Part shown: positions 1 to 64,000 of the stretch, piece by piece
Position numbering within the stretch: position 1 is the first letter of the stretch
How the letters are laid out: each line of letters opens with the position of its first letter
Source: Sulfurospirillum deleyianum DSM 6946
Lineage (GTDB): Bacteria; Campylobacterota; Campylobacteria; Campylobacterales; Sulfurospirillaceae
DNA length: 64,000 nucleotides
Direction of reading: 5' to 3'
NCBI RefSeq assembly: GCF_000024885.1
Contig: NC_013512.1
Location: 2,232,001-2,296,000, forward strand
Made by a program: the position numbers and the translations under genes
The notes under the pieces: model-generated
The model's input: only the letters and a program-made list of their open reading frames with translations
What the model was told of the DNA's origin: nothing
Databases searched by the model: none

Positions 1-280
1 CGGTAAAAACAAAAATTTCAATGTCATAATCAGCCAAAGCTCCATTGAGCAGATGTTTATAGTGAATATTGCTGACAAGAGAATGTGTTCCAACCATAAC
101 ACGTTTTTTCTTCACAGGGAATACTACATTCAATAATCCAACCACTGGCAAAGCAACCATAAAAATTAAAGCTCCAAAAAATCCAACAATTTTGACCAAA
201 AAACTGTGTTTTAATGTTTTTAAAGCCGATGCAATTGGCGTGTATTCTTCTTCTAAAATAATTAAACCATCTTTACGCAT
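1..280 (-). CDS. Partial gene, membrane-anchored protein of unknown function (3' end outside window)
   Basis: An open frame begins with ATG at 280 and runs off the left edge of the window, so only about 93 N-terminal residues are visible. It starts MRKDGLIILEEEYTPIASAL, followed by a hydrophobic stretch (about residues 30-53) and a basic patch VKKKRVMVGTHSL. This looks like one membrane anchor followed by a soluble domain. The start overlaps the stop of the upstream glycosyltransferase gene by 8 bases, so it is probably co-transcribed with the flagellin-modification cluster. I infer a role in surface glycan or flagellin modification from context only. No family was recognised. Confidence 0.6.
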   Translation of the reverse strand, partial: MRKDGLIILEEEYTPIASALKTLKHSFLVKIVGFFGALIFMVALPVVGLLNVVFPVKKKRVMVGTHSLVSNIHYKHLLNGALADYDIEIFVFT

Positions 281-2291
281 GATTTACTTCTTCTACAATG
301 TTTACAAAGTCATCAACTGTCTTTTTAATCTCTAAAAGTTTTTCACTTACCTGCTTTGCAAAAAGGATCATATTTTTTTTCACTTTTTCAAAAATAGTAT
401 CATCACTTAAAATGTAATTGGCTATTTTGACATACTCTTCCACGCTAAATGCATGTATTTTCTCAAGAGAATCCAACATACCCAACCTAATATAAGCATC
501 TTTTGCAATATGATTTTTATTTAATAAAATCAAAGGAACACGCCCTTTTGCTATGTATTCATTCAATGCTTCCCCTGAATGCAGGGGAAACGTATCTAAA
601 TAATAATCAATAACATAACCATAAAGATGAGGATTCACAAAACCTGTAAAAATAAACCTCTCTTCGTCTATATTGTAACGAATAAGCTTTTCACGAATAT
701 TCTGCATATCTCCTTTTCCACAGGCAAGATAGATCGTATTTGGATTATTGTTAAGTATTTTTGAAAGTGCTTCAAGATACATATCACTATCTATCTTAAT
801 CAACCTCCCAATGCTTCCAAGGATACGCTTTCCAGTCCATTTTTTACGTATCTTAATGGCTTCTTTTTCAAAAAAATCACTCTGAGGATTTGAAAATTGT
901 TCTAAAATAGGAATGTCAAATAGACTAAACTTAAATTTTGTTTCTGCTGAAAAATGACTCATTCTCTTATCGATTCCCAGCACATCATACTCAAAATTTC
1001 CATGACTCCAAAATATCTGTTTTTCTACACTTCTTGAACTCAATAAAAAACTCGCAATGGGCGTGTTGTTATTGGCTACAATCATGGTGTCAATTTCATT
1101 TTTTTGCATATCATTACGTATCGCTAAAGCCCGTGTTAAATGGCTTTGAAAATTATTTGCGAGGTTGAGACTCTCAAACGCAACACATCTTACATCAAAG
1201 CCCAAATTTCGGATACTTTCAATGCATTTTTCATCGTCTAGACTTTTTTCAATGATTGCCATCGAATAAACAACTAATTCGTATTTTTCCTTAAAATCTT
1301 TATCCTCCGCCAATGCACTAAGAAGCGAAAACTCGACCTTAAAAGGAGAATTCTCCACGATTCTATCTTTCACCAATGCGATTTTCTTCTTTACATGTAA
1401 AGATATTTTAGGCAAAGGAAGCTTCTGTTCTTCCGCCCATTTGGCATAAAAAGCACTTGCCTCTTCTTCAATTTCAATGTTAAATGCTTTCATCTCTTCT
1501 TGTGTTTGAATACGATTGGTGACAATATGACTCATTAAAAAGTGCAAATTCATCACCTCCTCCATCATCCCACGCTCTTTACATGTAACAAAGAGTTGCT
1601 TCAAAACGGGGTATAAAATATCTCTCCAAGAAGCATGATTTTCAAACCCCTTGATTTGCCAAAAAAAGCCGAGTATCCATGTACCAATCCCCATACGAGT
1701 CGCATAGTTTGCTTTTAAAAAACGCTCTATGTCCAACGAGTCTGCTAAGCCTTGAATCACCCATTCCACAGGGATTTCAAACGATTCACAAAAACTTCTT
1801 AGGGCTTTGGCATTGGCATCCATGAGATGATAACTTTTTCCATCAAACCACAGGTGCTCCCCCATAAACCACGACAAACACTTTACTCCCTCGCCATTTG
1901 CCATTTTTAAAACGAACAAAAGATGCGCAAAGATAAAACACTCTTTTTGAGTGACATCATACGTCGCATAACTCTGCTCAAGTAAGGCTATAAAGGAGCT
2001 TAATGTTGCATCCTGCACCAAGGGCGTTTGAGAAAATAAAAACCACAGATTAATATAATTATTCTCTAGAAGGTGACCCTCTTTAAGATACCCATACAAC
2101 CGAACACGTAAGGCTTGCAAAAGATTTATCACATGTTCATGGGAGCATTGCAATGTTCCGCTCACGCTTGAACGCTTATAAAGCTCAGGCATATTGGAGC
2201 GTAAAACACCTTCAAATGTCTCAAAATCCAAGGGATGAGAGAGCACTTCAGCGAGTTTTGCAACATACGCATCATCTATCATCACATTCAT
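273..2291 (-). CDS. Glycosyltransferase-like protein (GT-B-type C-terminal half), flagellin modification cluster
   Basis: A 672-residue cytoplasmic-looking protein with no signal peptide. The N-terminal half (about 1-300) is helical and unassigned. The C-terminal half resembles a GT-B glycosyltransferase: WSHGNFEYD near residues 428-436, a strand-loop GSIGRLIKIDSD near 492-503, then ILNNNPNTIYLACGKGD, a 'FTGFVNPHLYGYVIDYYLDTFP' type segment and GEALNEYIAKGRVPLI, typical of nucleotide-sugar binding in SPINDLY/OGT-like enzymes. Its start overlaps the stop of the Maf gene as ATGA, which indicates translational coupling. Lying beside maf and flagellin, it probably adds or extends a sugar on flagellin; this is inference. 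Two TTACATGTAA copies lie in the coding sequence, at 1391 and 1579. Confidence 0.75.
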   Translation of the reverse strand: MNVMIDDAYVAKLAEVLSHPLDFETFEGVLRSNMPELYKRSSVSGTLQCSHEHVINLLQALRVRLYGYLKEGHLLENNYINLWFLFSQTPLVQDATLSSFIALLEQSYATYDVTQKECFIFAHLLFVLKMANGEGVKCLSWFMGEHLWFDGKSYHLMDANAKALRSFCESFEIPVEWVIQGLADSLDIERFLKANYATRMGIGTWILGFFWQIKGFENHASWRDILYPVLKQLFVTCKERGMMEEVMNLHFLMSHIVTNRIQTQEEMKAFNIEIEEEASAFYAKWAEEQKLPLPKISLHVKKKIALVKDRIVENSPFKVEFSLLSALAEDKDFKEKYELVVYSMAIIEKSLDDEKCIESIRNLGFDVRCVAFESLNLANNFQSHLTRALAIRNDMQKNEIDTMIVANNNTPIASFLLSSRSVEKQIFWSHGNFEYDVLGIDKRMSHFSAETKFKFSLFDIPILEQFSNPQSDFFEKEAIKIRKKWTGKRILGSIGRLIKIDSDMYLEALSKILNNNPNTIYLACGKGDMQNIREKLIRYNIDEERFIFTGFVNPHLYGYVIDYYLDTFPLHSGEALNEYIAKGRVPLILLNKNHIAKDAYIRLGMLDSLEKIHAFSVEEYVKIANYILSDDTIFEKVKKNMILFAKQVSEKLLEIKKTVDDFVNIVEEVNHA

Positions 2292-4171
2292 GCCTTTACC
2301 TCAGATGTATGACTATAGTGGCTTCCCTTACGCTCCATCGCCACCTGAATCGCATCAATGCACCCCGCAAGCGCAAACAGCCACCCTTTATGGGCGTGTA
2401 TCCATAACGTAAGCTTTTCATAGCGTTCCGCATCATTACATGTAAAACGCACTTCAATGCGGGCAAGTTCCATCTCTTGCACCAAAAGCATGGATTGTCC
2501 CACATGCCAAATTAACCGTTCAAAACGCTCTTCTCTTGCTCCCTTACGAAATTCCAAAATCTCTACTTCAAGAGCTTCTAATCGCTTCATTTCCACATTT
2601 TCATGTGCGTCTAAGGCTTCACACAGCACTGCGGTTTTTAAAAAAAGTTCTTCTGCTTTTGCCCTCTGCTCTGCTAAAAAAGAGCCTATGGCTTCAACCT
2701 TCTGCGCCACTTCGTGCTGCACACGCTTAAGTTCTCCTTCACTAAGAGGTGTTAATTCAATGGGCTTTTTGGTCTTGCTTTTATCTACCGCCCCCATCAC
2801 CTCAGCAAACGGACGTTCCATCGCTCCAAAAATGCGAGCACCACCCTCCGTGGCATTGATGGTTTGCATACGCCCTTTGGTTTCGGCGATATCTTTTTCA
2901 AAAAAGGCTCGAAACCAGTTCCACACCGCCGTGGTTTTGATGACCCCACCACCACCGTAACGCTCAGTATAGCCATCGCCTGCTTTATGTTTGACCTCAT
3001 CTTCACCAAACACATGCCCTGCTGAGTGACTTTTGCCCTCATCGCTGTACGCCAAATCTTGCCCAATGAGCACGCAGGTTTTGAAGCCACTGTGGTAAAT
3101 AAGTTCATACGCTTTATTCGCCGCACTCATCCCAATACCCACATACCCCCACGCATGCGCACCTGTCTCCATCATATAGCCAAAAGGACGCATATTCATC
3201 TGCATAATCCCAGCTTTTATGCTTCCCACTACCTCAGGGTGTTGCAAGGAGCTTAGAGAAAAAATAACGCCTTCAAACGCCTCTTTGGGCGTCTCTTTGA
3301 AAAAACGCCCCGTTAAAGGAATGCGTTCCATAGAGACCACCACATCGGGCTTAATCCCATAGCGTGTTAAAACAGGAAAGCTCGCATCCACCGCAAAAAT
3401 CGTGATGTACGGTACCATCTGTTTCAAAAGCGGTAACTGTTTTGCCAAAGAAGGACCGGTAGAGACTAAGACCGCTACCTCAGTCGTTTTAGCTCGTTTA
3501 AAAAACTGAAGCAAAGGAGGTGTAGTAAGCATTAAAGGAAGGTTCATAAAATGATGCTCCACCCCCACAAGTGCGTCGTGCATATCATTGCCAGCAAATT
3601 GCACGTTTTGTTGCAAACACTCCAAAAACAGACGATTGCACTGAAGGATGAGCTCTTCATGTATCTCATAAAACGCACCATTTACATGTAAATCATACAG
3701 CTTTGCGTAACGCTGTGTCTCAAAGGTACTAAAAAGTGTGGAAATGATAGGAAAATTAAGCTCATCTTTTCCAAGAAGTATCAAGCGTTCACTGTTTAAC
3801 TCCTCTGAAAAATCAATCAAGTGAAACAGAATGTGGATGATATATGGCTCAGGCTCAATGACCACAATGCGTTGGTGTTTTTTGTTTGCCAAAAGGTGTT
3901 TCAACAATGCCCCATTGCCCATTCCAAAAAAGTAAAGGTAGGGGTACTCTTGAAAGACGTTAAACTGCTCTTTTTGCACTTCTAAAACAACGTGTGGTTT
4001 GGTCGCATACAAAGGTGCAAACGTTGTTGTATGGATGAGATTGAGCGTTTCAAGCGCTTCATTTTCCATAAAAATCTCATACGGAATTTCTAAAGACAGG
4101 CGACTTAGTACATGGGCAAGAGAAGGATTTTTTAACAAAAGTGCTGAGAAATTTTTTTCATACAAAGCCAT
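2288..4171 (-). CDS. maf: Motility accessory factor Maf (DUF115 family), flagellin sialic-acid-type glycosyltransferase
   Basis: 627 residues. The central DUF115/MptE-like region contains GNDMHDALVGVEHHFMNLP (about 194-212), the loop VLVSTGPSLAKQLPLL (about 234-249) and VDASFPVLTRYGIKPDVVVSMER (about 261-283), the signature of Maf proteins. In Campylobacter and Helicobacter, Maf proteins transfer pseudaminic or legionaminic acid to flagellin in the cytoplasm before export. The C-terminal quarter is helical. The gene lies directly downstream of flagellin in the same direction but is separated from it by a terminator (4223-4258), so it may have its own weak promoter or depend on read-through. 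Its ATG follows an AGGTGA ribosome binding site. Confidence 0.88.
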   Translation of the reverse strand: MALYEKNFSALLLKNPSLAHVLSRLSLEIPYEIFMENEALETLNLIHTTTFAPLYATKPHVVLEVQKEQFNVFQEYPYLYFFGMGNGALLKHLLANKKHQRIVVIEPEPYIIHILFHLIDFSEELNSERLILLGKDELNFPIISTLFSTFETQRYAKLYDLHVNGAFYEIHEELILQCNRLFLECLQQNVQFAGNDMHDALVGVEHHFMNLPLMLTTPPLLQFFKRAKTTEVAVLVSTGPSLAKQLPLLKQMVPYITIFAVDASFPVLTRYGIKPDVVVSMERIPLTGRFFKETPKEAFEGVIFSLSSLQHPEVVGSIKAGIMQMNMRPFGYMMETGAHAWGYVGIGMSAANKAYELIYHSGFKTCVLIGQDLAYSDEGKSHSAGHVFGEDEVKHKAGDGYTERYGGGGVIKTTAVWNWFRAFFEKDIAETKGRMQTINATEGGARIFGAMERPFAEVMGAVDKSKTKKPIELTPLSEGELKRVQHEVAQKVEAIGSFLAEQRAKAEELFLKTAVLCEALDAHENVEMKRLEALEVEILEFRKGAREERFERLIWHVGQSMLLVQEMELARIEVRFTCNDAERYEKLTLWIHAHKGWLFALAGCIDAIQVAMERKGSHYSHTSEVKA

Positions 4172-4222
4172 GGTTCACCTTTTGTGTCACGTAGCCCTTT
4201 TAAAAGCAAGAACTATACCTAC

Positions 4223-4258
4223 AAAAAAAGGGTAGATGAGTTGCCCCACCTACCCTTA
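4223..4258 (-). terminator. Rho-independent terminator after flagellin
   Basis: Read on the minus strand this is AAGGGTAGGTG, a short loop, then CATCTACCCTT followed by a run of T. The stem is about 10 bp with one mismatch and ends in a T tract. It starts about 15 bases after the flagellin stop codon and should end most flagellin transcripts before maf. Confidence 0.85.
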
Positions 4259-4273
4259 GAGAGAAGATTGTTA

Positions 4274-5719
4274 CTATTGTAACAATTTCAATACATTCTG
4301 TTGTGTAGAGTTTGCTTGACTTAAAGCATAACTTCCAGCTTGCGCCATGATGTTATATTTTGAGAAGCTTGCAGACTCTTCAGCAAAGTCAACGTCACGG
4401 ATTTGAGATTCCGCTGATGTTACGTTTACTTGTGTGACAGAGATATTGTTGATGGTTGATGTCAACTGATTTTGAACAGAACCGATGTCCGCACGAACGC
4501 TATCAAGTTTCTCTTGCGCTGTTTGAGCGATTTTAATCATCGCTTGAGCACCCGCATAAGTAGTAACACCCGCAGTTAATTTTTGACCAGAACCTGAAGC
4601 ATTATCACTCGTAAATGCACCAATTGCTTCTGCGTTAGCTGCACTAATTTCACCCATCATATCACTTAAACCTAAACTCGCAACATTGCTTGTCGCAAAG
4701 TTTGTGATAGTCATATTGATATCGGCAGCACCCGCTTTTGTCAAGGTTAAACGACCAGTAGACGTACCATCTGCGATAGTACCAACTGTTGCAAGACCGG
4801 CGACCTGAATTGCTCTACCATCGGTTGAAGTAAGCTCTAACTGACCCTCTTGGTCAATACTTGCAGTTACGCCCGTAGTCGCGCTGTATTGATTAATCGC
4901 ATCAATCAATACACCTGTACTATCATTGTCTGCAACATCTAAAGATGCTGCAACAACAGTTCCATTGATGGTTAAGTTTGTTACAGTGCCTGATGCAACT
5001 GCTGCAGTACCTGTTTGGGTTAAACTCCAGCTTGCAGTAACACCTGTTGCTTCAGAGTTTTTGTTAATAACGGCAGCCACTGCACCAATACCTGTGCCTG
5101 CGCTGGTACTTACAATGGCTGTTTCAAATGTTGTTGCTGTACCATTTGCATCAGTATATACAATAGTTTGAGCACCCAGTGTTGTTCCCATTTCACTGGT
5201 TTCAAAACGAGTTTGACCAATTTTATCAGAACTAGTGGCACCAATACTCATATTAACCGTTTGGTTGTTGTAAGCGCCAACTTGAAACTCTGCATTCGTA
5301 AATGTTCCTGAAAGCAAGTTTTTACCGTTGAAAGAAGTCGTACCTGCAATCATATCAAGCTCTTCCATCAATTTAGAGATGTCTGATTGAAGGGCTTTAC
5401 GTGAACTAGCACTCTGTCCATCTTGCGCTGCTTGGGTTGCTTTGGTTTTGATGGTATCAAGAATTTTAATCTGTTCATCCATCGCACCGTCTGCAATTTG
5501 AGCGATAGATACACCATCATTCGCATTGGCAATCGCTTGACCTAAAGAGTTTGCTTGTGAACGAAGAGAATCCGCAATAGACATACCTGATGCATCATCA
5601 GCCGCCGTGTTGATTCTCAAACCTGAAGAGAGTTTAGACAAAGAACTGCTTAGAGCACTGTTAGTCTTAGAAAGATTGGTTTGTGCTGCAAGAGCAGAGA
5701 CGTTAGTGTTAATACGCAT
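4274..5719 (-). CDS. flaA: Flagellin
   Basis: 481 residues from the ATG at 5719, chosen over the longer frame because MRINTNVSALAAQ is the usual flagellin start and AAAGGA precedes it. The N-terminal D0/D1 region (MRINTN..., LSSGLRINTAADDASGMSIADSLR, about 1-150) and C-terminal D1/D0 region (QLTSTINNISVTQVNVTSAESQIRDVDFAEE..., ending NVLKLLQ) are canonical. The middle (about 170-390) is a Thr/Ser/Ala-rich variable domain, the surface usually O-glycosylated in this group. Transcription is driven by a strong sigma-28 site at 5774-5800. Only one flagellin gene lies in the window, next to maf. The symbol flaA is by family; a paralogue could exist elsewhere. Confidence 0.97.
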   Translation of the reverse strand: MRINTNVSALAAQTNLSKTNSALSSSLSKLSSGLRINTAADDASGMSIADSLRSQANSLGQAIANANDGVSIAQIADGAMDEQIKILDTIKTKATQAAQDGQSASSRKALQSDISKLMEELDMIAGTTSFNGKNLLSGTFTNAEFQVGAYNNQTVNMSIGATSSDKIGQTRFETSEMGTTLGAQTIVYTDANGTATTFETAIVSTSAGTGIGAVAAVINKNSEATGVTASWSLTQTGTAAVASGTVTNLTINGTVVAASLDVADNDSTGVLIDAINQYSATTGVTASIDQEGQLELTSTDGRAIQVAGLATVGTIADGTSTGRLTLTKAGAADINMTITNFATSNVASLGLSDMMGEISAANAEAIGAFTSDNASGSGQKLTAGVTTYAGAQAMIKIAQTAQEKLDSVRADIGSVQNQLTSTINNISVTQVNVTSAESQIRDVDFAEESASFSKYNIMAQAGSYALSQANSTQQNVLKLLQ

Positions 5720-5773
5720 GATAAATCCTTTTATCGTTTTATTTCTCGGGCTTCCTTGCCTTTGATGAAAACA

Positions 5774-5800
5774 AGATCGACACCTCAAAAAAAAACTTTA
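5774..5800 (-). promoter_or_regulatory. Sigma-28 (FliA) promoter of flagellin
   Basis: On the minus strand the sequence is TAAAGTTT, 11 bases, then GTCGATCT. The FliA consensus is TAAAGTTT-N11-GCCGATAA, so the -35 half matches exactly, spacing is exact, and the -10 half matches at 5 of 8. It would give a 5' leader of roughly 45-50 bases before the flagellin ATG. Confidence 0.9.
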
Positions 5801-5827
5801 GCGGTTGGCATAGATTTTTTTTTTCGA

Positions 5828-5833
5828 TAGAAT
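5828..5833 (+). promoter_or_regulatory. -10 box of topA promoter
   Basis: TAGAAT follows a long T tract and CGA, in the typical position for a campylobacterotal promoter, 25 bases before the topA ATG. The leader would be very short and contains the palindrome TTACATGTAA at 5846-5855. Confidence 0.55.
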
Positions 5834-5857
5834 ACGAAAAAACGTTTACATGTAAAG

Positions 5858-7942
5858 ATGGAAAAATCATTGAAAAATCTCATTATTGTGGAATCACCCA
5901 CTAAAGCCAAAACGATTAAAAATTTTTTAGGTAAAAACTATACCGTTGTCGCCTCAAAAGGGCATATTCGCGATCTTCCCAAAAGCAGTTTTGGTATAAA
6001 AATAGATAACCAAACCTTTATTCCAGAGTACCGTGTACCTAAAGATCATGCGAGTGTGGTCAAAGAGATTAAAGAGCTTGCCAAAGAAGCCGATCAAGTC
6101 TATATCGCAACCGATGAGGACCGTGAGGGTGAAGCGATTGGTTTTCACATTGCCACGGCTATTGGCAAAGACCCAAAAAGCTTGCCACGCATTGTTTTTC
6201 ACGAAATTACCAAAAACGCCATCACTCATGCGCTGGAAAATCCTCGTATTTTAGATGAGAGTAGCATTAACGCGCAACAAGCTAGACGTTTGCTTGATAG
6301 AATTGTAGGCTACAAACTCTCCCCCTTACTCTCCTCCAAAATTCAAAAAGGTTTAAGTGCGGGACGTGTGCAATCCTCCACGCTTAAAATTGTGGTCGAT
6401 AGAGAAAAAGAGATACGAGCCTTTAAAGAGGAAGAATTTTGGAGCATTGACGCACTTTTTAATAAAACCATTGAAGCCTCTTTGGTAGAGTTTGAGGGTG
6501 AAAAAATTGAAAAAATGAGCATTGGCAATCAAGAGCGTGCCTATGCCATTAAAGAAAAACTCTTAAAAGAAGCCTTTCATGTCGCACTTTTGGAGAAAAA
6601 AGAGCGTGAAAGCTCCCCAAGTCCTGCTTTTATGACCTCAACCTTGCAACAAAGTGCCTCAAGCGCTTTGGGGTATTCACCTAAAAAGACCATGATGCTG
6701 GCGCAAACCCTTTATGAGGGTGTTAAAACCCATCAAGGGGTGCAAGGGGTTATTACCTATATGCGAACGGACTCTTTAAACGTTTCTAAAGAGGCGATTG
6801 AAGCGGCACGTGAGCAAATTTTAAGCCAATACGGCAAAACCTATTTGCCTGAAAAAGCACGTTTTTATGCCAACAAAAGCAAAGGTGCTCAAGAAGCACA
6901 CGAAGCGATTCGCCCGACCATTTTAGAGTTTACCCCAGCCATTGCCAGTGCGTACTTAGCCCCAGATGAGCTTAAGCTCTACGCACTCATTTACAACCGC
7001 TTTTTAGCGTCTCAAATGAACAATGCCCGTTTTGAGAGCCAAACCCTTATTTTTGAAAGCCAGAGTGGTAAATTTAAAGCCAGTGGACGAAAACTCCTGT
7101 TTGATGGCTTTTACAAAGTCTATGGTGACAACGATAAAGATAAATTGCTTCCTGATTTAGCGCTCAAACAAGAGGTAACCTTAAGCAAACTCGATGCCAA
7201 TCAACACTTTACAGAGCCACCTTCTCGCTACTCAGAAGCCAGTTTGATTAAAAAACTAGAAAGCCTTGGCATTGGCAGACCTTCCACGTATGCACCGACG
7301 ATTTCGGTTTTAAGTGCTAGGGATTACATTAATATTGAAAAGAAACAGATTGTCCCTACCGAAGTGGCGTTTCAAGTCACGGAGCTTTTAGAACAACACT
7401 TTCCGCAAATTGTGGACTCCTCTTTTACCTCAACTATGGAAGAGCGTCTGGATTTAATTGCGGAGGACAAAGAGGATTGGCAGGCAATTTTATGGAATTT
7501 TTATGAGCCTTTTGATGCGCAAGTTGCCAAAGGAAAAACGGAGATTCAAAGCCAAAAAGTCATCGTTTTCACAGGCGAAATGTGCCCTGAATGTGGCAAA
7601 GAGCTTGTGCGAAGAAAAGGGCGTTTTGGGGAGTTTATAGCATGTAGTACTTATCCTACATGTAAATACACCCAAAACCTTAAAAAAGTCAGTGAAAGTG
7701 CTCCTAAAGAAAAAGTAACACTGAGTGTGCCTTGCCCTGAATGTGGGGGAGAGATTATTGAGCGAAGCTCACGTAGGGGAAAATTCTTTGGCTGTGGCAA
7801 TTACCCCAAATGTAAATTTATCTCCAATTACGAACCAACCGATAAAAAATGCCCAGAATGCGGTTACATTATGGCAAAACGAGAACTGCGTAAAAAAGAG
7901 ATATATGAATGCATTAAATGCAAACACAAAGAAGAGGCGTAA
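5858..7942 (+). CDS. topA: DNA topoisomerase I
   Basis: 694 residues, a type IA topoisomerase that relaxes negative supercoils. The Toprim domain opens with LIIVESPTKAKTIKNFL (about 8-24) and includes the acidic DEDREGEAIG motif. The catalytic tyrosine is in GVITYMRTDS (Tyr about 301). The C-terminus has three C4 zinc ribbons: CPECGKEL...CSTYPTCK, CPECGGEI...CGNYPKCK and CPECGYIM...CIKCKHK. Length is normal for the family. The ATG sits three bases after a TTACATGTAA copy whose tail (TAAAG) is the only candidate ribosome binding site. It is divergent from flagellin, and bioB follows 60 bases downstream on the same strand. Confidence 0.97.
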   Translation: MEKSLKNLIIVESPTKAKTIKNFLGKNYTVVASKGHIRDLPKSSFGIKIDNQTFIPEYRVPKDHASVVKEIKELAKEADQVYIATDEDREGEAIGFHIATAIGKDPKSLPRIVFHEITKNAITHALENPRILDESSINAQQARRLLDRIVGYKLSPLLSSKIQKGLSAGRVQSSTLKIVVDREKEIRAFKEEEFWSIDALFNKTIEASLVEFEGEKIEKMSIGNQERAYAIKEKLLKEAFHVALLEKKERESSPSPAFMTSTLQQSASSALGYSPKKTMMLAQTLYEGVKTHQGVQGVITYMRTDSLNVSKEAIEAAREQILSQYGKTYLPEKARFYANKSKGAQEAHEAIRPTILEFTPAIASAYLAPDELKLYALIYNRFLASQMNNARFESQTLIFESQSGKFKASGRKLLFDGFYKVYGDNDKDKLLPDLALKQEVTLSKLDANQHFTEPPSRYSEASLIKKLESLGIGRPSTYAPTISVLSARDYINIEKKQIVPTEVAFQVTELLEQHFPQIVDSSFTSTMEERLDLIAEDKEDWQAILWNFYEPFDAQVAKGKTEIQSQKVIVFTGEMCPECGKELVRRKGRFGEFIACSTYPTCKYTQNLKKVSESAPKEKVTLSVPCPECGGEIIERSSRRGKFFGCGNYPKCKFISNYEPTDKKCPECGYIMAKRELRKKEIYECIKCKHKEEA

Positions 7943-8002
7943 GCACTCTTTTTCTCTTCCAAAACCATCTCACCTATTTTTACATGTAAGGAAAAATACC
8001 TA

Positions 8003-8854
8003 ATGAAAAAACCTATTTTTTTATGTTCTATTTGCAATATTTCCAGTGGAAGTTGTGCGGAGGATTGCGGATTTTGTACCCAAAGTGCGCACCATAACGC
8101 TGATATTGAACGCTACAAGTACAAAGCCATTGAGCAGATTGTTCACGAAGCCAAATGCGCTTCACAAAACGGTGCGCTTGGTTTTTGTTTGGTCACATCA
8201 GGTCTTGGACTGGATGATAAAAAACTCTCCTTCGTCTGCGAAGCGGCTCGTGCGGTAAAAAGCGAACTTCCACATCTTCTTTTAATCGCGTGTAATGGAA
8301 CGGCGAGTGTTGAGCAACTCAAAGCCCTCAAAGAAGCGGGAGTCAATGCGTATAACCATAATTTAGAGAGTTCCAAAGAGTTTTACCCTCATATCTGTAC
8401 CACGCATACATGGGAAGGGCGTTACCAAACCTGTTTGAATGTAAAAGAAGCAGGACTCTTTTTATTTACAGGAGGCATTATCGGTCTAGGAGAGAGTGAA
8501 GCGGATAGAGCCTCTTTACTCCAAAGTATTTGTGAACTTTCCCCTGAAACTGTTCCTCTTAATTTTTATATCTCAAATCCTGCCTTGCCACTCAAAGCAA
8601 ACCCTTTAAGCGAAGCAGAAGCACTTGAAATTATTAAAACATTTAAAGCCAAACTGCCTAAAGAGAGCGTTTTAATGATAGCAGGAGGACGTGAGCAAAC
8701 CTTTAGTCCAACGTGTGATATTTTTGCAGCAGGGGCGGATTCGATTATTGTTGGAGATTATTTGACGACCAAAGGGGAAGCGCCCCAAAAAGATAGAGTG
8801 ATGATAGAACACTTAGGATACAGTGTCGCAGAACTCTGTCATCATGCGGTGTAA
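8003..8854 (+). CDS. bioB: Biotin synthase (radical SAM)
   Basis: 283 residues. It inserts sulfur into dethiobiotin, the last step of biotin synthesis. The radical-SAM cysteines are in SCAEDCGFC (about 18-26), followed by TQSAHHNADIERYKY, the BioB signature. The [2Fe-2S] ligands fit CNG.., C in 'HICTTHTWEGRYQTCLNVK' and the late arginine-containing strand. The family is often 310-350 residues; this short form is usual in Campylobacterota. A ribosome binding site AAGGA overlaps the end of a TTACATGTAA copy at 7980-7989. It follows topA closely and may be read with it. bioC lies elsewhere in the window (58830-59522). Confidence 0.93.
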   Translation: MKKPIFLCSICNISSGSCAEDCGFCTQSAHHNADIERYKYKAIEQIVHEAKCASQNGALGFCLVTSGLGLDDKKLSFVCEAARAVKSELPHLLLIACNGTASVEQLKALKEAGVNAYNHNLESSKEFYPHICTTHTWEGRYQTCLNVKEAGLFLFTGGIIGLGESEADRASLLQSICELSPETVPLNFYISNPALPLKANPLSEAEALEIIKTFKAKLPKESVLMIAGGREQTFSPTCDIFAAGADSIIVGDYLTTKGEAPQKDRVMIEHLGYSVAELCHHAV

Positions 8855-8886
8855 AAAATAATCATTTCAAGCAAAATAAAATTTGC

Positions 8887-8892
8887 TATAAT
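8887..8892 (+). promoter_or_regulatory. -10 box of gltA promoter
   Basis: A TATAAT box in the context TTTGCTATAATAAAT, a near-ideal campylobacterotal -10 element, 40 bases upstream of the gltA start. Confidence 0.75.
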
Positions 8893-8931
8893 AAATTTCA
8901 CTTATAAGTTCGAGTTTTGTAAAGGATGTGT

Positions 8932-10218
8932 ATGCGTAAAGATTCTGTTACCCTTATTGATAACCGTACAGGAGAAGAACACGAGTTTCCTATTCTCAAA
9001 TCAACCCTTGGGCCTGACGTTGTAGACATATCCTCTTTTTATGCCAACACAGGCATGTTTACTTTAGATCGTGGGTTTACCTCAACGGCAAGTTGTCGCT
9101 CTCAAATCACCTACATTGATGGCAATATTGGCAAATTGATGTATCGAGGTTATGATATCGCCTATCTTGCAACCAAAAAATCATTTTTAGATACGGCTTA
9201 TTTACTCTTGCACAAAGAATTACCAACCAAAGAGCAGTATAAAAACTTTTTAGCGGAACTCAAAAAACGCTCTTTTATCCACGAAAGTATGCGTAAACTC
9301 TTTGATGCGTTCCCTGATAATGCACATCCTATGGCTATTTTATCAGCGGCGGTTTCTGCGCTTTCTACGTTTTATTTTGACCATTTGGATATGGATTCAC
9401 CCAAAGAAGCCAAAGAGATGGCGCATCGCATTGTCGCCAAAATTCCTACGATTGCAGCGTTTTCTTATCGCTATTCTCAGGGATTACCTATTATTTATCC
9501 TGATTTGGATAAAGGCTTTACGGAAAACTTTTTGTATATGTTACGAGGCTATCCGCACCACCATATTGATTTAAAACCTATCGAAGTTCAAGCACTCGAT
9601 ACCATTTTTACGCTCCATGCCGATCATGAACAAAATGCGTCTACGACCTCGGTACGTGTTGTGGCTTCAACCCATGCGCACCCTTATGCAGCGATTAGTG
9701 CGGGTATTGGTGCGCTTTGGGGACGAGCGCATGGTGGAGCGAACGAATCCGTCATTCGTCAATTAGAATTAATTGGCACGGTTGATAATGTTGATAAATA
9801 CATTGCCAAAGCCAAAGACCCAAATGATCCTTTTAGACTGATGGGATTTGGGCACAGGGTGTATAAAAACTTTGATCCACGTGCAACCATTTTGAAAAAT
9901 CTTCAAAAGAAATTGGTCAATGAACTCTCAATTGATACTGAACTTATGGCTGTGGCACACCGTATTGAGGAAATTGCTTTAAATGATGAGTATTTCATTA
10001 AACGTAAGCTCTACCCTAACATTGACTTTTACTCAGGGCTTATTTTACAAGCGCTTAAAATTCCAAAAGAGATGTTTGCCGTTATTTTTGTGATTGGAAG
10101 AACCCCTGGTTGGGTTGCGCAGTGGATTGAACTCAAAGAACAACCCGATATGAAAATCGCACGCCCTCGCCAACACTACATTGGACCTGTCGAGCGAACA
10201 CCAAAATTTGAGCTTTAA
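8932..10218 (+). CDS. gltA: Citrate synthase
   Basis: 428 residues from the ATG at 8932. An in-frame ATG at 8926 lies inside the ribosome binding site AAAGGA, so the second ATG (spacing 5) is preferred. It condenses acetyl-CoA and oxaloacetate in the TCA cycle. Catalytic residues are visible: His in LHADHEQNAST, His in MGFGHRVYKNFDPRA, and Asp in NIDFYSGL. It has the long N-terminus of the bacterial type II hexameric enzyme. It has its own promoter (8887-8892) and ends in the palindrome-built hairpin at 10224-10253. Confidence 0.97.
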   Translation: MRKDSVTLIDNRTGEEHEFPILKSTLGPDVVDISSFYANTGMFTLDRGFTSTASCRSQITYIDGNIGKLMYRGYDIAYLATKKSFLDTAYLLLHKELPTKEQYKNFLAELKKRSFIHESMRKLFDAFPDNAHPMAILSAAVSALSTFYFDHLDMDSPKEAKEMAHRIVAKIPTIAAFSYRYSQGLPIIYPDLDKGFTENFLYMLRGYPHHHIDLKPIEVQALDTIFTLHADHEQNASTTSVRVVASTHAHPYAAISAGIGALWGRAHGGANESVIRQLELIGTVDNVDKYIAKAKDPNDPFRLMGFGHRVYKNFDPRATILKNLQKKLVNELSIDTELMAVAHRIEEIALNDEYFIKRKLYPNIDFYSGLILQALKIPKEMFAVIFVIGRTPGWVAQWIELKEQPDMKIARPRQHYIGPVERTPKFEL

Positions 10219-10223
10219 TCGTT

Positions 10224-10253
10224 TTACATGTAAGAAGCACTTCTTACATGTAA
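10224..10253. terminator. Hairpin built from two TTACATGTAA palindromes, between convergent genes
   Basis: Two copies of TTACATGTAA (10224-10233 and 10244-10253) are joined so that TTACATGTAAGAA pairs with TTCTTACATGTAA: a 13-bp stem with a 4-base loop, followed by CCCTTCTTTTATTT on the plus strand. It lies between gltA (plus) and the AMIN-domain gene (minus), where a bidirectional terminator is expected. The terminator role is inferred. Confidence 0.7.
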
Positions 10254-10261
10254 CCCTTCTT

Positions 10262-10966
10262 TTATTTTAATGTAATGCGATAACCACTCTCAGTTTTTGT
10301 TATGTCGTAACGATAATGACCATCCAATAAAATAGCAACCCGATAAAAATCTTTATGATCCCCCAGTGTCATAGAAACAAAAGGCGCTTGATGCAAAAGA
10401 ACCGTTTTGGTTGAAAAAGCAGCACTCTTTTTAAAATCAACAACAATTTTATACGGATCTGCGATTAAAAAATCACGCAGTTTTTCATCCTGTGTCAAAA
10501 AGGTGATCTCACGGCCATGCACACGATACGTGATACCTTTTGCAAGAAGTAAGGATGCCTCTTCTTTAGGGGTATTGGTGTGAGTGACTAAAGAAGGCGT
10601 CGCTTTTGATGGTGTCGCTTTAAGCGATGTTATAAGTGAAGTATCTGCTTTTTTTTCGAGAAGAGGTGCTACTGTTTTTGATGCTTTGGGTGCTAAGATA
10701 AGAGGCAAATGCCAGTCTATATTTTGGTCAATCTGACGCTCCTCTTTTGCGATGGAACCATCAATATTTTGGAACGCAACCGTCACACTTTTCAAAATCC
10801 GTGCAGTGCTAGGAAGCTCTACTGAAACGCTTTCAAAATCCTCACTTCTCTCCTCAATATCCGTCATTTTACCAACTTCAGCACTCGATACAGGAGACTC
10901 AAAAGGATTTTCTCTTGCCTCAAGATGTACCATTAGAAACAGAAAAAGCAAGAAAATTTTCCACAT
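10262..10966 (-). CDS. Secreted AMIN-domain protein
   Basis: 234 residues from the ATG at 10966, chosen because AAAGGAG precedes it and it opens with a signal peptide (MWKIFLLFLFLMVHLEA). The middle (about 90-150) is low-complexity Ser/Thr/Lys/Ala. The C-terminal region (about 150-234, from ITYRVHGREITFLT through KDFYRVAILLDGHYRYDITK) resembles AMIN domains, which target periplasmic proteins to peptidoglycan or the envelope. It is the last gene of a tight recA-eno-FtsB-like-AMIN run, an order I recall from Campylobacter. No enzymatic domain is present. Confidence 0.75.
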   Translation of the reverse strand: MWKIFLLFLFLMVHLEARENPFESPVSSAEVGKMTDIEERSEDFESVSVELPSTARILKSVTVAFQNIDGSIAKEERQIDQNIDWHLPLILAPKASKTVAPLLEKKADTSLITSLKATPSKATPSLVTHTNTPKEEASLLLAKGITYRVHGREITFLTQDEKLRDFLIADPYKIVVDFKKSAAFSTKTVLLHQAPFVSMTLGDHKDFYRVAILLDGHYRYDITKTESGYRITLK

Positions 10967-10983
10967 AAACGCTCCTTTGTCTA

Positions 10984-11262
10984 TCATCGGTCTGGGTCAA
11001 GTTGCCGTAATTCAAAATACTCTTTTTGTAAAACAGCATTCTCTTCTTTGAGGCTTTGAATTTTTTCGCTTAAGGTATCTTTGTCCGCTTGTAAATTGAG
11101 TAACACATCTAAAGAACTCTTCCCAAAAAGAACATCCCCGATGTATAAACCAAAACCCACAACCGCAACAATCAGCGAGATAAGTTTTAAATAAAAAAGG
11201 GCAGAATCACCTCTGCCCTCCCCTTTTACTTCTTTGTCAAATTCGTCTAAAACATCACTCAT
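10984..11262 (-). CDS. FtsB/DivIC-like small membrane coiled-coil protein
   Basis: 92 residues: a short acidic N-terminus, one transmembrane segment ([22 protein letters not shown], about 26-47), then a coiled coil ([35 protein letters not shown]). This matches the septum-formation initiator family (FtsB/DivIC), which acts in the divisome with FtsL and FtsQ. The start overlaps the end of eno by 4 bases. Family assignment rests on architecture and synteny rather than on specific residues. Confidence 0.75.
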
Positions 11263-12530
11263 TTAGTAAAAAGTTTTGTTCCTACATACTCGCCATAAAC
11301 GACTTCATTTTCAATATCCAATAAACGATTGTATTTTGCCGTTCGCTCACCACGTGCGGTTGCACCTGTTTTGATTTCACCGGTATTGAGTGCTACAGCA
11401 AAATCAGCGATAAACGCATCTTCACTCTCACCACTTCGATGGCTCATCACACATTTATAATTGTTGCGTTGAGCAAGACGAACGGTTTGCATCGTCTCTG
11501 TAACGGTTCCAATTTGATTTGGTTTAATCAAAATTGCATTACCAATCCCTTTTGCAATGCCCTCTGCTAAGATTTTCGTATTGGTTACAAATAAATCATC
11601 ACCGACGAGTTGTACTTTTGAGCCCAATTTTTCAGTTAAAAGCTTCCAACCATCCCAATCATCTTCGCTCAAACCATCTTCAATCGAAACAATCGGATAT
11701 TTTGCGCAAAGATTTTCATAATACGCCACCAGTTCTGCACTGCTTAAGACACGATTTTCAGACTCTAGTTTGTATCCACCCTCGCACACCAATTCACTGC
11801 TTGCGACATCAAGGGCAATCGCTATATCTTTACCTGCGGTATAACCCGCTTTTGCAATCGCTTCCATAATGACTTTAATCGGCTCTTCATTGTCTTTAAG
11901 ATTAGGAGCAAAACCACCCTCATCACCCAAAGCGGTACTCTCACCCATAGAAGCAATAATTTTTTTCAAGTGGTGATACACTTCTGTTGCCGCACGCAAG
12001 GCTTCAGAAAAAGTCTCAAAGTTTAGAGGCATAATCATGTACTCTTGAAAATCAACGCTGTTATTCGCATGGCTTCCACCGTTAATGATGTTAAACATCG
12101 GGGTGGGAAGTGTCATCGCATTTGCGCCACCTAAATAGCGATACAAAGGCACACCTAAACTCTGCGCTGCAGCACGAGCCACTGCCATAGAAACACCCAA
12201 AACAGCATTCGCACCTAAGCGACCATAATTATCTGTACCGTCAAGTTTTTTCATTGTTTCATCAATGAAGGCTTGATTAAATGGACTTAAACCAATAAGC
12301 TCATCTGAAATCTCCGTGTTGACATGTTCACATGCTTTTAGCACGCCTTTGCCCATATAGCGACTGTCCGCATCTCTAAGCTCCAAAGCTTCTCGCTTAC
12401 CGGTACTGGCACCACTAGGAACAATGGCACTTGCAACCGTACCATCACTTAAACTGACACGTGCTCGAACGGTTGGGTTTCCACGGCTATCGAGTACCTC
12501 ATCTGCGCTTATATCTTCGATATAGATCAT
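11259..12530 (-). CDS. eno: Enolase
   Basis: 423 residues. It interconverts 2-phosphoglycerate and phosphoenolpyruvate. Motifs are canonical: [12 protein letters not shown] (about 13-24), [43 protein letters not shown], the metal-binding [14 protein letters not shown] and [22 protein letters not shown], and [10 protein letters not shown]. It overlaps the 3' end of recA by 4 bases and the start of the FtsB-like gene by 4, so the run recA-eno-ftsB-like is tightly coupled. Confidence 0.98.
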
Positions 12531-13570
12531 TCATCTTCCTTTATATCATCAACGCCACATGCCATCACCATGGCATTGCCACTGATGGCTTGTTTGATTT
12601 TTTCTTCAATTTCTAAAGCAAGTGCTTTATTTTCTTTCAAGAAGGCTTTGACATTTTCACGTCCTTGCCCCAATTTAGTCTCATTATAGCTAAACCACGC
12701 ACCACTTTTATCGATGATATCGAGCTTTACACCATAATCAACAATTTCACCCTCTTTGGAAATGCCTTCGCCAAACATAATATCAAACTCTGCTTGACGA
12801 AACGGAGGAGCGACTTTGTTTTTAATGACTTTGGCTTTGACTCTGTTACCAATTTGCTCTTCACCTTGTTTGAGTGTCGCAATTTTTCTCACATCAATAC
12901 GCACAGAAGCATAAAATTTAAGTGCATTTCCACCTGTGGTGGTTTCAGGAGAACCATAGCCCATCGTTCCAATTTTCATACGAATTTGGTTAATAAAAAT
13001 CACCGTCGTATTCATTTTGTGCACAACAGCGGTCAGCTTACGAAGGGCTTGACTCATAAGCCTCGCTTGAAGTCCTACGTGGGTATCACCCATATCGCCC
13101 TCAATCTCGCTCTTAGGAGTGAGTGCCGCCACCGAATCCACAACAATTACATCCACAGCGCCACTGCGTGCAAGGGTTTCAACGATATCTAACGCTTGTT
13201 CACCAAAATCAGGCTGAGAGACCAAAAGATTTTCAATATCAACCCCTAAATTACCTGCATATTTTACATCGAGTGCGTGTTCTGCGTCCACAAACGCACA
13301 AATACTTCCCTTAGCTTGCGCCTCGGCAATAATCTGAAGGGATAAAGTTGTTTTACCCGAACTTTCAGGTCCATAAATCTCAATAATTCGACCTTGTGGA
13401 ATACCGCCAATCCCCAAAGCCAAGTCAAGCCCAATAGAACCTGTACTAATGGCAGCAATGGGTTCAACCACCTTATCACCAAGTCTGACAAGCGCACCTT
13501 TTCCAAATGCCTTATCAATCTGTTTTATCGCAAGTTCGAGTGCTTTTCTCTTATTTTCATCGATTTGCAT
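12527..13570 (-). CDS. recA: RecA recombinase
   Basis: 347 residues from the ATG at 13570 ([19 protein letters not shown]), preceded by GAGGGG. The longer frame runs into the repeat element upstream and is not the likely start. Walker A is GPESSGKTT, Walker B is [12 protein letters not shown], and loop L2 contains [14 protein letters not shown]. It drives homologous recombination and strand exchange. The unusual point is upstream: a 166-bp terminal-inverted-repeat element (13590-13755) ends 20 bases before the start codon, so the promoter is either within or beyond that element. No clear -10 box was seen in the 20 bases between. Confidence 0.98.
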
Positions 13571-13589
13571 GGGACCCCTCATTTCATAG

Positions 13590-13755
13590 TAGACTTCTTT
13601 CATAACCCTTGAAAAGATAAAGAGTTTGCTAAGAGTGCGTTAATTTTTAAAACTCAAAATTGAGTCATAGCCAAAGCTATGGCGATATTTTTAGTTTTAA
13701 AAAGTGATGTGCTATAAGCGATACTCTTTTTCCAATGGGTTATGAAAGAAGTCTA
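13590..13755. repeat. MITE-like 166-bp inverted-repeat element, copy 1
   Basis: The ends are perfect 19-bp inverted repeats (TAGACTTCTTTCATAACCC and its complement). The halves remain partly complementary inward, and the centre holds the small hairpin CATAGC-CAAA-GCTATG. A near-identical copy lies at 31454-31618. There is no coding capacity. It sits between divergent recA and mqnD. No clear target-site duplication is visible. Confidence 0.85.
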
Positions 13756-13888
13756 GTGCTATTATTTTATCATTTCGAGCTTGAAAAAGCCCTTTGAAGC
13801 GATTGTAGTCAAAAATCAAAAAAGAGGCTCAAAATATTTCAATCTGCAATATGTTACAATGCCAAAAGATTTACATGTAAGGATTTTT

Positions 13889-14755
13889 GTGAGAACACTT
13901 AGCGTAGCACACTCCCCTGATGCTGATGATATTTTTATGTATTATGCCATCAAATTTGGCTGGGTGGACACAGGCGATGTCTGCTTTGAAAATATCGCCT
14001 TAGACATTGAAACCCTCAACGTTGAAGCCTTGAAAACCACCTATGATATCAGTGCAATTAGCTTTGCGTTGTACCCTAAAATTCGAAACGATTATGCCCT
14101 TTTGCGCACGGCGGTGAGTTTTGGTGAAGGGTATGGTCCCAAACTGGTCAAGAGAAAAGAGACCAAACTCAAACGCAATTTTAAAGTAGCGCTCAGTGGT
14201 ACACACACGACCAACGCCCTTTTGTTTAAAATTGCTTATCCTGAAGCACGCATTGTCTATAAAAACTTTTTAGAGATTGAAAATGCCGTTTTGAGTGGCG
14301 AAGTCGATGCAGGGGTTTTAATTCACGAGAGTATTTTAAATTTTAATGATACCCTTGTTGTGGAGCGTGAGATATGGGATATTTGGAAAAGCTTAACGCA
14401 AGGCAAAGAGCTTCCTCTCCCACTGGGTGGCATGGCATTGCGCCGTTCTATGCCATTATTACAAGCCATTACCTGTGAAAAAAGCCTCATTAAAGCAGTT
14501 GATGTTGCTCACACCCATCAACACGTACTCTCTAAAATGCTGCTGGAGCGAAACCTTGTCAGAGTCGATGATGCGACCCTTAAAACCTATTTGGGGCTCT
14601 ATGCCAACGCACACTCTATCGAGATGAGTGATGTGCAATATGAAGCGATTGATACCCTTTTTGAACTTGGGTATAAACATGGTTTTTACGATCAATGCAT
14701 CAAGGCTAAAGAGTATCTGATTCCTCACGAATACGAAACATTAAGAATGAGCTAA
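13889..14755 (+). CDS. mqnD: 1,4-dihydroxy-6-naphthoate synthase of the futalosine menaquinone pathway
   Basis: 288 residues from the GTG at 13889, chosen because AAGGA lies 5 bases upstream and the protein then begins VRTLSVAHSPDADDIFMYYAI, the usual MqnD start. The family is a periplasmic-binding-protein fold that converts cyclic dehypoxanthinyl futalosine. Supporting segments are TLNVEALKTTYDISAISFALYP, ALSGTHTTNALLFKI, GVLIHESILNF and LPLGGMALRR. The ribosome binding site overlaps the TTACATGTAA copy at 13871-13880. It starts a run mqnD-fliQ-murB with gaps of 1-3 bases. Menaquinone is the expected quinone for the Psr-like enzyme downstream. Confidence 0.88.
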   Translation: MRTLSVAHSPDADDIFMYYAIKFGWVDTGDVCFENIALDIETLNVEALKTTYDISAISFALYPKIRNDYALLRTAVSFGEGYGPKLVKRKETKLKRNFKVALSGTHTTNALLFKIAYPEARIVYKNFLEIENAVLSGEVDAGVLIHESILNFNDTLVVEREIWDIWKSLTQGKELPLPLGGMALRRSMPLLQAITCEKSLIKAVDVAHTHQHVLSKMLLERNLVRVDDATLKTYLGLYANAHSIEMSDVQYEAIDTLFELGYKHGFYDQCIKAKEYLIPHEYETLRMS

Positions 14756-14758
14756 AGC

Positions 14759-15025
14759 ATGGAAGCCAAACTGATTGGACTGGGCGTTGAAACCTTTAAA
14801 ATAGCGCTTTATCTCTCTTTACCCATGCTTCTTGCTGGGATGATAGCAGGTCTTGCTATTAGTATTTTTCAAGCCGTGACCCAAATCAACGAATCCACAC
14901 TCAGTTTTGTTCCTAAGATTTTAATTACCATTGTGGTTGCCATTTTTACCATGCCATGGATGATGAATATGATGATAGAGTTTACCACTCGCTTATTCGA
15001 TATGATTCCAAGTTTCCTTTTTTAA
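14759..15025 (+). CDS. fliQ: Flagellar export apparatus protein FliQ
   Basis: 88 residues with two transmembrane helices (about 15-40 and 50-75). It begins MEAKLIGLGVETFKIALYLSLPMLLAGM and includes ISIFQAVTQINESTLSFVPKI, the FliQ/SctS signature. It is an inner-membrane component of the flagellar type III export gate together with FliP and FliR, which are not in this window. It is placed three bases after mqnD and one base before murB, an order shared with Campylobacter. Confidence 0.96.
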   Translation: MEAKLIGLGVETFKIALYLSLPMLLAGMIAGLAISIFQAVTQINESTLSFVPKILITIVVAIFTMPWMMNMMIEFTTRLFDMIPSFLF

Positions 15026-15026
15026 T

Positions 15027-15800
15027 ATGACAAAAACCATTCATTTCTCCAGCTATTCCAGCATAAAAATTGGTCCGAGTGTGGATGTTTTACTCCTTGA
15101 AAAACCCCAACCCCTTCCAAAAAATCACATCATCATCGGTGGCGCAAATAACCTTCTTGTAAGCCCAACTCCCCCACCGCTTGCTATGCTTGGCAAAGCG
15201 TTTGACTTTATTGTTCAAGAGGGCGATGTTTTACATGTAGGTGGTGCCACACCGAGTGGAAAAATGCTCTCCTTTGCCAAAAAACACAATCTCGCAGGTT
15301 TTGAATTGATGCAAAAACTCCCCGGAACCCTAGGCGGTATGGTTGCTATGAATGCGGGGCTTAAAGAGTGGGAAGTTTTTAACCATCTTATCGCCATTCG
15401 CACCGAAAAGGGGTGGATAGAAAAATCTAAGATAAACTATGGCTACCGCTTTGCGGACATTGAAGGGATTGTGTATGAAGCGACCTTTACATGTAAAGAG
15501 GGATTTGATGAAAATCTCCTTGCTATGTTTAAAAAAATGCGGGATAACCAACCCAAAGAAGCAAGTGCTGGAAGCTGTTTTAAAAACCCTGTGGGACACT
15601 ATGCGGGTAAACTTATTGAAGAGGCTGGCTTTAAAGGTAAACGCTTTGGTGCGATGATGTTTAGCCCTATGCACGCCAACTTTTTGGTCAATACAGGAGG
15701 GGGAACCTTTGAAGAAGCATTTGCACTCATCACGGAAGTCAAAGCAGAGGTTTTAAAACGCTTTGGTGTAAAACTCGAAGAGGAAATTATCATCCTCTAA
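15027..15800 (+). CDS. murB: UDP-N-acetylenolpyruvoylglucosamine reductase
   Basis: 257 residues. It reduces UDP-GlcNAc-enolpyruvate to UDP-MurNAc for peptidoglycan. FAD-binding features are visible: FSSYSSIKIGP, IIGGANNLLV, GFELMQKLPGTLGGMVAMNAGL, and the C-terminal substrate motif ASAGSCFKNP with GKLIEEAGFKGKRFG. It is the short type II form. One exact TTACATGTAA lies inside at 15487 (reads FTCKEG) and one variant at 15231. It converges with tsaD; the gap is three bases. Confidence 0.96.
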   Translation: MTKTIHFSSYSSIKIGPSVDVLLLEKPQPLPKNHIIIGGANNLLVSPTPPPLAMLGKAFDFIVQEGDVLHVGGATPSGKMLSFAKKHNLAGFELMQKLPGTLGGMVAMNAGLKEWEVFNHLIAIRTEKGWIEKSKINYGYRFADIEGIVYEATFTCKEGFDENLLAMFKKMRDNQPKEASAGSCFKNPVGHYAGKLIEEAGFKGKRFGAMMFSPMHANFLVNTGGGTFEEAFALITEVKAEVLKRFGVKLEEEIIIL

Positions 15801-15803
15801 TGC

Positions 15804-16808
15804 TTACATGTAAAAGATATCCTTAGAAGAGCTACGCACTTTCAACTCTTCTAAACTCACAAAAACACCTTTTTGATAAGCTTCCACACCACATCTGCCA
15901 ATCATCGCAGCATTATCGGAACAAAATGCCATTTTAGCGGTGTAAAGTTGCGCTTTTTTAGAGGCACAAAAACGCTCAAGTTCCCCCCGCAAATAGAGAT
16001 TGGCACTCGCTCCACCAACCACGCCAAAGTGCTCTACTTTTCGCGCTTGATACGCTTTTTTTATTTTTTGCATTAAATGCGCTACGGCGACACGCTGAAA
16101 CGAAGCGCAAATATCGCACAGGATTTGCTCATCCATCCTCTCTTGCGCCTCAATGCAAAGTCTGACTTGATTTTTCAAACCGGAATAGCTAAAAGCCAGC
16201 ATCGAAGAGGAGGTTCCTTGCAAAGGAATGGTAAAATCAAAGCACTTCGCATCCCCTTTTTGAGCGTACGTTTCAATAATCGCCCCCGCAGGGTAGGGAA
16301 GTCCTAACATCTTTCCCACTTTATCAAAACTCTCACCAAAGCTATCATCCATCGTTGTCGCAAGCAGTTCAATCTGCTCTAAACTCTTTACATGTAAAAG
16401 CTGTGTGTGTCCTCCAGAGACGAGCAGAACATCCATCGGAAAACGTGTCTCTTCTTCAATAAACAAAGAACAGATATGCCCCTTAAGGTGATTGATACCT
16501 AGCAAAGGAAGATGGAGCGCCACACTCAGCGCTTTTGCCATACTCACCCCTTCAACAAGGCTCACCGAAAGTCCTGGCTCATTGGTCACCGCAATCGCTT
16601 TAAGTGCCTCAAAATAGGGTTGTGTCTCTTCTAAAATCTTAGGTAAAGTGATCGCATGAAGACGCGCAGCCAGTTCTGGTACCACGCCACCATACTTGGC
16701 ATGTTCTTCATCTTGGGAAATTTTTTTATGAAAAAGTAGTTTTTTATCCTCTATGCGTGTGATGGCAATCGAGCTATCATCACAGCTACTTTCGATACTT
16801 AAAATCAT
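15804..16808 (-). CDS. tsaD: tRNA N6-threonylcarbamoyladenosine transferase TsaD
   Basis: 334 residues from the ATG at 16808 (MILSIESSCDDSSIAI); the longer frame overlaps the upstream gene. It belongs to the Kae1/Gcp family and transfers the threonylcarbamoyl group to A37 of ANN-decoding tRNAs. Metal ligands are in the GINHLKGHI motif. The ATP-binding strands LLVSGGHTQLL, DDSFGESFDKVGKMLGL and VVGGASANLYLR are present. The stop codon is supplied by a TTACATGTAA copy (15804-15813), so the protein ends in Tyr-Met. The start overlaps the stop of the M15 peptidase gene as ATGA. Confidence 0.96.
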   Translation of the reverse strand: MILSIESSCDDSSIAITRIEDKKLLFHKKISQDEEHAKYGGVVPELAARLHAITLPKILEETQPYFEALKAIAVTNEPGLSVSLVEGVSMAKALSVALHLPLLGINHLKGHICSLFIEEETRFPMDVLLVSGGHTQLLHVKSLEQIELLATTMDDSFGESFDKVGKMLGLPYPAGAIIETYAQKGDAKCFDFTIPLQGTSSSMLAFSYSGLKNQVRLCIEAQERMDEQILCDICASFQRVAVAHLMQKIKKAYQARKVEHFGVVGGASANLYLRGELERFCASKKAQLYTAKMAFCSDNAAMIGRCGVEAYQKGVFVSLEELKVRSSSKDIFYM

Positions 16809-17551
16809 GAGACAATCTTTATATGCCACGGCTCAAAACGCACCCCATCGCCATTGCCAATGGTATAGCGCATCGAAACATAAGAGAGCTTTTGCAACTG
16901 CCAAAATTCCTCTGTACGAGCAAAATTTGACGTAAAATTTTGATGTCCCCAACCCTTTTTCCCCACGTCAAAATCTCCAATGGAGTGATAGGAGTATGCA
17001 GGAGGAACCAAAGAGTGCGTCGCTAGAGTAATATTGCCCTTTTCACGCTCTATTTTTTCCAAATGTAAACAGAGTTGTTTGACCATACTACGAACACCTG
17101 AGGTTAAAATCAGCGTATTGCCCACATCTTTAACTAAACGCTCCAGCAGTGGTGCATACTCACGAAAAACATAATGCCCCGAACCACCAATCTTTATGAC
17201 CTCTTTTTTATCAATCGTATCGCTCATATTTTCAATGGTTTTCTTACCGTAAAAGCCATATTTGATGGGGTCTGTGTAAAATACCTCTTCGATGTACGCC
17301 AATTCAGCGGGGCTAAAAGGTTCAATGTTGGGATAATTTTTTGCGATTTTAAGGGTTTCATCCAAAGAAATCAAATTAAAATTGGCATGACCTACGGTGC
17401 GTTCCACTAATTGAAGCTTATACAACACCGATGTAAACAGAGGTACTTGCTCTTTGGTGAGCCAAATATCATTGGATAGCTCACTCTGCCCATACGCCAC
17501 ATTGCTCAAAACACCTATCCCCAAAAGTCCTAAAAAATCCCTTCGTTGCAT
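16805..17551 (-). CDS. Tat-exported M15-family D,D-carboxypeptidase-like protein
   Basis: 248 residues. It opens with a twin-arginine signal (MQRRDFLGLLGIGVLSNVAYG). The C-terminal half carries VanY/M15 zinc motifs: SYHSIGDFDVG (His and Asp ligands, about 193-203) and the terminal FEPWHIKIV (His ligand, about 240-248), with LILTSGVRSMVKQ before them. M15 enzymes trim D-Ala or cross-link peptides in the periplasmic wall; substrate is not deducible here. It is translationally coupled to tsaD. An arginine-pair signal on a peptidase is uncommon and could mean folding or metal loading in the cytoplasm. Confidence 0.8.
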   Translation of the reverse strand: MQRRDFLGLLGIGVLSNVAYGQSELSNDIWLTKEQVPLFTSVLYKLQLVERTVGHANFNLISLDETLKIAKNYPNIEPFSPAELAYIEEVFYTDPIKYGFYGKKTIENMSDTIDKKEVIKIGGSGHYVFREYAPLLERLVKDVGNTLILTSGVRSMVKQLCLHLEKIEREKGNITLATHSLVPPAYSYHSIGDFDVGKKGWGHQNFTSNFARTEEFWQLQKLSYVSMRYTIGNGDGVRFEPWHIKIVS

Positions 17552-17579
17552 ACAAACCCTATGTGATGATTTCTTTACA

Positions 17580-20465
17580 TTATAGCATGTGAGATTGATT
17601 TTTCAACATCTCTTCAACGCTCTTAGCATCCACAGGTTTACTAAAGACATAGCCTTGAATCAAATCACACCCGCTACTATGAATCAACTCTTTTTGCGCC
17701 TTCGTCTCTACGCCCTCAGCCAAAACGACCAAGCCCAAACCTCGACCTAACTCGATAATCGTTCGAGCAATCGCTCTATCTTCACTGCTATTTTCTAAAT
17801 TCTGCACAAAGCTTTGGTCAATTTTCAACTTTGTGATAGGCAACTCTTTCAAGTATGCCAAAGAGGAGTGTCCTGTGCCAAAATCATCAATGGAAATGTC
17901 AAGCCCAAGCTCCCTAAAGCGCTTCAAAAGGGCGATGGATTTGGTGGCATCTTTCATAATAAACCGCTCTACAATCTCTAGCTCAATCCACTCTGGACGA
18001 CACCCGCTTTCTTTGAGATTTTGTAAAATAAACGCAATAAGATGGTTGGATTCAAGCTGTTTCCCTGCAATATTAATGGCTACTTTACCTGGACGCAACC
18101 CCTTGTCATGCCACTCTTTTAACTGGCGCATGACCTCTTTAATCACCCAATTTCCAATCTCAATAATCAACTCGCTCTCTTCTGCCACGTGAATAAAATA
18201 GCCCGGTGCGGTTAATCCCCTTTTAGGATGTTTCCATCGAAGCAACGCCTCAAAGCCTATAATTTTTCCCGATTTTAAATTGACTTGAGGCTGATAATGC
18301 AGTACAAATTCTTGATTGACAAGGGCTTTATGCAAACTCTTTTCAACCTCTAAATGCTCGTTAGTCTCTTGATTCATCTCTTGATCAAAAAAGATGTAAC
18401 GGTTTCGCCCTTGAGATTTTGCTTTATACATCGCGATATCGGCATTTTTAAGCAATTTACTCGCCAATTCACCATCGTTGGGATAGACACTCACCCCGAT
18501 GCTCATCGTCACTTTAAAACTCTCATTTCCAAATATAAATGGTTCTTGAAAAGCATTGATAAGCTTTTTAATCGCCACAAAAATATCATTGACATCTTTG
18601 CACCCATCTAAAAGCACGATAAACTCATCTCCACTCAAACGTGCAACCGTATCAGTCTCTCGAATACTATGCTGCATCCGTTTGGCAATCGTTTTTAAAA
18701 GCATATCCCCCGCATCGTGTCCGAGGGAGTCGTTGATATTTTTAAATTTATCCACATCCACAAACATAACGCCCAAAACCTTGCCATCACGACTCGCTTT
18801 CTTAATCGCTTGGGTGAGCCTGTCTTGAAGCAGATTGCGGTTAGGAAGTCCTGTTAAAATATCATGTTCGACTTGATGCATCAAAAGTTTTTTCTGTTTT
18901 TTATTCTCTTCTTCAAGCGCTTTTCGTGCGGTAATATCACGGATGGAACAGTGTTGGATTTTACCCTTATTCATCATCACCGTTGTCATCACCACACTAA
19001 TCCATATCAACGTTCCATCACAGGCTTTGGCATACCATTCAAACTTATGAACGCCCTCTTTAGAAGCGATGGAGTTCATCCATCTGGATTTTTCATACGA
19101 GCTTTGCCCATCAGGCTGAAATTCAGGTGACAAATCGGCTAAACTCACGTTAATCAACTTCTGTTTATCGGTGGTTTTAAACATTTTCATAATAGCTTCA
19201 TTGCAATCAATAAAAAGTCCCTCTTTTAAAAGCCAAATGCCATCCGCTGATTTTTGATACAAGGTTTCAAAAACCATCTTTTGCTCTTTAATCTGTTTGT
19301 TATTGAGCAGTAAGTGGTTCTCATAACGTGCCAATAAAGAACGCAGTTTAACAGAGATAAGAAACATCATCACAATAATCAAACACATAATCACTAAAGA
19401 GATAATGACTAAATTCGCAATGGTCGTTTGCATTTTGGTTTTAAGCATCTTTGCTTGTTCCAAAAAGGCATTGTTCTCTTCTAAAAGATACGTGCCTGTA
19501 CCCACCACCCATTCAAACTGCGGAATAGGACGAATAAAAGAGACTTTTTGTCTATCTTTATCCAAAGGGTGATACGAGGCAATGTAGTGCATAAAAAAGC
19601 CCTCAACATTCAGCTTTCCCCCTACAACGATATCTCGAATAACCAGTTGATTGTCACTCACGACATTAAGTCTGTTTTTTCCTACAAAGGAGTGGTCTCC
19701 ATGAGAAATGGTATTGCCCTCATAATCATACGCAAAAATATAGCCATGCTCTCCATAGCGTGTATTTAAAAGCACTTTTTGTGTCTCTTTTTTAATCTTC
19801 TCCAAAATCGCATCTTCGTAGCGACCACTTACAATAAAAAGATTTAAAGGCTCAACGCGTTTTGCATAGCCTATCTTTTTACGATGAGTCGCATCCGTGG
19901 GATTTTTCCAACGCCATGTCATGGCATACGAAGCACTCTCTTTAAGATGCGCAATCATCTCTTGAATAAAAAAATAACCATCCCTATCTTGGTAATTGAG
20001 CATATTTTTACCCTCAAGTGACTCATCGAGTCCATGCATGACACATTTTCCCTCAAAATCAAACAAGGCATAATACCCACTCAAGTCATTGAAAAATCGA
20101 ACATCTTTAAGCTTGTCTTTGATTTTTTGGATGATTTTTTCACGAGGTAATGTTGGGTTTTCATTGTAAATATCTACCATGATTCTATGTGCCAAATCAA
20201 CCATATTGGCGATCTCTTCTTCGGCTTCTTCACGCAAAAGTTTTTCATTGACGTTAATATAATCAATCAACTTATCAATACGTTCTTGCGCTTGAATTTT
20301 AGAGCGTTTCACATACGAAATTCTGGCTTGTTCAAGAGATTTTTCATAGTCAGTTTGCTCCATAGAGATAACCATTGTTAATAAAATAACAAATGTCAGC
20401 AAAACGGCTACTATTGGCAAAAAAACAATCCATTTGACAATATGTTGTTTGTTTTTGCTTAACAA
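17580..20465 (-). CDS. Membrane sensor with Cache-type periplasmic domain, PAS, GGDEF and EAL domains
   Basis: 961 residues, starting from TTG at 20465 (GGAG seven bases upstream; no ATG is better placed). A first membrane helix is near 12-32, then a periplasmic region with two related Cache-like parts (LSGYYALFDFEGKCVMHG and YGEHGYIFAYDYEGNTISHG), a second helix (LVIISLVIMCLIIVMMFLI), a PAS domain, GGDEF (HDILTGLPNRNLLQDRL; active-site motif SGDEF instead of GGDEF) and EAL (GFEALLRWKHP, DDFGTGHSSLAYLK, AEGVE, QGYVFSKP). The EAL catalytic motifs look intact, so cyclic-di-GMP hydrolysis is likely. The cyclase with SGDEF may be active or a GTP-binding regulator. The ligand is unknown. Confidence 0.9.
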   Translation of the reverse strand: MLSKNKQHIVKWIVFLPIVAVLLTFVILLTMVISMEQTDYEKSLEQARISYVKRSKIQAQERIDKLIDYINVNEKLLREEAEEEIANMVDLAHRIMVDIYNENPTLPREKIIQKIKDKLKDVRFFNDLSGYYALFDFEGKCVMHGLDESLEGKNMLNYQDRDGYFFIQEMIAHLKESASYAMTWRWKNPTDATHRKKIGYAKRVEPLNLFIVSGRYEDAILEKIKKETQKVLLNTRYGEHGYIFAYDYEGNTISHGDHSFVGKNRLNVVSDNQLVIRDIVVGGKLNVEGFFMHYIASYHPLDKDRQKVSFIRPIPQFEWVVGTGTYLLEENNAFLEQAKMLKTKMQTTIANLVIISLVIMCLIIVMMFLISVKLRSLLARYENHLLLNNKQIKEQKMVFETLYQKSADGIWLLKEGLFIDCNEAIMKMFKTTDKQKLINVSLADLSPEFQPDGQSSYEKSRWMNSIASKEGVHKFEWYAKACDGTLIWISVVMTTVMMNKGKIQHCSIRDITARKALEEENKKQKKLLMHQVEHDILTGLPNRNLLQDRLTQAIKKASRDGKVLGVMFVDVDKFKNINDSLGHDAGDMLLKTIAKRMQHSIRETDTVARLSGDEFIVLLDGCKDVNDIFVAIKKLINAFQEPFIFGNESFKVTMSIGVSVYPNDGELASKLLKNADIAMYKAKSQGRNRYIFFDQEMNQETNEHLEVEKSLHKALVNQEFVLHYQPQVNLKSGKIIGFEALLRWKHPKRGLTAPGYFIHVAEESELIIEIGNWVIKEVMRQLKEWHDKGLRPGKVAINIAGKQLESNHLIAFILQNLKESGCRPEWIELEIVERFIMKDATKSIALLKRFRELGLDISIDDFGTGHSSLAYLKELPITKLKIDQSFVQNLENSSEDRAIARTIIELGRGLGLVVLAEGVETKAQKELIHSSGCDLIQGYVFSKPVDAKSVEEMLKNQSHML

Positions 20466-20483
20466 TGGCTACTCCAGAAGAAA

Positions 20484-21077
20484 TTATTGTAGGAGTATTA
20501 CTTTATCAAAATTTTCTAAAATTTTTGCAACCCTTTCTTGCCATAATGTAGCAAACAAAGCTTTTTCTTCAGGAGTGAGTAGGGATGTAAAAAGTTTTGG
20601 CATCAGTGCTGATACACGAGGATCAAAAGGAATCGAGTTAGGGTCATACGCCACATTCACTTCCACGCCAGTATCTAAGCGCTTCATCTTTACATGTAAA
20701 GATATAGGAGCCTTAAAATGCATACGTTGCGTACGTGAAAAATGTCCACTTAACCCTTTAAACCCCCACACATCTGTTGCACCGGTTATAAACGAAAAGA
20801 CATTCGCAACGACCCCTGTGGTTCCCTCTTCGATTCCCTCTTTAAAAAAGACCTCTATCTCTCCACGCACAGGCAAGGTGTCAGGATAGAGTTTTTTTAA
20901 CCCTTCACGCACCATCAAATACGCCCCAGCAATCGTAGGACAACTATGCCCAGCACTTTTGACCACATCCAAGTAGCTCACACATACCTTCCCCTCTTCA
21001 AACGCACCTAAAAGCTCAGAGAGCGGGTCATAAAGCGTGATTGAGGAAACCGTGTCAAAAAAAGCAGGATAATTCAT
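20484..21077 (-). CDS. FmdE-like protein of unknown function
   Basis: 197 residues, no signal peptide. The segment VVKSAGHSCPTIAGAYLMVREGLKKLYP (about 38-66) resembles the conserved [S]GHxCP core of the FmdE family (first named for formylmethanofuran dehydrogenase subunit E), where His and Cys bind metal. No other methanofuran genes are present, so the name does not indicate function. The C-terminal zinc ribbon of some FmdE proteins is not seen. A TTACATGTAA copy reads LHVK near residue 126. It is divergent from a methyltransferase gene, with a strong inverted repeat between them. Confidence 0.6.
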   Translation of the reverse strand: MNYPAFFDTVSSITLYDPLSELLGAFEEGKVCVSYLDVVKSAGHSCPTIAGAYLMVREGLKKLYPDTLPVRGEIEVFFKEGIEEGTTGVVANVFSFITGATDVWGFKGLSGHFSRTQRMHFKAPISLHVKMKRLDTGVEVNVAYDPNSIPFDPRVSALMPKLFTSLLTPEEKALFATLWQERVAKILENFDKVILLQ

Positions 21078-21100
21078 CTTTTTTCCCTTGTAGTTTTTTC

Positions 21101-21117
21101 ACATTGTAGTACAATGT
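21101..21117. promoter_or_regulatory. Perfect 8-bp-arm inverted repeat in a divergent intergenic region (candidate operator)
   Basis: ACATTGTA-G-TACAATGT is a perfect inverted repeat centred between the divergent starts at 21077 and 21161. It overlaps a plausible plus-strand -10 box (TACAAT). The geometry suits a dimeric repressor controlling one or both genes. The regulator is unknown. Confidence 0.5.
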
Positions 21118-21160
21118 AAAGAGAATTTCCTTGATACAGTTCATTTAAAAGAGGAATAGG

Positions 21161-21778
21161 ATGCAAGCACTCTGGGATGAAAAATTTAGCAAAGGACGGC
21201 TTCTTTATGGTGAAGCGCCCAATGCGTTTATTGAATCACAATTTTATCGTATGGAAAAGGCTAAGCGTGTCTTATGTCTAGGAGAAGGCGAAGGCAGAAA
21301 CGCTCTTTTTTTAGCCGAACAAGGTATCCCTCATGTTGAAGCCCTAGATGCCTCGTTTGTCGCACTCTCTAGACTACGCCACTTAGCAAAAGAGCGCTAT
21401 GTCGCCATTACGCTATGCCATACCCTTATTGCATACTGGTCGCCACGCAAAGAGAGTTATGATGCCATCGTGTGTAGCTATTTGCATCTTCAAAAACCTG
21501 AACAAAAGCTTCTTTTTGAAAAAATCATAGACGCCCTCAAACCTAAAGGCGTTTTTATTGGCGAGTTTTTTAGTACCAGCCAACGCCATTTTAAAAGCGG
21601 AGGACCTATGGATGAAGACCTTTTGTACGACATTAATCATCTCAGCCATCTTTTAAAATCCCTTCCTTGCCTCATCCGTAAACTCTCTCAAGAGGTCATT
21701 AGGCTAGAAGAAGGGACAAAACATGTAGGAGAAGCCAGTGTCATCCGCATGGTGATTGAGAAAACAAAAGAGGATTAG
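21161..21778 (+). CDS. Class I SAM-dependent methyltransferase
   Basis: 205 residues. It opens with MQALWDEKFSKGRLLYGEAPNAFIES and has the SAM-binding glycine motif VLCLGEGEGRNALFLAEQG (about 38-56), an acidic end of strand 2 (VEALDAS), and YDAIVCSYLHL as motif IV. This resembles the TehB/thiopurine-type small methyltransferases. The substrate cannot be assigned. It has an AGAGGA ribosome binding site and a possible operator upstream (21101-21117). Its 3' end overlaps the stop of the convergent lipoprotein gene by 4 bases. Confidence 0.8.
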   Translation: MQALWDEKFSKGRLLYGEAPNAFIESQFYRMEKAKRVLCLGEGEGRNALFLAEQGIPHVEALDASFVALSRLRHLAKERYVAITLCHTLIAYWSPRKESYDAIVCSYLHLQKPEQKLLFEKIIDALKPKGVFIGEFFSTSQRHFKSGGPMDEDLLYDINHLSHLLKSLPCLIRKLSQEVIRLEEGTKHVGEASVIRMVIEKTKED

Positions 21779-22317
21779 GGCTGAAGGGTTCCAAAGTATA
21801 AACTGCGTTCTTTATTTTCGACCCAGTGATATTCAGGGTCTTCATCGAGCCTTGCCCAATACAACTCACCTGAATTGCGCCATGGATCGAGTAAAAGACC
21901 GTTTTGAAAGGGAGCGTGTTTTGCGACAACGACCACACTGTTATGCTCATCAAACTCACCTTTATTGGCAACACCCCAACGCAAATCAAAACTCTCATAA
22001 CGCCCTTTTTTCAGATGCGCCATCATATCTTCGCTCCATTCATAGCAGAGTCCTCGCTCTTTGAGTCCTGTATTGATGAGAAAATTATGAAAGGTGGGTG
22101 GGCTTACCAGCGCATAACGTTTGGCTAAAACATGCGGATAGGTTAATGCCTCATACGCCAACAAACGTGCCTCTTCGTAGCGTACACTATTACCCAAAAG
22201 CATCAAATCGTTGGTCAGTTTTTCTATGCCATCTCGTTTTACATGTAAGGCTTCTTGTTTGACACTACACCCTGTAAAAAGCAGTGCGATGAAGAGTAAA
22301 GCGCAAAAAGATTTCAT
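21775..22317 (-). CDS. Lipoprotein of unknown function
   Basis: 180 residues with a lipoprotein signal peptide and lipobox (MKSFCALLFIALLFTGCS, Cys 17). The mature part includes FLINTGLKERGLCYEWSEDMMAHL and LLLDPWRNSGELYWARL, with conserved-looking Cys, Trp and His residues. No family name came to mind with confidence. It overlaps the stop of the metallophosphoesterase gene upstream by 4 bases and is probably co-transcribed with it. A TTACATGTAA copy just after the lipobox reads LHVK. Confidence 0.75.
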   Translation of the reverse strand: MKSFCALLFIALLFTGCSVKQEALHVKRDGIEKLTNDLMLLGNSVRYEEARLLAYEALTYPHVLAKRYALVSPPTFHNFLINTGLKERGLCYEWSEDMMAHLKKGRYESFDLRWGVANKGEFDEHNSVVVVAKHAPFQNGLLLDPWRNSGELYWARLDEDPEYHWVENKERSLYFGTLQP

Positions 22318-23435
22318 ACGTGAGGCTTTAGGGTTAGTTTTACAATTTCACTCGGTGCCATCACACGCACCGCAGGTCCCCAATATCCTGCCCCATTGCT
22401 GACAAAAATTTGGGTTGTTTTTGAATGCTGATAAAGACCACTCAGATAGGGCTGGTCAAGGAGCACCAAAAGCCCAAAAGGAAAAATTTGTCCGCCATGG
22501 GTATGCCCACTGAGAATCAAATCAATCTTTTCATCCTTGAGTTCTTTGACAATTTTAGGTTGATGTGAGAGCAAAATAGTGGGTAATTCGTTGTTTACAT
22601 GTAAAAAGGCTTTGGGTAAATCAGGCGGTAAAAAATCAAAGCGTTTGCCTATCATATCGCTCACACCGACAAGATTGAAACGATGATCAATCATCAGTGA
22701 GCGGTTGGAGAGCACCTCTACCCCTAAGGATTCTAAGTGCTCCATAATCCCATGAACCCCATAAAAATATTCATGATTTCCTGGAACAAAGTAGACCCCT
22801 AAACGGCTTTGAACACTTCGAAGCGCATCGAGTTTATCCCCAATCTCACGTACGGGCATATCGACCAAATCCCCCGTAATCACTACAATATCAGCATCCA
22901 GTCTATTAACCTGTGCGACAAGTTCATCCATAAACGCTTTGCCTAACACTTTACCAATATGCACGTCGCTTATCTGCACCACACTGACTTCTTTGCCTAG
23001 CCCAACGATGCTCACCTCTACCTCTTTAATGACAGGAGCTTTCATCCCATTGAAAAATCCTTTCACCATGTACGAAAGAGCTAACAAAAGCATGGTCACA
23101 TCAAACACCATTTTTAAAAAGAGCCGTCTGGAGTAATCCTGTGGTATTTTAGAATAAGGAAGATGAAACAAATCGTACAGCAGTGCCACACAAAAGAGCA
23201 TAAACGACACACCTATCATCGCTGAAAATAGGGCATAGAAGAAAGGATCTAAACTGTCTAAACGCAACACTAAAAAGTAGCAAATCTCACACAGAGTGAT
23301 CGCTATCATTCCCCATTTTAACGGAGTGTGGACGTTTGATAACATGTCCACACGCTTGATAAAACGTCGATAACTGTAAAAATTAATGAGCGATAAAACA
23401 GCAATCGCAACCAGAGCAAAAGAGAGACGAAACAT
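22314..23435 (-). CDS. Membrane-anchored calcineurin-like metallophosphoesterase
   Basis: 373 residues. The first about 135 residues hold four predicted membrane helices. The phosphoesterase domain follows with all metal motifs: ISDVHIG, VVITGDLVD, PGNHEYFYG, ILLSHQP and LSGHTHGGQIFPFG. Similar YaeI/YkuE-type proteins hydrolyse phosphodiesters or lipid pyrophosphates near the membrane; the substrate here is unknown. It begins a short operon with the downstream lipoprotein gene (ATGA overlap). Confidence 0.88.
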   Translation of the reverse strand: MFRLSFALVAIAVLSLINFYSYRRFIKRVDMLSNVHTPLKWGMIAITLCEICYFLVLRLDSLDPFFYALFSAMIGVSFMLFCVALLYDLFHLPYSKIPQDYSRRLFLKMVFDVTMLLLALSYMVKGFFNGMKAPVIKEVEVSIVGLGKEVSVVQISDVHIGKVLGKAFMDELVAQVNRLDADIVVITGDLVDMPVREIGDKLDALRSVQSRLGVYFVPGNHEYFYGVHGIMEHLESLGVEVLSNRSLMIDHRFNLVGVSDMIGKRFDFLPPDLPKAFLHVNNELPTILLSHQPKIVKELKDEKIDLILSGHTHGGQIFPFGLLVLLDQPYLSGLYQHSKTTQIFVSNGAGYWGPAVRVMAPSEIVKLTLKPHV

Positions 23436-23441
23436 GGTCTG

Positions 23442-24773
23442 TTATTTTAGTGTCTCAAAATAACGCTTGCTCTCACTTGAAACCACTTTAGACAATAAAA
23501 TCAGCGCAATGAGGTTTGGAATCGCCATCAAACCATTGGTGAGGTCTGAAAAGTTCCATACAAACTCCAACTTCATCATAGAACCCACCATCACACCTGC
23601 GATAAATAAAACCCGATACAAACGAACAAAGCGTTCCCCTAAAAGGTATTCAAACGCTTTTTCACCATAATAACTCCATCCTAAAATAGTGGAGTAGGCA
23701 AATAAAACGGTAGATAAAATCACCACATACCCACCAAAAGAACCCAGATAAAGCTTAAAGCTTTCCATCGTGATGGTTCCTGGGCTTACCCCTTGTTCCC
23801 AATACGGTGAAATAAGAATAATTAAAGCCGTCATTGTACACACAACTAAGGTGTCGATAAATGTCTGCGTCATACTCACCAACGCTTGACGTACAGGGTC
23901 GTTGGTTTTAGCAGCCGCCGCCGCAATCGGTGCGGAGCCCAAACCTGATTCATTGGAAAATACTCCCCGTGCTACACCGTAACGAATCGCCGCTGCCATC
24001 GTTGCACCCACAAAACCGCCTCCAGCAGCGATTGGATTAAACGCATGGTAGAAAATAAGCCCAAACGCACTCCCAATTTTGTCCATATTCATCCCTAAAA
24101 TCACTAGAGAAACGGCAACATAAATCAAAATCATAAATGGTACTAAAAAGGAGGTAAAACGACCAATGGATTTAATGCCTCCTAAAATAACAACCGCTGT
24201 TAACGTTAAAAGAACCACGCCTGTTACCCATGTCGGTACATTCATTTGTGTCTCTAAAATGGTCGCAACCGCATTGGCTTGTGTCATATTGCCAATACCA
24301 AACGCCGCAATCGCTGTAAAAATCGCAAATGCCATACCAAGGCGAGGCATATTTAAACCATAGGTTAGGTAGTACATTGGTCCACCTTTATACCCATGAT
24401 GATGCCCTTTTTGACGATACTTTACCGCCAAAACTGCCTCAGAGTATTTGGTTGCCATACCCACTAAACCTGTCATCCACATCCAAAAAACTGCCCCTGG
24501 TCCACCTAGCGTAATCGCCGTAGCAACACCGACAATATTACCAATACCTACGGTTGCCGCCAATGCTGTCATCAGTGCTGCAAAATGGCTAATTTCTCCC
24601 TCACCATCATGCTCTTTATGAAAAATAAGCTTCAACGCATGAGGCAATGCCCAAAATTGCATCCCTTTTAACAAAATCGTTAAATAGAGTCCTGTTCCGA
24701 CTAACAAAACCAGCATGGGTGCACCCCATACAATACCCGAAAGGGTAGCAACTGCTTTTTCTATCATTTCCAT
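23442..24773 (-). CDS. Sodium:alanine/glycine symporter (AGCS family)
   Basis: 443 residues and about ten membrane helices. The AGCS signature GIGNIVGVATAITLGGPGAVFWMW is near 75-98, followed by TKYSEAVLAVKYR, GPMYYLTYGL, GVARGVFSNESGLGSAPIAAAAAKT and the C-terminal YYGEKAFEYLLG. The family imports alanine or glycine with Na+. The ribosome binding site lies in the 3' end of the uracil-permease gene, three bases upstream, suggesting a two-gene transport operon. Substrate within the family is not resolved. Confidence 0.92.
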   Translation of the reverse strand: MEMIEKAVATLSGIVWGAPMLVLLVGTGLYLTILLKGMQFWALPHALKLIFHKEHDGEGEISHFAALMTALAATVGIGNIVGVATAITLGGPGAVFWMWMTGLVGMATKYSEAVLAVKYRQKGHHHGYKGGPMYYLTYGLNMPRLGMAFAIFTAIAAFGIGNMTQANAVATILETQMNVPTWVTGVVLLTLTAVVILGGIKSIGRFTSFLVPFMILIYVAVSLVILGMNMDKIGSAFGLIFYHAFNPIAAGGGFVGATMAAAIRYGVARGVFSNESGLGSAPIAAAAAKTNDPVRQALVSMTQTFIDTLVVCTMTALIILISPYWEQGVSPGTITMESFKLYLGSFGGYVVILSTVLFAYSTILGWSYYGEKAFEYLLGERFVRLYRVLFIAGVMVGSMMKLEFVWNFSDLTNGLMAIPNLIALILLSKVVSSESKRYFETLK

Positions 24774-24776
24774 TTT

Positions 24777-26042
24777 TTATGCCTCCCCTTCTGTTGTTTC
24801 ATTGATGTAATGCCCCTTAGGCAATATCAAGTTCAGTACAATTCCAACAATCGCACCCAAACCAATTCCACTAAAAGCAACGCCACCCATATCCACTACC
24901 ATTCCACCAATGGCTAACACTAAAACCATAGAGACAATAATCATATTGCGAGGGTCGTTCATATCGACTTTTTCACGCACCATCGTTCCAATCCCAATCG
25001 AAGCGATAATTCCAAATAAAAGCAATAAAATGCCACCCATAACAGGAACAGGAATCGTTGCTAAAAGCCCTCCTAGTTTTCCCACAAACGCTAACACAAT
25101 CGCACAAAGTGCCGCCCATGTCATAATCGCAGGATTATACGCTTTAGTAATGGTAACAGCTCCTGTAACCTCAGAATAGGTAGTATTAGGAGGGCCACCT
25201 AACATAGAAGCGGCACTGGTTGCAATCGCATCACCTAGAAGGGTCGTTTTAAGACCAGGCTTTTTCAAATAATCCGTTTTGGTGACATTACTAATGGTTA
25301 AAATACCCCCCACATGTTCTACCGCTGGAGCAATGGCTATGGGTAAGATATAAATAATCGCTTCCACATTCCACTCAGGAAAAACAAAGTTCGGAACCGC
25401 AAACCATGCCGCTTTTGCGACCGCATCAAAATGAACAATGCCCAAAATCAATGCAACACTATATCCCGCAATAATTCCACATAAAATGGGAAGTAAACGA
25501 AAAACCCCTTTACCCAAAAGCGCAACCAAAAGTGTGACTAAAAGTGCAGACATAGAGACCATCATCGCTTGAGAGAGGGGCACTAAAACCATCGCACCAT
25601 CGCCTGTTTTTCCCATTGCCATATTGACCGCCACCGGCGATAAAATAAGACCAATGGTCATAATCACAGGTCCAACCACCACCGCAGGAAAGATTTTATG
25701 CAAAAAGGCGGTTCCTTTTAAACGCACCACCATACTCAAAAAGAGATAGAACACTCCTGCTGCGGCAAGTCCACACATCGTCCCTGCAAGTCCCCATGTT
25801 TTAAGCCCATAGATAATCGGAGCAATAAACGAAAATGACGACGCTAAAAAAATAGGAGGAATCTGCTCACGTGTGGTTAACTGAAACAGTAAGGTTCCAA
25901 GCCCTGCGGTAAATAGGGCAACGTTAGGATCTAAGCCTGTAAGAATTGGTACTAAAACCAATGCTCCGAAGGCGACAAATAAAAACTGCAACCCAATAAT
26001 GCTATCTCTTAGCCTAAAGTTGTAGTTCGTGCTTTGTATCAT
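24777..26042 (-). CDS. uraA: Uracil/xanthine permease (NCS2 family)
   Basis: 421 residues, about 12-14 membrane segments. NCS2 motifs are present: FVAFGALVLVPILTGLDPNVALFTAGLGTLLFQ near the N-terminus, APAVEHVGGILTISNVT (the substrate-site glutamate region), and GGPPNTTYSEVTGAVTITKAYNP. The last resembles the UraA subgroup more than xanthine carriers, so proton-driven uracil uptake is the best guess. The ATG follows AGAGGTG. The 72-base gap before dxr downstream holds a candidate terminator-free AT-rich stretch only. Confidence 0.88.
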   Translation of the reverse strand: MIQSTNYNFRLRDSIIGLQFLFVAFGALVLVPILTGLDPNVALFTAGLGTLLFQLTTREQIPPIFLASSFSFIAPIIYGLKTWGLAGTMCGLAAAGVFYLFLSMVVRLKGTAFLHKIFPAVVVGPVIMTIGLILSPVAVNMAMGKTGDGAMVLVPLSQAMMVSMSALLVTLLVALLGKGVFRLLPILCGIIAGYSVALILGIVHFDAVAKAAWFAVPNFVFPEWNVEAIIYILPIAIAPAVEHVGGILTISNVTKTDYLKKPGLKTTLLGDAIATSAASMLGGPPNTTYSEVTGAVTITKAYNPAIMTWAALCAIVLAFVGKLGGLLATIPVPVMGGILLLLFGIIASIGIGTMVREKVDMNDPRNMIIVSMVLVLAIGGMVVDMGGVAFSGIGLGAIVGIVLNLILPKGHYINETTEGEA

Positions 26043-26114
26043 TTACACCTCTTTATGGTAAATTTTGAATTATTCTATCGAAATGCTATCGTGACTGTGT
26101 GAAAGAGTATGGTG

Positions 26115-27182
26115 CTATTTTAAGCAGTATTTTCTAACTTCCCTATCAATCTCAAACACCTCATCCAAACTTTGTGGATGCACATCATGAAAAAAGCGAT
26201 ACGCATCAATCGTACGCTTAGCTAACTCTAAAATAGAAATCTCATGATTGTAAAAACGTGCAATACCCACTTCATTCGCAGCATTAATCACCACGCCACG
26301 GGTTGGATGGGCTAAGACATCCTCTTTAATCTCCCAAATCGGATAACGAGCAACCTCAATGGGGCGAAACGAAAAAGAACCAATTTCCACCAAATCAATC
26401 GGTGGTAAAATCGCCTCTTCTATCTCTCCTCGCAAAGCAAAGGCAATGGGAAGTTTCATATCAGCCCTTGCTAAATGGGCAGTCGTGCTTCCATCTTTAA
26501 AATCCACAAACGCATGAATAATCGACTTTGGCTCAATCACCGCATCCAAGACATCACACCCAAAGAGCCATTTGGCTTCTAAAAGTTCAAAGAGTTTATT
26601 GGTCATGGTTGCACTATCAATCGTAATCTTCGCACCCATGCTCCAATTAGGATGCTTAAGCGCATCGTGAAAACTCATATGCGGTAAGACTTCCAAAGGC
26701 GAATCCCGAAACGCACCCCCACTTGCCGTAATCGTCATTTTTGAGACAGGACGATTGCCAAGCAAATACCATAAACCAAAATGTTCACTATCAATAGGCG
26801 TAATTTTTTTGGTATCCAGTAAATGCCCCGCTACCACGAGGGATTCTTTATTGGCAAGGGCGAGTCGTTTACCCAAACGCAATGCCTCAATGCTAGGAGC
26901 AAGTCCCACAAAACCCACAAGCGCATTGACCACTAAAAAACTTTGTGTTTTCTGTAATAGCGCTATCATGCCCTCTTTACCCACAAAGACTTCATGGTGT
27001 TTGACTAAAGGACGGTCTTTTTCATCTGAAATGGCAACATATTTAGGATGGTGCTCTTCAATCTGCTCATTTAAAAGGGCTATATTTTTACCCGCAACTA
27101 GCGCTTCTACTTCAATGCCAAAGCGTTTGGCGATTATCAGTGCATTAACCCCAATGGAGCCTGTGGAGCCTAAAAGTACCAC
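26115..27182 (-). CDS. dxr: 1-deoxy-D-xylulose 5-phosphate reductoisomerase
   Basis: 355 residues from a GTG at 27182 that directly follows the cdsA stop codon. It catalyses the committed NADPH-dependent step of the MEP isoprenoid pathway. It opens with VVLLGSTGSIGVNAL (Rossmann loop), and has the NKESLVVAG motif, PIDSEHFGLW, TITASGGAFRD, HPNWSMGAKITIDSATMTNK, and VVINAANEVGIARF. It lacks a residue or two before the first strand compared with many relatives but is otherwise full length. cdsA lies immediately upstream, as in Campylobacter. Confidence 0.95.
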   Translation of the reverse strand: MVLLGSTGSIGVNALIIAKRFGIEVEALVAGKNIALLNEQIEEHHPKYVAISDEKDRPLVKHHEVFVGKEGMIALLQKTQSFLVVNALVGFVGLAPSIEALRLGKRLALANKESLVVAGHLLDTKKITPIDSEHFGLWYLLGNRPVSKMTITASGGAFRDSPLEVLPHMSFHDALKHPNWSMGAKITIDSATMTNKLFELLEAKWLFGCDVLDAVIEPKSIIHAFVDFKDGSTTAHLARADMKLPIAFALRGEIEEAILPPIDLVEIGSFSFRPIEVARYPIWEIKEDVLAHPTRGVVINAANEVGIARFYNHEISILELAKRTIDAYRFFHDVHPQSLDEVFEIDREVRKYCLK

Positions 27183-27947
27183 TTATGCCAACCCTCGAAG
27201 CAAAATCACCATCACGACACCCCCGAACAAATAACCATCGAGCCTATCAAGCATACCGCCGTGCCCTGGGAAGAGTGCACCGCTGTCCTTCACTCCTGCT
27301 TCACGCTTCAAATAACTCTCAAACAAATCCCCAAACACGGAAGAGATAGAGGTCAAAAACGCAATCAACACAGACAGCCATAAAGGGATAAAAAACGTAC
27401 CATAAATCGCCCCCACAATGCTTCCAATCATCACACCTCCAGCAACGCCCTCAAGCGTTTTATTGGGAGAAGAGGGAGAAAAAGGGGTTTTACCCACACT
27501 TTTACCCACAAAGTAAGCTCCCGTATCGGTCAATGCCACAATAAACACCAACCATACCAACACGGACATACCAAAATCATGGTAGAGCGCATATAAAAAG
27601 AGCATGGAGATAGAAGGGTAGAAAAAAGGCGCTAAAAGTTTATAATCCACAGTTTTGGTATACGCCATAATAGAAAGAGAAAGAATCAAAACCAGATAAA
27701 TCAAATCATCAGGATTGGGATAAACATAGGCAACCAACCACAAAAGAACCGCATAAACATAAAGCTTAACCTCTTTGACGCCAAAAAGATTCATCGCTTC
27801 ATGAAACGCAAAAAGATAGACAATGCCAAGAACCAGCCATGTTACAATTAGATTATCCAAAAAGGCAAGCAGTGACGCAACGCCTAACATCACAAAACCT
27901 GTGAGAACACGCTGTTTATTAGATTCGTAGAGTGTTTTAAAATTCAT
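27183..27947 (-). CDS. cdsA: Phosphatidate cytidylyltransferase
   Basis: 254 residues from the ATG at 27947 (MNFKTLYESNKQRVLTGF), with AAAGAG upstream; the longer frame has no ribosome binding site. It is a polytopic inner-membrane enzyme making CDP-diacylglycerol for phospholipid synthesis. The C-terminal signature is GDLFESYLKREAGVKDSGALFPGHGGMLDRLDG. DTGAYFVGKSVGKTPFSPSSPNKTLEG also fits. It abuts dxr with no gap, so dxr translation probably depends on it. Confidence 0.95.
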   Translation of the reverse strand: MNFKTLYESNKQRVLTGFVMLGVASLLAFLDNLIVTWLVLGIVYLFAFHEAMNLFGVKEVKLYVYAVLLWLVAYVYPNPDDLIYLVLILSLSIMAYTKTVDYKLLAPFFYPSISMLFLYALYHDFGMSVLVWLVFIVALTDTGAYFVGKSVGKTPFSPSSPNKTLEGVAGGVMIGSIVGAIYGTFFIPLWLSVLIAFLTSISSVFGDLFESYLKREAGVKDSGALFPGHGGMLDRLDGYLFGGVVMVILLRGLA

Positions 27948-28007
27948 AAGAACTCTTTGATGGTGGTATTTGATATAAGGAGCAATCATAGCAAACCAAA
28001 GGTGAGG

Positions 28008-28337
28008 TTACGCTTTAATATCCAGATGCCCTTGATGTACGAACGATGTTTCCTCTTCAACATCCTCTTCTTTTTTTTCAGCTAAAGAGACCTCTTCCTG
28101 CGCTCTTTCACGCTCTTCTTCCTCATGCTTATGACGTTCATGCTCATTTTCAGGGTCTATTTTATAACTCTCCTCCGTAGGACGAACTTCTTGTACGGTA
28201 TCTTCTTTTTCAGCTTGCATGGCAGCGGCTAGCGCATTTTGCATCTGAACACTGTTTTGGTAATCCATCTGCTTCGCTGCTTGTGCTGGCATCATTTGGT
28301 TTGCATACACCACACTACCAAGAGGACCTACTGCCAT
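28008..28337 (-). CDS. Small acidic charged protein, conserved position beside cdsA
   Basis: 109 residues: MAVGPLGSVVYANQMMPAQAAKQMDYQNSVQMQNALAAAMQ, then a very acidic, Glu-rich, probably helical tail (HERHKHEEEERERAQEEVSLAEKKEEDVEEE). No domain recognised. A short coiled-coil gene in this place next to cdsA and an NFACT gene is, as I recall, also found in Campylobacter. AAAGGAGG precedes the ATG, and a TTACATGTAA copy (28350-28359) abuts it. Confidence 0.75.
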   Translation of the reverse strand: MAVGPLGSVVYANQMMPAQAAKQMDYQNSVQMQNALAAAMQAEKEDTVQEVRPTEESYKIDPENEHERHKHEEEERERAQEEVSLAEKKEEDVEEETSFVHQGHLDIKA

Positions 28338-28367
28338 ACTCTCCTCCTTTTACATGTAAGACTTATT

Positions 28368-28419
28368 CTTTGTAAATTTTGAGCGTCTGATACGTTTCAT
28401 AAGCAACATTCGCTCCCAC
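28368..28419 (-). pseudogene. Duplicate of the 3' end of the NFACT gene
   Basis: This minus-strand segment encodes GANVAYETYQTLKIYKE and a stop, the same 17 C-terminal residues as the NFACT gene that ends at 28492, with about four base differences in 52. The 72 bases between the two copies (28420-28491) are not alike. It is a decayed partial copy, not a functional gene. Confidence 0.8.
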
Positions 28420-28491
28420 ACATTTTTACACGCTTTCTAGGCAAAGCCTAAAAAGCTACGCTGCGCTATGCACTAAAGCTAGAGATAAAGC

Positions 28492-29817
28492 TCATTCCTT
28501 GTAAATTTTAAGCGTTTGATACGTCTCATAAGCAACATTCGCTCCATCAAAGGGCTTCACGTTTTTACGTTGGGTATAATCGACCAAATAGCCACCTTTT
28601 TGAGAGAGGCTAAAGTCCACACACAACTTCGCCGCAAAAATCAAAATAGGCTCAGGCACACTCTGTTTTTCGGTGCAAATAATCACGTGCGCTGAGGGCA
28701 TATCTTTTACATGTAACCAGATATCGCTCTTTTTTGCCTCTTGCAAAAGTGCGATATTTCCCTTCTCGTTTTTACCCAGTAAAATGCGGTACCCCTCCAG
28801 CCAAAAGGTTTCATAATTATTGTCTTCGCCCTTTTGCTTTTGTTTGGTGACTTTAGGCGTTAAGATGTGTATCTCTTCCAAATCCCTTGCCCCTTCAATC
28901 ACCCCCATCATCCGCTCCAAAAAGAGGCGTTTCTCTTCCAAATTTTCTCTTTGGCGATGAATCGAAAAAGCTTTTTGACGCAATTTTTTGGACTTCTTAT
29001 AGAGCATATTGGCGGCGTGTTGAGGCGAATGCGCCAGAGGTAACGCAATGCTCACAAGCTCTCCATCAAAATCATAAAGCTCCACACGCTCTTGATAATT
29101 TTTAATGCTGTACAAATGCGCTAACACCAATGTTGCCTCTTTGTGCGCTTGCTCGCTTTTGGCTAAAAGTTCTTCCTCATTTTCTAAGGCATTCATCGCC
29201 TCTGTGAGCTTTTCACTCTTTCGCTCCAGCCCCGCTTTTTTTTGATTTTTGAGTTCACAAAGCTTTACATGTAAACGTTTTTCATAGCTGGCATGCAAAT
29301 ACGCTTCAACGCTTCCGTCCATCTCAAAAGGCTTCTCTTTGAGCTCTTTAGGTGGCAAAGGCTCCAACACCTCTCCCACTTTGACACTGCGAAAAGAAAC
29401 ACTCGCATCAATATGACGCAAAGCTTCCAACACCACCTCATCTTCATCTAAGATAATCGCATTGGTATTGCGCCCTGTAAATTCAAGTTGTAAGGTGGTT
29501 TCAAAGGATTTGTAACTTGAGCTTGAAAGCACGCAAATGCGCCAAATACGGTTATTTTCTTCCACCTTCATGGAGAGTATTTTCGCATTGGCAAAGCGTT
29601 TGTTTAAGATCACGTCAAAAGGAGCGTTATAGCGTTTGGATTGTTTAAAATCGCTCTTATAAAACATATACGAATCATTGCGTGAAAGGTCAATAAAAAG
29701 CGCTTCACCCGCTTCAAACACGATGCGTAGGACATTATCGTCCACACGGTAAATCGAGGAAATCTTGTGGTATTGCTGTAAAAAATCGTTAATTAAAATC
29801 AGTTCTTTATGTTTCAT
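28492..29817 (-). CDS. NFACT-family protein (Rqc2/RqcH or FbpA type)
   Basis: 441 residues. An N-terminal NFACT-N-like region includes IIFE..EALFIDLSR and TLQLEFTGRNTNAIILDE; a long coiled coil occupies about 185-330; the C-terminal NFACT-R domain contains YETFWLEGYRILLGKNEKGN, SDIWLHVKDMPSAHVIICT and DYTQRKNVKPFDGANV. Bacterial relatives act on stalled 50S subunits (C-terminal alanine tailing by RqcH) or were annotated as fibronectin-binding proteins. It is shorter than the roughly 570-residue Bacillus form, so RqcH activity is not certain. Two TTACATGTAA copies lie within it. It runs into the glycerate kinase gene with a 3-base gap. Confidence 0.85.
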   Translation of the reverse strand: MKHKELILINDFLQQYHKISSIYRVDDNVLRIVFEAGEALFIDLSRNDSYMFYKSDFKQSKRYNAPFDVILNKRFANAKILSMKVEENNRIWRICVLSSSSYKSFETTLQLEFTGRNTNAIILDEDEVVLEALRHIDASVSFRSVKVGEVLEPLPPKELKEKPFEMDGSVEAYLHASYEKRLHVKLCELKNQKKAGLERKSEKLTEAMNALENEEELLAKSEQAHKEATLVLAHLYSIKNYQERVELYDFDGELVSIALPLAHSPQHAANMLYKKSKKLRQKAFSIHRQRENLEEKRLFLERMMGVIEGARDLEEIHILTPKVTKQKQKGEDNNYETFWLEGYRILLGKNEKGNIALLQEAKKSDIWLHVKDMPSAHVIICTEKQSVPEPILIFAAKLCVDFSLSQKGGYLVDYTQRKNVKPFDGANVAYETYQTLKIYKE

Positions 29818-29820
29818 TTA

Positions 29821-30963
29821 TCACTTTCGTAAAATAGCACGCATCAATCTAAAAATCTCTGTCGTACTTTTAATCACCAGCATTTTGGTGCGCTCTTTCT
29901 CCATCGCCTCTTCCAAACAAATGGGGTAGCGCATAATGGAAAACAGTGCGTCAATCCCCTCATGCACCTCTAAATCATCGGCAATGCCACCCCCTAAGGC
30001 GATCAAAGGCACACCCGCTTTATGCGCACGTTTGGAAACACCACTTAAGACTTTTCCCATGAGTGATTGCGTATCAATGCGCCCCTCACCTGTGATAACA
30101 AGATGAGCGTCCTTTAGCGTTTCATCAAAATGCATGGCATCTAAGATAATCTCAATGCCTGAACGAAGTGAGGTATTTTTTAAAAATGCCAGCATTCCTC
30201 CGCCCATACCTCCAGCGGCACCTGAACCTGCTACATGGGCGATGGTTTTGCCATACGCTTTTTCAAGCACCTCGCAAAAATGCACCATGCCCGCATCCAA
30301 ACGCTCCACCATCAACGCATCAGCACCCTTTTGTGGCGCATAGACCTGCGCACACCCTTTTGTGCCATACATCACATTGTCCACATCACACGCCACGCTA
30401 AATTCACACTGCTCTAGCAAAGGCTCAACATCTGAGACATCCACACTCGCAATACTCTCTAAAATCTCACCACCGTACCCCAAAACATCACCATTTTTAT
30501 CTAAAAAACGGTATCCCAATGCTTGAAGCATCCCAAGTCCCGCATCATTGGTTGCACTGCCACCAATGCCAACAATAAACGTGCGACACCCCCTCTCAAG
30601 TGCGTCTTTTATCAACTCTCCCACGCCATACGTGGTGGTTTTTAATGGGTTGCGTTTCTCTTTGGGTACCAAAGGAAGCCCTGAGGCTTGCGCCATCTCA
30701 ATCACTGCGGTGATGCCATCACGTAAGATGCCATACTGCGCTTCAATGGGTTGCATCAACGGGTCATGCACGTTACATGTAACAATTTTTCCATCGCTAT
30801 TGTGCATTAAGGCATGAAGCATTCCCTCGCCACCATCGGCAATAGAACAGGCTTTGACCTCTGCTTCTGTATAGACGTTTTTAATACCCTCTTCTATCCA
30901 TCCTGAAAGCTCTTGCGAACTTGCACACCCTTTATACGAATCAATTGCTATGACGACTTTCAT
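29821..30963 (-). CDS. Glycerate 2-kinase (GarK/GlxK family)
   Basis: 380 residues. It opens MKVVIAIDSYKGCASSQELSGWIEEGI and has the family motifs SIADGGEGM, TTYGVGELIKDAL, IVGIGGSATNDAGLGMLQALG, GSGAAGGMGGGMLAFL and ITGEGRIDTQSLMGKVLSGV. It phosphorylates D-glycerate, linking glyoxylate or serine breakdown to glycolysis. It lies between ogt (4-base overlap upstream) and the NFACT gene (3 bases downstream), so the three genes look co-transcribed without an obvious functional link. Confidence 0.92.
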   Translation of the reverse strand: MKVVIAIDSYKGCASSQELSGWIEEGIKNVYTEAEVKACSIADGGEGMLHALMHNSDGKIVTCNVHDPLMQPIEAQYGILRDGITAVIEMAQASGLPLVPKEKRNPLKTTTYGVGELIKDALERGCRTFIVGIGGSATNDAGLGMLQALGYRFLDKNGDVLGYGGEILESIASVDVSDVEPLLEQCEFSVACDVDNVMYGTKGCAQVYAPQKGADALMVERLDAGMVHFCEVLEKAYGKTIAHVAGSGAAGGMGGGMLAFLKNTSLRSGIEIILDAMHFDETLKDAHLVITGEGRIDTQSLMGKVLSGVSKRAHKAGVPLIALGGGIADDLEVHEGIDALFSIMRYPICLEEAMEKERTKMLVIKSTTEIFRLMRAILRK

Positions 30964-31415
30964 CGATACTGTTGCTCCAAATTTAAAAGATACTCTTTAC
31001 GCCATACCCCACTGCTATACCCACCCATGCTTCCATCTTTGGCAATCACCCGATGGCACGGGATAAGAATTGCAATGGGATTTTTGCCATTGGCATTCGC
31101 CACCGCACGCACGGCTTTTGAGTGTTTTAAAAGCTCCGCTTCACGGCTATACGAAATCGTCTCCCCGTAAGGAATCGTTCTTAAAACTTCCCAAACAGCT
31201 CTTTGAAACGGCGTTCCCATAGGGACTAATGGCACCAAAAAACGCTTTAATTTCCCTTCAAAATAGGCATCCAACTCTCTTCTAAGCTGAATGATATGTC
31301 CATTCTCTTGAGTATATAATTCAGTGTTACATGTAAAGTCTAACGCATAAATTCCCTGCGCATTTGCCTGTGCTAGTAATAACCCCAAAGGAGATTCAAA
31401 CGTGCACTTCACCAT
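30960..31415 (-). CDS. ogt: Methylated-DNA-protein-cysteine methyltransferase
   Basis: 151 residues. It removes methyl groups from O6-alkylguanine by transfer to its own cysteine. The active site is in PIAILIPCHRVIAKDGSMGGYSSG (Cys about 119), preceded by the helix-turn-helix region FQRAVWEVLRTIPYGETISY. The N-terminal domain is short, as in Ogt. Its ribosome binding site AAAGG overlaps a TTACATGTAA copy (31425-31434), and the MITE-like repeat copy 2 starts 20 bases further upstream. A second TTACATGTAA lies within the gene at 31327. Confidence 0.95.
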   Translation of the reverse strand: MVKCTFESPLGLLLAQANAQGIYALDFTCNTELYTQENGHIIQLRRELDAYFEGKLKRFLVPLVPMGTPFQRAVWEVLRTIPYGETISYSREAELLKHSKAVRAVANANGKNPIAILIPCHRVIAKDGSMGGYSSGVWRKEYLLNLEQQYR

Positions 31416-31453
31416 ATTTAACCTTTACATGTAAAGAGGATTTGGTTCTTATT

Positions 31454-31618
31454 AGACTTCTTTCATGCCCCTTGAAAAGATAAAGAGTTTGCTAAGAGTG
31501 CGTTAATTTTTAAAACTCAAAATTGAGTCATAGCCAAAGCTATGGCGATGTTTTTAGTTTTAAAAAGTGATGTGCTATCAGCGATACTCTTTTTTCAATG
31601 GGTTATGAAAGAAGTCTA
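31454..31618. repeat. MITE-like inverted-repeat element, copy 2
   Basis: This is nearly identical over its whole 165 bp to the element at 13590-13755, with fewer than ten differences seen. One is in the left end (CATGCCCC for CATAACCC), so its terminal repeats are imperfect. It is in the same orientation, in the divergent intergenic region between ogt and the gamma-glutamylcyclotransferase-like gene. Confidence 0.85.
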
Positions 31619-31694
31619 TTATATCTTTATTTGCACATTTTTTGAGCAACCATGGTGTATCATACTGTGATATGATTTTTTTCAAGGAGCACGC

Positions 31695-32096
31695 ATGAAA
31701 CACCTCTTTACGTATGGATCATTGATGTTTGAAGATGTCTGGCACAGACTGGTGAGAGGGCATTACCTTTCGCAAAAAGCCACCTTGCAAGGCTACGCAC
31801 GGCGTGCGATTAAAAATGATGTCTATCCTGTCATTTTTGAAGCCAATGAGTGGGTTGAAGGTCGTGTCTATTATGAAATCTCAGACGAAGATTTGGTCAT
31901 CCTTGATACGTTTGAAGGCGAGTATTATGAGCGTAAAGAGGTGGAGCTTCTGGTGGAAAATAGAAAAATTAACGCCTATGCGTATGTGCTAAAAGAAGCC
32001 TATTATGACTTAATTGATAGCAAAGTATGGAATGACGCCCTCTTTGCACAAGAGGGCATCCAATCTTTTTTAGAAGGGTATAAGGGGTTTCACTAA
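31695..32096 (+). CDS. Gamma-glutamylcyclotransferase-like (AIG2/GGCT) protein
   Basis: 133 residues. The N-terminal nucleotide-like motif [14 protein letters not shown] and the catalytic acidic residue region [14 protein letters not shown] are typical of the GGCT fold. These enzymes release 5-oxoproline from gamma-glutamyl compounds, or act as amine cyclotransferases; the actual substrate is unknown. It has a good ribosome binding site (AAGGAG) and a -10-like TATGAT at 31671-31676. The 3' end overlaps the stop of the convergent chemoreceptor by 4 bases. Confidence 0.85.
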
Positions 32097-33739
32097 ACGC
32101 TAAAATGTTCCATACGTTTTTGCAAATCACGTGAAATATCCATCAACTCTTTCACCACATCCACATTCTCCTGCATCGCACGATTGGTACTTTGTGACAT
32201 TGTGGAAATGGAGCGTACATTGGTTGATAAACCCGATACTTTGTGCGCTTGTTCTTCCAATGAAAGACTCATATGATCTGTTTTTGAGAGTGAATCGCCC
32301 GCTTGCGCATCAATATGCTCTAATAAACGTGTTGCTTCATGACTCATCTCATAACTTTTTTCGACTTGCTTTACCACACTTTCCATCGTGGAGACAGCAT
32401 TTTTTGTTTCACTTTGAATCAAGCCAATCATCTGTGCAATCTCTTTGGTTGCCACATCAGTACGATCCGCAAGCTTTCGAATTTCATCGGCTACCACCGC
32501 AAAACCACGCCCCGCTTCCCCCGCACGAGCAGCTTCAATCGCAGCATTGAGTGCCAAAAGATTGGTCTGGTCTGTAATCTCCTGAATCAAATCAGCACTC
32601 CCGCCAATAGCGTGTGAATGTTGGTTGAGTGTTTGAATATGCTGCGCTGAAAGCTGTACATTTTGCGTCACCTCTTTCATCTGTAATGCCGTTTGTGTCA
32701 CAATTTCTCGCCCCTGCTGTGACAGCATAGAGCTTTGACGGGAATTCTCTTTTGCGTGTTGCGACATCAGTGCTATGGCATCAATATTGGCACTAATCTG
32801 CCCAATCTCTTTAACCAAAGCAAACGAAGTCTCCTCTTGCGTAGCGGCAAGTTTTTTAGAGTGTGCGGACGCTTCGTGTACATCTTCTGCTTTTTTAGCT
32901 AACACATTAGACGCCTCCATAATATATAAAACGATGGTTTTTAAATTCGCTTGCATTTTAAGAACAGAGCCTAAAATACTAGCCTCATTCTCACTCTTTG
33001 CATTCAAAGTTAAATCACCATTGGCAATAGCATTAGCGATACGAGAAACCTCTTTGGGTTCAGCACCCAACGCCTTGGTTAAATTTTTCGATATTCCCCA
33101 TGCCACACTGCTTGCAAACACAAAAGCCATCAACAATAAAACAATCATAAACGAAGCAAAACTCCCCGCAACCTCTCTGGCTTTTGGAGTTGCGAGCTGA
33201 TTTTTAGCCTCTTCATAATCAATAAATTCATTAATCGCCGCAAGCCACGCTTTAAACGCAGGTGCTGTATGCTCTAAAAGAAGTTCACGAGCTGCTTCAA
33301 ACTGACCGCTTTGCTTACGCACAATCACCTCAGCAATCAATGGCATTGTTTGATACTCAATTCTTTTAATCTTTTCTAAAATGACCCTCTCTTGCTCTTC
33401 AATCCCTTCACCTTTGGCAAAAATAGCATCTAATTCCTTGGCAGAGGTTGCATAAAAGGTTTCTAACCGTTTTATCTCCTCTAAAACCATCGCCAACGCC
33501 GTTGCATCATTGAAAAGCACACCATCTCTAAGGGCAATCGCTCTATCGTGAACACTGCCTCTAAAATTAATCGCATACCTCTGTTTTAGAGAATTCACAT
33601 CTGTAATTTCATATAACGTCTCATCAATATAATTCACTTTTTGAATCCCAATAGCCGTAACAAAAAACATAAGCCCTACAACCAAACCAAACCCACCGAT
33701 GAGTTTTTGGCGTATGCTCCATTGGTTAAAAAATTGCAT
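32093..33739 (-). CDS. Methyl-accepting chemotaxis protein
   Basis: 548 residues from the second ATG (33739); AAAGGAG lies 7 bases upstream of it but only one base from the first ATG. There is one membrane helix near 12-34 and another near 190-212, bracketing a periplasmic four-helix-bundle-type domain of about 155 residues. HAMP and signalling domains follow, with the hairpin tip [41 protein letters not shown]. There is no C-terminal pentapeptide tether. The ligand is unknown. It signals through CheA/CheW to the flagellar motor. Confidence 0.96.
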
Positions 33740-33901
33740 CTTCATGCTCCTTTACAACAACACTCACGTGTTTGTTCTCATTTAAAATAACTTACGATGC
33801 GTCGCAATCATCTTATCAATAGATGGTTCACTATTACGTATCATCGTAAAATATTTTTTGGTATCAGTATATAAACAGAAGCTAAGAAGGAAAAGAGAAG
33901 A

Positions 33902-33925
33902 AAGACCCCTTTTAAAAGGGGTCTT
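33902..33925 (-). terminator. Rho-independent terminator after peroxiredoxin
   Basis: AAGACCCC-TTTTAAAA-GGGGTCTT is a perfect palindrome, followed on the minus strand by TTCTTCTCTTTTCC. It begins 18 bases after the peroxiredoxin stop codon. Confidence 0.85.
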
Positions 33926-33943
33926 GTATAAAGCAGGTAAAAA

Positions 33944-34651
33944 TTAAGAGAGAATCTCTTCGATGGTAATATAATCACCTACACGACCTGTCATTTTTTC
34001 AACATCTGTCGCTACTGGCAATGTTTTTTTACCTGGTCTCCAACCTGCTGGACATACCTCACCTGTTTTACTCGCATGTTGCCATGCTCGAACTTGGCGT
34101 AAAAATTCATTTACGTTTCTTCCAACCATTGGTGCTTGAACTTCTTGTGCGACACATACACCTTCTGGATTGATAAGGAAACGTCCACGAAGCGCAATAC
34201 CCTCATCTTCAATCATCACGCCAAACGCACGGCTTACTGTACCTGTTGGATCTGCGCCAATGGTCAATTTTAGACCTGCTAAAATAGGCTCTGTCTCAAC
34301 AAAACGTTTGTGTGAAAACTTAGTATCCGTAGAAACCGCTAAGATTTCAACGCCGAGTTCTTGGAACTCATCGTATTTAGCATTCATTGCCGCAATTTCA
34401 GTTGGGCATACAAATGTAAAATCCGCTGGGTAAAAACAAACAACATGCCATTTACCTTTATAATCTTCACTGCTTACACTTGTATAGTGACCTGTTTTTG
34501 CGTCGTACGCATCCATTTTAAATTCTGGGGCTTTTTGTAAAACTAAAGATGAACTCATTGATTTTTTCTCCTGTACTTTCATTTCTGAATTTTGATTTTC
34601 TGTATTAGGTTGAGAAGCTTTTGCTTCAACAGTATTACTATCACATGCCAT
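33944..34651 (-). CDS. Typical 2-Cys peroxiredoxin (AhpC/TSA family) with N-terminal extension
   Basis: 235 residues. The peroxidatic cysteine is in FYPADFTFVCPTE (about 84) and the resolving cysteine in TGEVCPAGWRPG (about 205), so it is the 2-Cys AhpC/Prx1 class that reduces H2O2 and organic peroxides. The first about 30 residues (MACDSNTVEAKASQPNTEN...) form a polar extension not usual in the family. The start is supported by AAGGAG five bases upstream. A second possible start is at MSSSLVLQK (residue 32), also with AGGAG upstream, so two forms may be made. A sigma-70 promoter precedes it. Confidence 0.93.
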   Translation of the reverse strand: MACDSNTVEAKASQPNTENQNSEMKVQEKKSMSSSLVLQKAPEFKMDAYDAKTGHYTSVSSEDYKGKWHVVCFYPADFTFVCPTEIAAMNAKYDEFQELGVEILAVSTDTKFSHKRFVETEPILAGLKLTIGADPTGTVSRAFGVMIEDEGIALRGRFLINPEGVCVAQEVQAPMVGRNVNEFLRQVRAWQHASKTGEVCPAGWRPGKKTLPVATDVEKMTGRVGDYITIEEILS

Positions 34652-34689
34652 AATGACTCCTTACCGTTCTAATTTGTTTCGGTGATAGA

Positions 34690-34718
34690 ATTCTAGCAAA
34701 AGAATAAATATTTGTCAA
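34690..34718 (-). promoter_or_regulatory. Sigma-70 promoter of the peroxiredoxin gene
   Basis: On the minus strand it reads TTGACA, a 17-base spacer, then TAGAAT, an unusually complete consensus promoter for this group. It lies about 40 bases upstream of the first peroxiredoxin start codon. Confidence 0.8.
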
Positions 34719-34768
34719 TAGTAATTTTTATCATTTAGGAATATGATGGTTATTGACTCTAAATAAGA

Positions 34769-34774
34769 TATAAT
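34769..34774 (+). promoter_or_regulatory. -10 box of the DUF2892 gene promoter
   Basis: TATAAT in the context AAGATATAATAACTCC, 29 bases before the ATG at 34803; it is divergent from the peroxiredoxin promoter. Confidence 0.65.
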
Positions 34775-34802
34775 AACTCCAATTTAAACAAAGGAGTTTA
34801 CC

Positions 34803-35033
34803 ATGAAATGCAATATAGGAAGAGCAGATAGAATGCTTCGCATGATTATTGGTATTTTCATTGCGATTTTAGGCGTTATCTACAACAGTTGGTTTGGATT
34901 GATTGGGGTGGTGGTTTTTATCACGGCATTGATTCGTTTTTGCCCTGCATACTTACCTTTTAATATCGACACCTCTAAGAACGATGACAACACCAAAGGA
35001 TGTGGTTCAGGCGGTTGCGGTTGTAGCCGTTAA
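34803..35033 (+). CDS. DUF2892 (YgaP-type) small inner-membrane protein
   Basis: 76 residues. It begins MKCNIGRADRMLRMIIGIFIAILGVIY, a typical DUF2892 start (CNVGxxDRxxRxxxG), has two membrane helices, a C-terminal FCPAYLPFNIDT and a Cys/Gly-rich tail CGSGGCGCSR. In YgaP-like proteins this membrane part is fused to a rhodanese domain; here it stands alone. The tail could bind metal, but that is a guess. AAGGAG precedes the ATG, and it has its own promoter. Confidence 0.85.
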   Translation: MKCNIGRADRMLRMIIGIFIAILGVIYNSWFGLIGVVVFITALIRFCPAYLPFNIDTSKNDDNTKGCGSGGCGCSR

Positions 35034-35138
35034 GCCTTTAAGGGTTCTGTTTTCACAGAATCCCAGTCCTTTTTCTACACGTTTTCTTAAACCTTTTTTT
35101 GCTAAAATATCCCAATTTACTACATAAGGTGTACAATT

Positions 35139-36404
35139 ATGGGTCAAACAATCACAGAAAAAATTTTTAGCGACCATGTCGGTCATCCTGTCTTTGCAGG
35201 CGAAATTATCAAAAGCAAAATTGATATGGTTATTGGTAACGATATTACCACACCGATTTCAATCAAAGCATTTGAGCAGAGTGGTGCTACCAAACTTGCC
35301 AATCCTGATGGCTTTAGTATCGTCATGGATCACTACATTCCAGCCAAAGATATTGCCAGTGCGAATCAAGCTAAAATCAGTCGTGAATTTGCCTACAAAC
35401 ATGATCTCAAACACTATTTTGATGAAAAAGATATGGGTATTGAACACGCTTTGTTGCCTGAAAAAGGGCTTGTTGTTCCAGGCGATGTGATTATTGGTGC
35501 GGATTCTCACACCTGTACACACGGTGCACTTGGGGCATTTGCAACGGGTATGGGCTCCACCGATTTAGCGTTTGCGATGATTACGGGGGAGAACTGGTTT
35601 AAAGTCCCTGAGTCCATCAAAGTGGTTTTTAGCGGAAAACCCAAACAACACGTTTACGGTAAAGATTTGATTCTTGAGGTCATTCGTCTTTTAGGCGTGG
35701 ATGGTGCATTGTACCGCACGTTAGAATTCACAGGCGATACGATTGGACACTTAAGCATGGATGATCGTTTTTCACTCTGCAACATGGCGATTGAAGCGGG
35801 TGCTAAAAGCGGTATTGTCGCTGTTGATGAGATTACTAAAGCCTTTTTAAGTGACAAAAATCTTGCACGAGAACCTAAATTTTTCTACTCTGATGATGAT
35901 GCTACGTATGTGCAAGTGCTTCACATTGACGTCGCCAATCTTGACCCTGTCATTGCCTATCCTTTCTTACCTTCCAATGGCAAATCCATTAATGAGGCGG
36001 TTAAAGATGATTTAGCTATCGATCAAGTCTTTATTGGCAGTTGCACCAACGGTCGCTTGGAAGATTTGCGTATTGCCGCAAGCATTCTTAAAGGTCGCAA
36101 AGTGGCACGTAAAACACGCTTAATTATCACCCCTGCAACACAAAAAATCTCTCTACAAGCACAAAAAGAGGGCTTGGTTGAAATTTTTATTGAAGCAGGA
36201 GCGGTCTTTAGTAACCCAACCTGCGGAGCGTGTTTAGGAGGTTATATGGGTATTTTAGGTAAAAATGAACGTTGTGTGGCAACCACCAACCGTAACTTTG
36301 TAGGTCGCATGGGAGATCGCACCAGCGAAATCTATCTTGCCAACTCAGCCGTCGCAGCCGCCAGCGCCGTCATGGGCAAAATCACCGATCCAAGAACACT
36401 CTAA
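35139..36404 (+). CDS. leuC: 3-isopropylmalate dehydratase large subunit (LeuC, short archaeal-like type)
   Basis: 421 residues, aconitase superfamily. Iron-sulfur ligands are visible in IIGADSHTCTHGALGAFATGMGSTD (Cys), VFIGSCTNGRLEDLR (Cys) and NPTCGACLGGYMGIL (two Cys). It isomerises 2- and 3-isopropylmalate in leucine synthesis. This length is that of the LeuC/HacA short form, so homoaconitase-like activity cannot be excluded. leuD is not in the window; mobA follows with a one-base overlap (TAATG). A -10 box TAAAAT lies at 35103-35108. Confidence 0.9.
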   Translation: MGQTITEKIFSDHVGHPVFAGEIIKSKIDMVIGNDITTPISIKAFEQSGATKLANPDGFSIVMDHYIPAKDIASANQAKISREFAYKHDLKHYFDEKDMGIEHALLPEKGLVVPGDVIIGADSHTCTHGALGAFATGMGSTDLAFAMITGENWFKVPESIKVVFSGKPKQHVYGKDLILEVIRLLGVDGALYRTLEFTGDTIGHLSMDDRFSLCNMAIEAGAKSGIVAVDEITKAFLSDKNLAREPKFFYSDDDATYVQVLHIDVANLDPVIAYPFLPSNGKSINEAVKDDLAIDQVFIGSCTNGRLEDLRIAASILKGRKVARKTRLIITPATQKISLQAQKEGLVEIFIEAGAVFSNPTCGACLGGYMGILGKNERCVATTNRNFVGRMGDRTSEIYLANSAVAAASAVMGKITDPRTL

Positions 36405-36979
36405 TGCCTTTTATCCCACTCCCTTTAGTGATTGTTGCCGGTGGGAAAAGTTCACGCATGGGAAGCGATAAAGCCTTGCTTCCCTTTGGCGATTTTAAAA
36501 CCCTTACAGAATACCAATTAGCAAGGCTTCAACCCTTTTTTGAGCGTTTACATGTCAGCACCAAAACACGTGATAAATTTGATTTTGACGCCTCCTTTAT
36601 TGAAGATAATACTACCTATACAGAACACTCCCCGTTAGTAGCATTGCTCTCCATTTTGGAGTATGTGAACAAACCTGTCTGCATTTTAAGTGTCGATACA
36701 CCTTTTGTGACCCCTGAGATTTTTCACGCCCTAGCGAATAATTTAAAAGAAACCACCGATGCGGTGATTGCGGTTTCTCCTTCATCATCGCATCCTTTAT
36801 GTGCGATTTATGCACCCTCGATGATTGCAAAGATAAAACATGCACTCCAACACCATAACCATAAAATGCACCATCTCCTTGAACAAAGCAAGACACACTA
36901 TGTTCATTTTAAAGAGGATGCACCCTTTTTAAACCTCAACCATCCTGAAGATTACGCATATGCAAAGGAACGCTTATGA
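36404..36979 (+). CDS. mobA: Molybdenum cofactor guanylyltransferase
   Basis: 191 residues. It converts molybdopterin to MGD for DMSO-reductase-family enzymes. The GTP-binding motif VIVAGGKSSRMGSDKALLPFG (about 9-29) and the metal-binding aspartate in ILSVDTPFVTPEIF are present. It overlaps leuC by one base and the next gene by 4 (ATGA). The Psr-like enzyme at 56085-58508 is an expected client. Confidence 0.93.
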   Translation: MPFIPLPLVIVAGGKSSRMGSDKALLPFGDFKTLTEYQLARLQPFFERLHVSTKTRDKFDFDASFIEDNTTYTEHSPLVALLSILEYVNKPVCILSVDTPFVTPEIFHALANNLKETTDAVIAVSPSSSHPLCAIYAPSMIAKIKHALQHHNHKMHHLLEQSKTHYVHFKEDAPFLNLNHPEDYAYAKERL

Positions 36980-38145
36980 TTGAAAACCACACGCCCCTTC
37001 CCTCGTTCTGTCTCTTTGAAGAAAAAATGCTTACATGTAAAAGTCCTAAACTCTTTTTAATTGATATTAAACAATTTAAAAATATTATCTTAACCTATGG
37101 CGATGAGGGAGGAAGCCGTGTTCTTTCCGCTTTTCATGACCTACTTCTCACCTTTGCGACCGAACATGAAATGGAACTCTTTGCACTGTTTGATGACACA
37201 TTTGCCCTACTTATTGATACCCCCTTTGAGCTCTCAAAAATGGAACATCTCATCAGCGCTTTAAGCCGTGAAATGGAGCATATTCTCATTCCTTATGAGG
37301 GTAAAATACTCACACTCAATGTACACATTGGCATTAGTTTTGACCACTTTGAAGGGTTACAAAAGGCACAAAAAGCACTGCTCGTTGCCAAAGCAGAAAA
37401 CCAACTTTTCGTCACCTACTCTGAATTTGCCAATATCTTGATGAACGAAAATGAAGAAGCGATTGAAGCAATGATAAAAACAGCGATTGAAGAGGGACAA
37501 ATTGTCCTCCATTTTCAATCCATCATCGATAAAAATAGCACCGTTTTGTGCTACGAGGCCTTGCTACGTCTTGCTTATCATAACACCCTTCAATCCCCTA
37601 AACTCTTTTTAAAAATTGCTAAAAAACGCCATTTTTATGATCGCTTACTAGAGAGTATTGCACAAAAGGCGCTCACACTGGCTAAACAAAAAGGGATTAA
37701 GATAGCACTCAATCTCTCATGGGAAGATTTGCAAGATCAAGAACGTCTTGCTTTTATAGAGACAACCTTTTCGAATCAACCGATTATTTTAGAAATTGAA
37801 TACAAAAAAGAGATACCTTTTGAGCCCTTTAAAGAAGCTCTCCAACAACTCAAACACGCAAACATCACACTCTCATTGGATAATGTCTGTGATAGTTCTT
37901 TACTAGAATTCTGCGATGGAGGGTTAATTGATATCGTAAAAGTGCATGGAAGCCTCATCCGAAACCTTTGCACTGATGAACACGCACGTTTTACATGTAA
38001 CACCATTTTAGAACTTTGCAAAGCTAAAAATATCCAAACCGTTGCGACCCATCTCAATTCACAAACTACTCTCGAAACCGTGCGCACTTTGGGCTTTGAT
38101 CTTTTTCAAGGCTACATCATCGACCAACCGCACGCATTCGAATAA
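36976..38145 (+). CDS. Degenerate GGDEF-EAL protein
   Basis: 389 residues, cytoplasmic. The N-terminal part (about 25-150) has the GGDEF fold (PKLFLIDIKQFKNIILTYGDEGGSRVL), but the active-site motif is replaced by LFDDTFALLID. The C-terminal EAL domain retains CYEALLRLAY, whereas DDFG is replaced by LDNVCD and the EGVE loop by THLN. FQGYIIDQP is kept. Both domains are therefore probably catalytically inactive and may sense cyclic-di-GMP or bind partners. It is translationally coupled to mobA (ATGA). Two TTACATGTAA copies lie within (37031, 37991). Confidence 0.85.
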   Translation: MIENHTPLPSFCLFEEKMLTCKSPKLFLIDIKQFKNIILTYGDEGGSRVLSAFHDLLLTFATEHEMELFALFDDTFALLIDTPFELSKMEHLISALSREMEHILIPYEGKILTLNVHIGISFDHFEGLQKAQKALLVAKAENQLFVTYSEFANILMNENEEAIEAMIKTAIEEGQIVLHFQSIIDKNSTVLCYEALLRLAYHNTLQSPKLFLKIAKKRHFYDRLLESIAQKALTLAKQKGIKIALNLSWEDLQDQERLAFIETTFSNQPIILEIEYKKEIPFEPFKEALQQLKHANITLSLDNVCDSSLLEFCDGGLIDIVKVHGSLIRNLCTDEHARFTCNTILELCKAKNIQTVATHLNSQTTLETVRTLGFDLFQGYIIDQPHAFE

Positions 38146-38159
38146 CAAAGGAGTCCTTT

Positions 38160-38447
38160 ATGGTGAAACACATTGTTTTTTTCCAACTACCCAATGCTTC
38201 AGACGCACAAAAAGAGGCGTTAAAAGAGCGTATTATGAGCCTAAAAGGGAAAATTGATGTTTTGGTGCATATAGAAGTAGGCATTAATTTTTCACCCGAA
38301 GAGCGTGCCTTTGATCTCGCTCTAGTGAGTGATTTTAAGAGTAAAGAAGATTTGTACACCTACGCCATTCACCCTTTGCACCTTGAAGTTGTTGCCTTCA
38401 TCAAATCCTTAAATGCGGTAAGTAAAGTCGTTGATTATGAGTATTAA
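38160..38447 (+). CDS. Stress-responsive alpha/beta-barrel (Dabb) protein
   Basis: 95 residues: VKHIVFFQLPN..., KIDVLVHIEVGINFSPEERAFDLALVSDFKSKEDLYTYAIHPLHLEVVAFIK, the Dabb ferredoxin-like fold with the conserved HPxH-like segment. Members are small dimeric proteins of mostly unknown role. AAAGGAG precedes the ATG. It overlaps the start of the phospholipase gene by 11 bases. Confidence 0.85.
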   Translation: MVKHIVFFQLPNASDAQKEALKERIMSLKGKIDVLVHIEVGINFSPEERAFDLALVSDFKSKEDLYTYAIHPLHLEVVAFIKSLNAVSKVVDYEY

Positions 38448-39498
38448 ACGCTTCGCAAAAAGATCTCTTTTTGGTGCATTTTTCTCTTTACCGATGATGC
38501 TCCGTGCCATCGACACGGAAGCTTTAGAGGCAAAAGCATCCTATGGTGATGCCTCTGCTGCTTATACCCTCGCAAAATATTATGAAACACAGCAAGATCA
38601 AGAACGAGCTTTGTTATGGTACAAACAAGCGGCTATTTTAAGCTTAGAAGAAAAAACCACCCAAACCAAAGCGCTTGAGAGTAGCATTGCAGAGCGCTTA
38701 CACAAAATCGAACGTACCGAAGCGGTTTATAGCTCTTTTTTAGAAGGCTATGAAGATGATGACACGTACCAATCTATGAAACAGATGATTACCCAAACGT
38801 TTGATATCGCACCCTATAAAATGAACTATTTATTGCCGATGACGTATGATGGAGTCTCCCATGAAGGACGAAACCACCAAGAGACCAAATTTCAACTCAG
38901 TTTTCAAAAAGACCTTGTCGATAACCTACTAGGACTTCATGAAAGTATCGTTCTTGCTTACACCTATACGGCATGGTGGCAAACCAGAGAAGATTCAGCA
39001 CCCTTTCGTGAAACCAACTATCAACCAGAGCTTTTTATTATTATGCCCCATTTTGAACGTGAAAGTTTTATTAAAGCATATCAGTTGGGTATTCTACACG
39101 AATCCAATGGCAAAGATGAGGAAAAATCACGCTCATGGAATCGACTCTATGTCAAAGGATTTTTTCAAGCAGGCAATCTCATCATCGCCCCACGCATCTG
39201 GTATCGCCTTAAAGAAGACGCACGAAGTGATGATAACCCGGATATTGAGGATTATCTAGGCTATGGTGACATTGAATTGATCTATCCGTGGAAAAAACAT
39301 ACCTTTAAATTTTTAGTGCGAAACAATCTCAAACTAGAGGACACTAACAGAGGAGCAATTCAAGCAGATTGGACATTCCCACTGTGGGAAGATAATCTTT
39401 TTGGGTACATTCAACTCTACAGCGGTTACTCGGAGAGTTTAATTGACTATAACAAGCGGAGTGATCGTATTGGTATTGGATTTGCGCTTTCGCGCTAA
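38437..39498 (+). CDS. pldA: Outer-membrane phospholipase A (OMPLA) with N-terminal Sel1-like repeat
   Basis: 353 residues from the ATG at 38437. A signal-like start (SLFGAFFSLPMMLRA) is followed by one Sel1/TPR-like unit (AKASYGDASAAYTLAKYYETQQDQERALLWYKQAA, about 22-57). The barrel domain carries the OMPLA active site: GILHESNGKDEEKSRSWNRLYV, with catalytic His and Ser in HESNG. OMPLA hydrolyses phospholipids in the outer leaflet when the membrane is damaged. The Sel1 unit before the barrel is unusual for PldA. It is followed by a hairpin at 39510-39531. Confidence 0.9.
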   Translation: MSIKRFAKRSLFGAFFSLPMMLRAIDTEALEAKASYGDASAAYTLAKYYETQQDQERALLWYKQAAILSLEEKTTQTKALESSIAERLHKIERTEAVYSSFLEGYEDDDTYQSMKQMITQTFDIAPYKMNYLLPMTYDGVSHEGRNHQETKFQLSFQKDLVDNLLGLHESIVLAYTYTAWWQTREDSAPFRETNYQPELFIIMPHFERESFIKAYQLGILHESNGKDEEKSRSWNRLYVKGFFQAGNLIIAPRIWYRLKEDARSDDNPDIEDYLGYGDIELIYPWKKHTFKFLVRNNLKLEDTNRGAIQADWTFPLWEDNLFGYIQLYSGYSESLIDYNKRSDRIGIGFALSR

Positions 39499-39509
39499 TA
39501 AAAGAGCGT

Positions 39510-39531
39510 AAAGACTCAAGACTGAGTCTTT
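39510..39531. terminator. Hairpin between convergent pldA and RRM genes
   Basis: AAAGACTCA-AGAC-TGAGTCTTT forms a 9-bp stem with a 4-base loop, immediately joined to a TTACATGTAA copy (39530-39539) that supplies the stop codon of the RRM gene. No long T tract follows, so terminator strength is uncertain. Confidence 0.55.
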
Positions 39532-39835
39532 ACATGTAACGCTTAATTAAAATCTCGAGGAGTTCTTCGAGGTCTATCTCTCTTGGACGATCTTCTCTAG
39601 GTCTTGCCTCATTTACTTTAAGTGTTCGTCCACCAATCTCTTTTTCATTCGTTGCTTCAATAGCAGCTTTTGCTTCTGAATCATTTGGCATTTCAACAAA
39701 ACCAAAACCTTTTGAACGTCCTGTTTCTCTATCGTTAATGATTCTTGCACTTGACACTTCACCGTACGCAGAAAACATCTCTTTTAACTGATCGCCCGTC
39801 ATCTCATACTTGACATTGCCTACATAAATATTCAT
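39530..39835 (-). CDS. RRM-type RNA-binding protein
   Basis: 101 residues from the ATG at 39835, giving the usual bacterial RRM start MNIYVGNVKYEMT. RNP2 is IYVGNV and RNP1 is KGFGFVEM (about 43-50). Similar single-RRM proteins in this phylum and in cyanobacteria bind RNA and often respond to cold. The tail is charged (ARPREDRPREIDLEELLEILIKRYM). The last two codons and stop (Tyr-Met-stop) come from a TTACATGTAA copy. GAGGAG lies upstream. Confidence 0.9.
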   Translation of the reverse strand: MNIYVGNVKYEMTGDQLKEMFSAYGEVSSARIINDRETGRSKGFGFVEMPNDSEAKAAIEATNEKEIGGRTLKVNEARPREDRPREIDLEELLEILIKRYM

Positions 39836-40073
39836 CGTGACCATACTCCTCTTTTTTAAATCACACACTGTTACCTTTTGCCCGTAAATACGTTACTTAC
39901 TCGGTAACATAGATGACCTTATAAAATCATTGTAGCATAATAATAAACATTTCTATACACACACGAACGCCTTTTTCATGAAAATGAGAAAAATTGACAC
40001 ATTCTTATCACGCACAGCTTAAGAGAAATGGTGCTATAATCAAAACAACTATTATTCATGTAACGAGGTAGAG

Positions 40074-40553
40074 ATGCAATTAACACATTTAGATGAAAAA
40101 GATAGACCAAAAATGGTCGATGTCAGCGATAAAGAAGAGACGTTTCGTGTTGCCATCGCAAGTGGTACGATTACCATGAGCCAAGCTGCTTTTGATCAAA
40201 TCGTCTCCCAACAAACTAAAAAGGGACCTGTTCTGCAAACGGCTGTAATTGGGGCGATTATGGGAACCAAAAAAACCAGTGATCTTATCCCTATGTGCCA
40301 TCCTTTAATGCTAACATCCGTGAACTGTGATGTGGAAGAACTTCCCCATCTCCCAGGATTTAAACTCACGGTAACCGCAAAACTTAAAGGACAAACTGGC
40401 GTGGAAATGGAAGCTTTAACGGGTGTTAGCATTGGACTTTTAACGATTTATGATATGTCTAAAGCCATTGATAAATCAATGGTAATTAACGCTATTCAAC
40501 TCGAATCCAAAAGCGGAGGTAAAAGTGGAAACTACGCCCGAACTTCAGCTTGA
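40074..40553 (+). CDS. moaC: Cyclic pyranopterin monophosphate synthase
   Basis: 159 residues. It acts in the first stage of molybdenum cofactor synthesis, with MoaA. It has the motifs [40 protein letters not shown] and [28 protein letters not shown] -10 box is at 40035-40040 (GGTGCTATAATC). The 3' end overlaps the DUF493 gene by 29 bases. Confidence 0.97.
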
Positions 40554-40782
40554 TTATCCTTGCCAATGGGAATACAAACTCGTTTTAAGCAGTGAACACA
40601 ATGTGACAACCATTGTGCAAGAAGTGTTAGAAGAACGTATCCACGACATACGCAAATCTCAAAATAGCACCAAAGGCAACTACGCAAGTTATACATTAAA
40701 CATTTTGGTTCACAATGCAGACGATAGAAAAGCACTGTTTCATCTACTTAAACAACACCAACACATTAAATTTGTACTTTAA
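40525..40782 (+). CDS. DUF493 (YbeD-like) protein
   Basis: 85 residues from a GTG at 40525; GGAGG lies 5 bases upstream, inside moaC. The sequence [14 protein letters not shown]...[55 protein letters not shown] has the DUF493 pattern of a small ACT-like fold. Function unknown. The long overlap with moaC indicates tight co-expression. Confidence 0.85.
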
Positions 40783-40794
40783 AAGGAATTCTCC

Positions 40795-42015
40795 ATGGAG
40801 TCAATACAACACATTTTTTCAGCAACACTCAAAGAAAATAAAGAAAATTCCAACCTCTCCCAACTGATTCAAGAACTGAGTTTTGAACTCTCCCGAAAAA
40901 AAATTCAACGCCTCAAAGATGAAGCGATGATTCAAAGCCGTATTGGAGAACTTTTTGAACTCTACTGCAAGGTCTTGCACGATGAAGGACTTAAAACACC
41001 TGAGATGGTTGAGCGTATCATAGACGGGCTTTTGAAAGCAAAAAGCGCTGAACAAGAAGCATTTTTATACAAGACCATTTATGAAAAAGAGCAACTCGAA
41101 AAAAGTATTTTTCTTCAAAAACAGCACATTAAAAACTCCATCGCTGAAACGTTTCATACCCTAGAGAGGCACATTGCACATATTTCGCATGACACAAAAG
41201 AAGCCGCTCTTTTTGCACTCAATGACGCCAAACTCAAAGGTGTAGAGATGCTAGGTATCTTAAAAGAAACAGCCGAAGAAGCACTGATCACAACCCTTGA
41301 AAAAGGAAGTGACATCAAAGATACAACCCATGCTATCACTAAAAATTTAACCTACCAAACCATTCAAGAAGGGCATTTCACCAAACAACGTCTTTTAAAT
41401 ATTTCGCAAACGATTCTTAAAGCGAGTATGGATATTGCCGATGAAGATGTTGCCCATGCAAAAGAGATTCTTGAAGGTGCCGTCAATGGTGTACGCGATG
41501 GCATCACCAAAGCACTTGAAAAATTTAAAAATGATTTAAGATACCTTCCTGCAGAAGAGATAGAAACCCTTTTTGAGACAGATTTACCCCTTCTACGTAA
41601 AGAACTTCTAAAACTCGATGAGCATTTTATTATTATGCTCAATGTCCTCGCATCGCAATCAGAGGGCATTTCTGCAACGATTATTAAAGAGATGGTTGAA
41701 GAGATGAACAGCTCAGTAGCCAAAATGAAGCGTACAGCCAATGAGGTCAAAGAACTCCTCTCTGATCGCATTGAAGGACTCAAAGAAGAAGCAGAGAAAA
41801 AATTAGAATCGTTTAAAAAAGATGTTAATGAATTTGAAAAAATAGCTTCTGCAAAAGTCGAGTCTCTTAAACAATTTGAATTTGAAGGTGAAAAGGCAAA
41901 ACATGTTGCGCAAGAGGCTAAAAAATTAGGTTTTCGTGCATGGGAAGTTGCAAAAAACATGGTAGATGGCGCAGTCAAAGGCGCAAAAGATGCTATTAAA
42001 AAAGATGAAAAATAG
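40795..42015 (+). CDS. Long helical coiled-coil protein of unknown function
   Basis: 406 residues, nearly all charged amphipathic helix, no signal peptide or membrane segment. Stretches such as AEEALITTLEKGSDIKDTTHAITKNLTYQ and VKELLSDRIEGLKEEAEKKLESFKKDVNEFEKIASAKVESLKQFE resemble apolipoprotein- or LEA-like helices. The C-terminus is VDGAVKGAKDAIKKDEK. I recognise no catalytic motif. AAGGAAT precedes the ATG 12 bases after the DUF493 gene, so it is probably in the moaC operon. It ends at the palindrome hairpin 42018-42050. Confidence 0.75.
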   Translation: MESIQHIFSATLKENKENSNLSQLIQELSFELSRKKIQRLKDEAMIQSRIGELFELYCKVLHDEGLKTPEMVERIIDGLLKAKSAEQEAFLYKTIYEKEQLEKSIFLQKQHIKNSIAETFHTLERHIAHISHDTKEAALFALNDAKLKGVEMLGILKETAEEALITTLEKGSDIKDTTHAITKNLTYQTIQEGHFTKQRLLNISQTILKASMDIADEDVAHAKEILEGAVNGVRDGITKALEKFKNDLRYLPAEEIETLFETDLPLLRKELLKLDEHFIIMLNVLASQSEGISATIIKEMVEEMNSSVAKMKRTANEVKELLSDRIEGLKEEAEKKLESFKKDVNEFEKIASAKVESLKQFEFEGEKAKHVAQEAKKLGFRAWEVAKNMVDGAVKGAKDAIKKDEK

Positions 42016-42017
42016 AC

Positions 42018-42050
42018 GTTACATGTAAGGATTGATTCCTTACATGTAAC
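42018..42050. terminator. Hairpin built from two TTACATGTAA palindromes (second case)
   Basis: GTTACATGTAAGGA, a 5-base loop TTGAT, then TCCTTACATGTAAC: a perfect 14-bp stem between convergent genes (coiled-coil protein and BamE-like lipoprotein). Its design is the same as at 10224-10253. Termination is inferred from position and structure. Confidence 0.7.
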
Positions 42051-42054
42051 AAGA

Positions 42055-42303
42055 TTATTCTAAACCTTTGGAGTGCATTAACATCACTTTATCTGCTACA
42101 AACTTGATTTTAATATAACGTTTTTCATCACCCCACGTACAATCACTCATCCCAATCAGCGAGTCACAATGATTCGCTTGACCCAAAAGATCAATCACCT
42201 GTGGATACGTCATGCCTACATCAATTTTATCGTAGTTTTCTTTACTGATTTTCGAACAACCTGTAATGAAAAGCATCACAAAAACAATCAAAAGATACCG
42301 CAT
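42055..42303 (-). CDS. Small BamE/SmpA-like lipoprotein
   Basis: 82 residues with a lipobox (MRYLLIVFVMLFITGCSK, Cys 16). The mature part KISKENYDKIDVGMTYPQVIDLLGQANHC...CTWGDEKRYIKIKFVADKVMLMHSKGL has the BLIP/SmpA-OmlA-type fold pattern (GMTxxQVxxLLG...W). It is probably an outer-membrane-anchored lipoprotein; whether it acts in the BAM complex is unknown, and its two extra cysteines could form a disulfide. GGAGC precedes the ATG. Confidence 0.8.
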   Translation of the reverse strand: MRYLLIVFVMLFITGCSKISKENYDKIDVGMTYPQVIDLLGQANHCDSLIGMSDCTWGDEKRYIKIKFVADKVMLMHSKGLE

Positions 42304-42388
42304 GAGCGCTCCTTCATCAAACGTTAATGAAGTAGCCTAGCATACTTTTACTGTTCGTTAGCTTTTCATTACACCCATACGCTATTTT

Positions 42389-43936
42389 TTAATAACGATA
42401 ACGCAATGAAGCACGCACGTTTTGAGCTGATCTAACTGCTCCTGCTGTCTCATCAACATTTTGAGGTGTTCCTGTTGAGCCAAAGAACATATCACTACCT
42501 GTGTAGTCATAATCAATATACAAGTAACTCAACTGTGCGGTCAAGTTTTTACCCACAAGTGGCAAGGTATAATAAATTTCATACGCATCACCACGAGCCG
42601 CAAGTTTTGAACCAACAAGAGTATCCTCGCCATAGGTAAAGCTTCTCCAGTATTTACTACCATGGTTATACTCTAAGCCCAGTCGATGCCCCTCAAAGAA
42701 GCTTGGAATCTGAATACCCGTATAGATAGAGAAACCTGTCTCTTTATCTGAAGAACCTAACATCTCTTGTGTTGAAGAACTCATACCTAAATTATTATAC
42801 AATGCATCCATTACGGTAGCATGATTTCCTTTTGGATCAGTTTTACTAAAAGCATACGATGCAAAGAAAATAGAATCATCTAAGAAATCACTGATACCAT
42901 CACCAATACCATTGACTTGCAAGGATAATGCACCACCTGTTAAATCACCCACATCTGTCATGGAAACGTTATACGTATCATCCATTAATGTTGCCATATC
43001 CATTGGATTATCTGCAAGAGCACCTTCACTAGCTACACTAAAGTTAGCCCCCATCATATTCCAGCCTTTAAAGTAATTTGCCATGACTTTATACTGACCA
43101 TTATCATAAATTTGCCATATCAATCCGGCTAAGTCCATATTAGCTGAGTCACTATCTGTTTTAACGTACGGTGTCTGTGTTGAACTAGGAACCACACCAC
43201 CCATAATTGGATAACCTGTAAACGTAGGATATCTAGCATCTGCATTTGAGTTGCCTCGACCTAAACAAAGCTTCACATACATACCAGAAACACCTGTGAG
43301 TTTGTCTAAATCAAATTTAAAGCTTGCGCCATCAAATTCCATATTAATATTATGACCAATCGGTGACGCTGGATTTTCATTGTCTGCTCTAAGATTGGTT
43401 AAGAAACCATCAACAGAGGGTCGACGACCAAAGCTAGCCGTATAAGGAATATCACCCATATTTCCAAAATATAAGAAATACGCTTCACGAAGTCTAATGG
43501 TATTATCATCAGGAGACTCTGAAGAGTACCAATTCATATTTGAGTATGGATTCATTCCTGTTGAACTGTTATTGCCAAACATTGAATAAACACCTAATGA
43601 TCCCTTAAAGACCAAATTATCCGCAGGTTGCGCTGCCATACCAAGAATGAGCTTGTTAGTCCAAACACCATTATCTTGATCAGCCAGACCTTTTATCTTG
43701 TAATCAATCGCATCATAAGAGGTACGTAAATCCACACTCCACTTGATATTATCATTGGCATCATGTGCCTTAACCTCAGATATTTGAGCTTTAAGCGCAT
43801 CAATATTGATTTTTGACTGAGCGTTTTTAAGTTCAGCCATCTGAACCTTCAAAGCTTCAATCTCTTGCTTCAATGAATCATCCGATGCCAATAAGCAAGA
43901 ACACGCAACACACAACGGTAAGATAATTTTTTTCAT
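42389..43936 (-). CDS. Outer-membrane porin-like protein (DUF3373 type)
   Basis: 515 residues. Signal peptide (MKKIILPLCVACSCLLAS), a short coiled coil (LKQEIEALKVQMAELKNAQSKINIDALKAQISEVK), then a beta-rich domain with alternating aromatic strands, ending in ...ASLRYRY, whose terminal aromatic is the BAM recognition signal. DSLKQEIEALK plus barrel is the layout of campylobacterotal DUF3373 and trimeric-porin-like proteins. The transported solute is unknown. AAGGGC precedes the ATG, and the leader holds a 22-bp perfect palindrome (43983-44004). Confidence 0.82.
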   Translation of the reverse strand: MKKIILPLCVACSCLLASDDSLKQEIEALKVQMAELKNAQSKINIDALKAQISEVKAHDANDNIKWSVDLRTSYDAIDYKIKGLADQDNGVWTNKLILGMAAQPADNLVFKGSLGVYSMFGNNSSTGMNPYSNMNWYSSESPDDNTIRLREAYFLYFGNMGDIPYTASFGRRPSVDGFLTNLRADNENPASPIGHNINMEFDGASFKFDLDKLTGVSGMYVKLCLGRGNSNADARYPTFTGYPIMGGVVPSSTQTPYVKTDSDSANMDLAGLIWQIYDNGQYKVMANYFKGWNMMGANFSVASEGALADNPMDMATLMDDTYNVSMTDVGDLTGGALSLQVNGIGDGISDFLDDSIFFASYAFSKTDPKGNHATVMDALYNNLGMSSSTQEMLGSSDKETGFSIYTGIQIPSFFEGHRLGLEYNHGSKYWRSFTYGEDTLVGSKLAARGDAYEIYYTLPLVGKNLTAQLSYLYIDYDYTGSDMFFGSTGTPQNVDETAGAVRSAQNVRASLRYRY

Positions 43937-43982
43937 CTTTTGCCCTTAGTAATAAATATTTAACCATTTAAAATGTCATTTT

Positions 43983-44004
43983 GTATATTTACATGTAAAT
44001 ATAC
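43983..44004. promoter_or_regulatory. 22-bp perfect palindrome containing TTACATGTAA, in the porin leader
   Basis: This is the most extended copy of the TTACATGTAA palindrome: the symmetry continues to GTATA on both sides. It lies 47 bases upstream of the porin ATG, close to a candidate extended -10 (TGCTAATAAT on the minus strand, about 44013-44022). It could be an operator or a leader hairpin. Confidence 0.5.
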
Positions 44005-44039
44005 CCAGCCAAAATTATTAGCACCTCAAATAAAGCAAA

Positions 44040-44472
44040 ACAGGGAACTAAACCATTACAATCCTTTTATTGATCATAATACATGAAGGCATTATGCATG
44101 ATAATCCTTTCAAAAGAGATTGAGTTATCATATCAAAAGTAAAATAAATTTGAATTTAATAAATTAAAAAAATAGACTGTGTACAAATTTATTTTACCTA
44201 TTTTCTCAGAAAGGAAATCATATAGAAATAAAACTTAGTAAAGTTATAGAAAAGCTAACTAATGAGGAGAAGCAAGAATAAAAAAGTAAGGAGTTTTTTA
44301 TCGCAAAATAATAAAAGCACCATTAAAAAAGGATTTGAGGGAGGATAAATAGATTAAAGAAGTGATAGCATTATTTTTGAATAAGAGAGATTGATATTTG
44401 AAATAATATTTAAAAAAACTGAATTAAAAGATTAGGGAGTTTATTTTTGAGTTAAATCATAAGGAGATACGA
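44040..44472. other. AT-rich non-coding stretch between porin gene and rRNA operon
   Basis: No gene longer than about 20 codons is open here. Base composition is far more AT-rich than the neighbours. One plus-strand stretch (about 44219-44281) reads HIEIKLSKVIEKLTNEEKQE and a stop without an initiation site, which could be a remnant of a lost gene. No clear terminator for the rRNA operon was found in it. Confidence 0.4.
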
Positions 44473-44473
44473 A

Positions 44474-44589
44474 CTGGCAGCGACCTACGTTTCCATCCCA
44501 GTAAGGGAGAGTATTATCGGCGATGAAGAGCTTAGCTTCCTGGTTCGAAATGGGACAGGGCGTTTCCTCTTCTCTAGAGCCACCAGAAT
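44474..44589 (-). rRNA. rrf: 5S ribosomal RNA
   Basis: About 116 bases on the minus strand. The complement contains the conserved core CGAACCAGGAAGCTAAGC and GCCGATAATACT, and begins TTCTGGTGGCTCTAGAG. Ends are estimated to within a few bases. It is the last gene of the rRNA operon. Confidence 0.9.
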
Positions 44590-44590
44590 C

Positions 44591-44636
44591 GTGAATTAAA
44601 TCTATTTAGCAGTATAGCGAAATAGGCTTAATTCAC
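44591..44636 (-). other. Hairpin in the 23S-5S spacer (pre-5S processing)
   Basis: GTGAATTAA pairs with TTAATTCAC, and CTATTT with AAATAG inside, giving an interrupted stem of about 15 bp directly upstream of 5S. This position suits RNase cleavage of the precursor. Confidence 0.6.
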
Positions 44637-44679
44637 CATTCTTCAGGTGAGTTTAAAATTGTCTAGTCAACAAAGCGCT

Positions 44680-44713
44680 TTACACTTAATAAGGAAGTGA
44701 AATAGCATTATCA
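44680..44713 (-). other. 3' arm of the 23S precursor processing stem
   Basis: This segment is complementary, with few mismatches, to 47642-47677 on the other side of the 23S gene (shared core TTAATAAGG-AGTGAAAT). Pairing would form the RNase III stem that encloses 23S rRNA. Confidence 0.7.
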
Positions 44714-44724
44714 TACGTAATAAT

Positions 44725-47634
<2,910 letters not shown>

Positions 47635-47641
47635 TATTTGT

Positions 47642-47677
47642 ATTCTAATGCACATTTCACTCCCTTATTAAATGTAA
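47642..47677 (-). other. 5' arm of the 23S precursor processing stem
   Basis: Complementary to 44680-44713, as described there; it lies directly upstream of the mature 23S 5' end. Confidence 0.7.
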
Positions 47678-47756
47678 TGAAACATTAAACAAGTTGTAAA
47701 TTGTTTTTTTTGCGTTTTGTTGACTTTGACAATAATAATTTAAATAACATCTTTAT

Positions 47757-47792
47757 GTTCTTTCATCAAATGGCAAAGCCATCTTAAAGAAC
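47757..47792 (-). promoter_or_regulatory. Leader-type hairpin before 23S (antitermination/processing signal)
   Basis: On the minus strand: GTTCTTT, an inner stem GATGGC-TTT-GCCATT, then AAAGAAC. A structure of the same design and length precedes 16S (49693-49728). Both are preceded by a similar stretch containing GTGCTTTAG. The pair resembles boxA/boxB-type rrn antitermination elements. The rest of the 47635-47936 spacer holds the 23S stem arm and one TTACATGTAA copy (47874-47883). Confidence 0.6.
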
Positions 47793-47936
47793 CAAACCTA
47801 AAGCACAACGCACATGCATCGTATCATAAGTTTTAGAACACAAACTTAGACTAAAAAAGTCTAATAACAACTCTTACATGTAAAAACTGTTATTAAACTT
47901 CTTAAGATCTTCTTGAACAATGTTTACCATAAAAAA

Positions 47937-48012
47937 TGGTGGAGAATAGCGGGATCGAACCGCTGACCTCCTGCGTGCAAAGCAGGCGCTCTCCCAGCTG
48001 AGCTAATTCCCC
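47937..48012 (-). tRNA. tRNA-Ala (anticodon TGC)
   Basis: 76 bases including an encoded CCA end. The acceptor stem GGGGAAT/ATTCTCC, anticodon loop TTTGCAC and TTCGATCC T-loop fit. It lies between tRNA-Ile and 23S in the rRNA operon. Confidence 0.97.
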
Positions 48013-48013
48013 A

Positions 48014-48090
48014 TGGTGGGCTTAAGAGGACTCGAACCTCTGACCTTACCCTTATCAGGGGTACGCTCTAACCACCTGAGCTATAAGCCC
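48014..48090 (-). tRNA. tRNA-Ile (anticodon GAT)
   Basis: 77 bases including an encoded CCA end. The acceptor GGGCTTA/TAAGCCC, anticodon loop CTGATAA and T-loop TTCGAGTC fit. One base separates it from tRNA-Ala; the order 16S-Ile-Ala-23S is standard. Confidence 0.97.
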
Positions 48091-48097
48091 CTCTTTC

Positions 48098-48133
48098 ATT
48101 CAATCTCTCAAAACTAAATAAGCAACCAAGCCA
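48098..48133 (-). other. 3' arm of the 16S precursor processing stem
   Basis: Complementary with few mismatches to 49844-49880 across the 16S gene (shared core CTAAATAAGC). Together they form the RNase III stem enclosing 16S. Confidence 0.75.
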
Positions 48134-48178
48134 TTCTCGCCCGAGACACCATTGTGAGATAGTGTCTCTTATACTCTA

Positions 48179-49688
<1,510 letters not shown>

Positions 49689-49692
49689 GTTT

Positions 49693-49728
49693 GTTCTTTT
49701 AGCAGACAGCAAAGCTGTCTTAAAGAAC
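49693..49728 (-). promoter_or_regulatory. Leader hairpin before 16S (antitermination/processing signal)
   Basis: On the minus strand: GTTCTTT, inner stem AGACAGC-TTT-GCTGTCT, then AAAGAAC. Its design is the same as the hairpin before 23S (47757-47792), so this is a repeated rrn leader element. GGTTCTTTAAG resembles boxA. Confidence 0.6.
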
Positions 49729-49843
49729 CAAATACTAAAGCACGAAGCAAAGCTTCTGTATCTTAAGTATCCTTCATAAATGAAGTGTTGATTATTATCT
49801 CTTTGTTTTTGAAGAGGTGATAATCTCTTACTTTTTTGCGTCC

Positions 49844-49880
49844 TGGCTTTGGTCGCTTATTTAGATTTCAAAGATTGAAT
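49844..49880 (-). other. 5' arm of the 16S precursor processing stem
   Basis: Complementary to 48098-48133, as described there; it lies about 155 bases upstream of the mature 16S 5' end. Confidence 0.75.
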
Positions 49881-49968
49881 TTAACATTGTTAAAATGGTA
49901 ATGAACGTGAAGCAAATTCCCTACTTTGGGTACTTCTCTTTAACCCCGTTCTCTCAAACGAGGACGAA

Positions 49969-49974
49969 ATTATA
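49969..49974 (-). promoter_or_regulatory. -10 box of the rRNA operon promoter
   Basis: TATAAT on the minus strand, in GCCATATAATTTCGTCC, followed by a GC-containing discriminator and a long leader. It is the only strong -10 in the leader region. Confidence 0.7.
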
Positions 49975-50169
49975 TGGCAATACACCTTAAAAGAAGGTTA
50001 AAAGAATAAGCATTTTATATACCCTTTTTATCTTGCTTCCAATGATTAATTTTTCGTTTACTCTCTTTCCATATAATAGAGAAAGTTTAAATTAGATTCT
50101 TTTTAGTAAATTCGCTAAAATGTACTCTAGATAAACAAATATTATCAAAACAACTTAAAGGAGAATTAC

Positions 50170-50877
50170 ATGGGTCTGTATGATAGAAACTACGTACACC
50201 AACACTCACATGAGAGTGCCTATGAGCATGCAAAAGGGAGAGAAAGTTCCATTGGAATTTTTATCAAGCAAACGTATCAGCTCTTTGCAGCTTCTCTACT
50301 TGCGGCAAGTGCTGGAGCTTATATAGGTATAGGAATGGCAAATACAATTGCCTCTTGGTTTTGGGGATTTGTTATTTTAGAATTTGTCTTTTTGTTTGGA
50401 TTGTACGCAGCAAAACGTAAAGCCGGTCTTAATTTGCTTTTACTTTTTGGCTTTACCTTTTTAAGTGGATTAACACTTGCCCCATTACTTTCAAGTATTA
50501 TTGGGCTTAAAGGTGGCGCAAACATTGTAGCAAATGCTTTCATTTTAACAACTGTTGCCTTTGGTGGGCTTTCTGTGTTTGCAATGAATACTAAAAAAGA
50601 TTTTACAACAATGGGTAAAATGCTTTTTATTACGCTTATTGTTGTCGTGGTAGCAGGGCTAATTAATATATTCTTTCATAGTCCTATTTTACAATTAGCG
50701 ATTGCAAGTGTTAGTTCTATTTTATTTAGTGCCTTTATTCTTTATGACACACAAAATATTATAAAAGGTGCATATGAGACACCTATTGAAGGCGCCATTG
50801 CTCTTTATTTAGACTTTTTAAATCTCTTTGTCTCTTTACTACAAATTCTTGGAATTTTTGGTTCACGCGACGAATAA
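50170..50877 (+). CDS. BAX inhibitor-1 (BI-1/YccA-like) membrane protein
   Basis: 235 residues with about seven membrane helices after a His/Glu-rich N-terminus (MGLYDRNYVHQHSHESAYEHAKGRE). BI-1 features are FIKQTYQLFAASLLAASAGAYIG, LNLLLLFGFTFLSGLTLAPLL and the conserved AFILYDTQNIIKGAYETPIEGAIALYLDFLNLFVSLLQILG, which carries the Asp residues of the proposed cation pathway. Bacterial members are pH-sensitive calcium-leak channels or FtsH modulators. It has its own promoter and a strong terminator downstream. Confidence 0.92.
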   Translation: MGLYDRNYVHQHSHESAYEHAKGRESSIGIFIKQTYQLFAASLLAASAGAYIGIGMANTIASWFWGFVILEFVFLFGLYAAKRKAGLNLLLLFGFTFLSGLTLAPLLSSIIGLKGGANIVANAFILTTVAFGGLSVFAMNTKKDFTTMGKMLFITLIVVVVAGLINIFFHSPILQLAIASVSSILFSAFILYDTQNIIKGAYETPIEGAIALYLDFLNLFVSLLQILGIFGSRDE

Positions 50878-50894
50878 ACACTTACATGTAAAAA

Positions 50895-50929
50895 AAAGGG
50901 AGTGCGAGAAAAACTCTCGCACTCCCTTT
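50895..50929. terminator. Strong bidirectional terminator
   Basis: A perfect 15-bp stem (AAAGGGAGTGCGAGA / TCTCGCACTCCCTTT) with loop AAAAC. On the minus strand it runs into eight T residues. It serves the BI-1 gene on the plus strand and the end of the psr operon on the minus strand. Confidence 0.92.
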
Positions 50930-50981
50930 AAATTGTGTTAAAAAACGTAAAGATGTGGGCAACAACCTGTTGCTTTCACGT

Positions 50982-51299
50982 TTAACATGCTGGAACGTTG
51001 CCGCTATCACTCGCATAGTTAAATAAGAAATCATACACATGTTGAATATATGAATCTTTTAATGGTTTAGCATTTGGACAAAACTTTTTCATCTCATCAT
51101 TCAACTTGCCACCATCTTGAATCGCTTTCCACTCTGCTTGCGTATGTTTTTTTGCCATAGTAGCACCATCAAATCCGCAAGGACCTTTAAGCTCTTTAAT
51201 AAAAAGCTTCTGACCTTTTCCCGCATCAGCAAGAGCCGCTGTGCTTAAGAAACTCATACTCACCACAATTGCGCAAAGCAATTTAAAGAATTTTGACAC
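50982..51299 (-). CDS. Secreted cytochrome-c-like protein lacking a haem motif
   Basis: 105 residues from a GTG at 51299 (AAGGAG upstream). A signal peptide (to ...STAALADA) is followed by GKGQKLFIKELKGPCGFDGATMAKKHTQAEWKAIQDGGKLNDEMKKFCPN...LKDSYIQHVYDFLFNYASDSGNVPAC. The helix pattern is that of class I cytochrome c, but the CxxCH haem site is missing; three cysteines remain. It closes the psr-like operon and may be a periplasmic accessory protein. The upstream hairpin at 51302-51345 would hide its ribosome binding site. Confidence 0.75.
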   Translation of the reverse strand: MSKFFKLLCAIVVSMSFLSTAALADAGKGQKLFIKELKGPCGFDGATMAKKHTQAEWKAIQDGGKLNDEMKKFCPNAKPLKDSYIQHVYDFLFNYASDSGNVPAC

Positions 51300-51301
51300 T
51301 C

Positions 51302-51345
51302 TATCTCCTTATGTTAAGATTGGTTATAAGAAATACAAGGAGATA
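51302..51345 (-). promoter_or_regulatory. Predicted hairpin hiding the ribosome binding site of the cytochrome-like gene
   Basis: On the minus strand an upstream TATCTCCTT (51345-51337) is perfectly complementary to AAGGAGATA (51310-51302), which is the ribosome binding site of the gene starting at 51299. The stem is 9 bp and the loop 26 bases. It could reduce translation unless melted or unfolded by a ligand, protein or translation nearby. Confidence 0.5.
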
Positions 51346-51379
51346 AAAATCCTCATATTTCTTTACATGTAAAAGTGAA

Positions 51380-52600
51380 TTAACCTAAAGGCTCATTCAC
51401 TTTTATGTCACATTTATTTGAAGCATCACATTTGATATTTGCATCAAAATAAAGTACGCGGCTGACATCCATTTTTGCATCTTTAAGTTTCATTTGTGCT
51501 TCCATAGCACGACCACCAGATGCACAGTTGATCACGACAACTTTCCCTTTAGGAAGTTTCGTAGCAAACTCTGTAGCGCTCATTTTACCCGCTTCAAGAT
51601 TGATGGCACCTTTAATATGACCATTAGTAAATTCTGCCGGGCTTCTTACATCTACAATCGCCACATTAGCAGGTACTGTCCCCGCTACAATATGTGCTTT
51701 ATACCATTCACCATCAACGGTTCCCTCATCAATACCTAACTTTACACCATCCACCATTGCAGCAGTTTTTGGTGCTGCATCTGTTTTGACTTCAGCTTTT
51801 ACAGCACCTCTGGTTGTTTGAAGTTTTGCTTCTTTCCATGCAGGAAGACCACCCGCATAAACACTGACTTTTTTATATCCCAACTCTAACAATTTATTTG
51901 CAACAACATGAGATTTATGACACTCATATCCTGCACAAAATGTGATAATTGGCGTATTCTTATCAACAGGGAATCTTCCCATCAACTTAGGAAGTTCATC
52001 ATCGTTCATATAAAGAGCACCTGGGATAGACTCTGCCAATGTTTTAGCATATGGACGTGCATCAATTAAAAGAGCACTGTTATTTTTAAACGCACTTTGT
52101 GCTACAGGAGTTCCAACTTCTAAATAACTTTTTGATTTCCACTCAGGCTCACCTGCTTGGTAAAGTTTAACATTGGTAAAACCCTTGCTTTTTAAATGTC
52201 CCGCAACAATAGGACTTTTTTCGCAATCCCAACCGCCACAAAAAACAATAATCTCTTTATCTTTTGCAACTTTATCAAGCTGACCAATGTATTTGTCAAT
52301 TTGTGTATCAGGAATATTTAAACTTGATGGAATCGTTCCGCCTAAATATTTTGGATTCGGACGTGCATCAATTAAAAGTGCTTTTGCGCCACTACGTGTA
52401 CCATTGCCAACAGCAGCTTTAACATACGCATAATCAACGTCTTGAAGTTTAAATTTCTCCATTAAGCCCTTTACATGTGCCGTAGGAGCATTCAATACTT
52501 TTGCACTTGGTGTTGCACCCACCTCAGGTTGCGTGGTTGTACATCCACTCAGAAGCAAACCTGCCACAACAATACTTGCCCCAAAAATTCGTAACTTCAT
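51380..52600 (-). CDS. Lipoprotein with three rhodanese domains
   Basis: 406 residues from the ATG at 52600 (AAAGGAG upstream). Lipobox LLLSGC (Cys about 20). Three rhodanese-type domains follow, each opening with an aspartate strand (LLIDARPNPKYLGGTIP, LLIDARPYAKTLAESIP, AIVDVRSPAEFTNGHI) and each with an active-site cysteine (VFCGGWDCEKS, TFCAGYECHKS, INCASGGRAM). Rhodaneses carry sulfane sulfur as cysteine persulfide; periplasmic ones (Sud in Wolinella) feed polysulfide to Psr. Position directly after psrC-like supports sulfur delivery to this enzyme (inference). Repeated sulfurtransferase domains on one lipoprotein are notable. Confidence 0.88.
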   Translation of the reverse strand: MKLRIFGASIVVAGLLLSGCTTTQPEVGATPSAKVLNAPTAHVKGLMEKFKLQDVDYAYVKAAVGNGTRSGAKALLIDARPNPKYLGGTIPSSLNIPDTQIDKYIGQLDKVAKDKEIIVFCGGWDCEKSPIVAGHLKSKGFTNVKLYQAGEPEWKSKSYLEVGTPVAQSAFKNNSALLIDARPYAKTLAESIPGALYMNDDELPKLMGRFPVDKNTPIITFCAGYECHKSHVVANKLLELGYKKVSVYAGGLPAWKEAKLQTTRGAVKAEVKTDAAPKTAAMVDGVKLGIDEGTVDGEWYKAHIVAGTVPANVAIVDVRSPAEFTNGHIKGAINLEAGKMSATEFATKLPKGKVVVINCASGGRAMEAQMKLKDAKMDVSRVLYFDANIKCDASNKCDIKVNEPLG

Positions 52601-52633
52601 CTTCTCTCCTTTAAAAAGTTTGCATTTCACACA

Positions 52634-53827
52634 TTAATGATGTTCTCTAAAGTCACTGACTGAGAGAATACTATCAAACACTTTGTAGACAATCATAATC
52701 ACACCTAAAGAACCAACCACAATCAATACCTCACCTAAATGAGGAGCCACGTAATTAAATGATTTTTCTAAAGCATAAAAATCATATTTCTCGTAACCCA
52801 ACCCAAAACGATTAGACATTGGATTCGCATTACCACCATAGACAAAGATATATCGTCCAACAAAACCACCTATGACCACACACACAGACGCAAGAAGGGT
52901 ATAAAGTGATTTACCTGGTTTGAAAATAAAGAAAAACGGTAACGCCAATGTCAATAAGATATAACCCCCAAAGTAAATAGGTTTAAACGGTCCAAAAAGA
53001 ATTAAAAAAGACCAATCTTTATCCACTGCCATATAACCAAAAACTTCATAAAGCGCTAAGATGGATACGAAAAACAACATTGCTTTTCTAATTAAATCCA
53101 TTAATTCATTATATTCTTCTTTATTTTTGTGGACTAAGTAACTATAAATACCCATTACACCCAAAGAAGAAACAAATGCTGAAATAATAAAATAAAACGT
53201 CAAAAATGGAAACTCTGTCCAGAGATGACGCGCGGTATTCATAGAAAACAACTTCGCTTGAATATAATACTCCACCAAATCCACGCCAATGCTTAAAACC
53301 AAAATAGGTAAAGCCAAACGTTTTGCCCACTCTCTTTTATTCGTCAAAAGTAAGTAAATTTCAAACAGAACAAAAGGAATATAGGTACAATAAAGCGGTA
53401 ACATTAACCACATACCCGCACTTATATTTGGTGTCAAGACCATCCACAGCATATTGAGCATGTTCAAATCCGTTGCGATGGTAAAAAGTCCTGCAAACAC
53501 CATAGACAAACCAACTGCCATAAATCCAGCCGCTGCTTTAGCAATCACATGAAAACCCATCAACTCAGCCAACGCAACAATAAAAATAACGCCACTTCCT
53601 GTGTAAATCATGTACATGTAATTCACGATAAACAGTGTCCATGGGATATTACGATTTACCTCTCCGACATCGCCAAATACGGCTAAACGCATTGCCTCTT
53701 TGAGCGCAGGGTCCGTTGGATTAAGACCTGAAGCATGAGCATTGGCGGCTGCACTAAAATACCTCACATCAAAAATCTCATAAATACCTACCATGGCAAG
53801 AAAAAGGAAAAAATATCCAATAATCAT
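52634..53827 (-). CDS. psrC: NrfD/PsrC-like membrane subunit (quinol-interacting)
   Basis: 397 residues from the ATG at 53827 (MIIGYFFLFLAMVGIYEIFD). An open frame extends further into the IS element, but an in-frame stop exists in the reconstructed pre-insertion sequence, so that extension is accidental. There are about nine or ten membrane helices; NRNIPWTLFIVNYMYMIYTGSGVIFI, SAGMWLMLPLYCTYIPFVLFEIYLL and SIGVDLVEYYIQAKLFSMN are NrfD-like. It would exchange electrons between menaquinol and the FeS subunit. The IS element begins 24 bases upstream, so its normal promoter (upstream of psrA) is cut off. Confidence 0.82.
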   Translation of the reverse strand: MIIGYFFLFLAMVGIYEIFDVRYFSAAANAHASGLNPTDPALKEAMRLAVFGDVGEVNRNIPWTLFIVNYMYMIYTGSGVIFIVALAELMGFHVIAKAAAGFMAVGLSMVFAGLFTIATDLNMLNMLWMVLTPNISAGMWLMLPLYCTYIPFVLFEIYLLLTNKREWAKRLALPILVLSIGVDLVEYYIQAKLFSMNTARHLWTEFPFLTFYFIISAFVSSLGVMGIYSYLVHKNKEEYNELMDLIRKAMLFFVSILALYEVFGYMAVDKDWSFLILFGPFKPIYFGGYILLTLALPFFFIFKPGKSLYTLLASVCVVIGGFVGRYIFVYGGNANPMSNRFGLGYEKYDFYALEKSFNYVAPHLGEVLIVVGSLGVIMIVYKVFDSILSVSDFREHH

Positions 53828-53846
53828 TGTCTTATTAAATAAGAGC

Positions 53847-55214
53847 TCATCTTTCGCACCTAAATCCCAGCAATTCTTGAGTTGCACTTCGTAGTGTAGC
53901 AATTATACTGGTAAAATCCTTATTGTTCTTTACAATCTCATCAATTTGTGCTATTTTGTCCATTATTTCAATAAACGCTTGCATAGCAATAGAAAGCGTG
54001 TAGAGTTCACACTCCAAATCTTTAAATAATCCACCAATGGTTTTTGGCTCATGGCTGATTCTATTGATGTAGCTGACAATATTGTAAGCAAAGAATGAAA
54101 GTGTCATTCTAGCAATCAGTGCTTCATAGATTCTATTTTCTTCTTGTCCAAACCCAAAGTATTCTCTGAGCTCTTTATAGCCTTGTTCTATATCCCATCG
54201 TCGTTTATAAATCTCAATAATCTCTTCATCATTGAGTTCTAAATCGGTGGAGACAATAGGGATGAGATTGTCGGTGGTTTTAATAAAAACAATTTTGAGT
54301 TTCCCTGCATTTTTATGTTCAACAACGGTTGAAAAATAGCTAAAGCGAATCTTCTTGCCATATGTTCCCACTTTGGCATTTTTAAGCTTTTTGTGTTTTT
54401 CATACATGGCATTCAGTGTTTTTTCTTTGTCATTAAAGTTCCAAATCTTAGTGTTGTTAGCAATTCTTGAAATGACCTTTAGACCCAAATCGTTCATCTC
54501 TTGGATAAAGGCTGGTTTAGAGTACCAACTGTCAACCAGCAAGTAATCAGCGTATATACCACTGTGTACAGCTCTTTTTACCATAGCCAATGCTATCTTA
54601 GACTTACCCTCCATAATCTCCATTCTTCGTTTGTAAGCGTTGCAACGGATATCGAGTTCTGTACTAAACTCTTCAACTTTAACGCGGGCATAGTTTCCCA
54701 TGCTCATTGCAAAATCTATCATAAAATTTGAATAACCATCACTATAATTCAAAGAAACAACATTGATCCCTCTAATGGTTCGCTTCTCTTTATTGCTCCA
54801 AAGTCCATCACGACTCCCCTCTATATATTTACCTGTTTTACCCTCAACCGTATCATCCATAATAAAGACTTTTATTGACGAAGCATCTTGGACTTTATGC
54901 AAAAGCTTGATGATTTTTAAAGTGCTTAAAGAGAGAAGTTTTCTCCAGTTGTAGCTACTATTTTGCAAAAGTCTGTAGTAGGTGTCTTTTTTAAAACTCT
55001 CATTGCTTTGGTGCATAAACGAAGATATCTTTTTATTCATCACCAACATATAGACAAAGTGTAATACAACAAGATAGGGGGCTACGCCTTCTCTTTTCTT
55101 TACAAAGTTAGCACGGTGTAAAATACTCTTGATGTTTAAGAGTTGCAGTGTTTGATATATGGGGTTTTTAAGCGTTGTATTTATGGCCGATAGGATCTGT
55201 TCTTGAAGATTCAT
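53847..55214 (-). CDS. IS4-superfamily DDE transposase
   Basis: 455 residues. DDE motifs: KVFIMDDTVEGKTGKYIEGS (first Asp), DYLLVDSWYSKPAFIQEM (second Asp) and the Y-x2-R-x3-E segment YKRRWDIEQGYKELREYFGFG (Glu). The reading frame runs through the left inverted repeat and uses a TGA in the flanking target DNA as stop. It looks intact, so the element may still be active. The exact family (IS4 versus IS1634-like) is unresolved. Confidence 0.92.
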   Translation of the reverse strand: MNLQEQILSAINTTLKNPIYQTLQLLNIKSILHRANFVKKREGVAPYLVVLHFVYMLVMNKKISSFMHQSNESFKKDTYYRLLQNSSYNWRKLLSLSTLKIIKLLHKVQDASSIKVFIMDDTVEGKTGKYIEGSRDGLWSNKEKRTIRGINVVSLNYSDGYSNFMIDFAMSMGNYARVKVEEFSTELDIRCNAYKRRMEIMEGKSKIALAMVKRAVHSGIYADYLLVDSWYSKPAFIQEMNDLGLKVISRIANNTKIWNFNDKEKTLNAMYEKHKKLKNAKVGTYGKKIRFSYFSTVVEHKNAGKLKIVFIKTTDNLIPIVSTDLELNDEEIIEIYKRRWDIEQGYKELREYFGFGQEENRIYEALIARMTLSFFAYNIVSYINRISHEPKTIGGLFKDLECELYTLSIAMQAFIEIMDKIAQIDEIVKNNKDFTSIIATLRSATQELLGFRCER

Positions 55215-55367
55215 GGATGATATTCTTTATTTTTATTATAGCTAAAAGTGCCTAATATAGGGCTTTAACAGACTTTTTTCATTTGTCAATATGGAGATGG
55301 CACTCTTCTAAACGCTCGAAAGAATAGCCTTTTTAGACTATTCTTTTATTGGAATTAGGTGCGAAAG
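53851..55367 (-). mobile_element. Insertion sequence, about 1.5 kb, inserted between psrB and psrC
   Basis: The ends are 17-bp inverted repeats, CTTTCGCACCTAA(A/T)TCC, with one mismatch. A direct repeat AGCTCA flanks the element (53844-53849 and 55366-55371), overlapping the ends by a base or two, so a 4-6-bp target duplication fits. One intact transposase gene on the minus strand. Near the right end, AGAATAG and CTATTCT (55321-55344) form a hairpin likely to stop incoming psrAB transcripts. Confidence 0.88.
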
Positions 55368-55419
55368 CTCAGTAAGAGTTTAAAAAGAGAGATCTTGTTA
55401 ATTTCAAGACCTGCAAAAG

Positions 55420-56082
55420 TTATCTTTTCCATTCTTTACTCCTTCTATTTTTCGCTTCTTCATAAATGGGCTTAATATCTTCCCATGTATGAATAATCGT
55501 ATCATGCGATACCGTCTGTTTTGCATACGCTTCATCATCAGGTAAGATATAAAAAAGCTTTGGTAAGGTATTGGTATACTCTTTTTGAAAGAAAAAGCGT
55601 TTGGTTTTTAGTAATTTGACCAAATCACTGTTTTCATCATCTAAATCACCAAACAATCTTACTTTTGTTGGGCAGGTTGCTTGACATGCTGTTGTGCCCA
55701 TTTCATCAATACGGTGATCACAAAAGGTACATTTATCAACCGCTACCATGGTGTCATCCACAAAACGTGCATCATAAGGACATGCTTCCATACATCCTTT
55801 ACATAAAATACATTTATGCGGATCTACTTTGACGATGCCACCCTCTGCAAAATGACTTGCATTGGTGGGACATACACTCACACAAGGTGCATCAATACAG
55901 TGATTACATTGTGAAGGGTAAAGATTTGCAAAAGGTTTTCCAAAAATGGTTCCTTCCACAACACCCACCCAAATACGCTGTTTATCTGCACCTAATTGCA
56001 CACCATTCTCTTCTTTACACGCTACTTCACACGCTTTACAGTTAATACAATTTTGATAATCTAATGCCATTGCGTAATTCAT
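55420..56082 (-). CDS. psrB: Four-cluster ferredoxin-type electron transfer subunit (PsrB-like)
   Basis: 220 residues from the ATG at 56082 (AGGAGG lies at the end of psrA). Sixteen cysteines fit four [4Fe-4S] clusters: CINCKACEVAC, CNHCIDAPCVSVCP, CILCKGCMEACP, and CTFCDHR with CQATCP. It carries electrons between the NrfD-like membrane subunit and the molybdoenzyme, as in Psr, Phs and related complexes. It starts inside the coupled end of psrA. The IS element begins about 50 bases downstream of its stop. Confidence 0.92.
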   Translation of the reverse strand: MNYAMALDYQNCINCKACEVACKEENGVQLGADKQRIWVGVVEGTIFGKPFANLYPSQCNHCIDAPCVSVCPTNASHFAEGGIVKVDPHKCILCKGCMEACPYDARFVDDTMVAVDKCTFCDHRIDEMGTTACQATCPTKVRLFGDLDDENSDLVKLLKTKRFFFQKEYTNTLPKLFYILPDDEAYAKQTVSHDTIIHTWEDIKPIYEEAKNRRSKEWKR

Positions 56083-56084
56083 CT

Positions 56085-58508
56085 TCACACCCTCCTAAGC
56101 GTTACAAGCGTGTCATGCATATTTGCACAACCGTGTACCGGCTCAATCGTATCTTCAATAATTTCATTGTCACTCGCACCATTGCGATGTGCAAAGGTCA
56201 TACCTTCTGATTTTGCACCAAATCCGTGGATATAAAATACGGTATTAGGTACAATTTTGGGTGTTGGATAGGCTTTAATACGCACTTGACCGACACCACT
56301 GGTTACCTCTATCATATCACCAAACTCAATTCCCAACGTTTTTGCCTCTTTATCGTTAATCCACAAATAGTTTTCATGCATTAACTCTAAAAGCATAATA
56401 TTATTGACCGTTGAACTTTGTGTAAATTGTGCATGACGTCCTGTAATAAATTTAAATTTACCCTCAGGAACTTTGACATACTCTTCTTCTCTCCATGCTG
56501 GCATCGGATCGACTTTTCTTGCAACCATACTGGCAAGATAACACTCTACTTTTTTATTGGGAGTATTAAACGAACGTCTCAATTCAGCAATGTCTGATGG
56601 ATTCACACATAAATCGTGCAAAAATGCTTCTGGGTCATACTCTTCTTCTAACTTAAGCACAGAATAAAATCGCTTATCTTTTGGATAATACTCATACGTA
56701 TTGTTATCTATCTTTTTAAAATATGAGAGCATATTAGGATAGAAAACACCTTTTTCACGTAAAATTTTCCACGCTTCTTCACCGTATTTGCTTACAAACA
56801 TATGATGATTCGTCTCTTCTTGAGAGTGCATAAAAGGCTCTGCTAAATCAAAACCGCCATCCTCAAAAACACTCTGCTCATCCTCTTCTTCAATAGCCTC
56901 TTGGACATCTTCATCGTATTTTTTGGTAATTTCCCATAATGGTTTTGTCAACTTTTGAGCTAACTCACGCATAATGTCATTCACAGGCTTTGTCTCATAC
57001 ATAGGCTCAATCGCTTTTTCACGTAAAATAATGGCAGGTTCAACTCCCGCAAACGATTGAACAGGATCTTCTCTCTCAAGATACGTACACTCAGGTAAAA
57101 TAACATCTGCTAACATCGCCGTATCACTTGGCATCGTATCAATCACTACAACCAAATCCATCTTTTCAAACATTTGACGTGTTTTTGCAGAGTTAGGAAC
57201 AGAGAGCATTGGATTTTGTTTGTACACAAACATACCACGAATTGGGTACGGTGTTTTACCTTCTGCTACCATATTTCTCCAACCTACCCATGAACCAGTA
57301 GCACCCACAACAGCTGCGACACTTTTGTCGATACGAGGTTGTGAATTGGCATACATTGGCGCATTGACCGCATGTTCACCCAAAGGCAATTTCTTACCAA
57401 AAACAATACCACCTTTAACATCAATTCCACCACCAAGTGCAGTGAAAAGTGCCATAGCACGTCTTAATTGAAAATCATTGCTAGACCATGTGGTACGTCT
57501 ACCTTGATAATAGACCGATTGTGGAGCGTGCGCCATAAAATCATGCGCCACTTTACGAATCTCTGCAGCAGGAATACCTGTAATTTTTTCTGCCCATTCA
57601 GGGGTGTAACCGCTCTCTAAAATATGTTTTTCATATTTGTCAAAATCAACAAAGTTTTTAGCAACATAGGTTCTATTGTAAATTTTAGTGCTAATGGCAA
57701 CATAAGTTAACGCTAAAACAAATGCTAAGTCTGTTCCAGGACGAATTGGCAAATAGGTATCTGCATGCATTGCGGTGTTGGTATAGCGAGGATCAACAAC
57801 AACGAGCTTCATTCCTCGACCACGGGTACGCTTAAACATATCCATCGTATCAGGTGTTAAAATCGCTTCTGCACGATTGGCTCCTGCCATAATCACATAT
57901 TTGGCATTTTCCATGTCTGCTAAACCATATCCACCAATGGTTAAAGTATAGCCTGAGACAGCCGTTTGTAAACAAATCGTTGAGTGATTGAGAAAATTTG
58001 AAGATCCAAATTTATCAGCCATAAACGTTTTAAATGTATGCTCAGCTAAACCTTCACCCGCACAATAACCAATACAGGAGCGATTGTCTTTCTCTTCATC
58101 AAGAATTTTGACCATCTTCTCTTGAATATACGTATACGCTTCATCCCATGTTGCACGGCGATACTTTCCATCACCTCTTTCCCCTGCTCGAATTAGAGGG
58201 TATTTTAGACGATCTGGATCATACAACGCATGAATACCCGCAACGCCTCTTGCACACAACATATTGCGTGATTTTGGAAAATAAGGGTTCGGTTCAAGTT
58301 TTGTCACAATGCCATTTTTTACATGCGCAACTGCCGCACATTTGTTAACACACATTTCACAAATCGTTGGAACTTTCTTCACTAGCACAGCGTCAGTTTT
58401 TTGCTCTGAACTTGCTAAAATGGAAGTCGTACTCAGCGTTGTGCCACCCACAACACTTAATGCCACACTTCCTTGAAGAAATCTCCTTCGTGAGATCTCT
58501 ACTTTCAT
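56085..58508 (-). CDS. psrA: Molybdopterin oxidoreductase catalytic subunit (PsrA/PhsA-like)
   Basis: 807 residues, DMSO-reductase superfamily. A Tat signal (ISRRRFLQGSVALSVVGG) marks export to the periplasm. The N-terminal [4Fe-4S] site is C-x2-C-x3-C-x27-C (CEMCVNKC ... MLCARG). A cysteine in NHSTICLQTAVSGYT is the likely Mo ligand, and GRRTTWSSNDFQLRRAMALFTALGGGIDVKGG is typical of the PsrA/PhsA branch. An acidic insert (YDEDVQEAIEEEDEQSVFEDGG, about 540-565) makes it longer than usual PsrA. Polysulfide is the favoured substrate given the rhodanese lipoprotein downstream; thiosulfate, tetrathionate or arsenic oxyanions cannot be excluded. Confidence 0.85.
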   Translation of the reverse strand: MKVEISRRRFLQGSVALSVVGGTTLSTTSILASSEQKTDAVLVKKVPTICEMCVNKCAAVAHVKNGIVTKLEPNPYFPKSRNMLCARGVAGIHALYDPDRLKYPLIRAGERGDGKYRRATWDEAYTYIQEKMVKILDEEKDNRSCIGYCAGEGLAEHTFKTFMADKFGSSNFLNHSTICLQTAVSGYTLTIGGYGLADMENAKYVIMAGANRAEAILTPDTMDMFKRTRGRGMKLVVVDPRYTNTAMHADTYLPIRPGTDLAFVLALTYVAISTKIYNRTYVAKNFVDFDKYEKHILESGYTPEWAEKITGIPAAEIRKVAHDFMAHAPQSVYYQGRRTTWSSNDFQLRRAMALFTALGGGIDVKGGIVFGKKLPLGEHAVNAPMYANSQPRIDKSVAAVVGATGSWVGWRNMVAEGKTPYPIRGMFVYKQNPMLSVPNSAKTRQMFEKMDLVVVIDTMPSDTAMLADVILPECTYLEREDPVQSFAGVEPAIILREKAIEPMYETKPVNDIMRELAQKLTKPLWEITKKYDEDVQEAIEEEDEQSVFEDGGFDLAEPFMHSQEETNHHMFVSKYGEEAWKILREKGVFYPNMLSYFKKIDNNTYEYYPKDKRFYSVLKLEEEYDPEAFLHDLCVNPSDIAELRRSFNTPNKKVECYLASMVARKVDPMPAWREEEYVKVPEGKFKFITGRHAQFTQSSTVNNIMLLELMHENYLWINDKEAKTLGIEFGDMIEVTSGVGQVRIKAYPTPKIVPNTVFYIHGFGAKSEGMTFAHRNGASDNEIIEDTIEPVHGCANMHDTLVTLRRV

Positions 58509-58829
58509 TGCCTCTCCTTCTTAAGCTTAGAGCTTTAAAAACCTCTTTTAAAGCACATCTTATGACATCCATTGTAAAAGTAAAATCTTAGAAAGAACTT
58601 ACAAAAGGTAAAAAAAAGTAAACAAAAGGAAACTAATATTAACCAAATACCGAAGTTATGGGGATTTAACCCCTAAATTTTTTTCTATTTCTTCGTCACT
58701 TTTATCCTAGAAAGGTTTATTATATTTAACCTTTTTGAAGAAAAATATATCAAAATAGGCAAAAAAAATAGATTCTAGTCAATTTTTTTATTTAAGTTTA
58801 ATAAGTAAAACAATAAAGCAAGATAAGTA
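58509..58829. other. Intergenic region upstream of the psr-like operon
   Basis: AT-rich, no gene. Read on the minus strand it holds a TTGACT box, TATAAT-like -10s, the inverted repeat at 58714-58731, a hairpin GGGG-TTAAAT-CCCC (about 58659-58672), and further GGTTAAT-like half sites. It should carry the psr promoter and its control sites. Confidence 0.5.
58714..58731 (-). promoter_or_regulatory. Candidate operator overlapping a -10 box upstream of psrA-like gene
   Basis: On the minus strand, GGTTAAATATAATAAACC is an interrupted inverted repeat (GGTT...AACC) with TATAAT in its centre. A related GGGGTTAAATCCCC and a GGTTAATATTAG lie between it and psrA. The layout suggests a regulated promoter; the regulator is unknown. 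Confidence 0.45.
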
Positions 58830-59522
58830 TTAATTATAATGAGATTTTCCCCAAACAAATAATACTTCACACTCAAGCGAAGGATGAGGATACGTTTCAA
58901 TCAATTTTTTGGTTTGCGCCACACTCAAACGTTTCTCTCCGCCACTGACACCACTGTTTTTAATGTAACGAAAGAGTGAACGATTGTCCTCAAAAGAGAG
59001 ATGAAAATGTTTCACCTCTTGATGACATGTAAAGTGTTTATCGAACACCCTCTGTAAATGTTCTGCAGAGGGAAGAAAGATAGGCAAACCACTCATTTGA
59101 TAGAGCGTTTCAAAGGTTTTATCGGTAAAAATTGCAAATGCTCCCTCTTTACATGTAAAAGCAATGCGTTGAACTAAACCCTCAATATCACACGCCCACT
59201 GTAAGGCAGAAGAGGAAATAATCAAATCATACGTTTCTTGAAGTAATTGTTCTTTCTCAAAACGATCGCATACCACTTCAACTTTCTCATTTTTAGGATG
59301 CAACTGACACATAGCAAGCGCACAATCCACCCCAATAAAATGCTCATATTCCCATGTAATTGTTTTAAAAACAGCTCCACTTCCACACCCCAAATCCAAA
59401 ATACGTTGAGGATGCGATACCACCTTTGAAACCAAATAGCGTGCAATCTCTTGTTGCAAAGCAGTGTGCGCATCATAGCGATGTGCGTTCTTTGAAAACT
59501 CTCTAATATGTTGTGCCATCAT
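58830..59522 (-). CDS. bioC: Malonyl-ACP O-methyltransferase (BioC-like)
   Basis: 230 residues (ATG at 59522, with a second ATG next to it). SAM motif RILDLGCGSGAVFKTI (about 40-55), YDLIISSSALQWACDIEGLVQRI as the BioC-type motif, and a start FSKNAHRYDAHTALQQEIARYL typical of BioC. It methylates malonyl-ACP to start pimelate synthesis for biotin. The other biotin gene here, bioB, is about 50 kb away. One exact TTACATGTAA (59149) and one variant (59023) both read FTC. Confidence 0.85.
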   Translation of the reverse strand: MMAQHIREFSKNAHRYDAHTALQQEIARYLVSKVVSHPQRILDLGCGSGAVFKTITWEYEHFIGVDCALAMCQLHPKNEKVEVVCDRFEKEQLLQETYDLIISSSALQWACDIEGLVQRIAFTCKEGAFAIFTDKTFETLYQMSGLPIFLPSAEHLQRVFDKHFTCHQEVKHFHLSFEDNRSLFRYIKNSGVSGGEKRLSVAQTKKLIETYPHPSLECEVLFVWGKSHYN

Positions 59523-59667
59523 CGTAGAAAAAACCCGTCTCTCTTTTTTGAAAAATTATACTCGCTTCTCACTAAAAAAAAGACTCTGCTGTACTTTAGT
59601 GATTTTTTAATTCCTTTTAGATATAATCGTTGGTTTTACATTATTTCGAAAACAAAGGACATCACGA

Positions 59668-60006
59668 ATGATTACCTCCGTTTTACTGGTTTTCCAGTTT
59701 ATTTTAACGGCTATTTTGACGATTGCTGTATTGTTACAAAAAAGTTCTTCTATTGGTCTTGGCGCATACAGTGGAAGCAACGAATCTCTTTTTGGTGCAA
59801 AAGGCCCAGCAGGATTTATGGCAAAATTTACTTTTATTTTGGCGATTGTTTTTGTCGCAAATACTTTGACACTCGGTTATTTTTACAATCAAGATAAAAA
59901 AGTTTCTTTGGCTGAAGAGATTAAAATTGAAAAAAGCGTTGTACCTACCGCTCCAACAACAGCACCATTAGCACCTGCTGCTCCAGAAGCTCCAACCACC
60001 AAATAA
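59668..60006 (+). CDS. secG: Protein translocase subunit SecG
   Basis: 112 residues. Two membrane helices (about 2-22 and 52-72) surround the conserved LLQKSSSIGLGAYSGSNESLFGAKGPAGFMAKFT, the SecG signature. The Ala/Pro/Thr-rich tail (VVPTAPTTAPLAPAAPEAPTTK) is variable. It helps SecA-driven export through SecYEG. A -10 box TATAAT is at 59622-59627. It heads the run secG-deacetylase-frr-pyrE-RDD-MFS. Confidence 0.96.
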   Translation: MITSVLLVFQFILTAILTIAVLLQKSSSIGLGAYSGSNESLFGAKGPAGFMAKFTFILAIVFVANTLTLGYFYNQDKKVSLAEEIKIEKSVVPTAPTTAPLAPAAPEAPTTK

Positions 60007-60012
60007 TCAGCC

Positions 60013-60969
60013 ATGAAATCTTTTTGGCTTCTTGTCTGTTTTAGCATGATGATGTGGGCAGATGCCCATATCTTCGTCTATCATCGTTTTAACGATGCGA
60101 GGCACCCCTCAACCAACACCAGTCTTGAAGCATTACGCAAAGAGTTTGACTATTTTAAAATGCACGGCTACGAAGTCATTCCTCTCGAAAGACTGGTGCG
60201 TGCGCTTTACAACAAAGAAAATATTCCAGATCACTGGGTAGTTTTAACCATTGACGACAACTACAAAAGCTTTTATGAACATGGACTTGCCCTCTTTAAA
60301 GAGTACAACTACCCTTTTTCCATGTTTGTCTATGTGGGAGCGACTGAAAACAACTATGGCGATTTTATGAGTTGGGAACAACTCCGTGAAACTGCCAAAT
60401 ACGGTGCTTTAGAATTTCACTCCTTCAATCATCCCCATATGCATGAACTCAGTGATGCTGATTTGAAAAAAGATTTTGAAGTGGGTCTTGAACTTTTTGA
60501 AAAACACTTAGGTATGAAGCCACGCTATTTCTCTTACCCCTTTGGAGAGTTTTCACCCAGAGTCAAAGCCATCGCTTCCTCCTATGGATTTGAAGCCATT
60601 GTCAATCAAAACATGGGAGCCGTTGCCTCTTTTAGCGACCCTATGGATTTGGATCGTTCCGCCTTGGTTGGTAAAAGTGATTTGGCAGGATTTTTAAAAT
60701 ACAAAGCCCTTGAGGCGACGTGGATTGAGCCTTTAACGCTGATGGAAAACGGTGCGCTAACATCTTTACATGTAAAGACACAAACCTCTGCATCCAAAGG
60801 AGGTATTTATATCAGTGGATATGGGTATGAAGCCTTAAATCTCAGTGAGGGTGTTTTTCAGACAAATATCAATAAAATAGCCATCAAAGAGCGTACACGG
60901 GTGATGATCTCCGTGGGCAATAAAATTTCAACGAAACTACTTGTAAAGGATAATTATGGAACTAAATAA
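60013..60969 (+). CDS. Secreted polysaccharide deacetylase (NodB-type)
   Basis: 318 residues with a signal peptide ([18 protein letters not shown]). NodB motifs: [16 protein letters not shown] (the Asp-Asp metal/catalytic pair, about 76-91), [13 protein letters not shown] (zinc histidines) and [10 protein letters not shown]. The C-terminal about 90 residues are beta-rich and of unknown role. Likely substrates are acetylated cell-wall or capsule sugars. It overlaps the start of frr by 14 bases, so it is in the secG-pyrE operon. Confidence 0.9.
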
Positions 60970-61516
60970 AGTCTATGCTGACCAAAAAGAGCATATGGAA
61001 AAATGTATTGCGGCACTCAAACGTGACTTTACAACCATTCGTAGCGGTAAGGTCTCTATCTCTATTTTAGACAATATTCATGTGGATTACTATGGAACAC
61101 CCACCGCTTTAAATCAAGTCGCAACCATCTTGGCAACCGATGCAACAACCATCACGATTACCCCGTGGGAAAAGAAAATGCTTAGGGAGATTGAAAAGGC
61201 GATTATGCAAGCCAATATCGGCGTCAATCCTAACAATGATGGTGAAAGTGTAAAACTATTTTTCCCTCCAATGACCACAGAACAAAGAAAAGAGAGCGCA
61301 AAACAAGCTAAAGCAATGGGCGATAAAGCAAAAATCGCTATTCGAAATGTGCGCAAAGATGCCAACGACCAAGTCAAAAAATTGGAAAAAGATAAACTGA
61401 TTACGGAAGACCAATCAAAAAAAGGACAAGATGAAGTCCAAAAAATTACCGATGCAACCGTTACAAAAGTCGATGATTTGGTCAAAGAAAAAGAAGCAGA
61501 AGTACTTAAAATTTAA
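60956..61516 (+). CDS. frr: Ribosome recycling factor
   Basis: 186 residues, of the usual length. It contains [39 protein letters not shown], the RRF core, and the charged helix [35 protein letters not shown]. It splits post-termination ribosomes with EF-G. AAAGGA lies 5 bases before the ATG, inside the upstream gene. Confidence 0.97.
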
Positions 61517-61526
61517 GGGGTTTTGA

Positions 61527-62135
61527 ATGGACGTAGCACAGATATACAAAGATGCCAATGCCCTTTTAGAAGGACATTTTCTCCTTAGCAGTGGTAAGCA
61601 CTCCCGTTATTACCTACAAAGCGCTAAAGTACTTGAAGATCCAAAAGTGGCTGAAACATTAGCCATAGCCTTAGCCAAAATGATTCAAGCGCATGGTATC
61701 GAAATAGACACCATCTGCTCTCCAGCACTTGGGGGCGTTTTAGCAGGGTATGAGTTAGCACGTGCCCTTGGAAAACGCTTTATCTTTGCAGAACGTGTGA
61801 ATGGTGAGATGACCATTCGCCGTGGCTTTGAAGTTAAAAAGGGCGAGAAAATTCTTGTTTGTGAAGATATTATCACCACAGGCGGTTCTGCCCTTGAAGC
61901 AGCCAAAGTAGCCCAGAGTATGGGTGGAGAGATTGTCGGTTTTGCAGCCCTTGCTAACCGTGGTTTTTGCAAGAGAATCGGAAGCGATGTGAGTGCAAAA
62001 CCTACCTGTAAACTTCCCAATGATGCCCCATTTTTTGCATTGGCAGATTTTGAATTTGACATTTATGAGCCAAATGAGTGCCCTTTATGTAAAGAAGGCA
62101 GTGTGGCTTATAAACCAGGCAGTAGAGGAAATTAA
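61527..62135 (+). CDS. pyrE: Orotate phosphoribosyltransferase
   Basis: 202 residues. It forms OMP from orotate and PRPP in pyrimidine synthesis. The PRPP loop [18 protein letters not shown] (about 110-127), [18 protein letters not shown] and [30 protein letters not shown] are typical of the PyrE type found in this phylum. The C-terminus carries a CPLCKEG cysteine pair. It lies 10 bases after frr. Confidence 0.95.
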
Positions 62136-62141
62136 GAGCCT

Positions 62142-62603
62142 ATGCGATGGAGAGAGAGCAAAAAAGGCATTAAAAAAGAGATGCCAAACAAAGCGCCTCT
62201 TTATCGCATTGCACCCTTTTCCAGACGTTTAAAAGCCTTTATTGTTGACTCTTTTATGCTCTTGATGCCTATCTTATACATTGTTTTTTACCTTGTTTTT
62301 GGTTCACGAGAAGGCTTTGCAGAACACATGGTTGAAGGGTGGGTGCTTATTTTACTTTCTTATGGCGTTCTGAGCACCCTCTTTTTGGTACGCAAGGGAC
62401 AAACACCTGGGTATAAAGCCTATGAAATAGAACTTAAAGAGCTTTCTTCCCTCAAAACACCTTCATGGCAACGTATTCTTTTACGTTATAGTGTGATGGT
62501 TATAACTACCGCTACTCTTTTTGGGCTGCTCGTACCCCTTTTTCGTAAAGATAAACAAGCTTTGTATGATCTTCTAAGCCGTACCGCACCCTTTTGCAAA
62601 TGA
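62142..62603 (+). CDS. RDD-family membrane protein
   Basis: 153 residues. APFSRRLKAFIVDSFMLLMPILYIVFYLVFG is an RDD-type start (Arg, Asp), followed by a second helix (WVLILLSYGVLSTLFLVRKGQTPGYKAYEIEL) and a third. Some RDD proteins are Na+/H+ antiporters; most are uncharacterised. It lies six bases after pyrE and overlaps the MFS gene as ATGA. Confidence 0.88.
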   Translation: MRWRESKKGIKKEMPNKAPLYRIAPFSRRLKAFIVDSFMLLMPILYIVFYLVFGSREGFAEHMVEGWVLILLSYGVLSTLFLVRKGQTPGYKAYEIELKELSSLKTPSWQRILLRYSVMVITTATLFGLLVPLFRKDKQALYDLLSRTAPFCK

Positions 62604-63688
62604 TTTTTTTTAAAATCTCAAGCTTTTTCTTTTTCTACTTTGTTGTCACGGGTGTCTATGTTATTTTTATGCCTAAAATTCTTCAGATGCTAGGTTATAG
62701 TGCTTTGCAAATTGGAATTATTTTTGCCCTTGCGCCACTGATGCGTTTTATTGTCCCTTTTTTCTTTCTCAAACATTTTAAACTCACACAAAAAACCTTT
62801 TATATAGCACTGATAGGTGCTATGATTGCTGTTTTGCTCTTTTATAGTAGCATCCACAATTTTTACTTTTTTATGTTACCCAATATGCTTCTTGGTGCGT
62901 GTTTAGGACTCATTTTACCCTATATTGAAACCTATGCGATGGAACATCTGCAAAAAGAACGTTACGGTAAATCACGCCTTTTTGGCTCAATAGGCTTTAT
63001 GCTGATTGCTATTATTCTTGCGCGGCATTTAGATGATTATGCCAATGGCTTGCATTATCTTCTTTTTGCTATTGGATTGACTGCATTTTTTGCGTTTTGG
63101 CTCACATACAATAACCCAAATTTCACCCCTTCTTCAGAAGAAAATGAACCTTTTAACCTTTTACATGTAAGCTTTTTTTGGATAGCCCTTTTTCTGATGC
63201 AAGTTAGTTTTGGAGCGTTTTATAACTTTTTTACTATTTACGAGACAGACCATCATATTAGTTTGGAAACAACCAGTTATTTATGGGCATTTGGCGTCAT
63301 TTGTGAGATTGTGCTTTTTTATTTTCAAGCGCCTATTTTAAAGCGTTTTACGCTCTTAAATTTAGTACGCTTTAGTGTTTTAAGTACTGCTATTCGATGG
63401 TTTTTACTCTTTGCCTTTCCATCCTCTCTTTTTATCGCCTATTTCTCCCAATCTCTACATGCCTTTAGTTTTGCCCTTCATCACACGGCAGCACTTTCTC
63501 TTTTATACACCCTTTACACTCATAAAAAGCTAGCTGCTCAATTTTATTATGGTATCTCTTTTGGTTTAGGTGGATTTGTGGGGGCACTATTGGCAGGCTA
63601 TTTTTACGGAAGTTATCTCTATTTGTATGCTAGTGCCGTAGCACTACTGGCGTTGATCAGTTTGCTCTTTTTCAAGGTGAGAGAATAA
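62600..63688 (+). CDS. MFS transporter
   Basis: 362 residues from the ATG at 62600. Twelve hydrophobic segments in two sixes. LPNMLLGACLGLILPYIETYAMEHLQKERYGKSRLFGSIGFM resembles the MFS_1-like/PPP family (HsrA and sugar or nucleoside carriers with an ExxR-type GKSRLFGSIGF motif). The substrate is unknown. It is coupled to the RDD gene and converges with fliL, overlapping its stop by 17 bases. One TTACATGTAA is at 63161. Confidence 0.85.
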   Translation: MIFFKISSFFFFYFVVTGVYVIFMPKILQMLGYSALQIGIIFALAPLMRFIVPFFFLKHFKLTQKTFYIALIGAMIAVLLFYSSIHNFYFFMLPNMLLGACLGLILPYIETYAMEHLQKERYGKSRLFGSIGFMLIAIILARHLDDYANGLHYLLFAIGLTAFFAFWLTYNNPNFTPSSEENEPFNLLHVSFFWIALFLMQVSFGAFYNFFTIYETDHHISLETTSYLWAFGVICEIVLFYFQAPILKRFTLLNLVRFSVLSTAIRWFLLFAFPSSLFIAYFSQSLHAFSFALHHTAALSLLYTLYTHKKLAAQFYYGISFGLGGFVGALLAGYFYGSYLYLYASAVALLALISLLFFKVRE

Positions 63689-64000
63689 AATTTTTAAGAT
63701 AAATTTGCTCAACTTCATAACCAAAACTCTCTTTCAAAAACTCTTTTAACTCCTCTTTCAAACGCTCTTTGCCTTCATTTGTCTCTAAACCTTTAGCTTC
63801 CATCTCATTTAAATAACGTAAAACAGCGTTACGTACATTTTGCATATCAGACTGAATCGCTTTTTTATTCTCAGCATTTCTCATTTCAAGGGCGATATCT
63901 GCCTTTAAAATCTTAAATTTTGGAGACTTGATATTGATATAAATCGTATCAAGACTGACTTCATTAGCACTACTGCTTCCTTTTGAACTTTTAGTACTAG
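63672..64000 (-). CDS. fliL: FliL-like flagellar basal-body protein (5' end outside window)
   Basis: About 109 C-terminal residues are visible and the frame continues off the right edge. The sequence includes STKSSKGSSSANEV, LDTIYINIKSPKFKILKADIALEMRN, IQSDMQNVRNAVLRYLNEM, NEGKERLKEELKEFLKES and VEQIYLKNFILSP. The pattern, including the terminal 'V..IY..NFI', is that of FliL, a single-pass inner-membrane protein around the stator that supports motor torque. The membrane helix would lie upstream of the visible part. Confidence 0.8.
   Translation of the reverse strand, partial: STKSSKGSSSANEVSLDTIYINIKSPKFKILKADIALEMRNAENKKAIQSDMQNVRNAVLRYLNEMEAKGLETNEGKERLKEELKEFLKESFGYEVEQIYLKNFILSP

What the first reader, a model, noticed from the sequence alone, without database searches (positions are those of the whole stretch)
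1391..63170. Highly iterated perfect palindrome TTACATGTAA spread through genes and spacers
Seen: about 33 exact copies in 64 kb, one per roughly 2 kb. A rough estimate from base composition predicts about 0.2. Inside genes it appears in only two sense frames (FTC[K/N] and LHV[K/N]) because the third contains a stop. The host proteins are unrelated (Maf, MurB, TsaD, NFACT, Ogt, BioC, deacetylase), so selection acts on DNA, not protein. Known analogues are HIP1 in cyanobacteria and uptake sequences in Pasteurellaceae and Neisseria; I know of none with this sequence. Possible roles (inference): binding site of an abundant nucleoid protein, a methylation mark (core ACATGT/CATG), a recombination or uptake signal, or an mRNA element.
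Basis: partly seen in the sequence, partly recalled or inferred. Interest (0 to 1): 0.88.

Follow-up and report, generated by a model that had tools for sequence, protein, structure and literature searches.

The report
Methylase-dependent palindrome repeated across genome
A bacterium's genome carries about 1,100 copies of one ten-letter palindrome, and related species that lack one DNA-methylating enzyme let it decay, so it looks like a working mark on the bacterium's own DNA rather than a chance repeat.

Summary
In detail: 33 exact TTACATGTAA in the window (0.11 expected) and 1,099 in the 2.31-Mb genome (reversed control word: 3). The host is a Sulfurospirillum. High counts occur in this genus, patchily in related genera and in one other family; elsewhere in the order counts are 0-11.

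The key finding lies outside the window. Fifteen genus members with an orphan D12-class adenine methyltransferase (MTase; family of the CATG enzyme M.HpyI and of Campylobacter CtsM) have 869-1,496 copies. Six with an empty MTase site have 49-605. Between MTase+ clades 683 of 815 aligned site-pairs are intact, against 12% for control 10-mers; in an MTase-less species nested among them, 12 of 168. G171 (no MTase found, 934 copies) does not fit.

The strict core is TACATGTA, flanked on both sides by A/T tracts phased every ~11.3 bp that weaken where the MTase is lost; HIP1 lacks them. Two close pairs fold as hairpins.

Best reading: a methylation-dependent DNA-uptake signal, by analogy with CtsM. 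Main rival: a methylation-read chromosome-wrapping site. No experiment decides yet.

The parts
1391..1400 (.). TTACATGTAA copy, in ORF 273-2291(-), frame LHV
1579..1588 (.). copy, in ORF 273-2291(-), frame xTC
2436..2445 (.). copy, in ORF 2288-4171(-), frame xTC
3682..3691 (.). copy, in ORF 2288-4171(-), frame LHV
5846..5855 (.). copy in divergent spacer just upstream of a topoisomerase I gene; intact in all 7 MTase+ relatives aligned (also in G171, G138, G276)
7980..7989 (.). copy in spacer
10224..10253 (.). two copies (10224-10233, 10244-10253), 20 bp apart in a convergent spacer; hairpin -14.6 / -16.2 kcal/mol on the two strands
13871..13880 (.). copy, menaquinone-biosynthesis gene, frame LHV
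15487..15496 (.). copy in MurB gene, frame xTC
15804..15813 (.). copy at the end of the TsaD gene (YM-stop)
16388..16397 (.). copy in TsaD gene, frame LHV
20690..20699 (.). copy in ORF, frame LHV
22239..22248 (.). copy in ORF, frame LHV
22595..22604 (.). copy in metallophosphoesterase gene, frame LHV
28350..28359 (.). copy in spacer
28707..28716 (.). copy in NFACT gene, frame LHV
29265..29274 (.). copy in NFACT gene, frame LHV
30773..30782 (.). copy in glycerate kinase gene, frame xTC
31327..31336 (.). copy in O6-methylguanine methyltransferase gene, frame xTC
31425..31434 (.). copy in spacer
37031..37040 (.). copy in GGDEF/EAL gene, frame xTC
37991..38000 (.). copy in GGDEF/EAL gene, frame xTC
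39530..39539 (.). copy at the end of an RRM gene (YM-stop)
42019..42049 (.). two copies (42019-42028, 42040-42049), 21 bp apart in a convergent spacer; hairpin -21.7 / -21.9 kcal/mol
43989..43998 (.). copy downstream of the 5S rRNA gene
47874..47883 (.). copy in the 23S rRNA / tRNA-Ala spacer
50882..50891 (.). copy in spacer
51363..51372 (.). copy in spacer
60766..60775 (.). copy in polysaccharide deacetylase gene, frame LHV
63161..63170 (.). copy in MFS transporter gene, frame LHV. (The MTase itself is outside the window: G000:C1:2136383-2137351, minus strand.)
   Evidence: MTase:

Best explanation
TTACATGTAA (strict core TACATGTA, with helically phased A/T tracts on both sides) is a maintained signal on the cell's own DNA, tied to an orphan adenine methyltransferase, and most likely a methylation-dependent DNA-uptake signal for natural transformation. 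Shown here: the element is kept at the same places in species that keep the MTase gene and decays in species whose MTase site is empty, and the phasing of the flanks weakens with it. Inferred from homology: the MTase puts m6A in the central CATG. Inferred by analogy with CtsM in Campylobacter jejuni and with USS/DUS: a receptor of the competence machine binds the methylated, bent site, starts uptake there, and so drives copies up by preferential exchange of marked DNA. A genome that loses the MTase loses its mark, and the sites drift away.
For: (1) Genus pattern: the 15 Sulfurospirillum genomes with the MTase ortholog (12 of them seen in the same gene context) have 869-1,496 copies; 6 genomes with an empty MTase site between its usual neighbours have 49-605. 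(2) Site level: between-clade MTase+ pairs keep 683 of 815 sites, control 10-mers 11.7%; G104, nested in that clade, keeps 12 of 168 (control 15.4%), and 0 of 21 against the window's own genome. (3) One-off variants are few and sit mostly at the outermost base in MTase+ DNA (23 of 42 and 26 of 40) but less so in MTase-less DNA (15 of 56). (4) Phased A/T flanks, period ~11.3 bp, replicated in 7 other MTase+ species, absent at HIP1; amplitude stays 0.077 across MTase+ species but falls from 0.075 to 0.048 at sites lost in MTase-less ones. In Haemophilus, rigid bent AT tracts beside the USS are suggested to help uptake (PMC7811141 passages). (5) Copy number is like USS (1,465) and DUS (1,892) (same passages). 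(6) 16 of 195 spacings are <=60 bp against 5.6 expected; the two pairs folded form hairpins, as USS/DUS terminators do (PMC12616744 passages). (7) Spacers are 5-10 times denser than genes. (8) C. jejuni imports only DNA methylated by CtsM (PMC10046745 passages); a homologue 33% identical to this MTase lies at thrS-infC in G381, which I take to be a Campylobacter with CtsM. (9) Relatives have dialects (TACATGTA with relaxed ends, CTACATGTAG, ATCATGAT). (10) ComEC matches in 32 of 32 genomes searched.
Against: No evidence that Sulfurospirillum is transformable was found (19 papers hold both terms, 10 listed, none on this point by title). ComEC is also kept in the six empty-site genomes, so it does not discriminate. 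G171 (99% complete, 934 copies) has no D12 MTase; G078 (567) and G125 (340) have none, G299 (194) and G257 (265) only weak or remote matches. Decay in MTase-less species is not complete: all six together keep 118 of 602 site-pairs (control 11.1%), G231/G330 38 of 102, G138/G276 50 of 178. Many genomes with MTase homologues at 44-50% identity have few copies, so the MTase alone is not sufficient. USS and DUS are not palindromes. The flank phasing reaches farther (to ~100 bp) than the USS tracts described. H. pylori, which has M.HpyI, takes up DNA regardless of source. Methylation of the site was not observed, only inferred.
Confidence: 0.45

Rival explanations
1. Chromosome-architecture site: an abundant nucleoid protein (or gyrase-like wrapping enzyme) binds the methylated palindrome and wraps up to ~100 bp on either side, so each copy positions a DNA loop or wrap about every 2 kb.
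For: Dyad-symmetric A/T phasing at 11.3 bp in genes of both frames and in spacers, detectable to ~100 bp or a little more. E. coli gyrase sites show a symmetric 130-bp pattern with 10.75-bp GC periodicity around a 4-bp staggered cut (PMC6379681 passages). Copies are spread fairly evenly: 4-13 per 20-kb stretch in 19 stretches.
Against: In gyrase sites the phasing begins only ~17 bp from the cut and the motif is degenerate. Dependence on an MTase is not expected for gyrase. Six species live with the system lost. Preference for close pairs in spacers is not predicted. No candidate reader was found.
Confidence: 0.3
2. HIP1-type by-product: methylation-directed mismatch repair preserves mutations that complete the palindrome (Elhai's ratchet), so copies accumulate without their own function, or serve repair.
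For: Palindrome around an orphan-MTase core, one-off variants biased to the outer base, spacing of the kilobase order and a tie to an MTase are all HIP1 traits (PMC4390886 abstract and section 3.4 part 1 of 2; here).
Against: The ratchet acts on the site itself and does not explain phased flanks that weaken after MTase loss; HIP1 in Trichormus plasmid A shows none (amplitude 0.0055 against 0.068). CATG outside the motif is not enriched (223 against 228.5 expected for all CATG by composition).
Confidence: 0.14
3. Epigenetic transcription control: a regulator reads the methylated site in promoters and terminators; the coding copies are decoys or pausing sites.
For: Density in spacers is 1,720-3,030 per Mb against 319 per Mb in genes; close pairs fold as hairpins in two convergent spacers.
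Against: 124 of 205 classified copies in the sample (215 in all) are inside genes, and coding copies are conserved as DNA beyond their protein context.
Confidence: 0.06
4. Chance, protein constraint or a mobile repeat family.
For: None found.
Against: Counts, loss of the extra conservation in MTase-less species with unchanged flanking protein identity, and only soft preferences beyond the motif.
Confidence: 0.01

Closest known systems
HIP1 (GCGATCGC) and alternate HIPs of cyanobacteria
   Same: Highly iterated perfect palindrome, tied to orphan MTases acting on an inner sequence; near misses mostly at the outer base; low, absent or replaced in some relatives (PMC4390886 abstract and section 3.4 part 1; here)
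   Different: Different sequence, phylum and MTase; A/T-phased flanks present here and absent at HIP1 in the one plasmid tested
Uptake signal sequences (USS, Pasteurellaceae) and DNA uptake sequences (DUS, Neisseriaceae)
   Same: 1,000-2,000 copies per genome, hairpin pairs, AT tracts (USS), dialects with a fixed inner core (passages)
   Different: USS/DUS are non-palindromic (passages) and, as far as I recall, not methylation-dependent; no uptake test for Sulfurospirillum was found
CtsM / RAATTY methylation-dependent uptake in Campylobacter jejuni
   Same: Same D12 MTase family (a likely CtsM locus, 33% identity); a methylated palindrome licenses uptake
   Different: RAATTY is short and so frequent (27,280 motifs in the genome) that no enrichment is needed; here the site is an 8-10-mer raised several-hundred-fold over its reversed control word
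M.HpyI (CATG) of Helicobacter pylori
   Same: 48-50% identical to this MTase (five genomes whose locus I take to be hpyIM); sometimes without an endonuclease partner
   Different: Those five genomes have 0-1 TTACATGTAA; H. pylori takes up DNA regardless of source

Membership tests
HIP-type highly iterated palindromes | Perfect palindrome far above expectation genome-wide, in genes and spacers | tested here: met
   1,099 copies; control word 3; in genes and spacers
HIP-type highly iterated palindromes | Presence tracks an orphan MTase acting on an inner sequence | tested here: met
   15 genomes with ortholog 869-1,496 copies, 6 with empty site 49-605; exception G171, and looser outside the genus. 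Inner specificity CATG is inferred from homology only
HIP-type highly iterated palindromes | One-off variants biased to the first and last base | tested here: met
   23 of 42 and 26 of 40
HIP-type highly iterated palindromes | Flank composition as at HIP1 (no helical phasing); my criterion, not a published definition | tested here: not met
   Amplitude 0.068 here against 0.0055 at HIP1
DNA uptake sequence (USS/DUS) | Hundreds to thousands of copies with a fixed inner core and lineage dialects | tested here: met
DNA uptake sequence (USS/DUS) | Copies often paired as inverted repeats forming terminator-like hairpins | tested here: met
   16 of 195 spacings <=60 bp against 5.6 expected; two window pairs folded. 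Termination itself not tested
DNA uptake sequence (USS/DUS) | Scarce in foreign DNA | tested here: inconclusive
   0 copies in 9.9 kb over one integrated element, but it was picked because it lay in the poorest of 19 sampled 20-kb stretches; 4 copies per 38-40 kb on two near-identical plasmids
DNA uptake sequence (USS/DUS) | DNA bearing it is taken up preferentially by competent cells | not testable with these tools
   Needs an uptake assay; ComEC present in 32 of 32 genomes searched
D12-class N6-adenine MTase | PF02086 domain with the DPPY and motif I signatures | tested here: met
   E 1.5e-36; DLFSGSG and DPPY present
Type II restriction-modification system | Endonuclease gene beside the MTase, or avoidance of its site | tested here: not met
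   Neighbours are a histidine-kinase-like gene and a Tat-signal (transglutaminase-like) protein; CATG not avoided by base composition (256 against 228.5 expected, although 0.8 of the Markov expectation)

The most novel reading that the evidence does not exclude
TTACATGTAA is an m6A-gated, dyad-centred DNA-bending element: a long methylated uptake signal that joins the two known ways of recognising self DNA (sequence, as in USS/DUS, and methylation, as in CtsM), with up to ~100 bp of phased bends on each side that let the DNA fold into the uptake pore or wrap a receptor. Its repeated loss and its dialects would make it a natural laboratory for how such signals arise and die.
Probability: 0.33. 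Interest if true: 0.95.

Novelty: new variant of a known kind. Interest (0 to 1): 0.86.

Why it matters
What HIP1-like palindromes are for is still open. Here several losses of one enzyme within one genus give a natural experiment tying an iterated palindrome to its methyltransferase site by site, and an unexpected helically phased flank suggests that the palindrome is the centre of a larger bent or wrapped DNA element. If it is an uptake signal, it would be the first long uptake sequence known to me in Campylobacterota and would link sequence-based and methylation-based self-recognition. If not, it points to a methylation-read chromosome-organising site. Either way it should be testable in culturable Sulfurospirillum strains.

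Tried and rejected
Chance, protein-level selection and a mobile repeat were rejected. C5 MTases (PF00145) were rejected as the driver: matches in 12 of 20 genomes, with several motif-rich genomes lacking any. N6_N4 MTases (PF01555): none in the host genome. Other MTase families (types I, IIG and so on) were not searched. A CATG restriction system: CATG is not avoided by composition and there is no endonuclease neighbour. A genome-wide 11-bp A/T periodicity as the cause of the phased flanks: TT......AA words give amplitude 0.010 and Leu codons 0.002 against 0.068. ComEC loss as the explanation of motif loss: ComEC is present in all 32 genomes searched. A plain HIP1 equivalent: phasing absent at HIP1.

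Paper searches found no description of this element: for the word itself (18 papers, all listed, titles only, none on these bacteria by title); a broad search on Sulfurospirillum, palindromes and methylation (25 of 35,992 listed, a weak test); Sulfurospirillum with MTase and CATG (2 papers, passages of one read); ACATGT methylation motifs (1 paper); uptake sequences in this phylum (20 of 35 listed); Sulfurospirillum with transformation (10 of 19 listed). The word does not occur in Elhai 2015. The library holds only open-licence papers. Xu et al. 2018 on HIP1 was not held and was seen only as a citation. Beauchamp et al. 2017 on CtsM is recalled, not seen.

Weak points. The species tree used 10 protein sets, two of which (4274-5788, 10262-10987) show identities that suggest mixed paralogues; it was not rebuilt. 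The site-pair counts are not independent (many pairs share sites). The Mann-Whitney p of 0.0003 (12 against 7 genomes at least 90% complete) ignores phylogeny. The decay indices used were worked out by hand. The gene model is a simple longest-ORF one.
Full report
Observation. The window holds 33 exact TTACATGTAA against 0.11 expected in dinucleotide shuffles. The whole genome (one contig, 2,306,351 bp) holds 1,099, while the same word read backwards occurs 3 times. In the window 36 TACATGTA, 33 TTACATGTAA and 13 TTTACATGTAAA occur, but only 6 one-mismatch neighbours. Record titles of relatives name the genus Sulfurospirillum. From the length I recall the genome as S. deleyianum DSM 6946; no call names it.

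Distribution. In 398 genomes of the order, counts of 49-1,496 occur in the 24 genomes of the host genus. Counts in the other 20 genomes of the family are 6-733. In one other family (f17) nine genomes carry 19-367 and the rest 0-11; all remaining families have 0-11. In samples of 40-60 kb, relatives prefer the 8-mer TACATGTA with relaxed ends (G180, G335, G102, G222, G125); in G306 CTACATGTAG is the commonest full form (4 of 8); G037 instead enriches a different CATG-centred word (TCATGATA/ATCATGAT). CATG is thus the shared centre of the dialects.

The methyltransferase. Of the three MTase families tested, the host genome has no PF01555 match, two C5 MTase matches of a family that several motif-rich genomes lack, and one D12-class N6-adenine MTase (PF02086, E 1.5e-36). 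This gene, G000:C1:2136383-2137351 (minus), encodes 323 aa and stands alone between a histidine-kinase-like gene and a Tat-signal, transglutaminase-like protein; no endonuclease is beside it (Pfam on the G065 neighbour). In five genomes that I take to be the Helicobacter pylori group, homologues 48-50% identical lie near a hexapeptide-transferase gene with room for one gene between (Pfam on one of the five). I recall this as the cysE-iceA-hpyIM locus; M.HpyI methylates CATG (PMC10423294 passages). A more distant homologue (33%) sits at thrS-infC in G381, which I take to be CtsM/Cj0208 of Campylobacter (RAATTY; PMC4889913 passages).

Natural experiment, genome level. In the genus (24 genomes), 15 have the ortholog (57-100% identical, one split in two pieces; 12 seen in the same gene context) and 869-1,496 copies. 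Six (G065, G104, G138, G231, G276, G330) have the usual neighbours but no MTase between them and 49-605 copies; two of these, G138 and G276, carry a 50-52% homologue elsewhere. Three cannot be judged or do not fit: G360 (contig starts at the neighbour gene, 608 copies), G318 (86% complete, 840) and G171 (99% complete, no MTase found and no match to the partly guessed neighbour query, 934). The excess of one-mismatch variants over intact copies, worked out by hand, is 0.12-0.42 in the 15, 0.71-3.4 in the six, 0.29 in G171, 0.16 in G318 and 0.46 in G360. Outside the genus the rule is looser. G078 and G125 have copies but no D12 match; G299 and G257 have only weak or remote matches. Many genomes have 44-50% homologues but few copies, so the MTase is not sufficient.

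Natural experiment, site level. I aligned orthologous stretches (up to 64 kb) of 15 species. Between MTase+ clades 683 of 815 site-pairs are fully intact, against 11.7% of control 10-mers in the same alignments. From MTase+ species to G104 it is 12 of 168 (control 15.4%), to G065 18 of 154 (10.7%), to G138 22 of 127 (8.4%); to all six MTase-less species together 118 of 602 (11.1%). Decay is least advanced in G231/G330 (38 of 102) and G138/G276 (50 of 178); in G171 32 of 48 are intact. Against the window's own genome G104 keeps 0 of 21 and G065 3 of 17. G104 is nested within the MTase+ species, so this is loss, not ancestral absence. Amino-acid identity at motif codons exceeds flanking codons only among MTase+ species (0.90 against 0.77; MTase-less 0.768 against 0.763), so the constraint is on DNA. 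One-off variants sit mainly at the outermost base in MTase+ DNA (23 of 42, 26 of 40) and less so in MTase-less DNA (15 of 56).

Phased flanks. Around the motif, A/T content oscillates on both sides with a period of about 11.3-11.4 bp, with peaks (my arithmetic) about 11, 22, 33 and 45 bp from the dyad. The amplitude over offsets 4-70 is 0.068 (791 half-sites), against 0.010 for TT......AA words and 0.002 for Leu codons; none of 2,000 random CATG samples reached the observed power in either data set. It is present at coding copies in both frames, in spacers and at isolated copies. It is detectable above the null to about 100 bp or a little more, although a weak genome-wide 11-bp periodicity may contribute to the tail. 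Between MTase+ species the amplitude at conserved sites is unchanged (0.077 to 0.077, 844 site-pairs) and at non-conserved ones nearly so (0.052 to 0.049, 146). In MTase-less species it falls, both at lost sites (0.075 to 0.048, 484) and at the few intact ones (0.056 to 0.026, 118). HIP1 on 300 kb of a Trichormus plasmid shows none (392 half-sites, amplitude 0.0055). Pooled TACATGTA copies in G102, G125 and G222 show a weaker signal (0.0285, null 95% 0.0207) and G306 a marginal one (0.067, null 0.059, 16 half-sites); G180/G335, G037 and the MTase-less G138/G276/G231/G330 show none above null, with few sites.

Context. In 444 kb of the host genome (215 copies), density is 1,720-3,030 per Mb in spacers and 319 per Mb in genes; 16 of 195 spacings are at most 60 bp against 5.6 expected. 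The two window pairs, 20-21 bp apart in convergent spacers, fold into strong hairpins on both strands. Nineteen 20-kb stretches carry 4-13 copies. The poorest contains an element with a phage-type integrase and ArdA and no copy in 9.9 kb. Two near-identical S. diekertiae plasmids have 4 copies each, about 100 per Mb.

How it works. The firm part is that this is a maintained DNA element whose upkeep goes with the orphan MTase, or with something lost together with it, in what I count as at least three separate lineages (G104; G065 with or without G138/G276; G231/G330), and that the element includes phased flanks. The inferred part is its purpose. I favour a methylation-dependent uptake signal (0.45): the enzyme family already serves that role in C. 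jejuni, copy number, hairpin pairs, AT tracts and dialects match USS/DUS, and the trait is dispensable. The wide, dyad-symmetric phasing also resembles gyrase wrapping (PMC6379681 passages), so a chromosome-wrapping role is a strong rival (0.3). Elhai's mismatch-repair ratchet would explain the core but not the flanks.

Novelty. No paper describing this element was found in the open-licence library (limits of each in Tried and rejected). It behaves like a HIP and like an uptake sequence without meeting every test of either, hence 'new variant of a known kind'.

Noticed in passing
window 1-64000: GGCC (14 against 102 expected), CGCG (25 against 136) and GATC (89 against 243) are strongly avoided against a Markov expectation, which hints at past or present restriction of these words.
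   Followed up: no
L346:1692-2732 (S. diekertiae plasmid pSDCE1): A plasmid-borne D12 MTase gene beside an IS21 element carries four TACATGTA copies inside its own coding sequence (1918, 1957, 2423, 2461).
   Followed up: no
G000:C1:1131729-1139568 (in L277): Integrated element with phage-type integrase, DUF2958 and ArdA antirestriction genes, without any TTACATGTAA.
   Followed up: partly
   Followed up: no
L328-L330 (G037): A different CATG-centred word, TCATGATA / ATCATGAT, is over-represented (35 against 6.4; 36 against 8.7, both strands), possibly another dialect.
   Followed up: no
window 44472-49688: rRNA operon: no copy inside the rRNA genes, one in the 23S/tRNA-Ala spacer (47874) and one downstream of 5S (43989).
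   Followed up: no
G171 (genus member, 99% complete): 934 copies with near-normal upkeep but no D12 MTase found; the neighbour query (partly guessed) also gave no match. Unexplained: recent loss, assembly gap or another MTase.
   Followed up: partly

Follow-up and report, generated by a model that had tools for sequence, protein, structure and literature searches.

A mobile MITE in front of recA in Sulfurospirillum deleyianum carries a strand-specific hairpin found with other transposon ends in Campylobacterales

The window analyzed here, 64,000 nucleotides (positions 2,232,001-2,296,000) of the closed 2,306,351-bp genome of S. deleyianum (length also in PMC3035281), contains recA and a divergent mqnD-like gene, and between them lies a 166-bp element (Table 1). 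A second copy in the window is flanked by a divergent ogt-like gene and a GGCT-like gene. The initial annotation described a near-identical pair with 19-bp terminal inverted repeats, a partly self-complementary interior and no coding content. The repeat, TAGACTTCTTTCATAACCC, is perfect at both ends, no open reading frame was found within the 166 bp, and the self-complementarity extends over the entire element, which forms one hairpin. The two copies are indeed close relatives (97% identity across 166 bp), but copy 2 starts one base earlier than first given, and the pair belongs to a set of seven copies in the whole genome, the other five lying elsewhere; the one at 1424016 has a decayed left end.

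Table 1. Features of the recA region and of the two element copies, in positions of the window
Feature	Position	Strand	Remarks
recA	12527..13570	-	347 aa from ATG after Shine-Dalgarno; start codon CAT at 13568-13570
recA Shine-Dalgarno GAGGGG	13575..13580	-	outside element and hairpin
Target duplication, left, copy 1	13588..13590	+	AGT (ANT class)
MITE copy 1	13590..13755	+	166 bp including terminal TA; strand is the one favoring the hairpin
Left terminal inverted repeat, copy 1	13590..13608	+	identical to ends of the 909-bp IS in G019
Core hairpin apex, copy 1	13660..13688	+	TTGAG-TCATAGCC-AAAG-CTATGGC-GAT; 3x3 internal loop UGA/GAU
Right terminal inverted repeat, copy 1	13737..13755	-	
Target duplication, right, copy 1	13755..13757	+	AGT
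Conserved recA extended -10 TGATAAAAT	13764..13772	-	8 bp from element
mqnD-like gene	13889..14755	+	divergent from recA
MITE copy 2	31453..31618	+	target duplication ATT

Read along the minus strand, the extended -10 is followed after 8 bp by the element, and the recA ATG comes 19 bp beyond it. The mechanical recA reading frame runs 11 residues longer, to an in-frame ATG at 13603 inside the element. Both the -10 region and the purine-rich Shine-Dalgarno sequence are also kept in relatives without the element. The element had been expected to influence or contain the recA promoter. Since the conserved extended -10 is intact just upstream, the insertion probably alters the untranslated leader and not the promoter, so that the expectation stands for the leader and falls for the promoter, which lies outside copy 1. 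An internal promoter in copy 1 driving recA was rejected as the default on the same grounds. Copy 1 landed between the extended -10 and the Shine-Dalgarno sequence, and transcription would still begin at the old promoter, at a predicted start site near 13757 (~7 nt below the -10, just before the element), and read through the element. The leader is predicted to be ~190 nt long instead of ~20-25 nt, and its minus-strand hairpin of ~-60 kcal/mol would end before the Shine-Dalgarno sequence and leave it free. The insertion is a natural experiment that puts a 166-bp hairpin into the stretch separating promoter and start codon of recA, the SOS recombinase gene, and it sits in the type strain, with clean empty-site relatives available for comparison.

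Comparison with relatives showed that the recA site is empty in every aligned relative in the genus, including the three nearest, whose mqnD is 91-95% identical. The copy 2 site is empty in genomes G003 and G005, where the two flanks directly adjoin, and the site of the S. deleyianum copy at 16048 is empty in G005 and G014, bringing to three the S. deleyianum insertions with known empty sites. Across 24 genomes of the genus the near full-length copies number ~60; their identity is 85-97%, and almost all measure 163-168 bp. When left and right flanks of 62 copies were compared, the target duplication proved to be 3 bp, ANT, with the variable base matching in 73% of copies compared to 39% with shuffled flanks, and with an exact duplication in 27/62. 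The element proper, inside this duplication, reads AGACTTC...GAAGTCT. Reading the duplication as TA or TANTA was rejected, as the terminal TA stays with the element even beside an outer flank of TG. Searching plasmid and phage collections with the element gave zero matches, and spread by either vehicle was rejected for this reason.

Terminal repeats, a non-coding length below ~200 bp, a target duplication, dispersed copies with empty sites, and ends in common with an autonomous element (described below) are the features that define a bacterial MITE, and all were found. The proposal that this is a mobile, non-autonomous MITE, which the initial annotation suggested should be judged by counting copies, finding empty sites and locating a transposase with the same ends, is well supported by seven copies, empty sites, the ANT duplication and the presence in a sister species (G019) of an IS5-family IS whose ends are identical. 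The opposing idea, a non-mobile structured RNA gene that was merely duplicated, would fit the stable and conserved structure but is contradicted by the empty sites, target duplications and IS-identical ends, and we give it almost no weight. It is refuted as an alternative to mobility; a mobile element and a conserved strand-specific structure are both true.

The insertions lie 24 in divergent versus one in convergent regions. This apparent avoidance of convergent regions is significant against intergenic length, yet was rejected as a property of the element since it is roughly accounted for by the density of TANTA sites (243 versus 49). The genus also contains 34-bp mini-palindromes such as TAGACTTCTTTCAATGGGTTATGAAAGAAGTCTA (L022 ~995-1030, G000:C1:1750580-1750614; L066 at 294, G017), which consist of two fused terminal repeats with the hairpin interior deleted. 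An old shared insertion (L236 501-664, G008:C1:1923517-1923680) has a central stem-loop that runs opposite to the stem, as though recombination inside the palindrome had turned it around.

Searching the 19-bp end through the genus identified four 909-bp insertions in G019, which itself holds few MITE copies, with exact copies of the end at their borders. This IS has two overlapping frames with HTH_Tnp_4 and DDE_Tnp_4 domains and a best NCBIfam match to IS5_4. PF13613 and PF13359 scored above cut-off, and NF033581 matched at E 7.9e-31 but fell short of its curated cut-off, since each frame was scanned on its own; by these matches the partner transposase belongs to the IS5 family. Members of the ISL2 group within this family are recognized by a 3-bp ANT duplication, the pattern seen here, together with their place in the group phylogeny. 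The IS supplies the ends of the MITE, but the two have only ~19 terminal bp in common, and the interior is not IS-derived. A transposase 63% identical to that of G019 is present in five other genomes, and where its IS could be delimited this is a 918-bp element with ends TAGACATCTTGCAAAACTC, related but not identical; the identical-end IS was found in G019 only. The earlier remark that no matching transposase is encoded in the window was correct, and it extends to related transposases in the whole S. deleyianum genome. The copy-rich genomes G004, G012, G020 and G043 were also searched and have no related transposase.

These genome comparisons are consistent with movement in trans, in which an IS5-family (HTH_Tnp_4 + DDE_Tnp_4) transposase would recognize the TAGACTTCTTTCATAACCC ends, move the MITE and duplicate ANT, and the source IS would survive with identical ends in G019 and be gone from S. 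deleyianum. Because S. deleyianum and several copy-rich genomes lack a related transposase, the copies are probably now stranded, or were moved by a source that was later lost. We assign a probability of roughly 0.8 to the explanation as a whole: a MITE moved in trans by an IS5-family source, inserted in the recA leader and carrying a separable strand-specific hairpin module.

The hairpin itself turned out to be the unexpected part. The whole of copy 1 folds as one hairpin, with -78 kcal/mol on the + strand versus -30 for shuffles (z -14). Each genus copy folds over its full length, and the same strand folds better in 62/62 (mean -75 versus -52 kcal/mol). Pair columns of the favored strand contain 542 G-U and 49 A-C cells, counted in a structure taken from that same strand's fold, which leans the count; a randomly decaying palindrome is expected to give equal numbers. 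Replication-linked cytosine deamination was rejected by reasoning as the cause of this asymmetry, as it would yield A-C on the favored strand. Outside the apex, the G-U excess on the favored strand was found in 27 of 28 representatives. A set of 27 divergent representatives, drawn from three families, has 97.4% of cells paired and two-sided changes in 24 of 58 pairs; 0/500 shuffles scored as high, and the slid control was also far off. Conserved secondary structure with compensatory changes, one mark of a structured RNA, is thus present.

In other families the elements are 73-80% identical and have retained both hairpin and polarity, and the favored strand is also the more stable one in all divergent elements. 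With DNA parameters the same strand is again more stable (77/77 and 32/32; energies -41.6 versus -33.8), and the strand difference is larger with RNA than with DNA parameters. An Rfam search returned no family at threshold and only chance miRNA hairpin matches far below it, on which basis a known RNA family was rejected.

A covariance model built from an alignment of the divergent representatives was run on 399 Campylobacterales genomes and matched ~53 of them, in 14 of 87 genera, of which the weakest matches may be chance. The divergent elements that were read mostly keep the apex TTGAG-TCATAGCC-NN-AGCTATGGC-GATG or close variants, the core hairpin being UGAG-stem-GCGAUG. This core is flanked by three kinds of terminal repeat (TAGACTTC, GGGCACCTCT and CCCAAATCTCGAAATAG) and occurs in elements of two length classes, ~158-167 and 264-271 bp. 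The TAGACTTC ends were found with more than one stem type, indicating that ends and core have been mixed. The pattern points to a strand-specific hairpin module that has been conserved and can be separated from its ends. Elements of the longer class (L281-L289, L291, L294-L296, L300) contain a second hairpin beside the core (e.g. ...TTGCGTAGCCGTAGCTACGGATGAG...), similar in design and apparently on the opposite strand.

The hairpin also has a preferred direction relative to replication. Fork direction was taken from third-codon-position GC skew in the 11-20 kb around each copy, with the S. deleyianum terminus near 1.05 Mb. About a third of the regions in the genus set were ambiguous by local GC skew, and in the scorable genus copies the favored strand is the low-G strand in 26 of 31, or 22 of 26 when orthologous insertions are counted once (p = 5e-4). 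The divergent set, with all end types, gave the same polarity in 17/19, and the two sets together in 39 of the 45 insertions that could be scored (p about 5e-7), regardless of the ends. No bias was found relative to the direction of neighboring genes (23 versus 24). Because polarity relative to the core is constant over differing end types, the core is a simpler common factor than any single transposase. These results point to a conserved hairpin module that is oriented to replication and has passed from one kind of transposon end to another, and we infer a replication-linked, DNA-level role or constraint for it. The hairpin may act as RNA, as single-stranded DNA, or be only tolerated one way round. 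A fuller proposal is that the UGAG-stem-GCGAUG module with its tandem G-A internal loop has moved across Campylobacterales among mini-transposons whose ends are unrelated, with fork polarity fixed, and itself serves a function, either coupled to replication or as RNA; we hold this tentatively, at somewhat below even odds.

The polarity could instead arise at insertion, if a transposase guided by the sliding clamp or the fork inserts in one orientation, in which case the hairpin would play no part. There is precedent in the orientation biases of Tn7 and several IS families, which are tied to the beta clamp (PMC5371812), and the IS and MITE ends differ slightly between left and right just inside the common 19 bp. 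However, the core-relative polarity is equal on three end types that presumably use different transposases, and the G019 IS copies are of mixed orientation (n = 4), making insertion bias an unlikely explanation, albeit one with appreciable weight.

It is also conceivable that the interior is a functional structured RNA, with the + strand transcribed and folding around the UGA/GAU tandem G-A internal loop as a riboregulator or protein-binding RNA riding on transposon ends. The excess of G-U over A-C, the compensatory changes in the stem, the conservation of a non-Watson-Crick loop in a core common to three end types and the greater strand difference with RNA parameters all fit this idea. Nonetheless, orientation is unbiased with respect to neighboring genes, an internal promoter was not recognized by eye, the known promoters at recA would transcribe the less stable strand, all Rfam families fell below threshold, and fork polarity would not be expected from an RNA function alone, so we consider this reading rather improbable.

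Lastly, the polarity might reflect a passive filter, in which hairpin cleavage or deletion removes insertions whose better-folding strand is the lagging-strand template, leaving one orientation of a functionless hairpin. This would match the position of the more stable strand on the low-G strand, i.e. off the lagging-strand template, as well as its greater stability with DNA parameters. But the gap in DNA energies is modest, and a filter leaves both the compensatory pairing on the favored strand and the sharing of the core across end types unexplained; we judge it improbable.

REP/REPIN sequences with their RAYT transposases are likewise intergenic hairpins with internal mismatches and strand-specific structure, and their hallmarks are the RAYT partner and a GTAG foot. 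The present element shares the strand-specific, mismatched intergenic hairpin, but differs in its long terminal repeats, and its DDE-type transposase partner and target duplications argue against membership. RUP of Streptococcus pneumoniae is a small non-coding repeat whose ends match the resident IS630-Spn1 and for which movement in trans was proposed (PMC2229807). The element described here resembles RUP in all of these respects except that its IS is of the IS5 family, makes a 3-bp ANT duplication and is absent from S. deleyianum, and that its interior is a conserved hairpin also found with other ends. Correia/NEMIS elements of Neisseria (~100-155 bp) have TA termini and long stem-loops, lie near genes, enter transcripts and come in two size classes (PMC2229807). 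Termini, stem-loop, gene adjacency and two size classes are shared, whereas the NEMIS stem-loop has been discussed as an RNase III substrate and the present element has one favored strand with a polarity that follows replication. CIR elements of Caulobacter and Brucella have a phylogenetically conserved RNA structure with two arms (PMC2229807), a likeness by structure description alone, as the core here is another hairpin with a UGA/GAU loop.

Bacterial MITEs are mostly regarded as passive hairpins defined by their ends. Here a mobile MITE of the usual sort occupies an interesting site, and it unexpectedly contains a conserved hairpin module whose strand and direction relative to the fork are fixed. 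In these elements it is the interior that persists from one end type or family to the next; one strand is protected and the replication orientation is fixed, which makes selection on MITE hairpins, at the DNA or RNA level, testable. If true, this would be a MITE-borne module with its own function, which MITEs were not known to carry.

Other repeats and an insertion were observed in the window. The palindrome TTACATGTAA occurs at 33 sites in 64 kb (e.g. 1391, 13871, 31327, 31425 and 63161) versus 0.16 expected from base composition, making it a highly iterated palindrome with about one site per 2 kb, and TTTACATGTAAA occurs at 13 sites versus 0.01 expected. The gene for an NrfD/PsrC-like membrane subunit (52634-53902) is overlapped at its 5' end by an IS encoding a 455-aa transposase (53847-55214, - strand), and IS sequence seems to have displaced or replaced the start that the gene originally had. 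Two 41-bp repeats (47756-47796 and 49692-49732), 83% alike and with a small internal palindrome (AGCAAAGC-like), are possibly shared regulatory or terminator sites.
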